The position numbers and the translations under genes are program-made. From positions 127,594 to 191,593 of the forward strand of contig MU278351.1 of assembly GCA_022385755.1 (NCBI GenBank): DNA of 64,000 nucleotides. Direction: 5' to 3'. Positions 1 through 64,000 of the stretch are shown in pieces. Source of the stretch: Trametopsis cervina. Its lineage: Eukaryota > Basidiomycota > Agaricomycetes > Polyporales > Irpicaceae. The notes beneath the pieces are model-generated. The model searched no databases and was not told where the DNA came from. It worked only from the letters and a program-made list of their open reading frames with translations. Position 1 is the first letter of the stretch. Each line of letters opens with the position of its first letter.

Positions 1-801
1 GTATGGGGCTCGACCTGGAAAGGGATATTAAAGTCAGGGGAGTGGAGGAGGCCACAGGGAAGCGGAGGGAGGAGGCTTTGAAGGCCAGGACGAAACGCGA
101 CCGCAGATTTGACTGGCCGCGAAGACGCCATGCAGCGCCATAGGGCCGTTTCCATAGGCCTCATGAAATGCACTGGGACTGAGTTGTGGCACAGTCGTCC
201 ACCGCGTGTCCGGGAAGAGCGCAAGGGACTGCCGGACGCAGCGTTACCTCCTGGCAATACGGGTGTTGCCGGACTCGCGGAAACACGGTCCCGGCGGCCA
301 TCTCTGAGCACCGTGTGGCGAGCAGTGCGAGATTGGGCCAGAGCTCTGATGATAAGGACAGACGCGTCCTTTGGCCGCGAAGATATGCGGAAATCGAGGC
401 CGTCAAATCAACATGGCTGCAATTCATAGGCACGGCGAGTCAAGGGAAGCAAAGAGAGAGAGCGCTCACGGCCAAAAGCCCAGCCAAAGCAAGCAGGCAA
501 TCGCGTCTATCGCCGATAGACACTGGCTATGCAGAGATCGATTCGCATTCACTGACTCATTTATACACGTTCCTAGGATCGCGTCCCGCCCGTCGGATTC
601 TTTGCGAGGAGATGACTCTCAATCCCTAGCCTCCCGCGCTGAATGCGGGAATCTGCGCAACTGAGGTGTCGGAACGGAAATGTCCCATCAACGATGCATA
701 GACGCGCGGTAATGAAGGGCTACGTACACGAGACTTGCAACAGGGGCCTGCATTCCAACGTAGACTATGCTGAGATAGGTGCGGGGCAGTACCACGCCTT
801 T
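1..801. other. no supported gene
   Basis: Several short overlapping reading frames exist, but none has splice-consistent continuation or a recognisable domain. I see no RNA gene or repeat here. Confidence 0.5.
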
Positions 802-1939
802 TTAATATTCACGCCACTGACTGTCCCGGCCAGGATAGCGTGGTCCAGGCAGCTGTTGGAATATCCACCGCTCATTTTCGTACCGTCCAAAGAATTGATG
901 CGCGTTCACCCAGACGGTGAAGCTGCGGAGACTGAAGCAATACGTTCGAAGCTCCGAGGCGATCATTGGCAGGTGGGAGAACATGGGAGCAGGCGTCCAA
1001 TGCGATAGGTCCACCTGCATAACCTCAAGGCGTTTGAACTTTAGCAGCGATCGATGGATGTCATTCCTCTACACACAAACAACCTTTGTCTCAGTGGCGA
1101 CGTCAGCGGGACCATAGATGATGGCATCGCACCTCTGCGGCGGGCAGATTGAGAATCCCGAGGTACCTCATTGACTCCGCGAGGGGCGACGACGCTAGTA
1201 CGCGCAGCGAATCGGCCACGAGGTATTCGGGCACATTCTGCACGTTAAGACTGCGCAGCGTCCTGTTCACAAGTGCCAGTTCGGCGAGGTATATCGAGAA
1301 CAATGGAACGGTCTCTTCGTCCACACGGATGTTCAGTCGCCTCAGAGGGCGAAAGCGCAGATCCAGAGCGACGAACAAAGGCCCGTCGAATAACTCCACC
1401 TTGGGGAGAGCGTCCCGTGAGAGCGTGCGGTGTGTAATTTCGTCGTCTTCTGGCATCTGCAGCGTTAGAACCTGCAAATCTTTCTGGCCCTCAAGGAAGG
1501 ACATGAGCGCGTCGTCCCAGTGGAAACCCAGGTTGGCTTCCCGTAGCTGGAAAGGGATGCGTGCCGGGTCGAAAAGCCACGTGTTGGTGGATGATTCGTC
1601 ATAGAGGTATGCCGATTCCAGGTTGTGCAACGCGTTCAATACTTTGCGTACCACGTCCCACAGGTCTTCCGGCCATGGGCTCCTACTTGCCCTATGATCT
1701 TGGTATACCCACAGTCGTTTCACGTAGAGTGCTCTCTGGTGGTCCCGCGCAAGAAGGGAGATGCTGATCCTGTACACGGACGGAGGATCCCTCATGACTA
1801 TATGCTGATACAGTCGCGTTTCGGCCAGCACTTGCAGGGGCTTGGATACACGTGCCAGCGCAGGCAGGTCGCTCATTCGCGCGTGTTGCGCGATCTGCGC
1901 GCATATTTCCACAGGTAAAATCGATTTTGATGATTCCAT
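802..1939 (-). CDS. F-box-like protein, copy 1
   Basis: Two exons on the minus strand, 1939-1133 and 1068-802, joined across a 64-nt GT..AG intron, give 357 residues and sum to whole codons. The first 45 residues form an F-box-like helix pair (LPVEICAQIAQ then LPALARVSKPLQ), as in substrate receptors of SCF ubiquitin ligases. The rest is a leucine-rich region without clear repeats. The layout (long exon 1, intron, exon 2 ending in a LRTYC segment) matches the gene at 25714-26918, so the two are paralogs. The ligase role is inferred from the F-box-like start only; the substrate is unknown. Start chosen as the first ATG of the open exon, directly before the F-box. Confidence 0.8.
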
Positions 1940-3980
1940 GAGGATGCGCTTGTCCTACTCGCCCCGAACGTGAGCGTGCAATATAGCAGAGTCAAGATAA
2001 CATACCAGTTTTGGGGCGTCGATGTTCGATTTCCGGTATACTCTCGCGTAGGGTACTGTTTCCCAAAATTAGAACAGTTGAGTTGCTTCGGATAGCTAGA
2101 GAGCGTACGTGACGAGGTGGTGGTTGTGGGCAGAGTTCTCTTGGTTATGTGGCCACCAAAGTGGCGCTCTACTATGGCCGGGGGTTAACGCAACGTTTTC
2201 GTAACTCCGTGGCCTTTGCGTCAGTCCCTATGCGTATTCCGTGAAACTTAGATCGTTCGATATGTTGACTTCTTCTCCATCGACACTGAATATATGATGA
2301 TTTTTGGTGAAGAATAGCGGGCCACAAAGAGCAGATCGCGAGGGGCCTTGTAAAGTGGTGGGCGTTCGTGAAAATGGTCACGTGCAGGCAAGTAATATTA
2401 GGGTCTGATCAAGCACGATTCACCTTCGTTTATATACCAATCTCTTCCAGCAGGTATGGTCTCTTTTGCTCATTTGTCGAGGCTCAACATACAGGGCTGA
2501 ACTCATGTTCTCTTTTCACCTGTGTGCAGCACCTCCGTGTGACAACACACTGGGCACCGCGCTGCGCAATCAACGCGCATCCGTTACGACGAAGATGACT
2601 GGACCTCGCAAATGGCAGCGATGACAAGTCACGTCCATGATACATCCTAACTCGGTGGACGTCAACACTCGTTTCAACGGACGACCGCCCTCAACCAGCG
2701 CGGCCAGATGGACGCGTCTTACGTCGGTGGAGGACACCAGCGCATATGCACTGCACGCGTTGCGACGTACCTTGCATTAGCGCACAAGGCTAGCCACGGA
2801 ACAGGCGCGACCCCAAGCAAGGACCAAGGACAGACGTGGAACGAGGATACCGATCCCTCGCATGACTGGCAACAATATTAATTGTCACGAGTGAGACGAG
2901 GCGCGATGCACATGGCAAGCGCAAGGTAGGTGTGCGTACCCTAGTTCTCAGAATAGGAGAGGTAGAGGCGGTAGAGAGTGTGTATGTTAATGGAGGACAT
3001 GCGGCCAGATTAGTAGGCGCGACCCATAACCAAAGAGTCCAGAGAGGTTCCTAGTAATGTTCTAACGATATGTTTGCAGATTCCATACCTCAGAATTGTG
3101 TGAAATGCGTTGCAGAATCGTTTGGCGCAAAATTGGATTTACTCCGATTTTTATTTTATTTTTTGGAGCATCGATACCACTTGAGGGGCGAACTTTTGGC
3201 CAACCCGATCTAGCGCCGACCTGCCCCAAAACCCGAGGATATAACTGACTATTTCGCCGGAATTTGGTATATAACACTGTGCCAGTTGTCCGGGGGCCTA
3301 GCCTTACCACGGTGTTACGTTCAGTATGCGCAATTAGTCTCCCCTGTCATTCATGGTTGTCAGTTTGTCAATCGGGGCATGCCAGGCCTTTACATATGCT
3401 ATAGCCATAATGTGCACTCGGCTTTATGGCATACACATCCCATCAGCGTAGATCTCTTTGGAATGTGACATTCAGAGGTCCAAAACAATTCTTTCACGTC
3501 CTCATACCTTCGTCCCTCATGCGTATGCCTTAAAAACTGAGTAGAACGATGCCTTACAAGTCAAGCAGCACGCAATAAAGCACTCAGATTTTTTCTGCTT
3601 TTTTACGACGGAGATCACACAGAATCCGTGAATTTGAGGATTCATGAGAACCCCCAGAGTACCGGTGACAAGTAGTGACAGTATCGCGTCACAAGCTCTA
3701 TTCTGTCTCAGACTACTATACCATCGTGGACGTTTGTCTGAACACGACGTGTACTGTTCGAACATGTAGAACGGGTAGCGATGCATTGCGACTGAAGCAA
3801 GCAACTGCGTGAAGTGAACAACACAAACAATCTAAAGCCAGTAGCAAAAGTCATAGTAAGTCGCGTTTCGACTTCCTTACCGAAAAGGTAGCCCCATATG
3901 CGGCGGCTCTTAGTCCCACCCGCTTGATCATCATCTTTCACCTTTCCCTCACCGACCACGCTCACTTTACGCGTCTTACC
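1940..3980. other. intergenic, no supported gene
   Basis: About 2 kb between divergently placed genes. Short open frames exist on both strands, but none continues across plausible introns or resembles a family. The frames at 3517-4217 on the minus strand are antisense shadows of the EB1 gene. Confidence 0.5.
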
Positions 3981-5028
3981 ATGGGTGAATCGAGGACAGA
4001 GCTCATTGCGTGGATCAACGAGCTTCTGCAGGTGAACTACACCAAGATTGAGCAATGCGGGACAGGAGGAGCGTACTGCCAGATCATGGACTCGATATAC
4101 GGCGAGTGACGCGGTACAGTGCAGGTTGTACTCACGTCTGATACGACTCAACACCCACGCAGGCGATGTCCCCATGGCGAGAGTGAAAATGAATGCCAAA
4201 CATGAGTACGAATTCATAGCGAATTACAAGATTCTACAAAACGTGTTCCGAGCGAAGAAGATCGACAAGGCGCGTACTGCGTTTGAACGTTCGCTTTCCC
4301 TCACGCTGACGGGCCATATAGCCCATTCCTGTCGATAAGCTTGTGAAATGCAAGATGCAGTACGTCCCAGGCCCAGTTCACACGCCGCTCTACCCGCTCT
4401 GATGTACGCCTTATCGCTGGTTCTGCCAGAGACAACCTCGAGTTCCTACAGTGGGTAAAACGATTCTGGGATTCCAACTACGGCGGTCAGGGATATGACG
4501 CCGTCGGCAGGCGACGTGGTGCGCCCACCGACACCCCAGCCACGATTGCTCCGCTCGCCACCGCCCGTACAACAGGCGGTCTGGTCGCTGGCGCTCCTCG
4601 GGCTGGCGGCAGGACGCCTGTGAGCGGACATCGATCCGCATCGACACAGCCGAACGAAGCCGTGCAGAATCTTCAAGCACAGCTGCGGGATATGAGTACA
4701 CATCTGGAGGGGCTGGAGAAGGAACGCGACTTCTACTTTGCGAAAGTGAGTATTCGCTTTTGTTCGGACGTTACTTGTCGTTGGTGTGATCACGTGATCG
4801 CTCACCCATGCCGTAGCTCCGTGACATAGAAATCCTTGTGCAGCAACAGATGGAAGTGCTGGAATCGGAAGGGAAAGACGACGTCGTCTTACGCGACATC
4901 CAGAAAATCCTTTACTCGACCGAGGTAAGACATTTCTGTCTTTCTGAAGGTTCTGTAGCTCATCCTACTTTATGCAGGATGGTTTCGAGGTGCCTGAACA
5001 GGCAGTTGACGAGGAGGAAACCTTCTAA
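3981..5028 (+). CDS. EB1: EB1-family microtubule plus-end-tracking protein
   Basis: Six exons (3981-4101, 4163-4269, 4322-4359, 4430-4745, 4817-4924, 4978-5028) sum to 741 nt and give 246 residues. The N-terminal calponin-homology domain (about residues 1-105) starts [13 protein letters not shown] and contains [10 protein letters not shown], and later [15 protein letters not shown] Ser/Thr/Pro-rich linker follows. The C-terminal EB-homology coiled coil reads [15 protein letters not shown] then RDIEILVQQ, and the protein ends in acidic residues and EETF. Most EB1 proteins are 240-300 residues, so it is full length. The family binds growing microtubule ends and recruits partners through the C-terminal domain. 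Introns 1 and 2 keep frame only with GC donors (GCGAGT at 4102 and GCGCGT at 4270). The start is the only ATG that gives the conserved N-terminus. Confidence 0.96.
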
Positions 5029-5417
5029 TCATCTTTTTTATCTACATAGCCATCCCTCAACACCGAAGAGTAGTATACATTTTAGTCCTCAATCTGGCAT
5101 CTTCCTTTCCACTGCACCCATATTGTCTTTTTCTGTCGGCTGGACGGAACCATTCACATTCACTGCCTCAACCCATCTCTCAATCACAATGAAGGAGTTC
5201 AATACCTAATGCAGATGTTGCGAACAGTGATGGTATTGACTATCGTACATCTAGATGGCGGTCATGATCGAATGTCGGAGTAATGATGCGTGTAAAAAAG
5301 TGTTCGTGAGGCTCGTGAATGCGCTATTGCTACATAAGATTAAGTTAAAACGTTCTCTTCCACAGAATCGTAAAAATTCCAGGCCGTTTTCTTTTGTGTT
5401 CATATAAGGTTCCGTGA
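5029..5417. other. intergenic between convergent genes
   Basis: The 3' flanks of EB1 (+) and the MFS gene (-), moderately AT-rich. No gene seen. Confidence 0.5.
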
Positions 5418-7083
5418 TTAAACGCGAATTCTTATTCTTGAGTCGATGCGCAGTCTCGACCAGAGCATGAAGAACGATCCGACCATGACGGAGGTCCCGC
5501 TAAGCACGATCATCCCAATATACGAACCGTGGCATAGCTTCAACAGCGCACCCGCAGCGGGCTCGCCAGCCAATGACCTGCATCAATACGACATCATCAG
5601 CGTCTGCGGGCGACAGCGAGCGATGCGAGCCCTTGCGAACCGCGGATGCTCTTTTGTATTACCAAACGAGAGAAAGAGTACTCACGGGAACGCGAGGATG
5701 CTATACAGCATTCCGATGCGCATGCCGATTTCGCGGATGTGGGAGATCTGGGCAATGCATGGCACGATGAGCGCATTGAACGCGCCGGAGAAGAAGCCGT
5801 ACACGGCGGCGTAGAGCATGATGGACACGAGCGTGTTCGCGAATGACCAGAACACGAGCGTGGAAAGCCCCGTGAGGAACGCGCACGGCACGAGCAAGTT
5901 AAACCTTCCGAAGCTGTCGGAGAGCACGGCGGGCAGGATGCGTCCCACTGTGCCGCCTGCGTTGAGCACGGCCAAGACGTAGAACGCGGTCGTCGGGTTG
6001 ATGTTGCGCGTGACGGCGTACGTAACTATGTAGAAGTTGGGTATAAAGAGACCTGGGGCGCGGTATGAGCGTGAAAACGACAGGCTTTGTGGCGAAGCAC
6101 CTACCGAGAGAAACAAACATACTGCCGATAACGAGAAGCATGAACTTCGCGTCGCAGAAATGTTTGAGCTGGAACCAGGATTCCGTCGGCGGTAATCGAG
6201 TTAGTCGGCTGTTGACCAGCGCGCATGCAGTGGAGCATAGCGCGAGAGCAATAAAGCCGGAGATACGGACACCCCACTGAAATCCACATGCTGTGAACAG
6301 CCGTTGCAGCATAATGGGATATACGACCCCTCCTACAATTCAAGAAGGTCAGTCAGGCACAGAAGGGGGATCTATATAGCAGGCACGCACCCACGCCGGA
6401 CCCAGCAAGAGCAATTCCGAGGGCGGTAGCCCGGTACTTGCGAAAGTGTGTAGATATCGCCGACAGCGACGGGTAGAATCTAAACGAACCCAATCAGGCT
6501 GCAATTCAGTCATATAGGCGTTCTTGACTGACAGGAGACCGACACCTAGGCCAAAAAGGACACCCTGTCCGAGAATGTACTGGTAGTATTCCTTGCAGAC
6601 ACTTGTGATCATGATGCTGAATACGAGTATCGCCGTCCCTGGAATCATCAGTACGCGAGGTCCATACGCGTCGAAGAATCGCCCGACGAAGCCGCCCTGA
6701 GAGATCGCTGTCAACAAGCCGCGATATCCCATATCCGTGATACAACGCACCGAGAAGAAGAAGACCCAGAGCTGCAGCGCGCCAATCCATGAGATAGTTG
6801 AAGGCGGCAGATGTGACAGCTGATGCTCCGAGTACCATGTTTGAAAGGTCCCGAAGGACGTCAGTTGCCCGAACGTGCATAACAGCGCGAGAAACGCGCC
6901 GCCGACAGTGAGCCATGCACGCCAGCCCCCATCTGGGTATGCAGTCTCGACCGACGCAAGCGAGCCCAGCTCGTGTTCGTGTTCCACAGACGGGTCCTCG
7001 GTGTGCTCCGACTTGTCCATGTGCGATATCCCAGAGGAGTAGGTAGACAACGCGTCTGCCTTCTCGAGGTCGGGCGGTGACAT
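5418..7083 (-). CDS. MFS transporter, monocarboxylate-porter type
   Basis: Six exons on the minus strand (7083-6751, 6696-6533, 6479-6391, 6332-6105, 6052-5686, 5577-5418) sum to 1341 nt, 446 residues, all with GT..AG introns. A hydrophilic N-terminus of about 48 residues precedes the phrase PDGGWRAWLTVGGAF, the conserved start of helix 1 in fungal monocarboxylate-transporter-like MFS proteins. Later helices include GVLFGLGVGLLFYPS, the FRKYRATALGIALAGSG loop and GRFNLLVPCAFLTGLS, giving about 12 membrane segments. Such proteins sit in the plasma membrane and move small organic acids or other solutes; the substrate here cannot be read from sequence. Length is typical and no domain is missing. 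Confidence 0.93.
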
Positions 7084-9283
7084 GGGGATGAAGCAAGAGG
7101 CGAGCGGCGGGTATGGGAACAGCTGAGTGTCGCGATACCAGATGGCGAGCCTTTATGCAACTCAGTGACAGCCGTCAGTCGTCCTTGCAAATTCCCGTAA
7201 TCGGAGCAAGCACGCAACGCAAATACGCAAGCCGGGACACCTGCTCGTCCAGATTACCATTGCGAGATTGTACCAGGAAACAGAAGGTCCACGGGGACAG
7301 GCCGCAGCCAGCTCCGACTGCAGAGCGGATCACATGCCCTAATGCGGTATGCAGTCGATTGTGTTCGCCGTTTCGTGAGGCTGCTCGACGGCTCCGGCTG
7401 GTAGAGCGGCGATTTTCCGCGCACGTCGGAAGGTTACGCTATGCGATGGCGGTGATACCACAGTGCGCAAGCTAATTGAGCGAGTTCTCTGCAAGTCGGC
7501 ATAGTCTCATGGTATGAAATCGCTACGGTGCTGCACACAAAAGACCGAGGCTCCACGGCGTTTGGCATATCTGGTCCTGGCCATATGGATGATGTGTCAA
7601 TCAGCGAGCCAAAAACAGAGGCCGGGATATGGAGACAGACTTACGGCGGGAACTCGCGCATCGCATGCGACGGCTGCGGCGGTGAATGGTGGCTGTCGGG
7701 TTGTGAGGCGCCCCGCTGCGGTGTATGCTGAAGCGAAGAAAGAACTTACTACGAGAATCGGAAAGTGGAAGCGGTACAGCCATGTTGTTGCGACTAGTGC
7801 TATGGTAGCCTCATTCCTCCGGTGATGGAATTGAGTTAGCGTTTGGCAAGAGTGGGAGATATGACACGTGACCCATGTCATTGTGCATCAAGAATATATC
7901 TTGACTTGGCTTGAGCTCGTCTTTACTAGTAAATACAGTAGGAATCGTGGATAGAGCAGTTGTGCACCTCGTATATATAGATGCGATGCACGCCAGTCGA
8001 TCGCGTTGCATTTCCCATTGACGATACCTTCCCTTCCAGTCAGGCCAGTCAGGCAACGAGGCCCAGGCTTTTCCAATTATCACAGGATGCTCATCCGCAA
8101 TCTGCAATCAGCAGTTCTGGAAATGAACAGATGACGTGCCAGCAGTGGTTGAGACGTGGTTCTCAGCGTCAGACCGAGGGTGATTGGGTGAGCTGGTCGT
8201 GGAATGAGTAGATAAGCTGCCATTACTGGCATGAAAGGATGGTGGACAGCATTGAGGACAGTTCCATACCTACGTGCTGGCTACACGATAGCAAGAAAGT
8301 AGCTGGCTGATGAGTAGAGCTGAAGGTCAACGGTGTGGTGACCCTGCCAAAGCTGTAGGATGGGGCCTAGAAAGCTAGGTTAACACCAAAATCAAACTTG
8401 ATATTCATGCCATCGAGGCTGACCACACAACAACATGCCTGTCTTCGCATGACTCATCCGATCTGTCAATGAGCCTTCCTCCTCACAGGGTGTCCCGTGC
8501 ACACTTCAGCCTTGATGTGCCTAACATTGCTGGTGCTGGTGCTGGTGCTGGTTCAGCTGCGCGACCATATTGACTTTGATCGTTCCATTTGGGCTGGGAA
8601 ATATAAGCTAGCCGATGTTTGCGTCCGAAGGAGGCTGGATGCACTGAGCATGCGCCTGCTAGGGGCGGATCCCGTCGCATTCACTTGTCAGCTCCGTCAG
8701 AAGGAGTGACTATAGCTGGCCGACATTGTAGAATTTAACCATGTGGTTGGGGAAAATTGTAGTGGGCAAGGCCGCATGAAGTCTCTTGCCCTGAACAAAA
8801 TTGACTTGCACGCTAGGATTCGAAGAGAGCATACAGTCAGTGAGCGCAGCAACATCCAAATTAGCAACTCACCACCTTCGAAGAGAAAATGCCTCAGTAT
8901 CTCTCCCGCGCACGCTGTGAAGAGGGCTGCTAAGGGTGCAGGATCAAGTCCAGATGCTCACTGAGTTCAGGCTCGCACCAATCTTTCCACATGAGTGAGT
9001 ACACCTGCCGCTATGGCCGTGGTTTTCCTCATCCTGAGCTGCGGCAGTTATAAGGTGTGCATGTGGTTCGTAGTGCGCACATTAAACATACACACATTAA
9101 ACATGTGGATGGTATGGTACAGTAGGAAGTATCGACCTGGTAGTCACGATCTGTCACTGTCACAAATACACGTGACCGTAATGTGACTACTACGTGTCTG
9201 TGTGTCACTCTCAGATTTACAGTCCATTTCCCGCAGCTACCACCTATCGGTCACCGTATCCTATATCTCATACTACAGCAGAA
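7084..9283. other. intergenic, no supported gene
   Basis: About 2.2 kb between divergent genes. Only short frames without family resemblance were found. It contains a small hexanucleotide microsatellite (listed separately). Confidence 0.45.
8529..8552. repeat. hexanucleotide microsatellite (GCTGGT)x4
   Basis: Four perfect tandem copies of GCTGGT in a non-coding stretch. They create Val-Leu or Ala-Pro runs in spurious reading frames. Confidence 0.9.
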
Positions 9284-11000
9284 ATGGCCGAACCCACGAA
9301 AGCGGAGACAGAACAAGTGTTCAAAATCTTGAAGTCGCAAAAGGCCAACAAGGTTAGTTCTCCAAACACTTCTCCATCGGACGTTCTGAAGGAAATCTAG
9401 ATGTGTTTCGATTGCCAAGCTAGAAATCCGACATGGTCGAGTGTGACGTTCGGTGTCTACATCTGTCTCGAGTGCTCGAGCAACCACCGGAACATGGGTG
9501 TCCACATCTCCTTCGTGCGGTGCGTCCGTACTATCAGTTGGCGGGTGACCTGCAACTGAGATCTCTTGCAGATCGACGAACCTGGACAGTTGGCAGCTGA
9601 ACCAACTGAGAACGATGAAAGTGGGCGGGAATGCTTCTGCCACCGACTTCTTCAACAAACACGGCGGCGCGACGCTCCTGGCGGACTCGGACACGAAGAA
9701 GAAGTATTCGAGTCGCGTTGCGGAGCTGTACAAGGAGGAACTTGCCAAGAGGGTAAAGGACGACATCGCGAAGTATGTTGTTGGAGCTGTCTACTCTTTC
9801 GATGCTTCTTACATCTCAGCAGGTACCCGACACGTATATTTGTGGAAGGAATGGACGCAGCGGCGACACCCGCTACTGGTGCAGCCGCTGGTGGAGACGA
9901 GGACGACTTTTTCTCCTCGTGGGACAAACCCGCCGCGAAACCCGCCGTCTCAGCGCCGTCGACCCCCGCTAGCATACCTGTCATCGGCCGCTCTGCGTCT
10001 GCCGCCTCAGCACCTCGTACGATCAGCTCATCATCGCTCCGCTCCAACACTACCCCAGGTTCAAGATCGGGCTCGAAGCTCGGTGCCTCGCGTTTGAACT
10101 CATCCCCTGCCACCCCTGCAGCATCCACCGCCGGCTCTGTGAGCGCCACAGGGAAGAAATCCAAGCTTGGTGGACTGGGCGCGAAGAAGGCCGCCGCTCC
10201 GATCGACTTTGCCGAAGCAGAGCGCAAGGCTGCGGAGGAGGCGGAGCGAATCAAGCAGCTTGGGTATGATAGGGAAAGGGAGCGCCAGGAGGAAGAGGAG
10301 AGAGTAAAGAAGGCCGCTGAGGACGCGAAGATCGCGTTGGTTTCCCGCGCACATGCGTCGTCATCTAACGGCAAAGCAGCAGCAACAGCAGCAACGCCTG
10401 TTCAGACTAAACCGCTAGGGAATGCTCAGGACCTGGAACGACTGGGCATGGGCATGAAGAGGCTCGGATTTGGCGCAGTTCCTGCTGCACCTACTCCCAG
10501 GGCAAGGTATGTAGTTATGATTCTCATGCGGATCCTCCGCCTCATCTCCGTGCATCACCACAGCTCGGCCGATATCGATGCGCCTACGACTGCGCGCGAG
10601 AAGTTTGGTAACCAGAAAGCGATCTCGTCGGACATGTACTTTGGACGGAACTCGTACGACCCCAGCGCGGTGAGCGAGGCGCAGACGAGGCTGCAGTCGT
10701 TCACGGGCGCGACGTCGATCTCGTCGAACCAGTACTTTGGGCGCGAGGAGGACGAGACGCAGGGGATGCCGGGGGGCGGTGAGGGCGTGCTTGCCGACGG
10801 GACGCTGTCGAACTTAGAAATGTCTGCGCGGGACGCAGTGTCGCGCATCCTCGCGAACCCAGATGTGCAGAATGCGGCGGAGTCGATTCGAGCCGGGGCG
10901 CTGAAGGTGGGTTCAGGGCGTCGTGCGGGATTCGGTGTTCGGGCTGACGTGTGGTATTTCACAGCTTTCAGACTATCTTGCTCAGATGTCAGAGCGGTAG
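9284..11000 (+). CDS. GLO3: ArfGAP of the Glo3 / ArfGAP2-3 type
   Basis: Six exons (9284-9352, 9401-9519, 9572-9772, 9823-10506, 10564-10906, 10965-11000) sum to 1452 nt, 483 residues. The N-terminal ArfGAP zinc finger has the CxxC-x16-CxxC pattern (CFDC ... CLEC), followed by [13 protein letters not shown], which carries the arginine finger. The middle is Ser/Ala/Pro-rich, then comes a charged helix ([16 protein letters not shown]). Two copies of the Glo3 signature, ISSDMYFGR and ISSNQYFGR, follow, and the C-terminus is [11 protein letters not shown]. Glo3 proteins stimulate GTP hydrolysis on Arf1 during COPI-vesicle formation at the Golgi. Length matches yeast Glo3. The last coding exon has only 36 nt. 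A decayed copy of the 3' end lies at about 14050-14430. Confidence 0.96.
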
Positions 11001-11519
11001 GGCGTTGGCAGGACGATTGTACCCGTGTTCGTCTCGCATGTTATCTTACTGGAATAGGAGTATGCAATATGAGATGGTGTATCCGCGACTGTATATGGAT
11101 ATTTATTGTCAATTACATCCAGCATCGGGACCGATGATCAGGAGCTGCTGTGTAATGCGATAAAATCACCAAACAACCAGTTGAGTTTCTCATAAGACCA
11201 ACCCTTCCCCATCGACGGCGAGCAACCGGGACGCTGTCTGGGGTACCTTGATCATTGGCTTAAACGCAAGTATCACCAATGCAATGCTGGGAGTACCGTG
11301 TAAGATAGCAAGAGGATGCAGCACACTCGTGGGGATCGCATATCCTACAAAGACCGATAGAAAGTATAGTAGCTGGGCTGACTCACCGGGGATACGTCTC
11401 GAGATTTACAAACATACCAAGCCTAGGGCCCGCCACTCAATGTATCCAACATTGTCTACACCCAATCGATAGATTACATTGATAAATTATTGGACCGATC
11501 CAACGATAGATTGTGACGA
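11001..11519. other. 3' flank of ArfGAP gene, no gene
   Basis: Non-coding. The first 160 bases downstream of the ArfGAP stop are also represented in the diverged copy near 14260-14430. Confidence 0.5.
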
Positions 11520-13258
11520 AAGTCAACGGAATAAATAGAAAGCGTGTGGGAATCACCGCAGGCCTTGGACTTCCTGCTTCGAACTTTTGGCGTGGTAGCG
11601 TTCCTGGATGAGCTCAATGACATAGTGATCGGGAATTCCAAACGCGACGTAGCTAGACTATCCCCTTGACATGGCGGAATGCAAGATAACGACGAGCTTG
11701 CCTTCAGTGTTGAAGGTAGCTGCGCCAGAGTCGCCCTTGCTTGCAAACGTTCCGTGCTTCTTGCTAAAGTTGAGGGATACGACCTCCTAGGAGTCGTGCT
11801 CGAACTTGTCGCACGTATAAGCCTGCAACTCCGAAAGACGATCAAAGGTAAGGTCGGTCGATTGCCCGGCTTTGGTTGCGATGAAGCCGGCGCTGCCATT
11901 CTGATCTCAAGGGGTTAGGTATTGACCCAGCCTGCGGCATCAACATGACCCAACAGTCTGAAAAGATAATCGCTGGGGTACTAGAAGGGAGCACATTTGC
12001 TCGATTGCAGTTGAAGAACGACGTGACTCCTACAGCGGTATACTTGCCGGCTGAAGATACATGTTTCCGTTAGACGAAGGAAAGAGATAAAATAAGCACA
12101 CACAGAGATAAACGGAATTCCCCTGAAAGCTCTCTTTGAACCTATTGCCATCGAACGCGATGACAGCAGCATCACGGGTGTAGCGGCGTCGTCGTCGTCT
12201 TCACTCCGCCTTGTTCGCGTCCTCGGGCTCCACCAGCACTGGTGCAAATTGTTCGGCCAAGAGCTTGTCTTCATCATTTTTGGCGGCAAGGACTGTACAA
12301 GTTTCGTTGATAACCTGCTGGAAGCGACGGTCGTCGCTGTTGCGCATGAGTCACTGAGGAGTACCTGGGCATCCGCGGCCATAGGCTTTGATAGTGTCGG
12401 AAGAGGTAACGTGCTTGTTCGTAAGGCATACGGCCCTCACGCTCTTGTTACCATGCTGTTCCTTCCCCTCGTGAAATTATAGGCCGAGTACGCCTTACGT
12501 ATCGCTATTCGCCAACGCCTTTGCGGCGAGGGGGGTACACCCAGGACAGCTGTCAAAACCTGGCGCAAATAATGGATCGGGTCCGTATCTCGACGGCACG
12601 TAATCATAGGTGGGGACCGCCGAGGGACTCAGCACCGCCTTCGATCCAGTGGTGAACTGCCTTTTAGATGCCGTGCTTAGCGAGGATGTCGAGGATGTCG
12701 GCGTTGGCGTCGCGGCAGGAAATCTCCTTACTGGTGTCAGGATGGACGGAGATCCAGAGCACGACAGGCTTGCAGCCACCACCAAGAGTGGAGAAGTGGA
12801 CAGGTAGCATTGTAGACTCGAACGCCTCGGCTCAGATCCCTGAGAAGTAGGATGATCTTAGGAGTAACCGCCTGCTTGCAGAATTTGTTCTTGACGATAG
12901 GGTGGGACTACGAGTTCGACAAATGGCGGAACTCGCCGTGAGAACTGAGGCAGTAAACTTGGAAAAGACGGTAAGCCCTGAAACGAAGGCAATGGGTATG
13001 CGGCAGAGGCGGGAAAGAACACAGATAAAATGCTCACATTCGAACTGCTTAATCACCCCGATCAAGTCAATCACATGCTAAACAGCATTTGAGGGCGTGC
13101 CAATAGGTGCGAGATAAACGTGCAAAGCGACGAAGGTGCTGACCAGGACCGAGGAATTTGATAGTTGCAAGCTCCGTATCCGACAAATCAGTAACTACAG
13201 GGAGAGAAGCTCGTAAGCGGAATAGCCAAGCGGATGGGATGGCTGGAGGCAGAGGCAC
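11520..13258 (-). pseudogene. dead trypsin-like (S1-fold) serine protease gene
   Basis: Minus-strand conceptual translation gives an ordered series of recognisable pieces. They start at 13258 with MPLPPAIPSA, continue with VVLWISVHPDTSKEISCRDA near 12700, a TNKHV segment near 12430 that fits the catalytic-histidine region, and YTRDAAVIAFDGN near 12150. They end with FASKGDSGAATF, whose GDSG (11724-11735) is the catalytic-serine motif of chymotrypsin-fold proteases. I know this arrangement from uncharacterised agaricomycete proteins. The frame is broken by stops near 12664, 12604, 12477, 12351, 12201, 11787 and 11659 and by frame shifts, so no protein can be made. Exact ends are approximate. 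The GDSG motif itself is undamaged. Confidence 0.82.
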
Positions 13259-14049
13259 TCACTCTTTCCGGTGTCAGAAACTTGAGAGGGCTTTCCGACA
13301 GGGATGTTTTTAGTTTTTAGCAGCAGATTTTAACGGAGGAATATAAAGGTTTTCGGTATGATAAGGAGATAGAAAGAGTAAATCGCAGGGGTTTGTTCAA
13401 AACGTTGACTACGCACACTCTAGATATATTCGACCACGTGCATGTCTGGACCCTATTTATCTTGGTATTATTTGGGGCTTCTGGTCCCTTCACGCGAGAT
13501 ATTCTGAACGGTCGCTGCGGCCGTCACTAACAGCCCAGCAAAGATGATTCGTTTTGTGGATGGGCATTCAGAAATAGGAGGTTAGGCACAAACTTTCATG
13601 ACTGAGCATAGAACCACAAAGCTTTATAGGTTACACAGACTGAAAAGTCAGCTCACAGACGGAGGTGCCACAGGGCAAGCGTTGTCAAAGTTGTGTCTAC
13701 TAGCACCGTGTTAGAGTACATTATACGGCTATAGTAAAACGTACGTACCTGGCATCGTGTCAAGATGGCAGTGAACATGGGCGTCGAAGATATGGCCCCG
13801 CCTACTAAACGAGTGAGTTCCTAATGCGGTTTGCCTAGTCAACAAATCGTATCGAGGGTATCCCCTCTCGCCATCGCAGACTGGGTGGATATCACGACAC
13901 TCATAGCCGGGGATGTGTTGCCAGAAGCGTCAGACTCGTTGCGGCCGTGCACGGTGCGACATACGAAGTCTAAAGCTCTGATTGATCCTTCTTACACCTC
14001 GATGGTCACCAGTCGCGTATAGTCGCCGAGGGCATGGATACACTGGAGG
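13259..14049. other. intergenic, no supported gene
   Basis: AT-rich stretch upstream of the protease pseudogene. No coding or structural signal recognised. Confidence 0.45.
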
Positions 14050-14430
14050 CACCTGCTAGCTGTGCATACTCGGCGGCGGCTCGCTGTCTAACCTGGATAG
14101 GTCTGCTCAAGATGGAGTCTTGCCCGTTCTCGCGCATCCAGACGTGCAGAGGCCGAGTCCATTGAAGCATGGGAGCTCAAAGTAGGTTTGGGGCGTTGTG
14201 CGGGTTTCGGTGTTCTGCTGGCGTGTGACAGTTCAAGCTCTCAGATCATCTCGCCCAAATGTCAGAGCGGTAGAGCGTTGGATGAATGTGCGTCTCACTT
14301 GTGATCTTACCTAATTGGAGTATGCAATATGAAATGGCGTGTCCGCGACTCTATGAGATTACAGGTTGTTAGTCATGTTGAGGATCAGAACTGATAATCA
14401 AAAGCTGCTGTGCGATGTCACCCGCTGTGC
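14050..14430 (+). pseudogene. decayed copy of the ArfGAP 3' end and flank
   Basis: This stretch aligns by eye with about 10780-11160. Shared pieces include the segment around the final coding exon (TGTCAGAGCGGTAG, with stop), the intron before it, and downstream TGGAGTATGCAATATGA. Substitutions and small indels break the coding exon, and the zinc finger and most of the gene are absent. It is therefore a partial duplication lying 3.3 kb from the parent, separated by the protease pseudogene. Confidence 0.85.
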
Positions 14431-14512
14431 ACCCGATGCCTAGTTCCAATGTGGAGAGAGTGAGGCCAGGTTGTCAGGCAGAACCAGTCCAGTACGCATG
14501 CGATCAAGACAT

Positions 14513-15361
14513 TCACTTCAAGAGCTCTTCTACTATTCTATCATCGTTGATCTTTGCTACGTTCGCGCCCCGATAGTTCATTCTTCGCAAGACATCAATC
14601 TAGTTGACATGTATGGTGTCGTAAGCCCACTGGCATGCGCGCCACACAGCGTAGGGGCAGACGTACCACTTTACTGCGCTCGAATCCTAGCGACTCGAAC
14701 TGATCAACATGCGCCTTCTCCAGCCCTGCCATCGCAATCTCGTCCTGCTTCGCTCCCGCTGTGCCAGGCTTCCCCGGCCCGCCTGCGTACACCATAGTCC
14801 AATAGCGCGCTGTCTCCTCGAAGCTGGCCTTGCTTGTCAGATAGTGCTTCGCCACCTCTGCATCCTGCGGGTCGTTCGGCTCAGGCGAGCACAATAGGGA
14901 CTGGAGGGAGATTAATGTGGACTTGAGCGTGAGTACGGGCGACCAGGCGTCCTTGAGGATGTCGAGGCAAATGGCGCCAGACGCGGAGGAAACGTTCGGA
15001 TGATACGTCTTTGTGAGGAACTTCATCTTGACGGGCTGGAAAGGGTACGAATCTGGTATGACGATATCCTGCCGTTCATGGTGAGTTACGCCACACTGCG
15101 AATAGGTTGTGAGGGCGCGCAACTCACGACATCGAAGTGGCCACCTTCGTATGGCGTGCCCTGGGGACCGTTGAAGGACCCCTTTAGGTGATAGGGGGAG
15201 TTGTTGATGAGTTCTATGCTGATGCTGGAGGATTTGTCCTTCTTGCAGTCTGTGAACAAGCAGTGGTTAGAGTTGTATGTCATAGCACGTGCAGCTGCGA
15301 GTCTTTAGGTTCTCATACCCGCAATTTCCTTGTTGACGCGGCGAAGTCTAGCGTCGGACAT
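14513..15361 (-). CDS. UBC1: Ubiquitin-conjugating enzyme E2 with C-terminal UBA domain (Ubc1/UBE2K type)
   Basis: Four exons on the minus strand (15361-15319, 15249-15128, 15068-14667, 14599-14513) sum to 654 nt, 217 residues. The UBC fold includes [28 protein letters not shown], the active-site region [20 protein letters not shown] with the catalytic Cys, and the [16 protein letters not shown] helix. Residues about 175-217 form a UBA domain ([19 protein letters not shown] ... IVEELLK). Yeast Ubc1 has 215 residues and the same order, and it extends K48-linked ubiquitin chains for proteasomal degradation. All motifs needed for activity appear present. The UBA end lies in a separate last exon whose phase confirms it. 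Confidence 0.96.
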
Positions 15362-15920
15362 TGCTGCGCCGATGAGAAAAAAATACAAGTAAGAGTCAAA
15401 AGGAAGGCTAGGAGATACAGAGGAGATGTGAAGCAGGTGTGAGTCGTCGAGAACGTGGGCGTCGTGAGTTCGGGCGAGGGCAATGTGGTTGCAGGCAAGC
15501 ATCAGAATTAGAGAGCGCGACAGATCTATTCACACTCGGCATCATCCGAATCAGTCCTCCTTCCAACCACTTGCGCTGAAATCAGACAGTAGGCAGTCGG
15601 TAAAGGGCACGTATACGTAGCGATAATATTGAACTTGACCCCCTCTGAACGAGTCGGGAAGGCAACAATTACAGGCGAAATCAGAGTGGGTCGCCTTTCG
15701 TGCTGAGAATCGAGATCCATGGCACGTGATATATTCCCGTTTCACCGCCACGGCTACTCGCGTTTCTACAGTAGCTAACACGGTGGACTGGTCTCATAAC
15801 AGGAATAACTTCAACACTGGAACACATTTAGCTATTACGCGCGGGTGTGTTAATGGTACCGCCGCAGACACACTAGGTCCGACCTGTCTGGCATATTGCG
15901 GAGACGAGTTCACAAGGATC
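15362..15920. other. intergenic, no supported gene
   Basis: Upstream flank of the E2 gene. Short frames only. Confidence 0.45.
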
Positions 15921-17204
15921 ATGAGGAATGTGAAGTCTATATTCGAGGTGAGTAGTACTAAATTCTTGGTGGCCCCAGCACACCTCTCATCACATCTCAC
16001 TCCGATTTATAGCTACAATGGCCCAGGAATGACATTGGCCTATCGTTCGTCTACATGCAGCCTTGCACTTCCACCCCAGCAAGCTCCTTCTCAGGGGAAG
16101 TGCTGCTCTCCCTGAGTGCCAGATGGTTCAGAAGCTACACCGGATACCTCCAGCACCGCCTCGACCACCTCCGAAGAGGCTTTCTTCCCCCGCTTTCTGT
16201 TTTTCTGTTCTTGTCTCAACAACTCGTCATCCACCTCCCAGCTGGGTCGTCGTCCCAGCGGCGCTTCGGCGCAACCCTATCCGAGTCAAGCGCGACAGGG
16301 TGTGCCAACGCCGTCGCCGCGGGTAGCTCGTATTACACCTGGTGTATCCCAGATGTGGCAAGAGAGTCGACGCTTCAGCGCGGTATGTTGTGAGCGCTCG
16401 AAAAGAATATGTCATCCGGGTGCCACGGTAAAGGATATCTTCTATTATCTGGTGAGCCTAGTGATCTATGGTATGAAACCTCTTATGACAGTCTTCTCTC
16501 TCAAGCAATTGAGAGAACTCTGGGTGAAGACACCCTTCCGCCTAGTACAACCGTGTCAAAAGGAGTTAGCACACTAACCGCTAGCTTAGACTCGACCTCA
16601 AATGCTCTGAGTAACGCATGTGGATCCCTGCTACGTCATCCAGAGTGCTGAAAGCGTCTGCAGGTGGAAATGGACCATCACTAGAGAAGACGCGCCGGAT
16701 CCCCAGCGTCACGCTGAGGTGGTATATCTGGACGCGGACGTGCATGTGTATCCTTCGCGCTTGTATACCGTCGTCCCTGACAGGAGTCAAAGACCCACCA
16801 GAGTTGGAGAGGCGGAGAAAGGGTGTGACGCTTACTGTCGTACGTACAGTGATCTACGGAGCCGAATACACCACTCTCACAATTTATGCAGCTGCGTTCT
16901 TAAAGGAACTCAACTGCGAATCCACTTTTGGCCTATGAAGCGCGACACTTTTTCTTTCCAACCCGGCGACTTTCCTGAACAGCTGTCCATCGCCGAGGGA
17001 ACATATGACTGTTCAGAGAGGCTCTCTCATAACCCAAACACATTCACGTCGCTCTCGTTTGGACCGACTGACTATTGGAAAGGACTTCGCATTTCAAGAG
17101 GTGCGGATAGTTCGGCATCATGCGATGTAGAAGCTGGACATGTTTATCAAACGCGCAGCATTTCTCTGAAATCAATGCAACAGATGACATATTGCAAGAC
17201 CTGA
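15921..17204 (+). CDS. possible multi-exon hypothetical protein
   Basis: A run of fairly long plus-strand frames. An exon beginning MRNVKSIFE at 15921 can be joined by a GT..AG intron (15948-16012) to a frame continuing to about 16390. A Ser/Pro-rich frame covers 16116-16577, and further frames lie at 16409-16651 and 16620-17204. I could not find one set of introns that links them all, and recognise no domain. This may be one gene with a low-complexity middle, two small genes, or a degenerate gene. Boundaries and strand are tentative. Confidence 0.25.
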
Positions 17205-17945
17205 CTCAGTTTGAAGAACTCTAATGGGATGCTTATACGTACAGTAGCTGGCTGACTGGGTCTCCGACCCCGTGCCCGAACCAGATGACGCACACCCCGT
17301 TTCCTGACCTTGAGCCAACTGTATTCTACAGCTATCATTCAATTCACTTAACAGTATAAGTGTATATCCATTTCCCTGGTACGCTTTTTCAACTACTTCT
17401 GTTAGTCGCTGACATGTCACAGGCAACATACCGTTATGACAACATGTACCGGTGACCTTACATCTGTCAAATATGCGATAGAACGATTAGATATGAGCAT
17501 TACTCCTGGTCACTGGGCAGATCTCGACCATACATCAACTCTGCTCAGGGGCGATGTCTCGCGCTAGTACGTCGATACAGTGCCCTATAACGCAGGCGGT
17601 GACTTCATTGCTGCCTGCAAGAAGCATCCATTGGACAACGTTCTGTGGTGGCGATCCGCTTTTCCTGTATTCTAATGTGAATATGATATGGCCACCACAT
17701 GTGGCCAACTTGCGTAACTCCAGAGGCCAAAAGTCGTAGAGCTGCTCCTGCATTCATCAGTGCTTTCTTGACATCGCGTAAGTTGTCCTTCTCTCTCCCC
17801 GCCATCCGCGCACTTATACACATTTGTCCTGTCTGTTCAGAACCGATGGGCGGACATCGCTCGCCCTTCCCCTATACGGGGTGATGTCTTGTGTGAATGC
17901 AGCTCCCTAGTGGTGCGTCAGGGCGAACTCTACTGAACAGAACGG
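17205..17945. other. intergenic, no supported gene
   Basis: Short frames only; it holds the promoter side of the P450 gene. Confidence 0.45.
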
Positions 17946-17952
17946 TATAAAT
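17946..17952 (+). promoter_or_regulatory. TATA-box candidate for the P450 gene
   Basis: TATAAAT lies 65-71 bases before the P450 ATG at 18017, a usual distance for a fungal gene with a short leader. Sequence match only. Confidence 0.5.
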
Positions 17953-18016
17953 ATTGGTCTCGTTGTCCTTGAAAACACCCAGTTTACACATCTGGAATCG
18001 TCCCAAATTCACCGTC

Positions 18017-20115
18017 ATGGCTCACATAAATTTGCCAGTCATAGGTCATGGCACAACGAGCGACGCTACGCTGGTTGTAATTGTCTTTGGATTAGTACGT
18101 CCCTAACCCTTATGATTGCTCAACGCTCACCGGCCTATCATGTAGGTCGCTCATTGGGTCTTCCGACGTTGGGACCCTTTCAAATTCTTGCCCGTAGCCT
18201 CACTGCTCATCGCACCTCCTGCACTGCTATCACTGTTATTCGTTCGACAGCATGGAATACTCTATGCCACGCTGTTGTCGTTTTTCATCTATTTCTCCTC
18301 GCTACTTATCTCACTCGTTATCTATCGACTCTCTCCGTTCCATCCTTTAGCGAGCTACCCAGGGCCTGTCATCAACAGGCTCTCCGGGCTCTGGATGGCC
18401 TGGATTGCCCGGAAGAGTAAACGACATCTTTATGTCCAACGCCTTCATGATAAGTACGGCGATTTTGTTCGCACAGGTTCTCGTTTCCTACCTTATAGTC
18501 TCTAGCAGTGCTGATATGGTCTCTCTACAGGACCGAATGAATTATATATACGGGATGCGTCAGCCATACTCCCTCTTTTAGGCCCCAACGGCATGCCGAA
18601 AGGCCCTGGAATGAAAGGACGAGGCTTCCATGAGCCAGCAGCACTCATTGCGTGTTCTGACCCCAAAGAGCATACCCGCCGCCGACGGCCCTGGAACCGA
18701 GCTTTCAGCACGCCTGCCTTGAAAGATTATCAACCAATCGTAGCAAGGCGGGTAAGTCAGCTCGTGGAAGGCTTGCAAAACCAACACGGGACGGTTGATC
18801 TGTCTCAGTGGATAAGCTTCTTCACGTGCGTTACCATTTCTATCGCTTTCGAGGATAGTTCCTAATGTCGATTTGCTGTCACAAGGTATGATTTTATGGG
18901 AGACATGGCGTGAGTAGTATACCTGACTCTACTGGGGCAAATTTGACCGTCAATTTAGTTTTGGCGGTGGGACCGACCTGCTCCGTGATGGAGATAAATA
19001 CGGTCTTTGGAAGTTGCTCCAGGACGGCCTGAGGTTCGTCCAAGCCCGACTGCCAGAGTTCCATTCTTGCTCACGTGAATCTCAGAATTGCCGTCATGTA
19101 CGAGCATGTCCCCTGGTTATCGTACTACACCAAGCGAGTGCCTAACGTAGGGAACGACCTCGTGGAGCTGCATAAGGTGGCTTTTGAGCGAACTGCTAAG
19201 CGCTACGAGAATGGCTCCTCCACGAAGGATTTGTTCTATTTCCTTGTACGTTGGCTGTTTCACTCATCTGTGTCCCCCGCTGATTAGCAATCAGAGCAAC
19301 GAGGACAACACAGAGACGGTGTCTCCTCCACGCCACACTGTACTGGCAGATGGAATTCTTGCTGTAATTGCCGGATCAGATACTACAGCAACCACGCTGG
19401 CCAACATGTTCGTCTGTCTTCTCAGCCACCCGGAGATGTACAAGCGACTTCAGGCAGAAGTTGATCGATACTATCCGCCGGGTGAAGATGCCCTCAATCC
19501 CCAATATCACGCGCATATGACATACCTTGATGCCATAATGTAAGTGTGGATTTGTGTGGTTTCTGTCTAACATATCTCAGTATTCGAATCTCTACACATA
19601 ACAGCAATGAAGCCATGCGGTTGTTCCCGGCGGTACCGAGTGGCAGCCTGCGTGCGCCTTTACGTGGTTCTGGGGGCAAGGTACTGGGGAAACAGTCAGT
19701 TCCTCTCCTTATAAAGTACATCATCGCTGTACTCATCTGCTTTATCAGTTTTATACCTGAAGGCACTCAGACCCGTATAACAACATGGGGTGTACACCGA
19801 GATGCGCGCAACTTCACTAACCCAACCGCGTTTTGGCCAGACAGATGGCTGATCGCCGAAGGACATGAGCCCGCGCCCCCGGGATCCTTCGTGCACAACG
19901 CTGACGCGTTCATCCCTTTCTCTGTCGGCCCCTCCAACTGTGTGGGCAAGAATTTGGCGCTTCTCGAGATGAAGATGGTGATCTGTCTGTGTATGCAGAC
20001 GTTTGAGATGCGGTTTGCCGATGGCTGGAATGCGAAGATGTGGGAGGAAAATATAGACGATTCGTTCGTGATAGGCATGGGTCAGCTACCCGTTGTCCTG
20101 CAACGTCGTGACTAA
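18017..20115 (+). CDS. Cytochrome P450 monooxygenase
   Basis: Nine exons (18017-18094, 18146-18476, 18531-18825, 18886-18909, 18959-19033, 19086-19245, 19295-19539, 19605-19694, 19749-20115) sum to 1665 nt, 554 residues. The N-terminus has two or three hydrophobic helices, so it is ER-anchored. The I-helix oxygen-activation motif AGSDTTATT, the K-helix ExxR in NEAMRLFP, a PDRW motif and the heme-binding loop FSVGPSNCVG with the cysteine ligand are all present. Agaricomycete P450s of this layout oxidise lipids, xenobiotics or secondary metabolites; the substrate cannot be told. Exon 4 is only 24 nt. No biosynthetic partners flank it apart from a carbohydrate-active gene, so it is not obviously clustered. 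Confidence 0.95.
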
Positions 20116-21517
20116 GAAGGCGGCGGAGGCCCGAAGAATACGCACAAGAAGAGACCCAGAAGTTAGCGCCCCGCAGAACGTTTGCAAGTGTAAAATCTTG
20201 GAACTACCTATATTCGGACGTCGTATTCTGAATATCATCTCGGTGTTTGCACAGTATGCTCTATAAATCATTCATCTTCGACATAGTGGATGACTGCGAC
20301 CCGTAGTGTACCATGCTTAATTTTCGATTCGCACTGGGGTAGTTACTCATTAAATCACACAATTAAGAGAAATAAGTGATCATGGACGGATGAGCGCTTC
20401 ATTTCCCTTTCATTTGATCCCTTCTCAGACATCTCTCCATCCCGCCCCTAGCCCCCTTTGGCCTCAGTAGCGGACGCACCGGTACCTCTCAGCACCACTT
20501 GCTTATATTTTGGCGACAGCCTACGACTACAGTTTCCCCTCCGGATCTGGATGGGCGACGCTGTTTGGCTGCCAGCGCGGTAAAGCGCGGATGATCTGTG
20601 GTACCGCAAATCCACTCAGGTGCGATCACTTTGGCAGTCTGTATGATATTATGGGTTCTCGTTATAACGGCACTAACGCTAACTTAGCCATAGATATGAG
20701 ACCCTGTCGATAAATCTTCCGACATGTCACCATTACCACAGATTGGAGGACTGTTCAACGTCTCTACAGCTGTGCTATTCCTATGTCAGCAACTAGAAAG
20801 AACAGGATTCTTTGTGGCACTCGCACATTTTCATCACATCTTACTGGACACAACTTGACATCGTGCATATTATCTGATACCAAGATTCTTGCGACCATCT
20901 GCCGCCACTCAACTCAGATGTCGCCTACCAGTCACAAATAGCTTGATCGTGCAAACTTGGTACTCATGACCTCGTCATCGTCCGACGTCTTTCCAACGGG
21001 TGGCATACTTGACCATCACGCATCATTGCCCTTCAATACCCTATGTCTGGCCTCTGGATATGTTCATCTTGACCACCTATACCATGTGGGCCGCATTGTT
21101 CTATGGCAGGCTGTTCGATCATCATCGCAGCATCGCGGCATAAAACAGGACGTTTTCATAGCCTCCATAGGAGCTGTTCCTTCCGGTAAATATGCACAGG
21201 TGGTGCGTTCTGATTCTTCTGGCGTTGCTTGAAGGTCAGATGTATCGCATCGGCTCTAAGTCGGCTTGAAAATCCATCATATGTCTGACCCTTCCTCACA
21301 GAACACAACCCATGCGTCTGGCTCTATTTTATCGTGGGGCGAGGCCTCGAAGACGTCTATATGCGATCACCTCGGTATTGCGCGCACGGTGCACATCTTA
21401 TTCAATGAAACTGCCCCTCGGTTAATGCTTAAGACAGGATGACCCTGCTAGCATCCGAAGTTGAACCTCATCCACCGCTTCTGTGATATTGCAACACAAA
21501 ACGACATTCGGGCGAGC
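20116..21517. other. intergenic, no supported gene
   Basis: About 1.4 kb with short frames only (for example near 20510 and 20957) that lack homology or splice continuity. Confidence 0.45.
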
Positions 21518-21529
21518 AGCTTATAAGCT
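21518..21529 (+). promoter_or_regulatory. palindromic TATA-like element before the GH12 gene
   Basis: AGCTTATAAGCT is a perfect 12-base palindrome containing TATAAG, about 60 bases before the ATG at 21586. It could act as a TATA element. Confidence 0.4.
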
Positions 21530-21585
21530 GAATACCTCCGTGTGAGCACCACAAGAAGCTGAAAACAGTGCTCCCTGATCTGACA

Positions 21586-22787
21586 ATGATTCGCGCGCTC
21601 CTCTCTCTCGTCCTCGTATCCCTCGCGGCCACAGTCTGCAACGCACAGACCATCACGGGTCAGTATGACTGTATGCCTGCCGGGGCATTCACCCTGTGCC
21701 AGAATCTCTGGGGAAAATGTGAGTAAATGTTTCATCGAAAGGCCTATTGTTCTAGTCTAACTAGTCTTCCAGCTGCTGGCGTTGGATCACAAAACTCCAC
21801 TCTGATCAGCGCGAGCGGCAACAGTGTGTCTTGGGCAACCAACTGGACATGGGCAAATGGTCCCAACAATGTAAAGAGCTGTGCGTATTCCTCTAGCTGT
21901 CGAGGTTCTCATTCTCAATATTATCGCCGTAATGCAGATGCGAATGTACTCCACAACTCAGCCAAGGGCATGCAGGTCAGCCATCCCGCTGCATGCTTCT
22001 AATAGACTTTGGCACAGCTGATCGTAAAATGTGCAGCTCTCCGCTGTGAAGTCTGCCCCTACCACCTGGAACTGGTCCTACCTGTCCCAATCTCAAGGCA
22101 TTCGTGCTGATGTATCGTGCGTATTGTTCCACTGGGACGTGATCGTATATCGAGCTGACGAGCAACAGGTACGACATCTGGTTCGGCAAAGCGCAGTCTG
22201 GAAGTCCGGCAACTTCTGCTTCCTCCTATGAGATGTATGTCATATCCAGCCACCCTCAAAGTATCATGATGCTTAACGTTCGCTCCTGAAATAGCATGAT
22301 CTGGCTATCTGGCCTCGGCGGGTATGTGTCACCTGTTGTTGGTCTTATCGGTTAGCTCAACTAAACCATCCCTTGAAGCATACAACCCGTCGGATCCCAG
22401 ATCCTCAGCGGTTTGAACATCGCCGGCCACACGTGGAATCTCTGGAAGGGCCCCAATGCTAACTGGCAGGTCCTCTCGTTCGTCAGTGCAAGTGGCGACA
22501 TCACGAACTTCAATGCGGATCTCAATGCATTTTTCAGTGCGCCAGCAACTCCCTTTGATGCATCGCAGATCATTCTGACAGTTTTCCTCCCTCCCTTGCA
22601 GCATACCTTGTTCAAAGCCAAGGTGTCGCGTCGTCACAGGTATGTTGGTCTACCCTCGAAAGCGCCTGAGTACGAACTGACATGGAGTCAAACACAGTAT
22701 ATCCAAGCTATCCAGACGGGCACGGAGCCGTTCGTGGGTTCTGCAGACTTGTTGATTCGTAACTTCACCGTGGCTGTGAACGTCTGA
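21586..22787 (+). CDS. Secreted GH12 endoglucanase/xyloglucanase-type enzyme
   Basis: Nine exons (21586-21718, 21773-21880, 21938-21975, 22037-22116, 22169-22234, 22295-22321, 22379-22536, 22602-22639, 22698-22787) sum to 738 nt, 245 residues. A signal peptide of about 21 residues ends near CNAQ. The GH12 beta-jelly-roll follows with FTLCQNLWGKS, the WATNWTWANG strand, YEIMIWLSGLGG with the nucleophile Glu, and GTEPFVGS with the acid/base Glu. Both catalytic residues and the usual length (about 240) are present. GH12 enzymes cut beta-1,4-glucan or xyloglucan backbones outside the cell. There is no cellulose-binding module or GPI signal. Exon 6 is just 27 nt and carries part of the active-site strand. 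Confidence 0.95.
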
Positions 22788-23263
22788 GAAAATTGTGACA
22801 GTATGTTTTGTACAGTAATTCAAGAAAGGAGACTGGAATACGATCAGCTGCTAGAGCACCTGACGTGCCCGAGGACTCGTTAGCCGCGGCCCGGCCTTGA
22901 CATCATCCTGCCTACAGATAAGGTATGTCACGTGAATGTAGTCGAGAGTCACCGAGCGATAGATCTAGTCCTCGGACTTTTCCCACATGTCCGGACTCAC
23001 TTAAGTACCAGTGTGAGAGTGCTACAGTGCAACCTGGACTTTTGCTGCTCTTCGTGTCGCAGGTTCTTGGTTGAGGCCCGCTGAGAGCCTAGCTTGTCAG
23101 GAGGTACGTTTAACCCTATCTTGAACCGTTCTTGCATGTCTTATACCTTAACCTGCGGGTGCATTAGAATTGTGGTGCGTTCCATCAGTTGACCGATGTA
23201 GAATTCCGTGGTACAACATAAGATAATTTTTTATCTAGTGTACGACGCAAGAGTGTAAAAACC
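22788..23263. other. intergenic, no supported gene
   Basis: The GH12 3' flank and the promoter side of the next gene. Nothing else seen. Confidence 0.5.
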
Positions 23264-25381
23264 ATGACTACAACAGCAGCGGTACTCCTTGCCACTCTGG
23301 CACAAGCTGGAGTAACACACGCGTTCGTCAACTGGGGGAATGACCATCCTGCCATCCTTGAAGAACTCGAGAGACAGAGAGTACAAGAAGGGCGTACATC
23401 GATCGAGATCATAACCTGTCCGAACGAGATGGTAGGCCTGAGCGCGGCACAAGCCTTCACTCAGGTCACAGGCAAATCCTCCCTTGTGATCGTGCACGTC
23501 GATGTTGGCACGCAAGTCCGTGTTCCTAGTGATCGTCTGACAGATATTCCCCACTGACTCCTTTGGAAGGGGTTAGGAGGAGCGGTACACAACGTCGATC
23601 GTGGTCGAGTCCCTGTAATCATATTCTCCGGGATGTCTCCGTTCTCTGCGCAGGGAGAGCACAAGGGGTCCAAGAACGAATGGCCTATGTGGGTGCAAGG
23701 TGATCGCGAATGTTCAGTACCCAGTTGAGACGTCGTTGACTGTCTATTGTACTGCCGTAGATGTCCCTGATCAGGCCTCTATTGTTCGTCAGTACATGCG
23801 GTATACGACCCAAATAATGAGTGGCAAGTCGGCGGCGAAAATTGTGATGCGTGCGCACCAAATGTAAGTGAGTTGTGTACCAAAGCAGGCTGCGGATGCT
23901 CACATGCTCGATCAGTGCGAACAGTGGGCCTCAAGGCCCTGTATATCTCAGCGCCCGCAGAGAGATCTTGGAGGAAGAGCTGGATCAGTCTGTTGCTAGT
24001 GCCGAGCTTAATATGAGCAAATGGCCACCAATAGCGTCAGAGGCATTATCACCCACTGGTACAATACGTTTCCATCGCGCTCTAACACTCACTGACCTTT
24101 ATTCTTTGTAGCGGTCCAAACCATCATCGACGCGCTATCATCTGCAAACTTCCCTTTGATCATCGTCGCACACTCGGGAAGAAATACTCGTACCGTGGCA
24201 ACTCTTTCTCAGCTTTCTGACCAGTTTGCGGCCGCGGTTTTTATGAGCTGCGGCAGCTCCGTCTGCATCCCATACTCGCACCCCCACTTTCTCGGCAATG
24301 CATTTGGCGGTAAAGTTACTTTGCTGGAGGAAGCAGATGTCGTCTTGATCATCGACGTGGACGTCCCTTGGATTGATGCTTGGGCCAACGCGCCACGAGA
24401 GGGGGCAAGGGTATTTGTAGTAGATCCAGATCCACTGAAGCAGACATACGGGTGGTCTCACGTCGACGCAGAGCTCCTTTGCAGAGCAGATTCTGAGGTA
24501 GCCTTGAACCAGCTCCTCGCAGCGACCCAAGAGAGGACATTGAATCTGGATACCACCAAAACTACAGAGAGAAGCAGGCAGCTGAAGGTCCGGCATGATC
24601 AGTTCATCACTAACTTGGAGAAAACCGAGACGTCACTTCAGCACCCAGACGTAGCGGATCCTGCTTACGTTTTGGGCATACTTCGCCGGGCGGTCGTCGA
24701 TAGAACCCCAAGCCATGGCAAGCGCACACTGTGGCTAAACGAGGCTATCAGCAGCTATCACCTTGTGTTCGACCACGTCAGACCAGATGTGCCAGGTAGC
24801 ATGATTACCTCCGGCGGTACCAGCTTGGGCTGGGCATTGGGCGCAGCAGTCGGTGCATACCTGGGCAGCGAGAGTGCAAATAGGGCCCACGACTTACTGG
24901 TTGCGATCGTGGGCGATGGTACTTTCATGTTTTGTGTACCGAGTAGCGCGTACTGGATGGCTAGAAGATACAATACAGTAAGTGGCTCTCGATAAGAAGC
25001 ACATAGTGGAATTGACGAAACTCTCACCACCAGCCATACCTGACGATTGTATTGAACAACGGCGGTTGGGCTGTAAGTGAAGCTTTAGACTGTCTTGAGA
25101 AATATATAAATAAAACTCACTGGTCCTTGCAGTCGCCGAAGAATTCAATGCTAGGCGTGTACCCTTCCGGGGCCGGAAGTAGGGCGACTGGTGACAGGCT
25201 TTCAGTTGGTTTCGGTCCCGACATGCCAGACCACTCTCAGATTGCTGCCGCTGCCGGGGGCGCATGGGCCAGAAGGGTCGAAGAAGTAGGCCAACTCAAA
25301 GAGGTGATAGAGGCAGCCATAGACGTTGTAATAAATGAGAGACGCTGTGCAGTGGTCGATTGTATTGTGAAGTCGATTTAA
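23264..25381 (+). CDS. Thiamine-diphosphate enzyme, acetolactate synthase-like
   Basis: Seven exons (23264-23515, 23570-23699, 23761-23863, 23916-24058, 24112-24977, 25034-25072, 25133-25381) sum to 1782 nt, 593 residues. The order is that of the decarboxylase/synthase group. An N-terminal Pyr domain has its cofactor-activating Glu in CPNEMVGLSAAQAF. A central domain follows (PLIIVAHSGRN ... VVLIIDVDVPW). The C-terminal PP domain has the ThDP/Mg motif GDGTFMF ... YLTIVLNN. There is no obvious mitochondrial transit peptide, so this is probably not the branched-chain Ilv2 enzyme. A benzoylformate-decarboxylase, oxalyl-CoA-decarboxylase or 2-hydroxyacyl-lyase-like role is possible. The reaction is unassigned. 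Confidence 0.88.
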
Positions 25382-25713
25382 GGGTCCTTAGGAAAGACTT
25401 CGGCTATGGTCTATATACCTGATGACAACGAAGGCGGACTTGAGTACGATCATGTGCATAATCGGTATTCAAGGTACTTACCCACAGACACGGAGAATCT
25501 TCCCCCGGTAATATATATAAGCCGATTCGTGTGAGGGAGTAAAACCTGCCGATTGGCGGTAGGACTTGTTGCACACAGCAGATGTGCAAGAAAATAGAAT
25601 ATGGAGAAAAGCTATAGATACAATATACCGAAACTGAAGTTCAGGTGATTCATCTGAAGTTGTGCTGTCGTCAGCATGAGATGAGTCTGGGAGGACGAGG
25701 GCTTACTATTACA
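25382..25713. other. intergenic between convergent genes
   Basis: The 3' flanks of the ThDP enzyme and F-box copy 2. No gene seen. Confidence 0.5.
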
Positions 25714-26918
25714 TTACACCTCCCTCCACAGGTTATCCGCTACAGCTTCACTATCCAACACGCAAACATTATCTTCCACCTTCATTACAACACGGTCAAA
25801 ATCGTATACGTATATTACCCGGTCAATAGAGGGACAGTAGATGCGAAGTTCGTAGGTCAAGGCGCGCAAGGCGGCTGGTGTCATTGGCGGTGGCTCCCAC
25901 TCCGTGAGTTCAAGCTCGACGCATCGCAAGCGAGGAAGACGCATCAGGCGCGTGTAGAATGTAATGCGCTACGACACAGATTATGGTTAGTTCTCCCGAC
26001 GTTATAGGAGATAATGACATGGTAAGCATAGCTTACCTCCTTGCCGTCCACCGGAAAAACAAGCGTACCCAGGTAGCGCAGGGTGCCACCGTGCGCAAAA
26101 GTAGCAATCATCAGGGCCAACATTTCGAGCGTAAACCCGGAGTCGTAAGACTCGTCTGCTAGATCCAATGCTCGCAAGGACTTCCGGGATTGCTTCAGGT
26201 TGGCTAGTAAATCCTGAAGCTCTGCATGCTTTTCTGTCTTGTTTCTGGAAAAGCACGTTTTTACGCGCACTACAGGGCGTCCAGGAATCAGCAACATGGC
26301 GGCTTCGCTGAAGGTGCACTCTAAGCATTCCAATGCCGGTAGGGATGGTAGGATAGCGGTAGGTTGAGGCTCCGTGTCCGCAGAGCTGTGCAGCTCCCTA
26401 TAATCGGCGAGATAGAGGTCGATGAGAACCGTCTGGGAGCGAAGAAACGTCTCAAGGTGAGTATCCCAGGCGAACTCGCAATGAAAGGTGTGCAATTGAA
26501 AAGAGCATCCGTCCAAGATCCGCGCTTGCGATACCTCGGGAACACGCTCCAGATATACGCTGAGGAAGCGTAGCTTGGTTGTCCGGCGAAGAGCGGATGC
26601 GACAACGTCCCAGAACTCGTCAGAGTAATCCGACTCGCCGACCTCTTCATCCTCTTCTGCATCCTCGCTACCATTGTCTTCTTGACCACCATCAATGAAT
26701 AGGGATAGTGCCTCGACGTAGGCGGCGACTCGCGGCGCGCTGCTGAGGGTGGTGCAAATCGTTGTAGAACGAGTTCGGCCTCGTAGATGAAGGGTGTTGT
26801 AGAGAGCTTTCTCTGCTTCCCTCTGGAAATTCTTCGAAACCATAGAGAGAGAAAGGAGGTCTGAGCGAGTTCTGACATGTCTGACGACGAGACCGTAGAC
26901 CTCTTTTGAGAGTTCCAT
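25714..26918 (-). CDS. F-box-like protein, copy 2
   Basis: Two exons on the minus strand, 26918-26037 and 25968-25714, joined over a 68-nt intron; 378 residues. The start MELSKEVYGLVVRHV then LLSLSMVSKNFQREAE is an F-box-like fold. An acidic stretch (about residues 75-95, rich in Glu/Asp) follows. The intron position, after a VDGKE segment corresponding to PAAE in copy 1, and the C-terminal LRIYC segment match copy 1 at 802-1939. It is likely a substrate adaptor for an SCF-type ligase, with unknown target. Two such paralogs within 25 kb suggest an older local duplication. Confidence 0.8.
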
Positions 26919-28590
26919 GCGTTGAGCGGTCGGCGTGTATGCGTGGGTGCTGTGGCGGATACATGGTTAAAGTGGTTCCCATTAGGACCAGGGTTCGCGA
27001 ACCACTTTTAAAACAGACCTCATGATCCGAGAGGATACACCGCACCAACGACTTGATATACTGCGGGCAAAGACTGGAGAAACGAAGTCTGTTCTGTTGC
27101 GCTAATAGTCAAATACTCTATGACGTACCGTACAAAATCAGAGCATGAGAGAGGCTGAGACGATTCAACGCCGGGCTGCACTCGTATCTTCCTCGGTCAA
27201 TAACGATCAAACTTGTACTCCCCATCTCCAATATAGCAGTGCACTCACCAGAGACGTAGACGCGGTTGCGGATTTGCCTGAGGTCTATGCTGCTGCTACT
27301 CCTCCCAAGCGAGGTTTAATGTTGTCTAAGAATTGCCCATTGTGAGCCTATTTCTCCGCATTTAGATAGTGACATACCGTGGTCCTCGCAGAAAGGAAAG
27401 TCTGATCCCTCGGTACACCGAAACTCTCGATCCTCTGTCTCCTGGTGAGAAATAGATTCCTAGGTCGAAAACCTGAAGGGATCACCCGTGCCTATCGTCC
27501 ACGTTCGGAGGGAATTTTAGCACCAATTGAGTCGAAGTAAGGGTCAGCGCTCCAGAGCCTACACCCTGCATAAGATAGATGTACCGTCAGAAATGTGAAA
27601 TGGTTTGTTTGTCATCACAGTACGCTTTATACACATCCTCGGGCAAGATTTGTATTGGCACAAACTGTCTTCACCTTGGATATTGCCAAACCATACTCCG
27701 AGTACTCCGAGTATATCGTTGCACGCCGGTGGCTACATTGACTCCCCGAAGACTCCGCCCATCCCAATGCGATGGTCTGTAGAGATATCAACAGCATGTG
27801 AAAGGAAAAGGCGATATCTTGGGCATTGTCGACCTCATGGCATTCACATGGATGCCACGCGCTGGTGATAGAATTCATGTCGCAAACTTCTTAATGTTTT
27901 GTTGTCGCGGGTTGTTCATGTTACTGAAATGCTGCTGCTTAGACACTCGGTCGCGGCAACCACTGCGCAGCTAGTTGCTGTGAAGATCAGTCTGCATTTG
28001 GCTCAGATCGAACTGATGGCTGTGGGATGATGCCATAGCCAACCATCGAGGATAGACGCAATATAAAAACGCACCGGAAGATGTGTTTTGCCTGTAGTCG
28101 GTATTAAATAATGGAAGATTATGTGCCGAACATAGCGACCGCTGCAGATACCGCAGACATCTGTACCTTCGAATTCGACGTTGATTCTGATTTGGTGAGG
28201 TACCAAGGGTACGGAGTGCAACTCGTGTGAGCGACATAGACATGCATAGTAAGCGGGCAGTTCCGAATAGGTAACGAGGACAGATGCGATGACATTCCAG
28301 CCTCGGGCGTGGGATGTTATGCGCACATGGAGAATACGACGAAGCATCTGAGCAACGCTGACCAATGTCCACTGCGGAGCCGAGACGGGGGACACATTTG
28401 CGTCTGCGAGATAGGAAGAGGCACTGCCTCCGAGTGGTGGACACTCTGCGGATGATTGTAGCCACTATTGACAACTGAGTTCGGGTATAAGAATGTGCCT
28501 CGGGTTCAATATAGCTGGTTCTCGCTCACGTGAGAGGCGGGTGCGTCGAGTGGAATTGGGCATACCTATGACGGCCAGGGATGTCGCGAG
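26919..28590. other. intergenic, no supported gene
   Basis: About 1.7 kb. A minus-strand frame at 28003-28395 is the longest open stretch of interest but has no recognisable domain, and I could not extend it. Confidence 0.4.
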
Positions 28591-29280
28591 CTACTCCAGC
28601 TTCTCCAACTCCTCCAGTCTTGACAGGACTACATCCTTGCTCGTCTCCTCTATTTCTCCGGCAAGGAACACTTCGTCCAAAATAGCATAGACCTAGGTTT
28701 AATTCAGCGAAATTGCGGAATGACGTAGGGCGCGAAACTTGCTTTGTAAAAGTTGAAGACTAGGTCGAGCTCGCATACGTTGTCGAAGAATGAATCTACA
28801 AATGTGCAGCGCAGGTACAGCTTAGCAGATGTGTGCTCAACGTACCTAATACCTCGACAAATAAATGGATAGCCTCCAAGTAAGCCAGTTCATTGTCGTT
28901 CGCGTCCACACAAACACAGAAGAAAAGGCCGGCATATCTTCTATACACGATCTTGTGTGTGCGGAACTAATAAAGACCATGTTGAGGGTAAGCTCGTGCA
29001 CAAACGCGCCACCGCTTACCTCAACGAAGTTCGACTGATACTTCTGATCACGGGGAGCGACTAGCCTATGCACTTCTCCCCTAAGACGAACCTGTTCCAA
29101 CTTCTACAATGCATCCATAAGGCACCAGAGAGATGTTTTGCTGACCTTCTCGTCGTCGTCATACGGGACATACCACTTCGAAAGACGGGTCTTCCCTTGC
29201 CGGTTCTACTGGGCACTGATCAGTCCAGCGACGCCCAGTGCAGAAGATACACTCACCTGTACCAAGATGAAATTGATCAT
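28591..29280 (-). CDS. APS2: AP-2 adaptor complex sigma subunit
   Basis: Six exons on the minus strand (29280-29257, 29205-29146, 29103-29020, 28966-28846, 28795-28743, 28692-28591) sum to 444 nt, 147 residues; family members have about 142. It reads [20 protein letters not shown], then [18 protein letters not shown], a phrase specific to AP-2 rather than AP-1 sigma. Later come [34 protein letters not shown] and [19 protein letters not shown]. Sigma forms the core of the clathrin adaptor that selects dileucine cargo at the plasma membrane. Intron 5 (28742-28693) begins GCAAGT, a GC-AG intron. The gene is divergent from the TRP4-type gene. Confidence 0.96.
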
Positions 29281-29630
29281 CTCCAAGACTGACGTGTGAA
29301 TTACTGAAGCTTTCTCTTCGCCGTGAGCCCGCTGTCGGTAAGCATGAGCATGATACAGGAAATGCAGCAGCCCTCATTACGCGTCTGAAAGGCTCCGCTT
29401 CAAATTCGATTACCGTTCGCGCTTTGCTCAATGAGTTTGCTGATGTGACTTCTCCTGCTACTCATATTCATTCGCACACGTCCTCGAGCAACAACGTGTA
29501 CATTGATACACAAGACGCAATGCCGAACTATCCGTGTATGTCGGGCTTTTCTGCCATCTACAACATCTCCGATGCCATGATCTCGACGAGGTAACGCGGG
29601 TCGAGTCAGATAACTCTGACCTCAACCACC
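29281..29630. promoter_or_regulatory. shared divergent promoter region (APS2 / anthranilate PRT)
   Basis: The start codons of the two divergent genes lie 350 bases apart, so their promoters must overlap or abut. I see no clear TATA box or known operator; the region's role is inferred from geometry. Confidence 0.5.
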
Positions 29631-30784
29631 ATGTCGTCCGTACGCACCCCCGACACTTTCAAACCACTGCTACAAAAGCTAATGAGTACTCCGGAGTACT
29701 TCACCCCCGACGATATCCGCCTTGCGCTAGATCACCTCTTCACGCCAGACGCGGTTCAGCCCGTCCAGATCGGTGCTTTCCTGGCCGCACTACATATCAA
29801 TCGAGTAGAGCGCAGGCCAGAAGCTCTCGCTGCGGCTGCAGACGTCTTGCGCCAGCGTTCGTTGAAGGCTGTTGTGCAGAATGCAGAAAAAGACTTTGTC
29901 GTGGATATTGTAGGCACCGGCGGCGACGGCCACAATACGTTCAATGTAAGCACCACTGCGGCTATCGTGGCAGCTGGTGCTGGCGCACGCGTCATAAAGG
30001 TGCGTTAGCCGGATTAACATATTTCCATCTATCTGAAGGAGCTGAAAAAAGCATGCAGCACGGTAGTAGGGCATCGACATCATCTTCAGGTTCGGCAGAC
30101 CTACTGCAGTCCCTCGGCTGCGTTTTCACCGTACCATCCCCTGATATCGCTACGCCGATCGCACGAATCCCCTTCACGTTCATTCTGGCACCTCATTTCC
30201 ACCCATCGCTGGCCATGATTGCACCCTACCGGAAGGCACTCCCCTTCCGGACAATGTTCAACGTCCTCGGACCTTTGATCAACCCTGCGTTCCCGCAAGG
30301 GATGGTTGTCGGAGTCGCGATACCGGAGATAGGAAGAACCTACGCTGAAAGCATACGACAGGGTGGTGTGACGCGAGCCTTGGTAGTCTGCGGCGCCGAG
30401 CACTTGGACGAGATCAGCTGCGCGGGTAAGACGCATGTGTGGGAGCTGAAAGACGGAGAGATCACAGAGGGTGTAATCAGTCCTGAAGATTTTGGTCTTG
30501 TTCCACATCCCCTCGCCGAGGTCGCTGGTGGCTCCCCGGAGGAGAATGCCGGGACGTTCAAGTTGTTGTTAACGTCGGGCGAGCAGATTCCTGAGAGGCT
30601 GAAGCCGGTGCTGGACTTCGTTCTTATCAATGCGTCGGCGGTATTGGTCGTCGCTGGCGTAGCCCAAGACTACAAGCACGGTGTTAAACTTGCTCTGGAG
30701 AGTATCACAACCGGAAAGGCATGGGACGCTCTGCAGGCTTTCATAGAAGAGGGCCAGCGAGCAGCGGCTGCTGTTCAAAAATAG
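29631..30784 (+). CDS. TRP4: Anthranilate phosphoribosyltransferase
   Basis: Two exons, 29631-29999 and 30059-30784, with a GTGCGT..CAG intron; 364 residues. The glycine-rich PRPP-binding motif is DIVGTGGDGHNTFNVSTTAA, followed by VAAGAGARVIKHGSRASTS. Later motifs include RTMFNVLGPLINPA and a GAEHLDEIS segment. The enzyme joins anthranilate and PRPP, the second step of the branch to tryptophan. The exon junction rebuilds the conserved KHG(N/S)R motif exactly. A longer frame reading through from 29534 is spurious, because it crosses the intron and uses another upstream phase. All catalytic motifs look intact. Confidence 0.96.
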
Positions 30785-31033
30785 GTGTAGGCTGTATTGC
30801 TATCGAAATGAAATGTATCAACGACGTGCTCATCAACTTGATTTGGATTGTATCAAGAATGCGTGTGTAATTAGTTAGTTCTATACATGTAGGAATGCAT
30901 GATGGCGGTGTTACTGTACATGAATGCGTGCTAGGAAGGTATCAAGATACAAAAACCAGTACTGAAGATACTACACGGCCCACTTCGAACGACTCGAGAT
31001 TCACAAAGACAGAAGAAAGTTGCAGATACTTAG

Positions 31034-33062
31034 CTATGCAATCTGCGATTGAAGCGGAGGAGACCAGCTCGTCGGAATGGGCATAGCAATTGGCATGAAA
31101 TGAAGCTCGTTGGGCGAGCTTGGAGTTTTGCTACTGTGCAAGGAATCATGACCATGGCACGAATGGGAGGCGCAGTCCTGCATGCGTTCCGTCTCGTCAT
31201 CCGCGAACTCTGCACGGAAGATAGTAGGATCTGATTCCGGATAGTCGCAGGGCTCAGCGAGACTGGACTGTGACGAGCAAGTGGAGAGCGTGCGTCCGCC
31301 ATCAGTGAAGAGAGACGGCGTTCGGGATGACATGGGCCATGGTGACCACATAGGACTTGGTGCATGGGTATAATTGGGCATGTTCGATTGGCCGATACCT
31401 GGAGGGGGTGGAGGTGGCATAGAAGTGGTGGTCAGGTGGTCAATCGGCTCAGGAGAGGAAGTGAAACGTCGGAGACCATCAACTTCGGGGAACACTGTGG
31501 TAGGGGGTGGAGACGGGTGAGCGGCGATTCGATGAGGCTCCTCCGGAGGCGATGTGTAGATGGGTGAGTACCCGGAAAGATGTTTGTACTCTAAGGGAAG
31601 ATAATATGTATGGGGCGGGGTCGCGATAGGCTTCGAGCCAGTGGTCGCAAGCGTATGATTATCTTTATTAAGGCCATCTAAAACCCATGAGATGAAGAGC
31701 CCAGTAAGCAAGATGACGACTTACTATTGGCCAACAGTATACTTTGGCCTTGAAAGATTCGTATGGTCAGAACCTCTTGTAATTTCTTGCGCAGGACCTT
31801 CAGCTGTTCGTCGCATGCTAGAAGACGGTTCTGGTTCGTCTTGTTAGCAGCTCCTATGACTGTGCGCGCTGCAGATAATCACATCAGTTCTGCGAGCTGA
31901 ACACTTCTCCTGTAGCTCACTTGTGATGGAATGCTTCATGTGTGCATCGAACACGGAGGCGCTCTGGACGACCAGCTTCGCAATCTCCAGAATCACATCC
32001 GTAGCTTCGGGAATCGCTTTGAGGTCTCGGCACTCTTTTGCGTAAGCTAAGGTCTCCTTAAGCTCTGCGGCCAGCCGCTTGCTGTGTCCATCTAATTCAT
32101 GTTGGTTTTTAAAGGCCTGCATAGGATATAAATTTAGTATTCTTAAGTTGAGCAGTCGAACTGCACCTTGTACACGGATCCCAAGATCATCCAAGCAACC
32201 TTGCACATCGGATGAATCTGAACATATACCTCAGTCGGAGATACGGCAATGCCACACGGCTCACGCACCTCTACGAGCCCATCAACTATATTGACCAGTT
32301 GGTCGAGATTCTCCACAGCAAAGCCTATGAGGCTCATTGCAGTATTAGACTTTGTCGAATCATGGCGTTGGCGATGTCCCTGCAATGTTTCTGCAGCGTG
32401 CTCAAGAAGCATATCCTGTCGAAATGTAGGTTCAAGGGTGATTTGTACGCTGAGCTCCAAGTTTTCCTCTCGCGAGTACCAGGGAACCTGAACCGGATGA
32501 CGCATATACGCTGGAAGACATGCCATGCGCTCGTTAGCCGAAAGCGATACCAATTGAGACTAGATCCTCACGATCTGTTAACACGGTCTGCAATTCCATC
32601 TCCACCTGGCCGCAGTAGTGGTTTTTGTTCCCGAGCTTTGAAAGTACCATGTGCTCCCTATATACACTACAAGTTATGATAGACGAGGCCCGGACCATTC
32701 TGCAATGATAGTGAGCCAAGATAAGAGATCCCCGTCGATTCGTTCAGAGGCTGAGACACATACAGCTTCAGCGGTGAAGAAAAGCTCCACGTAGGCGAAA
32801 GGGTATCTTCGCTGATCGGCGTTTGTATTTGTTGCTCTCCATCGACAGCGATGGTGATAAAGCTATGCGGAGGCCGTTGGATATGCTCACGGACGCCAAA
32901 GAGTTTCATCCCTATGTAAAGATCAGCGCCCTCGACCTAACGTCGGACGTTATAGTCTCGTACCTTCAACACGAGCGATAAGCTCTTTCTCCTGAATATC
33001 AGGCCTAAACAGCTCCTGTTTCGTTCATGCGCTTGCATTGAAGAAGGGAGGTCTACTTACAT
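31034..33062 (-). CDS. C2 domain plus NLR-type N-terminal helical protein without NACHT
   Basis: Multi-exon, minus strand; the 3' half is well resolved (32217-32167, 32116-31921, 31859-31725, 31677-31034). Order: a C2-like beta domain (ELIARVEGMKLFGVREH ... VDGEQQIQTP), a second stretch of C2-like strands, then a helical domain with IHPMCKVAWMILGSVYKAF and AIPEATDVILEIAKLVV. I associate that helical segment with the N-terminus of agaricomycete NACHT/WD-type receptors. A coiled coil (CDEQLKVLRKKLQEVL) and a long Pro/Ser-rich tail with six prolines in a row follow, and then a stop. No P-loop or repeat domain follows. The intron near 32690 and the start are unresolved; one model splits the ATG between 33062-33061 and 33004. 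It may be a truncated NLR or a stand-alone adaptor. Confidence 0.6.
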
Positions 33063-33950
33063 GAGGGCAGAACGCAATCGACGCGCGACGATACTTGTGG
33101 GGGACGACCGGCAGCACTCGACAGGGTGGCAAAACGATTTTGAACGGCTCTAGCTCCTGCCGCAGCCTCGAACCAGCCTGCTCCTGCCATGCCGCAACCT
33201 CGCGAAAGGACCCTTGTTAGGCGTGGCCGTATCTTCTAGGACTCCATGACAGGTCCCACATTCTCATCCAATGAAGGCATCAAGAGGACCGGGATTCGTT
33301 CACAGCCGATGAGTATCAAGGCATAGTATGTAGTTATCCATGCTTCGCATTTGGTCTCCCATCCCGTCTTCCGTTAATCTCGCAGACGGTGCGGCCCCTG
33401 AAGCAACGTGATTAAAAACACGAGTCAAAAACATGAGGTAAGGTGGCTGGCACGTACCCAGCAATAGTGAATGTCTTCGCACAGAGCTCCGTCGTGACAT
33501 CACATGTAATGCAAGTACACGTCGAACAACGCGATCAGGCCGTGCTTCGTATACAATGCACTGACATCAAGCTGAGGAGTGATCAGAGGGCAAGAGGTCG
33601 ATGATCTAGCCAGTCGGAGTGCCAAATAGGTGCTTACTAAGCGTAAAGAGCACTAACCTCGACGACTTGTCCTGTATCAGCGTGCAGTGTCCCTTCATAT
33701 CTCACTGCGCTGTACAGGCAAAGTAAGTGTCGGCGGCAACGCGATTGAGGCACGCGTACCTTGCCTTGTAAGTGGTTGTTAGGACAAGTGAATGCAGACT
33801 GACTATCGCGCAATTTCTGAAGTTTCCTACCTTTACGATGCAATGCACTACAACGTAGTGAACGTCTGCTCAGTATAGGTCCGGGAAGCTGGTAGAAAAC
33901 AGTTGCTCAACTGAAATTGTTCTCGCCAGCGCATCGGCACAGCGTTCGGC
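33063..33950. other. unassigned, possible decayed coding remnant
   Basis: On the minus strand, 33230-33060 reads as an uninterrupted protein-like stretch (LRQELEPFKIVLPPCRVLP and VVPHKYRRASIAFCP). Upstream it meets stops, and I could not place it in a family. It could be a 5' exon of the C2 gene or a relic. Confidence 0.3.
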
Positions 33951-33959
33951 GCGGCATCA

Positions 33960-34509
33960 GCGCCACGGACTCGGGCTTCGTTGTTGGTGCCAGCTTCGCT
34001 GGGCGTTTTGTTTTGTGCCCGCGGCTAGATCGACCTCCGACGCAGAGGCCGTTCTGTCAAGCAACCTAGCAGCGACGAAGGCACATTCTCACTCTCGCCG
34101 CTTCAGCTGCCCACTATAATCTCACAAACGTTCGCTTTGTACGACAGCCACCATTTCAAACGCTTTGCTCTTCTGCTTCCAAGTTGCCGCAGCGGGGAGC
34201 AATCCGCCACAAGAAGACAAGGTATTGCTGTAATCTGTTTGGTAACTTACATGGAGTCTGTTGTTTACTCACGCAACTTCGTGCGTAGTTACCAAATCTA
34301 GAACACAAGGGTGTATGAAAGCATCGCAGAACAAAGCTCATGCACGTGGTTGGAAACTACGGGCCGGGAGGACAAGGAAGTGGCAAAGTGGCCAGGGGTA
34401 GGCCTACAAGTAAGCGAAACTCTCGATGAACCTCAGTTCACCGCCTCTTCCTCACCTTGCCTGGGTGACCTGTGTCTGACCTTCCCTCTCGAGTAGGACG
34501 TATATCGCC
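33960..34509 (+). repeat. upstream module of kinase-like copy A (repeated)
   Basis: This leader region has a counterpart at about 39250-39837 before copy B. Its first part (CGGGCTTCGTTGTTGGT, then a GCGGCTAGAT segment) recurs in fragment form near 38981 and 53694. The copies are collinear with substitutions and indels, showing that promoter regions moved together with kinase-like genes. Confidence 0.75.
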
Positions 34510-35824
34510 ATGCCCGAAAGCATTGCAAGGATGTCCAATGAACCTGAAGAGGACACCGGTCACTCTCAAGAATCGGTTTTTCCACCTGAAAAGGCGCGGG
34601 TTCCCACAGAGGAACTGCTGTCAAGGCACAAGTATCAGTTACGACCACGTTATCAAGAAAATGCACTTTCATCATGGGATCCAGAGCGCAACCGAGACAT
34701 GGACTCCCGTGGTCTTGAGGATCACACTCGGCAGAAGGTGCGCCACCTTATCTGCAAGTTCCTCCGCTTCTTACGCCACTCGCAGACATCGACCGCTCTC
34801 GTGGTTGCCATCCACGAGCCATCCGGACAATTGGTGTGTATCAAAGGGGTCCAAAGCAGCCTTCAAGAACACCGCATTCTCCAACAGTTCACGGACCACC
34901 CCGGACATTCACAAAACCATTGCGTACCCTTACTTGACGTTTTCCAGGATCCGGACGACCCCGAAGTCACTTACATGGTCATGCCGTACCTACATCCGAT
35001 CAACAAGCCACCTTTTGTGACCGTAGGCGAAGTTATGGACTTCGTGGGCCAGATGTTGGAGGTAGGGCTACCCTCTCTCGGTTACCATGGGTCTCACGCC
35101 GAGTCATAGGGCCTGGATTTTCTACATACACACGGTGTCGCGCATAGGTACCTCATTCATCTTCTTTTGTGCTGCCCGCTTTCTCACTGTCACAGGAACG
35201 GAGACATTTCAAATGTAATGATGGACGCCAACGCTCTCCTTCGCAGGTACCATGCGATGAACGCTGACTCAAATCCGACGGCGGACCATCCTGCGCAGAT
35301 CCTACCGCGACACCGAGCCGGCATCAGATATTACTTCGTCGACTTTGGCCTCGCAATGCACGTCGAACATCCCCGAAGTGTGAATAAATACGTTGTTGGC
35401 CCATGCGGCAAGAATCGAATGGTCCCCGAGTTTTCGTCGAGCGGACCGTACGATGTATTCAAGGCTGACGTCTACATCTTAGGCAACCTGTTCAGAGAAG
35501 CGTTCTATAAGGTGCGCGGCTGTGGACCATCATGCATTGCCTCGCCGCTGAGTCCACGTTTAGGAGTACTCAAATGTGGAATGGCTATGTCCTCTCATCG
35601 ATATGATGACCAAAGTTGATCCTGAAGATCGGCCGCATGCTTGGCAAGCCGAGAAGTTTTGGTCGCTAAATGTGGCGTCGTATCGTCTTGACCCGTCAAC
35701 CGTCTTGATCGAGAGAATGTTCAAACAAACCTTGTGGAATTCAGATTTGGTTCGACAGGCTCTGCTGAGTCGTCCTGCAGTACTCGGGGGAAGGCTTTTA
35801 GGCTGGTTCGCACAGCAGGGCTGA
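34510..35824 (+). CDS. Kinase-like protein, copy A (intact)
   Basis: Four exons (34510-35061, 35110-35147, 35196-35511, 35564-35824) sum to 1167 nt, 388 residues. The lead is about 45 hydrophilic residues, then YQLRPRYQENALSSW, typical of this agaricomycete family. Kinase landmarks: VCIKG with the beta-3 Lys, MVMPYLHP and FVTVGEVMDF before the hinge-like region, the catalytic loop as HRNGDISN (HRD changed to HRN), and YYFVDFGLA (DFG kept). VPEFS..GPYDVFKADVYILG is the APE/F-helix equivalent. No glycine-rich loop is visible, and the catalytic Asp is replaced by Asn, so it is probably a pseudokinase. Its near-identical dead copy starts at 39838. Function unknown. Confidence 0.85.
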
Positions 35825-35939
35825 GACCCGTTTTCTCGACTATACCTTGCATTTGTGTATTCACGATACTTTGCCCTGTTAATTAGTCAGATTCCGGTCT
35901 TCACCCGTCATTTATGCACATCGTCTGGCCTTAACGTAT

Positions 35940-36260
35940 AGTAAATGAGCTACCATGGCGGCCATAGCTTCTACAAGGACAATAACGGGGCAGCACGCGC
36001 TAGTGGATTTCAGCCGTAAAGAAGCCTGGTGTCATGTCAATGGCGACATCCGTGTATGTACGAGGCCCCCGGGAACCAATAGTTATCTCAATGAGACGGA
36101 TCGCATTGCCCTAGCTGAGGGTTCACAACTTAAGCAAGTGTTGGTCTCACTGACAGGTGCTGTGTGTGACGCAACGAAACTCAAGACAATAAAACTGTAT
36201 CCATATGTCGTGAATACAACCCAGCTACTGTGCGCGTTTCACGCTTAGCTGCAGTGATGG
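35940..36260 (+). repeat. downstream module with conserved coding-like relic
   Basis: A short open frame (35955-36248) contains CHVNGDIRV followed by a frame-disturbed EAPGN. The counterpart after copy B (about 41225-41520) reads HVNSDIRVYEAPRN, and weaker forms occur near 43330 and 52590. Each trails off into stops. It is best seen as a repeated fragment of an unidentified gene that travels with the kinase-like copies. Confidence 0.55.
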
Positions 36261-36839
36261 CTGGTGGCCTCGGAGTGCTGTTTCGAGCAAAGTTATTCTT
36301 CAACGAGCGGTTGCCATTGAAGAGCAGGGCCAAAGTTCGATAGCGACGATGGGTCTAGCCTTGCACATAATTCAGCCGTCAGTATAACCGTTACCGTTAG
36401 CTCATGAAGTCAGAGTCAGACGAGACACGAATTACATTGACTCGGAGGTGAGTAGTGTGCAATCATTGGAACCGTAATGCCACCACGAAGGAGCCACAAT
36501 GAACCACATTTTCTAGGATCCGTGTTGGATGGATGGGATGAAAGCCTTCTCTGAAGAGTTTGTCTGCGGAATGGACGTGAAGACGTGGATGCCATACGAC
36601 GCGAGGGTGCGTAAACGTGAGAGCTCGCCAGTGGCCAGTACGATGAGACATAGCGAGGTGAGTTTGTGAAGATGATGTGCGTGAGCACGTTGATTCACCG
36701 GGAGGGAGCTTATCTACAAGATGAATTTACGTCAGGGCAACAGAACAGGTGAGTAGGTTTCTCTCACCATAATGGCCCTGATGCCGAAACACTGCACGTC
36801 CGTCATGCTATAGAGCATGAGCTTCGGGTTCTGCTCCTC
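36261..36839. other. no supported gene
   Basis: Minus-strand frames at 36416-36698 are open but short, and may extend the degenerate minus-strand coding relic of the next block. Confidence 0.35.
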
Positions 36840-38660
36840 GTGAATGCCAGTCTGCGCAAACTAGCCGCACGCGATCTCGAGGAGCGGTATCCAGTTCCGC
36901 CCGGTACCGGCAGTCATGTAGTACCCGATGAGCAACGCTAACCCGTGGTCGTCGTCCTCCAGAATCTGCCTCGCCGGCACTGCTGCGCTGTCTTTCAGCA
37001 GCGGGATGCAGCTCTCGTTGAGGTACTCCTTTGTGGGTGGATGTGACGGCGCAGCTGGCGAGCCCGTACGGACGTTCGTCTGCATTTTGGACGAGCGCAG
37101 ACCTGCGAGTACGCAGATCGTCCGCCCGCGAAGAAGGCTGATGACATGGGAAGGCGGTGGCAGTCGGCGGGGTGTGGTCGGCCAAAGTCTGCAGCAGGTG
37201 GTGCTGGTAGGCTGAAGTCGCGAGGGCGGGAGAGGCAGAGTGGGTGACTGTATGCCCATAAACACAAACACGAACGCCACTAGAGAGAATACGAATACCG
37301 TGAGAGGGAACGGACACTGATGTCGACAGCACAGCGCATGCGAATCGACCACGTCCAGAAGATTGCGAAGTGGGTGCCGAGCTTGCCCGTCACCGCAGGA
37401 GGGAGGACGCGCCAGGCCTGGGCAATGGGGCAAGCGAGCTGCGTGTGCGCATGGGGTTGCACGAGGAGGCAAGAAGACAGCGGTGTTACCGTTAGCCCGC
37501 TCTCTGAGAGTAAATTGTCCGGGCGAACACTGACGGCCGTCGTACGGTTACGTGCGATTTCGCAGGGGATGATCTCGAGCTAGTTGGCGAGCCGCGCATT
37601 GACGTTGTTGGCAATGGTGCTGATCTATCGCACCACCATTGTTTCGCTTTCGACCAACGTCATGGGCAGAGGAGGTGGTGGAGAGCGAAGCGGGGTCAAC
37701 TGTAGGGTGCGGGAACGAGGATAGCGAGGATAAACGGGAGGGGGAGAGGGGGACCAGCGACGATGGGTGGCAGACAGGGGGGACAGAGGAAGCACTTTAT
37801 GCAGAGATGGCAATTGACAGATCGTCGGCAAAGTCGGCGCGTGTGTTCTTGGAGAGCGTCGCAGAAGCAAACGCATGCGTTCGCAAGAAGCCGTCGATGA
37901 CAACCTGTGTGTGCGGCTTAGTGATGTGGGTGTGAGGGGCAGGTCAGCGGACGTACCTAGCTGCTTCGTCGCTATGCCACTCTTCCGTGCCTTCTCGCCC
38001 TTCACTTCCTCTTCTTTCGCCTTTGTCTGCAGTGCGTTGTCGACCGTAACTGCACATGTGTGCTCGAAATTGTTCAACTTGGCGTTTGCACGGTGACCGA
38101 CTTGTTGACGTGCGGATCGGGCGCATGGAGGTGAGCCGGAAGGACCCAAGGGGCGCGGCTAGTGATGAATAAAAAGGTGCTGGTCCGGGGGGAACCGAGG
38201 CATGGTTGGTCGTCGATGAGACGGGAGGTACAGACAGCTTGGAGAGATCTATATTCTCTCCTGTATGCTACCGCAACTTTCAGAATCCCTAGAGCCATGG
38301 TATTGACCCCTGGGAGTGCAGCCACATGACAAGGGGACGAGCGACATCACTCTCCTTTGCTGTTGAGGGAGATGGAGGTTACCACAGCGGTTGTACTGCA
38401 GCACCCACCACAACCTTACCAAACGGTGGCCGCAGCTTCGTTAAGCCACGGTGGCGGCTTTGGCTGGGTGGCGGCCACCGTTTGGTATGGTTGCAGGTGT
38501 TGTTGTTCAAGCGACTGTTTCGCCCTTACTCACTTGGCATGCAGCCTATTTGGAGCATGCTTTGTGCAAACAGAGCGGTAACAACATCGCCAGTTATAGG
38601 AGGTACATGCAGATGGTCAGCTGAGGGTTGTGGCAGGTGGAGTTGAAAAGTCAAGAAGTC
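36840..38660. repeat. GC-rich duplicated block I
   Basis: Collinear with 50225-51810 over about 1.7 kb, with many substitutions and indels. Blocks of near-identity include the stretch near 36950 (CGTGGTCGTCGTCCTCCAG), one near 37370 (GCGAAGTGGGTGC) and about 55 bases near 38297. The minus strand carries protein-like pieces shared by both copies (EYLNE..IPLL.DSAAV, ILEDDDHG, a KGEKA Lys/Glu-rich helix). They are interrupted by stops, so the block probably descends from a multi-exon gene I do not recognise. No transposase or terminal repeats were found. Confidence 0.75.
38417..38487. repeat. perfect 17-bp inverted repeat with 37-nt spacer
   Basis: Arms TACCAAACGGTGGCCGC (38417-38433) and its exact complement (38471-38487) enclose a 37-nt spacer that has its own AGCCAC/GTGGC complementarity. 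The structure lies inside duplicated block I and has a slightly imperfect counterpart at 51580-51650. Confidence 0.9.
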
Positions 38661-38822
38661 GTTGTGCTCACCCATTGGTGCGCGCTTGAGCACGTGACGC
38701 GATGGTCGATCGACTCCCGTTGAACAAGTCGCTTGGTCGTTGTGGCGTTTTGACCTGAGCCCACACTATCGAGCCTCTGGCGAAACGAGCTGGCATTCAT
38801 TTTCGGTCAGTGTGCATTGTAC

Positions 38823-39236
38823 TTATGTATATACACTAATGTACCTGCAGAGATGCCTTTGGCATCCTATCTTAGGTTGCGATGCACCAACCCTTTACAC
38901 GATGTATCCGGACCGAGAAATGCATCCGGCCTCACATCTTAGATAGCCACGATACTTTTCCTACAGGCGACACACATTCGGGCTTCGTTGTTAGTACTAA
39001 ATTCGCTGGGGGTCTGTTTACTTCGCGGCTAAATTGAGCTCTGCGACAGAGACCAGAGGTCCATTGTCATGCCGTGCATATATTCGATCAATCAGCTACC
39101 TTTGGTGGCCGTGGGTAACGTCCTAGGGTGTTCACGCATACACTGCTGCAGATAGGTACTGCATTCATTTTGTTCTACGCTACCCGTTTTCTCACTGCGT
39201 AGGAATTGAGACATCTTTGATGCAATGATGAGCGCC
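38823..39236 (+). pseudogene. fragment of a kinase-like gene with leader repeat, relic 1
   Basis: The stretch begins with TATGTATATACACTAATGTA, continues through the kinase-family leader (GGGCTTCGTTGTTAG), then jumps to a piece resembling exon 1 near the MPYLHPINKPPF segment. Decayed versions of the short exon and of GACATTT..GATG in exon 3 follow. Stops and deletions are many. It is collinear with relic 2 at 53529-53940. Confidence 0.75.
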
Positions 39237-39244
39237 AACGCACG

Positions 39245-39837
39245 CTGGCTCGTCATCAGCACCACCAACTCGGGCTTCGCTGTGTGGGCTCGACTTCGCT
39301 GGACTGATGTTTTCATGCCCGCGGCCAGATTGACGTCGGCATCAGAGGCCGTCTGCCAACCAACGAAACACCAACAAGAGAGCGACAGAGGTAAGTTGCA
39401 TTGCCACTTTCCTTGCTTCGGCTGCCCCCAAGCAAACGAATCACACTAAAATCTTACCTTGTACGACGGCCGCTCGCTCCGTCCCTCTGCCTCCAAGTTG
39501 CTGCAGCAGGCAAGCAGTCCGCTGAAAAGACCACCACAAGAAGACAAGGCAATCCTGGAATATGGTTCGTGAGTTACGAGGAGTCTGCTCTTTACTCACA
39601 TAACTTTGTGCGTAGTTGCCGAATCCAGAAAACAAGGGTGTACGGAAGTATCACAGAACAAAGCTCGTGCACGTGGTTGAAAACTACGGGCCAGGGGAAC
39701 AACGAAGTGGCAAAGCGGCCAGGGGTAATGCTACAAGTAAGCGATTGTTCTCGATAAACCTCAGTTCACCGCCCCTTGCCCACCTTGCCTGCGTGACCTC
39801 TGTTTGACCTTTCCTCTCGAGTAGGACGTATATCACC
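39245..39837 (+). repeat. upstream module of kinase-like copy B
   Basis: Collinear with 33960-34509. Together with copy B and its 3' flank it forms a segmental duplicate of about 2.3 kb, displaced by roughly 5.3 kb from copy A. Confidence 0.8.
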
Positions 39838-41038
39838 ATTCCCGAAAGTATTGCAAGCGTGTCTAATGAACCTGAAGAGGACACCGGTCACTCTCAAGAA
39901 TCGTTCTTTTCACTTGAAAAGGCGCGGGTGGAGCTGCTGTCAAGGCACAGGTATCAATTACGGCCGCGTTATCAAGAAAATGCACAGTCATCATGGGATC
40001 CAGAGCGCAACTGAGACATGGACTCCCGTGGTCTTGAGGATCACACTCGGCAGAAGGTGTGCCACCTTATCTGTAAGTTCCTCCGCTTCTTACGCCACTC
40101 GCAGACATCGACCGCTCTCGTGGTTGCCATCCACGAGCCATCCGGACAATTGGTGTGTATCAAAGGGGTCCAAAGCAGTCTTCAAGAACATTGCATTCTC
40201 CAACAGTTTGCGGACCACCCCGGACATTCACAAAACCATTGCGTACCCTTACTTGACGTTTTCCAGGATCCGGACGACCCCGAAGTCACTTACATGGTCA
40301 TGCCGTACCTACATCCGATCAACAAGCCACCTTTTGTGACCGTAGGCGAAGTTATGGACTTCGTGGGCCAGATGTTGGAGGTAGGGCTCCCTTCTCCCGG
40401 TTACCATGGGTCTCACGCCGAGTCATAGGGTCTGGATTTTCTACATACACACGGTGTCGCGCATAGGTACCTCATTCATCTTCTTTTGTGCTGCCCGCTT
40501 TCTCACTGTCATAGGAACGGAGACATTTCTAATGTAATGATGGACGCCAACGCTCTCCTTCGCAGGTACCATGCGATGAACGCTGACTCAAATCCGACGG
40601 CGGACCATCCTGCGCAGATGCTACCGCGACACCGAACTGGCGTCAGATATTACTTCGGCGACTCTGACCTCGCTATGCGCGTCGAACATCCCCAAAGTGT
40701 GAACAAATATGTCGTTGGCCCATGCGGCAAGAATCGAATGGTCCCCGAGTTTTCGTCGAGCGGACCGTACGATGTATTCAAGGCTGACGTCTACATCCTA
40801 GGTGGAATGGCTATGTCCTCTCATCGATATGATGACCAAAGTTGATCCTGAACATCGGCCGCATGCTTGGCAAGCCGAGAAGTTTTGGTCGCTGAATGTG
40901 GCGTCGTATCGTCTTGACCCGTCAACCATCTCGATAGAGAGAATCTACAAACAAACCCTATGGGACTCAGTTTTTGTTTTTGGTCAATCGGCTCTGTTGA
41001 CTCGCACGGCAGCACTTGGGCGAAAGCTTTTTGGCTAG
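39838..41038 (+). pseudogene. Kinase-like protein, copy B (dead duplicate of copy A)
   Basis: Nearly identical to copy A over most of its length but broken in several ways. The start ATG is ATT at the corresponding place. A CGA arginine codon has become TGA just before 40018. The end of exon 3, the whole third intron and the start of exon 4 are lost in one deletion of about 95 bases near 40801. DFG has become DSD (YYFGDSD). No full-length protein is possible; a shorter product from the internal ATG at 40018 would still lack the deleted part. Substitutions relative to A are mostly transitions. Confidence 0.92.
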
Positions 41039-41224
41039 TTTGCAGAGCTTCAGGGCTGGCAAGTGACTTCTCATTGTGTGACCGTAGCTCGCTTAAGTGC
41101 TTTCATTCATGATGCTATCATCTATGTAATTACATAGCTTCTGGTCCTCGCGCTGCGTTCATCATACCCACTGACGTGAACGTATCGCAAGTAAGCTTCT
41201 ATAGCCGTCTCGGATCCTATAGGT

Positions 41225-41520
41225 AATGAATGGTGAGCGTGAGGCAGCAAATTTTGACCATGAAGAAGGCTGGGGTCACGTAAATAGTGACATCCGTGTG
41301 TATGAAGCCCCCAGAAACCTCAAGTCACTACGATGACACTATTGTTATATCCTTACGCGCAAGACGAACTAACGGTCCAATTCGATCAGAGAGTTCAAGT
41401 AATCAAACTTGCATGGATTCCGCAAGACTATTACCTCAGCTCTATCAAGTTTTTATGGGGCTAAACCGCAGTCGAAAAAGCAGGTTTCGTCATTCTGTTC
41501 GCAGCGGCTAATTTAGTCCT
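41225..41520 (+). repeat. downstream module of copy B
   Basis: Corresponds to 35940-36260 after copy A. Here HVNSDIRVYEAPRN is uninterrupted, but a stop follows soon after in the same frame. Confidence 0.6.
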
Positions 41521-41783
41521 CCAAGTGAAAATACTGACAATCGCAGTCAGGTGGTGGCGTCGTCACCAAACAAACATCATATTTCCCCATTTAGTAAGAA
41601 TCAGCGCGCTGGATATACGTGTGTGCGCATCATTTCCATATATAGAGTTATGATTACATAAGAACCGGTCTATGCGGATAGACATATCATCGCTGAGTTA
41701 CACCAAGTCCTCAACCTCAGCCCGGGTTGACATAGCTGATTCATCATACGGAGGAGGCTGAGCATTGTGATGGACTAAAAGCG
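41521..41783. other. no supported gene
   Basis: The 3' side of the next minus-strand gene. Nothing recognised. Confidence 0.45.
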
Positions 41784-42560
41784 CTAGTGAGAATGACTCT
41801 GATTATTGAATGGAGATAACCCACCGAACATGCTCTCGTCCGTTGCAGCTACTAGTGTCTCAGCTGCCCGCCGTGTTGATTCAGACCATATCTTGTGGTA
41901 TCCATTGGTCGTTAACTGTCCAACAGGCGCAATTTGAGTGAAACGGCTACACTGATAGCCCTTACTGAGCCACATACCTGTACGTTATCAAGGAACCCAT
42001 CGATGGCCTCGGTGAGAACCCTGATCCTGTTAGCGAGGTTGGCGTCCGATTTGTACAACCACTCTTTGTACGACGACTCGCGAAGTGCTTTGGTCAGAAT
42101 CGTTATCTCAGCAGCGTGACTAAATCGTGGACAAGAAAGAGGCGTTAGTGGAGGGGCAAAGCCGAAACCAGCGAATATACCCTAATGCTGCCTTCCTCAG
42201 AGCAGCTACGGGAGTAACGCCTGCTGGGCGTATTCTTGGAGGTCCTCCAACACTTCCATCGGTGTTCTCAAGCGGTATTCTGCTAACTGCATCTAGCTGT
42301 TGCTGAAGGGACTCGATGTTGGCGTTAGCATCTTTCAGCTCTTCCTTGGCAAGCTCCAAGTCTTGTTTGAGCCGCACCCATGGGAGAAGACGGCCTAGTT
42401 GAGCGCCGACAGCAGGAAGCACGGCGACCAGCAAGCCAAGAGCCGGCACGACAGTGAGGGGCGTAATAAGGCCACTGCCAATGCCAGTACCCACAGGACG
42501 TGGCGTTGGGTCATTGGCGAGTGAACTTCCTGCGCCATCTCGAATCGATGTAGAGGCCAT
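41784..42560 (-). CDS. Small membrane-anchored coiled-coil protein
   Basis: Three exons on the minus strand (42560-42181, 42119-41978, 41915-41784) sum to 654 nt, 217 residues. The N-terminus is Ser/Gly-rich, followed by a hydrophobic segment (about residues 30-56, LTVVPALGLLVAVLPAVGA) able to span a membrane. An amphipathic coiled coil follows (LELAKEELKDANANIESLQQ, about 65-92). The C-terminal part is helical (ITILTKALRESSYKEWLY). No known domain. Its size and TM-plus-helix layout resemble the gene at 56655-57495, which also sits among kinases. An ATG further upstream at 42617 is possible, but the one used gives a compact start before the Gly-rich region. Confidence 0.72.
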
Positions 42561-44136
42561 GACCGCAATATCAAAGTAGCTGCAAGAACGTGAGGAGTGA
42601 TGTACAACGGCAGACACACAAGCACATACCGCTACTCAGGCTGCCTGAACCTGCGCACTAATAATAAGAAGTCACAGACTGCTCAATACACCCAAGGGCT
42701 GATCGGGGATGAAGAGGGTTGATAGATAGTACTTGGTCATTCAAGCCCCCGTCCCTTTTATCACAGGTTGGTTGTATAAGTTACAGAGACACGAAAGATA
42801 TGCCAGGGGTCCTCATCGATCCAGTGATGGGGTACGCGTATTTGTCCACAATATAGAAGTACCTCCGCTCCAAAGTCAGAAACTTGGGCATTCACGCTGC
42901 CACGCTGTCGACAATGCACTGCTGCATTTGGCAGGTTCCCCCCTTACGATAGGCCGTTTATGGGCTATCTTGGAAGGTCTACTTGCAGCAGACACCGTTG
43001 GGCGAGAAAGCATGGGTAACTCGTACTACACAACAACGCCACTCGTCTCAGGCTTGTCTAACGCTATTGTGTTCCACCAGTGAGCGTCCGGCATGTGTGT
43101 TAACGTAGACTAAGGAAACTACCACACCGGATAGCCACTAATATGGCTAGCGCTTTCACTATATACGTGCTTAACATTGTGACCGACTGCCTTCTGCGCC
43201 TCATGGACCCGTGCCTTGCGTTAATGCTTTCATTCAGGGAGCTCTATATAATGTCTCACAAGTTCTGCAAACCAATCACTGGTCAGCCAGGGCTGGTAGC
43301 TCCCCGTTATAAACAAGCCCGGTATCACGGCATCCGTCTGTATGAAGCCTTCGGGAACCGGTGGCTAATTTGCATCCGCCCCAGTTGAGGAGTCTTGGCT
43401 TAGGCAGCGTTGTTCTCGCTGACAGGCGCCACGCATCGCGTAGCGATACAATGCAATAATAAGGTAACTTAGTCTTCAGGGTAGAGATCCTGCAGTTATT
43501 CAAGACAAGAATGAGTAGGCCGCTTTTCGGTCGTCGCGTCCCAGGCAGCATGGCCAAATGTAATTCTCCCAACTAGTACCAGCACATCTGTATACTGCTG
43601 GGTTGCTTTGGCCGCATCTAAAAGCCTGCACAAAATCCTGCTTCCGCATCAATGCAACGAGGCTGCACAGCTGAAGGGCTACCTTGAGAATGATATCGCA
43701 AATAGGCTATCACTGATAAGAGCCCCACTCCTAGCGCCGTCGTACGCTGTCTCAAAGAGTACGAGTGCGCACGTAATGGGCGGCATAACGGTGTGCATGT
43801 AGGTGATTATTGCCTTCGTGGATGTCCACTTGAACGGGTAAACCTAGTGAGTAGGTTTAGAAGTTCATATTCATGAAGCTTCAAGGGAGGGATATGGTAT
43901 GCTGACGGAAATGCTACTTCATTCTGGATATCGCGGGCGGAAGAGAAGTACTGGAAGTTCCCCAAACTATTGGCCGCTCTGCTTGAGGAACGTGTCGCGT
44001 GGCACAGCTGTCAGGGGTCCTTTCTGGCATTTGATGGGCATGGAAGTACATGCAATTGATCGCTGCCACAACTGATACAAATATACCCACTCAGAGTCGG
44101 AGACCTTGTCACGATCCTGCCACGCTACAATAATGC
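42561..44136. other. relic-rich region without intact gene
   Basis: About 1.6 kb. Near 43320-43560 a degenerate stretch resembles the downstream module (IRLYEAFGN, then a split SLTGAT). Other frames are short. No full gene found. Confidence 0.45.
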
Positions 44137-44292
44137 GCTTCTGTCTCTAACCACCAACAAGCCGGCATGGGACCACCGAATCGCAGAGTAGACAAGCAGA
44201 GAGATGCCCTGCTCGCTTCTGTCTCTAATCACCAACAAGCAGGCACGGGGCCACCGAATCGCACAGCAAACAGCCAGAGAGATGCCCAGCTA
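44137..44292 (+). repeat. two tandem 78-bp units (26 codons each)
   Basis: Units 44137-44214 and 44215-44292 are about 87% alike by eye and keep the reading frame of the following gene. The gene's ATG at 44167 lies inside unit 1, where unit 2 has ACG. Confidence 0.85.
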
Positions 44293-45640
44293 ATGAAGGC
44301 TGACAAGCAAGCGACCAAGCGTCGATCTATGCTTCGTTACAGTCAGTCCTTGCAGGACTTGCTCATGACAGAGGCCGCTCGGCGTGCCGAGCAGAATGAG
44401 GCTGAAGCATTCTGGGCGGTCCACTATGAGTTTTTGGTCCTAAATGGATATCTGTTACGTCCAAGATGCCACCCTAAATGGCGCCCCTCGTGGGATTTGG
44501 AGGAGAACCGAGATGTAGACCCAAGTACCTTTGAGGATTGGATTACATCTCCCGTGAGCCCCCTATTCTTCTTGCGAGCTCTTGCATCTAATTAATTATA
44601 GGCTCGCCATCATGTAATGGATGCTACACGCATGCAAGACGGCGCACTTGTGTACATCAAATGCGTAGAGAAAGGCGCGCTGGAAGAGAAGATTGCTCGG
44701 ATGTTCAGCAGAGCTGACTTGGCTGCAAAGCCGGAAAACCACTGCGTACCTATCACAGGATTTATCGAGGGGGATAAGGATAAGGGGGTCGACTTCATCG
44801 TTATGCCATTCCTGCGCCCCGTCAATAAACCCCCTTTTGAAACGGTCGACGATGTAATTGATTTTGTGGACCAGATTTTGGAGGTACGTTTCTGGTGCAT
44901 CTTATGCATTTGCACTCAGCCATACGTATTATTGCAGGGTCTTAAGTTTATTCACCAGCAGGGCGTAGCGCATCGGTAGGTCCGTATCCATAATGCAGTT
45001 CTTTGCTCATCAACTATCTAGCGACTGTTCTGTTCAGAACCTCATGATGGATGCGAACTCTTTGTTCCCAGAAGGTTTTCATCCGGTCAGTCTCATCCTT
45101 GATCCAACCGCTACGCGCCTTGCAAAACAAAAACCGAGAAGTAGTGCCCGGGTCAAATACTATTATGTTGATTTTGGCATATCAGTCCATATCCTTCCAG
45201 GTCAGCCGAAGTTAGCGTTAGGAGGGGCTGGTCGGGACCAGAGCGTCCCTGAGCTCTCTCACGTTGTTCCGTATGATCCTTTCTTGGTTGATATCTACAT
45301 CATCGGCAATATGTTCAAGACCTTCCTCCACAAAGTACGATCTTTATCGACATGCAATATGATTGTCTAACCCGGATAACTCTAGGTGTATGCCAATGTC
45401 GATTTCTTAGCGCCCTTGATCACAGCGATGACAATGGAGGATCCAAGCGATCGTCCAGATGCCACTGAGGCTGTTAGAAGATGGCACCAGTTGAAGGGCA
45501 CCATATCCTCCTTCCGCAGAAAATCACGTCTGAGGGCGATCAGTGAGCCATGGCTGACCTCGTTTGTTCTCGGTGGAATAGACATTGTGGGCCGTGGCGG
45601 GAAGGGGTTGCTATCCTGGATGGGAGACTGGCAGGGTTGA
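44167..45640 (+). CDS. Kinase-like protein, copy C (best-preserved motifs)
   Basis: Five exons (44167-44553, 44602-44883, 44938-44975, 45022-45334, 45386-45640) sum to 1275 nt, 424 residues. A charged N-terminal tail includes one repeat unit, then comes YLLRPRCHPKWRPSWDLEEN. VYIKC supplies the beta-3 Lys. FIVMPFLRPVNKPPFETVDD is followed by GLKFIHQQGVAHR, and the catalytic loop is HRDCSVQN. YYYVDFGIS keeps DFG, VPELS..VPYDPFLVDIYIIG follows, and the C-lobe ends at DWQG. HRD, the loop Asn and DFG are all present, so this copy could be active, although no canonical glycine loop is visible. Substrate unknown. The upstream in-frame stop at 44131 supports the start. Confidence 0.87.
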
Positions 45641-46283
45641 CGGCATCTATGCAATTCTGTCGATAAATGTGTTTATCCATCTACATGGGCATGTTTGTTG
45701 AGTGTCTGGTCTACTCCGTTCATGCGTTATCGGCGCGTGAAGACTATCTGCACGCGGCAATCGCGTGATGTCACAGCGTTGTGTCACACTGAGTTTCATC
45801 ATGGCGCAACGTGCACTGTATTCCCGTTAGTAGCCCATCTAGTGTCCGGGAATGCGACCAAATCCCAGGTTAGGAGCTCAAAAGATGTTTGCTGTCTTCG
45901 TGCCGGTGCGATCTGGGCATGTCGGGCATAGTGTTGTCGGCGTAATCTACTCTGTCAGTGTGCCACTACTTTGGTTGCGCATGGCCGAATCAGCACCTTC
46001 GCTCGAAAACTATCTATCAATGCTATCCATTCTTAAAGGGGAATCTTGTGCTCAAGCTACACGGGACAGCAGATTCACGTAAGATCTGCTTAACTCAGCC
46101 TGTCATCAAAGCGCTGTCTTCCGTATTTACGGCTCGTGAGTCTTCACGTACACTCAAATGGGCTCTCGCGACTCGGGCCTGATACTACCTCCACTTTGCT
46201 TATAGCTTGAACTAGCATGTGACTGGCCCTCATTCTCTTCCATCCGCTTCCCATTCCACTCGTCGCTACACACTCCTTTCGCA
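45641..46283. other. intergenic, no supported gene
   Basis: Short frames only between copy C and the TKL kinase. Confidence 0.45.
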
Positions 46284-48961
46284 ATGGTGGTAGCGCTCGA
46301 CGAGCACCTTCGTGCTGATCCTGCGCGTATCGAGCTGCAGTTAAAAGGTGATTGCCATATTTATAGACAATATCACAGCTCATATATTACAGAATTGCAT
46401 GCGGACATAACCAACGGTTGGGAAGTATCCCGATTGCAGATCTATACCATACTCCCCGACCAGCTTACCCATCTTTCCTGCGAAACGGAATCAATACCAG
46501 TATCCAAGTTTGCTTATTGGGGAACTGAACTTATCAAGAGTAGGACAATGTACGTATATATTACCGCCTAGGTGAAAACATTGCGTTGATAGCGCACACG
46601 AAGATTGACACGGCCCTCTGCTTTACTCTCCGTCTCGCTTCATGGGCGAGACCCCTCAAGTCGATTTGGCATCTTCAAGCAGAGTCAGATGGACTCTCTT
46701 CCCTTCAGTCTCGCTCAAGTTATAGAGGGGCTTGATGGTTAGGCTACCCTTCTTCGGCAGCTTTTTTGACTGATAAAACCTTCATAGGCGATAAAAAGAG
46801 CAAAATAACCCTGCACCACTCTGAAACCAGCAAGACTATCGGCACCATCGTTCTTAAATTCGATGATTTCGTGTATCCAAAACCCACCAATATGAAGGAT
46901 CTACCAACTGACTACTCGGCCTTACCGGATGCATGTTCCATCAACCTCGCAAAGGCGTTGAAGAGCTGGATGTACTTCTACCCTCCAATCAAACCGCATG
47001 CGGTATGTTGAATCTTCTAAGCATACCTCTTGGCCTAACCATTTTATTCCCAGCCCCCCTTTGTACACGTCTTCACTTGGTCGACATTATCCTCATTGTG
47101 GCGATATCACCACACTCCCAGATCAGACGATAATCGCGTAGTATTGATTCGCGAGGGATCGAGCGATCCAAGGAACGCGGGAAAACCCGAGAATCTCGTC
47201 CTCTACGATAATTGTGCTGAAGATATTCTGATACAATTGAAGGACTTGCTGGTATCTATCGTCCTCTCCCCCAACTTCCGTACCTTCAGTCAAGACCCCC
47301 TGTTTGTCGACGTGATGCTAGCAGTGTGGAGATCTGTTGCGTATGTGGAGGGTGTCAAGGAATATCATAGTCGTATGTGGCTGCGTTCCGATACCAGTCA
47401 CTGATACTAATTACTGAACAGAGTTGACCTACATATACGCCCGTCTGTGGGCTACAGCGGACGTTGCCCGCATGCAGCGAAATTTGTTCTTCCTCCGATT
47501 TAAAACCGCTCTTCTACTGCAAGGACAACCGGTGTATACCGGCGAGTTCGACCGCCATGCTATTGTCGGCATGTTATTTGAGTTATCCCGTCCGGAACTT
47601 CGCAGCCATCAGGAAGAACCATTCTCTCGCAAGCAGCTGCAATGGCGTCCATTTACCGCTGTCCTTGCCTCACCGAGGGGAATCGAAGCAAATTATGTAT
47701 GGGAAGTAATGGAACAAGTACAACAACTTCCCTGCTTTGTCCAACGTATCGCTGACACACGGCATAGCTTCTAAAACAGTGCTCCCAATCGAGTATGAGA
47801 GACGAGTATCGACGTGCAATGACGAGGCTAGTGCAGACAGCCGATTTCGTCCCGAACAATATACATATTGGCTATATTGCTAAACACGCGGAACTCTCAT
47901 CAGGAGGTTTTGGGGCTGTATACTCCGGAGAGAATGCTAGCGGATCTGCTGTCGCGATCAAAGCACCTCATACGCTTTCGCAGTTTGAGTACAATCTCAT
48001 AGTACGCAACGTGAATTTTTCCTGACCCATTCATATACAGGTATATACTGATCAGACTCGGTAGGAAATCTATCTCGAACTGGTCTCATGGTGCACACTT
48101 TCGCATCCCCGCATTCTCCCGTTTCTGGGTATTGCCAATGTTTCCGGCGCTGGCAGAATGTGCATGATCTCTCCACTCATGACGGGTACCCTGTTAGCTC
48201 TCTGTCAGAGTATGCCTGAAAATACAAGCAGGCTTCAATACGTGATGCATTCATGTTTGCTCTACTTGTCGCTCTACTCATATCATCGATGTCGAGTCAG
48301 GTGGCCGACATCGCGGAAGGGATGACTTATCTACATGAAGAACGTATTGTGCATGGGGATTTGCGAGCAGTAGGTGACTACGTGTTGTTTATGCGATTAT
48401 AACCATGGATCTTCGTTGCAGGTCAATATTTTCCTCGATGAGTTTGGCCGTATCAAGATATCGGACTTCGGCCTCAGTGTGTTTTCGGCTGGTGGGAGTA
48501 AGAATTACTTCTCAATACGTGCGGGAAACGTCCGATGGACTGCGCCAGAAAACTTAGCTCCGGAGAAATATCGCGATGCCGACGAACTCCTCGGAAGACT
48601 CGCACTCGAGCAGCCCCCGTCTAGCAATGAGCCCGGTCTACGGACTATTGCTCGACCTACCATGCAAAGTGACGTCTATGCTTTTGCGTGTGTATGCCTA
48701 GAGGTTTGTGCACGCGAATGATTTGCATTGAGTCGTAGTGAAGCCAGCCTTACAGGTCCACACGGGGTATGCTCCCTTTCATAACCTGTCGGATCACGAA
48801 ATCGAAGCTTGTGTTACTCGCCCTCGTATGGAACGCGCACAACTTCCACCGAACATGGCTCAGCATCTTAAGGATCTAGTTGGACGCTGTTGGGCTGATA
48901 ATCCTGGACAAAGACCCTCTTTCGCGAATATTATGAACGAGCTGATGATACATACACAATA
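46284..48961 (+). CDS. TKL-type protein kinase 1
   Basis: Multi-exon plus-strand gene; the 3' two thirds are clear. An N-terminal region of about 400 residues without known domain (containing AEDILIQLKDLL and WRSVAYVEGVKE) precedes the kinase domain. The glycine loop is SSGGFGAVYSG, the Lys is in VAIKAPH, and the catalytic loop is VHGDLRAVNIFL (HGD in place of HRD). ISDFGLSV carries DFG, and the activation segment has NVRWTAPE. The SDVYAFACVCLEV helix and CWADNPGQRPSF close the domain. All residues for phosphotransfer are present; lack of the Arg before Asp marks a non-RD kinase. Exons before 46780 are uncertain, so the start at 46284 is tentative. Compare the kinases at 57760 and 63078. Confidence 0.82.
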
Positions 48962-49264
48962 GCACCGCGTCATGCTGGTGATAACATGTTTTGATGTTCC
49001 TACTTTAGTCGACGATGTACAGCGTTTGTTATTCTGAAAGATGCATGGCTTATTCGTAGTGCGTTGCATTGCAAATACATGCCCAACTACTTCTACATAA
49101 ATACCACATACATCAGCTACACAATGTTAGAACGGCGGACAATTGGTGGACCGCAATTAAAATGTTATTAACTTTTCAAAGTATTGATACAAGGTTACTA
49201 CATACAAAGATCTTGAAAGTAATCAGCTAATCTGGTACTTCAAGTTTCTCGCAACAAAGATGCA
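48962..49264. other. intergenic, AT-rich
   Basis: The 3' flank of kinase 1. It changes abruptly at about 49265 into a G-rich tract. Confidence 0.5.
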
Positions 49265-50030
49265 ATGCCCAAAAAGCGCCCGAAAAGCGTCCACGCATCA
49301 GCGGGTGATGAAGAGAGCTGCCCAGTGGGCGACGAGGGCGCGGATAACCAGAACGGGCACATGGTGAGCAACAACCACAATAGACGTGTATGCGGCGTGG
49401 CCAATGAGCGCGGTGTGCAAACACTTGGCGTGGGCCCCGAGCGCTGCGGCATGGGCGGGCATGTGGAACGTGGAGTGAGCGACGAGGTAGGTGGGCAGAC
49501 GCGTGGAGACTAGGGTCAGTGGAATAAGAACGGCGGGCGACAAGGGCCAGCACTGGTGGGCGGATGGTGCGGATGATGAACACGGTAAGCAAACCGCACA
49601 GTGGGCAGCGGGGCAACGAGGATGGGCACGTGAATGGGCGGGCACACGGCCTGGACAACGAGTGCGGTAGGCAGACAATTGGCGTGGGCACTGAGCGCAG
49701 TACCGTGGGTAGACATGCACATGGTGTGAGCGACGAGGCAAGCGCACGGCATGGGCATCGAGGGCAGTGGGCGACTGCGTGGCGGGCAACAAGGTCGATG
49801 GGCAGGTGCATGGCAATGAGGGCACCAGACAACCCCGCGCCAGTAACGACGGGTGGTGGGCGAGAGACAAGGATGGGTGCACGGGCATGCACAAGGTTGG
49901 CCTGTGCGGCCGACCAGGGTGCGCACGACGAGCACAATAGGCGGGCACGTAGTGTGGGCAACAAGCGCGGTAGGCAGACACCAGCATGGGCGCATGGCGC
50001 AGTGGGCAGGTAGACTCGACCCAGACGTTC
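49265..50030. repeat. degenerate G-rich minisatellite-like tract
   Basis: Many imperfect repeats of short phrases such as GTGGGCAGAC, GTAGGCAGACA, GAGCGACGAGG and CATGGGC, with irregular spacing of roughly 40-60 bases. The plus strand is G-rich and T-poor. As a result all three minus-strand frames are open for several hundred bases, encoding Pro/Arg/Cys/His-rich strings with no protein-like character. These frames are composition artefacts, not genes. Confidence 0.75.
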
Positions 50031-50224
50031 GATGTGGTTGCAGGGCTCCCGTGGGGGGAGACAAAGAGATTGCCCCTTCGGGGCAGGATGCCCACCCAAA
50101 ACTCAAAACCGCGATCAAACATCTGGTCGCCTTCGGAGGGACGGGGGTGTCATTCCACATGGAGCGGATCAAACGTATTTCGAGAGCTTTGTAGATTGAG
50201 CGCTAATCTTATCTGTTTGCATAG

Positions 50225-51810
50225 GCTCGCGGCGCATCAGTGTGCATGTAGTACCCAATGAGAAACCCTGCCCCGTGGTCGTCGTCCTCCAGGAGCTGCC
50301 CCGCCAGCACCGCCGCGCTGTCGTTCAGCAGCGGGATACAGCCCTCGTTGAGGTACTCCTTGTGGGCGGATGTGACAGCGCCGCCAGGGAGCCCGTTGAG
50401 GCCGTTCATCTGCAACTTGAATGAGTGCAGGCCTGCGACTGCGCAGATCGTCCGCTCAAAGAGGCTGGTGGTATGCGGAGGCGGTAGCGGGAAGTAGGGT
50501 GTGGTCGGCTTGGATCTGCAACGGGTGGCGCTGCTGGACAGCAGTCTCGAAGGCGAGAGAGGCAGAGCGGGCGGCTGTATGCGCACGAACACGAACACGA
50601 ACGCCACTGAAGAGAATACCGCGAGAGGGAACGGAGGCTGATGTCGGCGGCGAAACGCGCTCGAATCGACAGAAAATTGCGAAGTGGGTGCTGAGCTTGC
50701 CCGTCGTCGCAGGAGGGAAGGACGCGCTAGGCTTGGGCAATGGGAGGAGCGGGCTGCGTGCGCGCAGGGGGTCGCGCGATGAGGCAAGGATACGGCGGTG
50801 TTGCCGTTAGCTCGCTCTCTCGAAATCGATTGCCCGGACAAGCACTGGCGGTGGTCGTATCGTCCCTTGCAATTTCGCAGGGGACGCTCTTGAGCCGACT
50901 GGCGAGCCACACGTTAGCGTTCTCGCCGATGGTGTCGATGTTCTGCACCGCCAATCTTTTTTTTTTCACTTTCGTCTGATGTCATGGGCGGAGGAAGTGG
51001 CGGAGAGCGGAGTGTGGTCGATGGTGGGATGCAGGGACGAGGATGGCGAGAAGCCGTCAGTGACAACCTGCGTGTGGAGCTTATCCGTGTAGTCGTGGGT
51101 GGCAGGCCGGCAGACGTACCTAGCTACTTCGTCGCTGTGCCGCTCTCGCCTGCCTTCTCGCCCTTCGCTTCCTCTTCCGCCTTGCCCCCAGCGCGTTGTC
51201 GACCGCGACTGCACATGTGCGCTTCACATTGTCCAGCTCGGTGTTTGCACAGCGACCGACTTGTTGATGGGTCGGTCTTACAGGCGCATGGAAGTGAGCC
51301 AGCAAGGTCCAAGGGGCATGTCTGGCGATGGAAAAAGGAGCTGGTCCAAGGGGGAAGAGGCGTAGTTGGTCGTCGATGGCATGGGAAGCATAGATGGCTT
51401 GTAGAGGTCGGGACTCTCTCTTGCATGCTACCGCAACTTCAAAATCCTTAGAGCCATGGTATTGACCCCTGGGAGTGCAGCCACATAACAAGGGGACGAG
51501 CGACACGACTCTTCTTTGTTGTGGACTGTAATTGAGGTAGCCACAGCGGTTGTACTGCAGCACCCACCCACCACAGCCTTATCAAACGGCGGCCGCAACT
51601 TCGTTAAGCCACGGTGGCGGCTTTGGCTGGGTGGCGGCCACCATTTGGTACGCTTGCAGGAGGTGCTGTTGTTCGAGCCGTCGTTCTGCCCTCACTCGCT
51701 AGGCATGCAGATGATTTCGAGCGTGCGTTACATACGGAGCAGTAACGACATCGCCAGCTATAGGGATAAGTCCTTGCAGATAGCCAGCTGAGGGCTGTGG
51801 TGAGAAGAGT
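50225..51810. repeat. GC-rich duplicated block II
   Basis: Diverged copy of 36840-38660 in the same orientation. It holds the corresponding minus-strand protein-like pieces (HKEYLNEGCIPLLNDSAAV and LLEDDDHGAGFLIGYYM) and the 55-base near-identical stretch around 51456. A ten-T run occurs near 50956. No complete gene is visible. Confidence 0.75.
51580..51650. repeat. imperfect inverted repeat, second copy
   Basis: Left arm TATCAAACGGCGGCCGC and right arm GCGGCCACCATTTGGTA pair with two mismatches and one wobble. The 37-nt spacer differs from that of copy 38417-38487 at a single position. Confidence 0.85.
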
Positions 51811-53528
51811 TGAAAAGTCAGGAAGTCGTTGCGCCAGCGCTCACTTGTTGGTAAGCGCTTCATCACGTGACTTCACGCGTTCGTCAGAGCGATGCTCATT
51901 CAACTATGTGGTGGCATTCGGCTCACCATAGCGTTCGTCATCGGTCGCGTAAGGCCTTGCTACGCCGTGTACAACAGGACGGAGCGATGCAGCTGGTAGT
52001 CGGTACGTGCAGCCGCCCGCTCCGACCAGTTGTTGCCCTTCTGACCGCTGCGGGTGATAGGGTTGCGGTGCAACTCATCCGAGCTACGCTTCAACGTGGG
52101 GCCGCGACAGGCAATCACGCTCACCTTTGAGCACGCGGACGCGGCAGAGGCACAAACTCGGCGGCGGCGCGCACTTTGCTGGATGGCGGTCCTCCTCGGC
52201 CACAGGGCTGCGAATCGCAGAGGCACGTGGCTGTGAACTGGCACACATTGCCTCAAAGTGAACCGTAAAGGGTGCCCACACACATAGCATGCGGAGCACT
52301 TTTGGTCGCTGACTGGCCTTGTATTGTTCACAACTATGCTGACAGAGAGAATTCCTAAGCGAACCCTCAAGAGTTCCTGTGAGTGCGCCTCGCTTTAGCG
52401 GTTCATCTACGAAGTATGTACGTTATTGTCTACGTAGATTCTCGCTCTTACCCTTGATGACACTCAGGTTTCGCTTATGTGTGTCTCCCAACGTTGACAG
52501 CTAGCAAATAAACTTCCACGGTTATGTCACTCGTTCCTTACAGGTGTGCGGACTGTTCAGGCATGGAGCAGGCCGGTGTCACGTCAAAATTGTTGTTTGC
52601 CCACGCATAAAGCCCCCGAAGACCTCTAACCATCATGCTGAGATAATTTTCATTAGCTCGGGAAAGATCACGTTGCTCTGGTTGGGGGCTCTCAACTTGG
52701 GCTTTGCCCTCGGTCGACAGTGACAGGTGCGTTCCATCACGCAACCATACCATCAACTTAAGAGAATAGAATGGTGGAGATACAGGTTGACGTACAGATC
52801 GGACATTGCACGGCATGCCTTTACTGCGAGGTGCAGCCACGGCATTACTGGGAGGAGAAAACTTTTTTCCGACCCCATATTAGCAAACAGATGCGGACCC
52901 TTGTAGCCGATGTGCGCGATGTTGTCTGGAACATACAGTCGTCACTAGGCGTCGAATATGCCGACTAGTTGTCATACAAGAAGGCAGTGATGAGTTACAA
53001 GCGTACACTTGCATTGTTTTCCCTCATGAAAGTTTGCGAACGACCGCAGGCACATTTGAGTGCACATGGGTGCGCGCCATTGCCATATATGGCTAAAAGA
53101 CCCCGGAACTGCAGTTACGTAAGACTATGAAGACATACAACCACCCTCTGCACGACGATAGAGGTTGTCCCCTTTGACGGGGATCAAGATGGTGCTGAGA
53201 CCTCTATCCCCCCTAGCCTTGCTATCCAGAATCACGTAGTTAGGCGCTTGTTGAGCTGTTGAGGATACTCGTCAGCAGTCCTGAGCTAACGCCATCGATC
53301 CCCTGGCGCAATGGCGAACTGCTTGGTAAGCGCATGGGATATTCTACTTCACAGGGCTCCATTAACGATTGCATCATAAGCTCTGTTGTCCAGGACTCTT
53401 TAGGGATTCTACATCCACTCAGGAATTCGGACTTTCCCGCGCGGTCGCGCCTTCGGCATGCATGTATCTCAGAACGTTCCTCAGTTCTATGCCGTGTACT
53501 GGGACTGAGGTACGTATCTCCTTCTAAT
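51811..53528. other. relic-rich region without intact gene
   Basis: Short frames only. Near 52590 a trace of the downstream module (AAGCCCCCGAAGACC) occurs. The frame at 52771-52968 is open but unrecognised. Confidence 0.4.
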
Positions 53529-54250
53529 TACTTATGTATATACACTAATGTAGCCCACAAAGATGCCTTCGGCATCCTATCTTAGGTGCGATACACCAGT
53601 CCTTTACCCGATGTATTCGGACTGAGAGATGCACTCGCCATTACATCTTAGAGAGCCATGATGCTCTTTCTACAGGCACCACACAGTTGGGTATTCTCGT
53701 TGGTACCAAATTTGCTGGTGCCTGTTTGTTTCGCGGCTCAATTGAGCTCTGCGGCAGAGCCCGGAGGTACATCGTTATGCCGTCCAACAAGCCACCTTTT
53801 ATGAGCGTGGGTAACGTTATGGTGTTTGTGCACTCGAATGTTGCAGAGGTACTTTATTATCTTTGTTATACGTCACGCGTTTTCTCGCTGCGAGAGGAAT
53901 GGAGACATCTCTGATGCAATGATGGACGGTGAACCCCGACTTGAATTCCACATCGGACTATCCTGCGGAGACGTTAACGACCCCGAGCTAACATCAGGTA
54001 TTACTTCGTTTACTTGAGCTTCCCAAGGATCCAATTGTCCCCGGGCCGTCGCTCAGAACGCTATACGATGTAACTTAGGTTTATATTCTTGGCAACCTGT
54101 TTAGAGAAGCATCCTATATGGTACGTAGTTGTGAATCTTCATGCATTGCCACACCGCTCAGATAATATTAGGGACACACAAAAGTGGAGTGGCCATTCCC
54201 TCTCATTGATACGGTCACACAGATTGACTGGATGCTCGGTAAGCTGAGAG
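53529..54250 (+). pseudogene. fragment of a kinase-like gene with leader repeat, relic 2
   Basis: Collinear with relic 1 (38823-39236) and then with parts of copies A and B. It contains the leader, MPSNKPPFMSVGNV corresponding to the INKPPFVTVGEV segment, a decayed catalytic exon with GACATCT..GATG, a YYF-like TATTACTTCGTTTACTTGAGC stretch, and GGCAACCTGTTTAGAGAAGC near 54092. Frameshifts and stops throughout. Confidence 0.8.
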
Positions 54251-54924
54251 CCTGATAACTCATCTTTGTCGTCCCAGTTGTAACCCATTTATTAGCGTTC
54301 AAACGATCCACCTCTACTGGGTTTGTTGAATTGTATGGAGAGTGTGCAATGCGACTGGAATTGAGGTGCGTGGCTTCCGATGTCAACATGATAGCAACCG
54401 TGTGGCCTGTCCTTGATCTCCGCAAGTACAAGGAACAACTAGCCGAACCACATATCTTGGAAGGGCCTCTTTACCAACCAAAAAGATCGGTGTCGCGCTA
54501 ACGGCGTAATTTGTCTAGGCAAGTTGTGCGTTGGGGCCTCCGAGTGCTGGCAGTGGCGGCGCAAACACCTTTATATTGGCTCGTGTAAGCGGATTGGTCA
54601 ACGTCGCTTGACTACGGCGGCAGGGTGTTGTTCTCTCGAACAAGGCCTCTGCATCACCGTACGCCTAATATAATAAATCGTCTGTCCGACAAGACAGATC
54701 TCGGCTAGGAGGGATGGTGAAGGCGCAAGCATGCTACAGTCTAATAAAACATTCGCCATTGCAGCCCGATAAGCCGCCTAATTCTATATCCCCGTCCTAT
54801 GCGTTGGAAAGAATCGAATACTGGAGACTCCTACGCACTCGATGTAGTCGCACAGCGTAGCTACTAGTATCAAGCATATAACCCTGGAATTTAAAGTACA
54901 AACTAGGCGGGAGACAGATGCGTA
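54251..54924. other. intergenic, no supported gene
   Basis: AT-rich stretch between a relic and the 3' end of copy E. Confidence 0.45.
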
Positions 54925-56232
54925 TCAACCTTGGAATTCAGAAAACCAATTTACTACCCTCCGTCCCAAAGCCACAGTGCGCTCAATGAGGGTAGGAGGT
55001 CTGGAGATTCTCTTCGTCAACTTTGCAGACAAATCCAATGGGCGAGACTCTACAAGATGCTCCCAGAAGGTCTCAGCTACTACAGCTTCTGGGCGATCTT
55101 CCGGCACCGTTGCCGTCATACTTTCAATGAGAGGTAGGAGCCAGTCAAAGTTCGAATATTCCTATCTCCAGGATAAGAAATCAGAAATACGATGTCATAA
55201 AGTACACTCACACACCTTGTAAAAGTTGCGTTTGAATAGATTTCCGAGTGCGTAGATATCGACCTTAAACGCATCGTATGGTTTGATGAAAGACAGTTCG
55301 GGGACGGTTTGGTCCCTGCCAAATCCACCGAGAACGTATTTGTTGATATGATGAGGATATGTAACGAGGGTTGACAGCTCAAAGTCGATAAAGAAGTACT
55401 TGATACGAGCATGCCTTCGCGGTAATACTAGTGCTCTCTGTGTCGCCGTTGGATCAAGGACCGGCATCATGGGATGATAACCGTTAGGAAAGAGAGCGCC
55501 AGCATCCATCAAGACGTTCCACATGTCCACGTCTCTGAGCAAGTCAATGGGGACCCAAGCAATGCAAGTGAGGGGAGGTGTAATACCTGTGCGCAACATC
55601 ATGTCCGTGAAGGAACGTAAGGCCCTAATAATAGTGAGCAAGAACGCACAGATTAGAGAGGTATAAACTATACCTCTAGCATCTGACCAATGAAGTCAAC
55701 TACCTCGCCCACCGTCTCAAACCATGGGTTGTCGACGCGCTGCAACAAAGGCATTATCAGATACGTGATGTCCGGATGTTCCGGGTCTGAGAGTGTCGCA
55801 AGGAGTTCGACACAATGATTCCGTGGATCGTCGCGTAGTTCCTTGAATTTCTCCAAGATCTGACACTCAACGCTCTCAGTACGGACGCGCTTAATACAGA
55901 CAGCGCGTCCGGTGGCGTCAACAGCATCCATGAGATCTGCTGGAAGCTAGAGAGGCTGTTTAGCAGCTCAGCACCTTCTGTAGACGGTCACTAACACTTG
56001 AAGGCCAGTAATCCTCACAGCTTGAAGGGTCCATGTCTAAGTTTTCTTCCAAATTCCAAGACGGCTTCCAGTTCGCTTGATAGCGAGGCCGCAGCGCATA
56101 CCCGCTGCGCGACAAAAAGACGCTTTCCTCAGCCCATCGCTGCTCAGATGCCGAACGGGTCGCATGAGAGAGAGCATCTTGCCGGATCAATGCGTTAAGG
56201 TGTGGGGGATTTCCAGCAAGACTTCGAGGCAT
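54925..56232 (-). CDS. Kinase-like protein, copy E (intact)
   Basis: Five exons on the minus strand (56232-55975, 55946-55674, 55624-55587, 55534-55216, 55161-54925) sum to 1125 nt, 374 residues. YALRPRYQANWKPSWNLEEN is followed by VCIKRV (beta-3 Lys), LIMPLLQRVDNPWFETVGEV, and the 38-nt exon GLTFLHGHDVAHR. The catalytic loop is HRDVDMWN, the metal-binding motif is DFE (IDFELS), and VPELSFIKPYDAFKVDIYALG is present. The C-terminus is NWFSEFQG. HRD is present but DFG is DFE, so activity is doubtful. It faces the opposite way from copies A-C and F. Divergence from A is high, so it is an older family member, not a recent copy. Confidence 0.86.
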
Positions 56233-56482
56233 AGCGGAATGTAGCGAACGGAGGTAGGAGTGAGACGGGCAAGCACGTATGAGAATCTAAGTCAGATGAA
56301 GCGCTACGACTACTGAAATTATCAACTTGTCACATTGCGCTTATTACGTACGCATGGCGCTACTGTCGGTCAAACTGGCGACGAGTTATTGTTCTTCGTA
56401 TGGTGCAGTGCCATGCGTTTTGCATGAACTTAGATGACCCGGGGAACACCTGTCGATCCACATCACGGCATTGTGCTCGATC

Positions 56483-56490
56483 TATATAAG
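56483..56490 (+). promoter_or_regulatory. TATA-box candidate before the 56655 gene
   Basis: TATATAAG about 165 bases before the ATG at 56655. The leader would be fairly long. Sequence match only. Confidence 0.4.
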
Positions 56491-56654
56491 AGGAGCTATG
56501 GAGTTTTCGTCGCATTCAACGCTTCATTTTACTTCTGCAGTCGGCTGGACTGACTATTTTTTTCTAAGGCCTTCCTGCTTTCACCTGGTGCGTATTGAAT
56601 AGCATTTTGACTAGCATTCCGAACTGATTCCGTCTCCGTAGATTCTGTTACCCC

Positions 56655-57495
56655 ATGGCCCCAGTCGACAGGACGACCAGGCCATCCAGTGCCGCAGACG
56701 CTTTGCAAAACTGCTATCCCGTTGCCCGCGCGATTGCATTGACGTATCTGAGGGACAACCTGAGTGACGCAAGAACGAAGATCGCTGAAACCCTGGTCAA
56801 TTGCGCCACTCCACAGGTTGCTGTCGGTGTCACCATCGCGAGTTGTATGATTATTATCGGATACACCCTACACCGACACAAGCGATCGAGCAAGGAGCCA
56901 GCTTCTGTGGAGCAAGCTCTCAAGCAACTCGACGCGATATTTCACGCCCACCGTGACGAGATTGAAGCCTGTGCCCGTCGCACGATAGCACGCTATGCAG
57001 ATCTGCGAACGAACGGCTTAATGGGTACCCTCAAAGCGACTGATGGGTGCCTCGGTGAAAAGGAAATCCTCGCCTGCCTCGACAGGTACGTACTCTTGAA
57101 CCTTGAACTAGTCTTGCAGGTTGCTAATGTGAAATTTTCTAGTTGTTTCAAGTACCATGATATCCTGACCTGCAAGATCAAGAACTGCCAAGATTGGGGC
57201 AAATCAGAACAGGCTGAGGTTATATTGACGCAGTTGGATACTTTTTCTCAGCAAGTTACGTTGTTCTGGAAGAATCTGATTGTACGTGATGCGCAAATCT
57301 ACTACATCGTTGGCTAGACACTAAAACTTCACTTCTGTATAGGACACGTCCGCGGCCACCAGCCTTGCATTAGAGGATTATGAGAAGCAGAGTAAGCAGA
57401 GGGAAAATGACTGGAACAGATCCGATTGTAGGTCCCGGAATACTGCCACGACTGAATTCTTACTGATCATATGTGCAGGCGGGAGGATAGTTTGA
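56655..57495 (+). CDS. Small membrane-anchored helical protein
   Basis: Four exons (56655-57085, 57143-57281, 57343-57427, 57479-57495) sum to 672 nt, 223 residues. About 55 N-terminal residues precede a hydrophobic segment (VAVGVTIASCMIIIGYTLH, about 56-74), with basic residues HRHKRSSK just after it, so the long C-terminal part is probably cytosolic. That part is helical and Cys-containing (LKQLDAIFHAHRDEIEACAR ... LACLDRSCFKYHDIL). The final exon encodes only five residues. No known domain. It converges with TKL kinase 2, and is similar in plan to the gene at 41784-42560. Confidence 0.78.
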
Positions 57496-57759
57496 ATGGG
57501 GTGAGACATGGATTAGCCGTCATCTATGGTGCATACCCATCATTACCACGCTCATTGTATTGTTGTGCATTGTCATATTTCGACGTGATAATCAGGAGGC
57601 CTCTGCCTGAAGACAGCGTATGTCGTGCATGTGTATTGCAGGTAAACCAAAAAGCACGACTCGAGATGGTTTCCTGAGAGAGGCCGAGCCAGTGGCAGGC
57701 ACTATATTGGCATTGCATCGCAAACACACCCCATTACATGCAGCTTAGTACGATCTACA

Positions 57760-60655
57760 TCAACTATGTACTGTTGAAGTAGAGGACAATCGGACAACAG
57801 CTTCCTTGAATGTTGGGCGATTCGTGGGGGCCCAACAGTGCTGGATTATCTCCCATAGAGCTTCGTTATCGTCTCTCCCCGATGGCATGTTGAAAGGACG
57901 AGATGGACGGCCGTATTTCCCATCTGCTTGAATTGTAGTAACGAATTGTATGACCTGTGCGTCACTTATCAAGTCTGAATACGGAACCAAACCATCGATT
58001 ATCTAGTGTGGATCCAGGGGCAAGTAATTTATGAGTATCTAAAGGATAGTTCATGCTATCTTCGATGGACTTACCTCAACGCACGTACATGCAAACGAAT
58101 AGACATCGCTAAACATTGTCGGACGGCCAAGGGCCTGGGTATATATTGTTGAGCCTCCAACATCCTGCACGTCCGAAGCAAGTTTCCCATCAATGAGCTC
58201 TGGTGCTATCCATCGCACATTGCCTGTGCGCATTGAAAGGTAGTTCTTGCTCACGCCGGACACATAGACGGCAAGGCCAAAATCGGCTATCTTCGCATGT
58301 CCATCCCGCGTAATAAACACATTCGGCTAACGTTTCACAAATCAGCGCTATATCAAAAGGACAGATGCTATAAGCAGACATACTCCACGAAGATCCCCAT
58401 GAACGATGCCTTCAGAGTGCAGATAAGCCATACCGTCTGCAATTTCCTGTATCTAAAAGCACAAATCCAGCGCGATTTCATTGATCATATACTATCAGAC
58501 GTACCAGTCGTCTCCGATCTCCTTGCTCCATGCCACTGGGAGGCTGGGGACATCTCTCAGAGACTGTCTTTCCATCCATGTACGGCGATATCATGCACAT
58601 TTGTTCGAGACCTTGGGGCTCTGCTATACCGTGCAATGCTAAGATATGCTCGTGCTTCACCGTAGCCCACATTATCACTTCTAGATAAAATTGCTTATAC
58701 CCAAGAGACACAATGTAAACAGCCAGCAGACAGGAACTGGACGGAGAAGACGTACTGCTCTAATGCTATAATCATCAGGCTTCTCTTGAAGGAGCTGTAT
58801 GGCTTTGATTGCAACAGGGTGTTCTTTCCAGGTGCCCTTGTAGACCGTTGCAAAAGCGCCCGATCCCAGGCGTTGCCCTTTCTCAACTATACCCAGCAAC
58901 TTCAGCGTTCGCTCGGGCAGTCTGTCAGCGCGTTGGACTAGCCGGGTAAGAACGCGTCGATAGTGGTCTTTACGACTACATGGGGGCAACTTGTTGATTT
59001 CCTAGACTAAAAGTCAGCCCGTCACGACTAACAGCCCTCCAACACGTAACAGACCTCAAAGATAACTCCCTGTATTTTCTCGGCTTCTTTCCCTCTAGCA
59101 GATGCTAGTGCGGCCATATACGGGCGTTGGTCATCTGGAACACCGGTCTCTTTGCCCTCTCCGATCGGCTCAAGAAGCAGCTTAACGATGCTAATGCGGT
59201 CTAATGCAGTATTGGGGGCCCACCAACCGTCAGTGGAGAACACAAGGAATGTGAATCGGAGAGAAAAGAGTTGCTCCTGTCGCTCGGGAATCTCTGAAGA
59301 CATGTCCCGACGTAAGTCTAGTTCCTCGTACGTAAGATCTATCACGATCACACCTATGAGTATGACGCAGTGTTGTGCGATAGGCGCAATAGCTCACTCT
59401 TGTGCTCGAACATGCCACTCTCGAGGACGATGGCGCATTTAAAGATCTCCCGCACGATCTGTATCCGTAGCTGATCCTGAAGATGCGGGTGTCCAGAAAT
59501 GCCATATCTCGCCATCCTCTTGAGTTTCTTCTTCGAACTTTCGGAGATATGGGTGCTATGCTGCGGGTCCTCATGCCAGTTCAAGTTGATTGATACTTCT
59601 TCGGGCGACTGCGAGTGAAGTATGTGAAGGTGCGGCGAATTGAGTACCATAAGAAGGAACTCTTTCAGCTGGATAGCCAAGTCTTCACAATAGCTATGAG
59701 GGAATTTAGAAGTCTGGTGCATGTCCCAGTGGTATCTTGCCAGTCGCGCAAGTACTACGTGTGTCATCCTGACGAGAGGCGGCTAATAGAAGGATCTCGA
59801 ATGAGCCACAGATACCAAAGCTTGTGTTCTGAGACAATTTTTCTTACTAACGGTTCAACATATATCGTACGAACAATCGCAACGAAAGCACAAGCTGCTT
59901 TAAAAAATGTGGTTCCTGTCGTCTCGTTGCAATCAAATGTTCTGAGATCTGGGGGAGGTTCATCCGATGGCAAGTCATATGCGCCACGTCTTCCATCAGG
60001 CACAACGAATTGCATTTCCAGGCGCAACATTCCTGAAGCTTGTTCGATCGAGTTTACGCCGGCCTCGATCTTCGAGGATGTCCACATGGGAAGACCAACC
60101 GCCGGAGACTCATTGATATTCTCTCCACCTCAGATTTGACTATCAGTTTTGCATACAAACTATGAAATGAATTTGTTACGCACTCACGTCTGAAAGCTCC
60201 TTCATGATTGAGACAGAGCATGTTTTCAAGGGAGACGGCAAGGTGTTGAGCTGGAAGACCAATATTGTAGTTGGTCTCAATAACCTGTGGCATTGCCTCG
60301 TTAGGTACACGTGAGACTCGAGTGTGTGATTCCATATGTACATCGGAAATAGCTCTCCTTGTGGGTCCGCCCAATAGGGGGAGTCTGAAGGGGCAGCGGT
60401 AAATTCCTTGAGGAGCTTTCCAGCGGCGTTGCCAGTGGGAAAGTGCGTAATCCTGACGATAGAAGCTCGCTGCCCATGCGTCTTTGCCCTTATATCTACA
60501 ACACTTAATCAGAGAGAGAATTTGTGTTCGCTGGGCGTAGGTATCATACTTAATATCTTGAGTCGAACGCATTTGCGCTCCTCTTCAATAGCGTCGCGTC
60601 TGCTGCAGTTGTCAACATTCGCGTCGCCAAGAGTCGTGAGTGACGACTCACTCAT
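57760..60655 (-). CDS. TKL-type protein kinase 2 with unrecognised N-terminal region
   Basis: Minus-strand multi-exon gene starting MSESSLTTLGDANVD at 60655. The N-terminal region contains SDSPYWADPQGE, TTILVFQLN, and further on DCNETTGTTFFKAACAFV; matching pieces occur in the gene at 63078. A middle helical region includes YCEDLAIQLKEFLL and AALASARGKEAEK. The kinase domain has the glycine loop LGSGAFATVYKG, VAIKAIQLL, the catalytic loop VHGDLRGPNVFI, IADFGLAV, NVRWIAPELIDG, FSDVYSFACTCVEV and CWAPTNRPTFKEA. HGD in place of HRD marks a non-RD kinase; all other catalytic residues are present. Several junctions were checked (for example Glu codon then GTAAGT before the last exon), but not every exon edge. 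Confidence 0.82.
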
Positions 60656-61345
60656 CCGGGGTAATGAGCATATCCCGCAGTAGACAGCCCGGTGGAGGTC
60701 GCTAGTGAGTATCGTTGGTTTCTCCCATATTGTACGGCCCACGCTATAAATCGGACAGATCAAGCGGACAAATCGGAAAATGCGGAACGGAGAACTTTGT
60801 AACATGCTTCATAACTGACAAACCCCGCGTGCTGTAAGTACAGCGGCATGCAGGAGAGATCCGTGACCTTGGATGGCACGGGCCTTTAGCGTCAGTCTGA
60901 TTGAAGCACAGCGGCGACCAGAAGATTCCAACATACCGGATGCGGAGCCCTACGCCGCAGGTCACAGTAAGAGTCCAGATAGTTACGAGGATTAATGGCC
61001 AAAATAGAGAGTGCTTCGTGTGCGCTAGTTCTAGCACTGTAATGATCTCCTGTGGAAAGAATATGATGCCTCCCGTCGTCCCGATACGCGCATGTCACCC
61101 CCACTTCATATCTTATAATCGCCAAAATTGCCTGCTTCTCTTCGTTGGAGATAGATAGGAATCATTGTGTAGCTCGTGGGTTTTTGCGGTGTTGCTTGCT
61201 GGCGTGCGGAGTCCAGAAGTGGTCTGAGGCGCTTATTATAAGCTACAGGGAGTTCCGTACCTCAATAGTACTTCGATGCCCAACCACTGGTGACTCAGCT
61301 TTCTTCACTCCTCGCTCCTCAGCTCGAATTTTGCATGGTGAGGCA
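60656..61345. other. intergenic between divergent genes
   Basis: Promoter side of kinase 2 (-) and copy F (+). Short frames only. Confidence 0.45.
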
Positions 61346-62543
61346 ATGACCGTGATGTACTTTGATACAGTGACTACCGCAGAGACGTTCTGGCAGTCAC
61401 GACGGCATTTCGTAGAAGCACGTGGATATCTATTGAATCCTCTACTTCAGTCTCAATCTGTGGCGAGACTGCAAACTCGACGGCCTCTTCGAGTCGAGTA
61501 CCATGCCTCACAGGTAGTGTGCGGACATCTATGCGTTTTGGGACTTTATTGACGATTCCCCCTAGAAAGCCTTGGACGTGATCGACGCCACAAGGCTGGC
61601 GGATGGACGAAGAGTGGTCATCAAGGGGGTCCCCACTCCGAGTGATGAGTTGACGACCCTCGCCAGCATTCACCAAGGCCCTTCCAGAACGCATCCAGCG
61701 AACCACTGTGTACCCATCCTTGAGGTATTTGAAGATACCAACGACCCAGAGCTGTCGTACATCGCGATGCCTTCTTTAGGCCGTATCAGGTCGTCAACGT
61801 TCAGGAACGTCGGAGATGTAGTGCATTTCACCTCTCAAATTCTACTCGTATGGATTCTATTAGACTATGATATTTGCACACTCATTGAATACTTCTACAG
61901 GGTCTCGATTTCATGCACGCGCATCATGTTGCCCATCGGTATTTACCTAATGACTATCTTTCCGAATAACACTGAAATATATGAGTAGTGACTGCTCCTT
62001 GAAGAATATAATGGTGGAGCAGAGTGAATCTCGAGCACATGGACCCCCCTCCTTATCGGCATTACCATTGCTGCGGCACCCGTATGGACCGGCCACCTTG
62101 GGGCTGCCAAGATATTACTTCGTCAACTTTAGTCGCTCGGTTTCTCAAGACCCAACAAAAGACAACAGCGAGAACCCGTTGGCAAACGATATATTTCTGG
62201 TTGGAGACATGCTTCGTCGCGAATTTCTTACCGTATGTGGATATCATACTCAATCGAGCAACGTTTCAGCCTGACCACCGCATAGAGATATGCAAATGTT
62301 GAATTCTTACAGCCACTCATCGAATGTATGATCTGTTCGACCCTGTCGCGGACCTCTGCTAGCGAAGCTCTCCAGGAGTGGCATGGTATTCTGCCACAAG
62401 TATCTTTGTTTCGTCGAGGCAACCGACTGCGCGGTCGCCACGAGTGGTGGATTCAGAGTGTCGTATTGGACGCGGTGTGGTTATTATTTCGAGTATTTAG
62501 GGAAACGCGACGAGCTTTGTTCAACCCGATCTCGTGTCTCTGA
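61346..62543 (+). CDS. Kinase-like protein, copy F (strongly degenerate)
   Basis: Five exons (61346-61513, 61566-61847, 61901-61938, 61989-62232, 62286-62543) sum to 990 nt, 329 residues. A short start leads to RGYLLNPL, then VIDATRLADGRRVVIKG (beta-3 Lys), NHCVPILEVFEDTNDPELSY, the 38-nt exon GLDFMHAHHVAHR and HRDCSLKN. The DFG position reads NFS (YYFVNFSRS), and the segment that should hold VPEL..PYD is replaced by a short polar stretch before NDIFLVGDML. Without the metal-binding Asp it should be a pseudokinase. The open frame across five exons argues that it is still expressed or only recently dead. A longer N-terminus from 61145 is less likely because the family starts near RGYLL. Confidence 0.75.
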
Positions 62544-63077
62544 GGAGTTCCGTTCGTGGCTATTGATCAAAACATGTCATATACGGACCCCACGTACCCA
62601 CCGTCCCCGACCCCGTGATACCTTAGTTCTCTTGTGAGTTTGTCTGACACACTAAGCCATACGTTTGGTATTCATCACGCGCTAACAGCGTGGCCTCATT
62701 TAGCTTTTACTCGTGTTGTACTTGCATGTGCGGCGTGTCTTGTTCACTCTAGCCGCCTAGGCTTGTGCACCAAACGGGACTCATTATCTTGAGCCTTGAC
62801 AGGTCTTCGATATCTTCCGTGTGGCGCGAATGTTCGTTGCAAGGGGTGCGACGGTACAATGATGAAACAATCGCCTCCCGCTTCACGTAACTCTCCGAGT
62901 CCTGCCCGATATGCACCATATTGAGAACAGCCCTACAAAGGCGATCGACCTGGGCTCCTGTGTAACCTAATAGGCCCTCTCTTCCCTCAGCTCACGCCAT
63001 ATACGCTAGCTCAGATATGTAAGTCCTTCCTCTTGTTTTGCGTAGGGTTTGGCCTGATCTTCACGGTAAGGTCCACA
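62544..63077. other. intergenic, first exon of next gene may lie here
   Basis: No clear coding signal. The true start of the partial kinase gene could fall in this stretch. Confidence 0.4.
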
Positions 63078-64000
63078 GAGGAAGAAGAGCGTAAATATGC
63101 GAAATTGCAGATCATAGGTATACATTTTTGCTGCCCTATGATCATCTCTGTTCCTATCTCATACGCCTTACAGACTTCAGAGCGAAACCCTTCCATGGTG
63201 GTCAGGCGTCCAGTATCGACATCATAGAGCTCAAGGTGGGCTCCAATCAGGACTCCCTTCTCGAGCGGTTTGTGGCCACCCGCTCGGGATCGCCGCAGTG
63301 GATTAATCCGAACGGAGAACCATACGAGATGTGCGCCACTCCTAACCCTGCTTTTTTCACCTAATGAGCTGCCGCTAGGCTGCTAAGGCCCACTACAATC
63401 CTCGTGTTCAAGCTCGACGCATCATCTCCATCTCAGCTGGAAACAAGATTTGTGTCCATTCTAAAAGAAGTGGTTAGCGTAAGCAAGTCTACTTTCCTGT
63501 ATTCCTCCGACAAGACGACATCGATAACACGGCTTCAGTTGGAGAAAGTCTATCTCAACCATCGGTTGTCAGCATACCTCTGTGGACCAAGGAACAAATT
63601 GATGCTAAGCGCACCTCCGTCGAAGATGTCTCAGGGTTGTTGCGTTTCGAAGTCAAACTCATCCCGCCCCATGACCCTTCCTACTATAACTTGCCTTCAG
63701 CCGTGTCCACCCCGGATCTTCACCGTTTCGACCCCAACGAGACCACAGGTACTAGCTTTCTAAAGGTTGCTTACGCCTTTGTCGACATAGTTCAAAAACT
63801 TTATGTGGAGCCTTTCGTAAGCCGCCTAATCGTTTGGATCTTTGTGTAGTCGATCTGAGCTGCCTTCTGTATGCTAGCCACCTGTCGTGCAAATGACGCG
63901 TGCCGTTCTCGCTCGTTCGGCCCGATATCACTGCTTCAAGCACCAAAACTCCAGATTCCCTCAAACTTGTGGCGAAGACGTGATTTTACAACTGAAAGAG
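63078..64000 (+). CDS. N-terminal part of a third TKL-kinase-type gene (runs off window)
   Basis: Exons read EEERKYAKLQII, then (after an intron ending near 63173) FRAKPFHGGQASSIDIIELK and SGSPQWINPNGEPYEM. TILVFKLDASSPSQLETRF comes next, then LWTKEQIDAKRTSVED, FDPNETTGTSFLKVAYAFVD, and finally RSARYHCFKHQ and GEDVILQLKE at the window edge. Each piece matches, in the same order, the N-terminal region of TKL kinase 2, so a kinase domain is expected beyond position 64000. Start codon and exact exon ends are not resolved. Opposite orientation to kinase 2. Confidence 0.65.

Follow-up and report, generated by a model that had tools for sequence, protein, structure and literature searches.

Mushroom-forming fungi carry large fungus-specific kinase families. 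A compact natural series of this kind, in which complete kinases, intact but catalytically deficient genes and dead copies of one family occupy one locus, allows active and inactive versions to be compared directly. The window, meaning the whole stretch of 64,000 nucleotides analysed here, is part of contig C4 of the wood-rotting fungus Trametopsis cervina (Polyporales); positions refer to the window unless a contig is named.

Structure of the locus

The kinase-like array measures about 39 kb. Four intact members lie in the window: model A (34510..35824, plus strand, 372 aa), model C (44167..45640, plus, 424 aa), model E (54925..56232, minus, 364 aa) and model F (61346..62543, plus, 329 aa, frame intact). 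Each consists of five exons separated by four GT-AG introns, which are 46-58 bp long and sit at equivalent sites in the four models, and has no internal stop; the five-exon structure is common to A, C, E, F, G, H and J. Model E is database protein P0001 apart from the surroundings of one intron. P0091, the database protein for C, is identical to the C-terminal part of that model, which has a 78-bp tandem repeat at its 5' end. A previous sequence-only reading had counted four intact models, one dead duplicate and at least two fragments, and coordinates, gene structures and segment alignments agree with this count. It had also placed the cluster at 33950..63000; the cluster is indeed present there, but it does not end there, since copies G, H and I continue past the window. 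Exon-level matches to E number 29 across the 29.4 Mb genome, and because 24 of them fall within C4:162-201 kb (four are on C15 and one on C17) the array is beyond chance. Two relatives lie outside the array; one of them, copy J, is a copy of G on C15. On the left flank, outside the array, a glycosyl transferase family 3 gene (PF00591, 186.5 bits) occupies 29507..30784 on the plus strand, and no tRNA was detected in the 64-kb window. When the genome was searched with the Pkinase family, none of the matches listed fell within the window, which is due to the scoring of only some candidates and to the weak matches of the array genes.

A duplicate of the A segment (39247..41319, plus strand) holds the dead copy B, whose frame runs from 39838. 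DNA alignment of 39247-40802 with the A segment at 33948-35483 gives 86.8% identity over 1575 columns, and the duplication extends over a further 523 columns at 73%. In B the ATG has become ATT at 39838, a TGA is present at 40012 and a deletion spans the end of exon 4 and intron 4. An A-type fragment (39045..39230, plus) ends just before the B segment and matches 53529-53924 at the DNA level; its protein match is weak and limited to 39045-39125. At 53768..54228 (plus) lies a remnant of A type that is broken by frameshifts and a stop. Fragment and remnant both have an Asn codon at the catalytic position, in the fragment the codon at 39204.

Each A-type remnant is preceded upstream by one copy of a repeated segment (36915..38698 and 50245..51871, unstranded) with 77-79% identity between the two. 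A common mobile element is unlikely for this 1.8-kb repeat, for which a genome search that passes over very common words gave two full copies, both at this locus, and three short matches elsewhere. The first part of the repeat matches a stretch of C10 adjoining an open frame, which we take to resemble a zinc-cluster protein.

The reported intermixing with non-RD TKL kinases holds, as three TKL kinases with HGD in place of HRD were found: the kinase part of TKL 1 (HGDLR; 47422..48947, plus, 5' end approximate), TKL 2 (HGDLR; 57763..60508, minus, N-terminal exons from open frames only) and the 5' part of TKL 3 (63167..64000, plus), which extends beyond the window as far as about C4:193.4 kb. When TKL 2 was used as the query, one clear relative, P0063 (Irpex), was obtained, along with three Staphylococcus kinases close to the threshold. 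Also present are genes with a single hydrophobic stretch, a possible membrane anchor. One open frame (42123..42560, minus, hydropathy 2.24 over 19 residues) matched nothing but itself in the genome; the other (56655..57314, plus, hydropathy 1.85) has a weak relative at C4:196.4-196.9 kb. A pathway common to the array, the TKL kinases and these putative membrane-anchored proteins would be a guess from their position.

Catalytic residues and family assignment

The catalytic motifs previously assigned to the four models were recovered without exception: HRN/DFG in A, HRD/DFG in C, HRD/DFE in E and HRD/NFS in F. An Asp has been lost in A, where the catalytic Asp is replaced by Asn (HRN), in F (NFS) and in I (HPQ). 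Copy I has in addition lost the catalytic-loop Asn and has an exon 3 shorter by 12 bases, with the frame open, and the activation segment of F is partly missing. If a pseudokinase is defined as an intact gene with residues for catalysis lost, then A, F and I are candidate pseudokinases as judged from their sequences. The HRN motif of A as a splice artefact was rejected, because the spacing to Asn is that of the relatives and because B and both remnants have the Asn codon. Since A shares this Asn with B and both remnants, an inactive HRN lineage has probably multiplied within the array.

Copies C, G and H retain every catalytic residue checked, and the earlier claim of only one possibly active member therefore fails; a DFE like that of E was seen in 4 of 144 relatives. 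Both the catalytic Asp and the DFG Asp are kept in 144/144 relatives examined, a set made up of the best 120 of 540 matches and of a first search, and hence biased toward conserved proteins. These motif counts exclude P0062 (205 aa), the T. cervina proteins P0001, P0002, P0003 and P0091, and 17 double-length proteins. The sequence of copy K was cut at its first stop, and its last exon is ill-defined.

The database search with the family gave 540 matches, the best 120 of which were listed, and points to an agaricomycete kinase-like family without a name. Conserved single-copy synteny had been put forward as an observation that would argue against a fast-evolving locus; among the matches listed, several polypores instead have 3-6 members whose contigs share one length, as copies on a single contig would. 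The two-lobed fold that defines the protein kinase superfamily was found, and for H a kinase fold is confidently predicted. The PF00069 profile (curated cut-off 31.7 bits) scored 39.9 for A, 31.8 for C, 30.2 for E and 28.2 for F. NCBIfam scores were far under the cut-offs throughout, and a GxGxxG glycine-rich loop was found in 0/153 sequences within 60 residues on the N-terminal side of the VAIK Lys. The hits from Foldseek and VIA-align were generic kinases, many of them tied. In the PDB, a sequence profile matched MAPK13, PAK1, CDKs and other kinases with much the same scores, so that the family cannot be tied to a narrower kinase group.

Evolution of the copies

In the tree, E, A, H, G and J form one clade (support 100/99). 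The end branches measure 0.71 for A, 1.95 for I and 0.15 for H; those of F (1.11) and its partner K (1.09) do not differ. The counts for A and B give a pN/pS of 0.27 (p 4.8e-5), a comparison that mixes a live gene (A) with a dead one (B), and this value shows protein-level constraint. Gene-wide positive selection, which the sequence-only reading had named as possible support for a recognition role, was not seen: pN/pS was 0.27-0.41 in the four unsaturated pairs, with A-H, A-E, E-G, C-H and F-K left out for silent-site saturation, and A-G and E-H left out as nearly saturated.

Silent divergence is distributed unevenly. The introns of A and B differ at 6/144 sites, their flanks at 117/553 and 89/248; G and H have silent differences at 44/50 sites in the N-terminal part and at 22/134 in the C-lobe. 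The silent divergence of G and J is even, that of H and J is uneven too (42/51 vs 46/136), and the G/H pattern is therefore partly older than the split of G and J. As conversion would produce such unevenness, the patterns in A/B and G/H point to gene conversion. Spread by conversion, instead of multiplication of a lineage, is also a possible origin of the Asn common to A, B and the two remnants. With duplication, decay and this uneven silent divergence, the idea of fast local turnover is borne out.

Discussion

The data show an array with its copies, changed residues, silent divergence that is uneven, and protein-level constraint between A and B. The reading that we favour, with moderate confidence, is a fast-turnover, birth-and-death array of kinases and pseudokinases in which A, F and I are retained as pseudokinases. 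The array would consist of small agaricomycete protein kinases without a glycine-rich loop motif, set among ordinary genes, and it would expand and decay locally, new copies being made by duplication of short segments within the locus. Gene conversion seems to make these copies partly alike again, and some would decay. Copies C, G, H and perhaps E presumably phosphorylate intracellular substrates, and A, F and I may be kept as pseudokinases that bind the partners of their active sisters and act as regulatory subunits or competitors of these. The PF00069 scores of E and F under the curated cut-off count against this reading. A and I also evolve faster than the complete copies, as under relaxed constraint, which counts against retention as pseudokinases.

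Those long end branches fit an unlikely alternative, namely that the family is dispensable here and that A, F and I are dying genes whose frames are still unbroken. The dead copy and two remnants that adjoin A, F and I, and the partial loss of the activation segment of F, agree with such relaxed decay. The constraint between A and B contradicts it, as do intron positions and splice signals, which are intact apart from the shortened exon of I. In a neutral simulation with assumed numbers of changes, the frame stayed open with a frequency of 0.0057 (120 changes) or 0.00015 (220 changes) for A, of 0.0005 (220 changes) for F and in 0/20,000 runs for I (250 changes). Editing of the mRNA from A to I, which would restore the catalytic codons and turn the apparent pseudokinases into conditional kinases, would fit the presence of adenine at 6/6 point changes (HRD Asp, DFG Asp and DFG Gly in A, F, E, I and K), where intact sisters carry G at the residue-changing base. 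As F and K have one change in common, these represent at most five events. Transitions are common in any case, the G-to-A pattern was spotted post hoc, and the HPQ and lost Asn of I are changes of another kind. Asp and Asn are, moreover, structurally tolerated at the DFG-Gly position. Editing is on record for Polyporales, and in ascomycetes the first transcript reported as edited came from a pseudokinase gene (PMC7306014), but the basidiomycete changes reported include C-to-U, U-to-C and G-to-A, and studies that mix strains are open to question; we regard this explanation as highly improbable.

The products could instead be polymorphic intracellular partners in non-self recognition (somatic incompatibility or defence), with conversion between copies and pseudokinases as decoys or switches, an idea at which the sequence-only reading had also arrived. 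Rapid turnover, the way silent divergence differs from the N-terminal part to the C-lobe, a lineage-specific clade and the TKL and putative membrane-anchored neighbours would suit it. Such turnover also fits other multigene families, however, and pN/pS stays under 1 throughout the pairs and regions counted. Mating-type linkage was rejected as well: of the markers used, STE3 receptors match on C15 and C11 and M3 peptidases on C1 and C36, all off the contig of the array, and J, also on C15, is separated by about 210 kb from the STE3 match closest to it. We consider a recognition locus quite unlikely. Slightly lower still is our credence in a pseudokinase factory, in which an inactive HRN lineage, duplicated at least three times and under constraint, would be kept beside its active sisters while conversion re-mixes gene halves; its products would act as competitors or decoys in a circuit for recognition or signalling that is specific to mushrooms and that also uses the TKL and putative membrane-anchored proteins.

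Comparison with known systems

In the literature searched, mostly openings of abstracts with subscription journals largely outside its scope, no description of this family or locus was recognised. FunK1 (Pkinase_fungal, PF17667) is similar as a clustered fungal kinase family with many copies in the same T. cervina genome. Membership was rejected, as A, C, E and F have no PF17667 match at E up to 1, and 0 of 111 exon-level genome matches of PF17667 fall within the array; P0079, a double-length relative of the array family, carries a precomputed PF17667 label. FslK, a fungi-specific kinase lineage near the tyrosine kinases, is described as kept and enlarged by Agaricomycetes, with duplications that are recent and species-specific (PMC3937382), features that it shares with the array. 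Its members are said to contain all conserved kinase subdomains, whereas the array family is without GxGxxG (0/153), a separation drawn from that description of FslK. The large TKL expansion reported for Laccaria bicolor (PMC2838846) is likewise a big agaricomycete kinase expansion and resembles our three TKL neighbours, but the array genes score higher with PF00069 than with PK_Tyr_Ser-Thr. Fungal allorecognition loci share fast evolution and a multigene nature by analogy only; the systems described, mostly from ascomycetes, are built on HeLo/HELL proteins, NLRs and gasdermins (PMC12881547) and differ by that description from a kinase-like array. Pseudokinases such as CASK are also among the closest systems. 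If the inactive copies work, the locus would offer a clear example, from a basidiomycete, of pseudokinases arising repeatedly in a family that otherwise keeps both catalytic Asp residues in all 144 relatives examined. Arrays of agaricomycete kinases are already known, and that of T. cervina is one more of these, with a mix of putative kinases and pseudokinases.

Gene models and extent of the array

The intact kinase-like models A (34510-35824, plus strand), C (44167-45640, plus), E (54925-56232, minus) and F (61346-62543, plus) of the window (G000:C4:127594-191593; genome of 29.4 Mb in 59 contigs) were assembled manually from the sequence and then verified by script. Each has five exons and four short GT-AG introns at matching positions, and the script check found no internal stops in these four models. 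They scored 39.9 (A), 31.8 (C), 30.2 (E) and 28.2 bits (F) against PF00069 (cut-off 31.7). The database protein P0001, named Trametopsis cervina, equals model E save around one intron, and P0091 equals the C-terminal portion of C. Part of the N-terminus of C is encoded by a 78-bp tandem repeat (two copies, 44136-44291), and P0091 begins downstream of this repeat.

The array extends beyond the window. With E as query, the genome gave 29 matches at exon level, of which 24 fall in C4:162-201 kb, four on C15 and one on C17; spliced alignment placed copies G (C4:194475-195795), H (C4:197361-198690; identical to database protein P0002) and I (C4 ~200.2-201.6 kb) on the same contig, J on C15 (276823-278187, L043; P0003 is its C-terminal part) and K on C17. 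J aligns with G over 1551 columns at 87.7%. Silent divergence is even along its length (synonymous differences G/J 10/51 in the N-terminal part, 27/137 in the C-lobe), so J is a clean transposed single-gene copy of G at a distant site. The array is flanked on the left by a PF00591 gene and on the right by open frames that we take to resemble an AFG2-type AAA ATPase (C4 ~202.5-203.6 kb) and a PIG-T-like protein. Elsewhere in the genome, FunK1 (PF17667) matches are grouped at C4:50-121 kb and on C21, C14, C34, C43 and C7; the C4 group immediately precedes the window, so kinase arrays are plentiful at this end of the contig and belong to two unrelated families.

Three TKL kinases are interspersed, TKL 1 (47.4-48.9 kb, plus), TKL 2 (57.8-60.5 kb, minus) and TKL 3 (from ~63.2 kb past the window end, plus), all with HRD replaced by HGDLR and an intact DFG. 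With the N-terminal part of TKL 2 as query, eight matches were obtained, every one from TKL 2 or TKL 3. Open frames with one hydrophobic stretch are present at 42.1-42.6 kb (minus), 56.7-57.3 kb (plus) and C4 ~196.4-197.0 kb (minus); the eight kinase-like models examined for such a stretch all lack one.

Dead copy and remnants

The segment of B, the dead duplicate of A, matches that of A at 86.8% over 1575 columns, plus 523 columns at 73%. B has lost its start codon, carries a TGA at 40012 and has a deletion spanning the end of exon 4 and intron 4. An A-type fragment (~39045-39230) ends just before the B segment; the other remnant, at 53768-54228, is broken. A 1.6-1.8 kb segment occurs upstream of each (36915-38698 and 50245-51871), and because its only two full copies in the genome search are these, both arrangements look like old segmental duplications. 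The start of the repeated 1.8-kb segment (36645-37120) matches C10 (L045; 484 columns, 75%) beside an open frame that presumably resembles a zinc-cluster protein; this stretch is possibly a captured gene piece. The window's left half holds a separate repeat pair (10795-11152 and 14074-14412, 71.5% over 358 columns).

Catalytic residues

The comparison set comprised 144 relatives outside T. cervina, drawn from the best-scoring matches. Seventeen double-length proteins (P0067-P0083, 552-711 aa), which could represent fused tandem kinases or merged gene models, were excluded. All 144 relatives keep the catalytic Asp and that of DFG; 143 have the Asn, 141 the VAIK Lys and 133 the DFG Gly, and four show DFE. 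The residue set is complete in C, G, H and J; A has HRN, F has NFS, E has DFE, K has DFS, and I combines HPQ, a lost Asn and DFE. Either Asp is lost in 3/9 T. cervina copies versus 0/144 relatives (p 1.4e-4), although the sequences are related to one another and the relatives are high-scoring ones, taken after exclusion of the 17 double-length proteins. At the catalytic position, A, B and both remnants all have a codon for Asn; the inactive lineage has thus probably undergone duplication itself, unless the change spread through conversion.

Divergence, tree and selection

Introns 1-3 of A and B differ at 6/144 sites, whereas the 5' flank differs at 117/553 (p 1.5e-7 versus introns) and the 3' flank at 89/248 (p 2.5e-14). 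Synonymous differences between G and H amount to 44/50 in the N-terminal part and 22/134 in the C-lobe (p 1.7e-19), and H/J is uneven too (42/51 and 46/136). Gene conversion within the array, on more than one occasion, would produce such a pattern and is one candidate cause.

In the tree, E, A, H, G and J fall in a single clade (100/99) and F pairs with K (100/97); the placement of C and I is unsure. The end branches of A (0.71) and I (1.95) exceed that of H (0.15), and those of F (1.11) and K (1.09) are similar. A and B differ by 20.5 synonymous and 18.5 nonsynonymous changes (pN/pS 0.27, p 4.8e-5); with G-J at 0.28, H-J at 0.36 and G-H at 0.41, these ratios show constraint, and gene-wide positive selection was not seen in these four pairs. 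According to a neutral simulation, in which the numbers of changes put in are assumptions, A, F and I are unlikely to have kept open frames by chance.

Discussion

A recognition role is conceivable; mating-type markers sit on contigs other than the array's. The catalytic-codon changes could also be read as sites of mRNA editing: in all six point substitutions there, the base that alters the residue is A instead of G, and editing is reported from Polyporales (PMC7306014), yet we regard this as a long shot. The locus has the anatomy of a birth-and-death array with conversion, and its products would include catalytically active as well as inactive members of a single kinase family that probably have partners in common.
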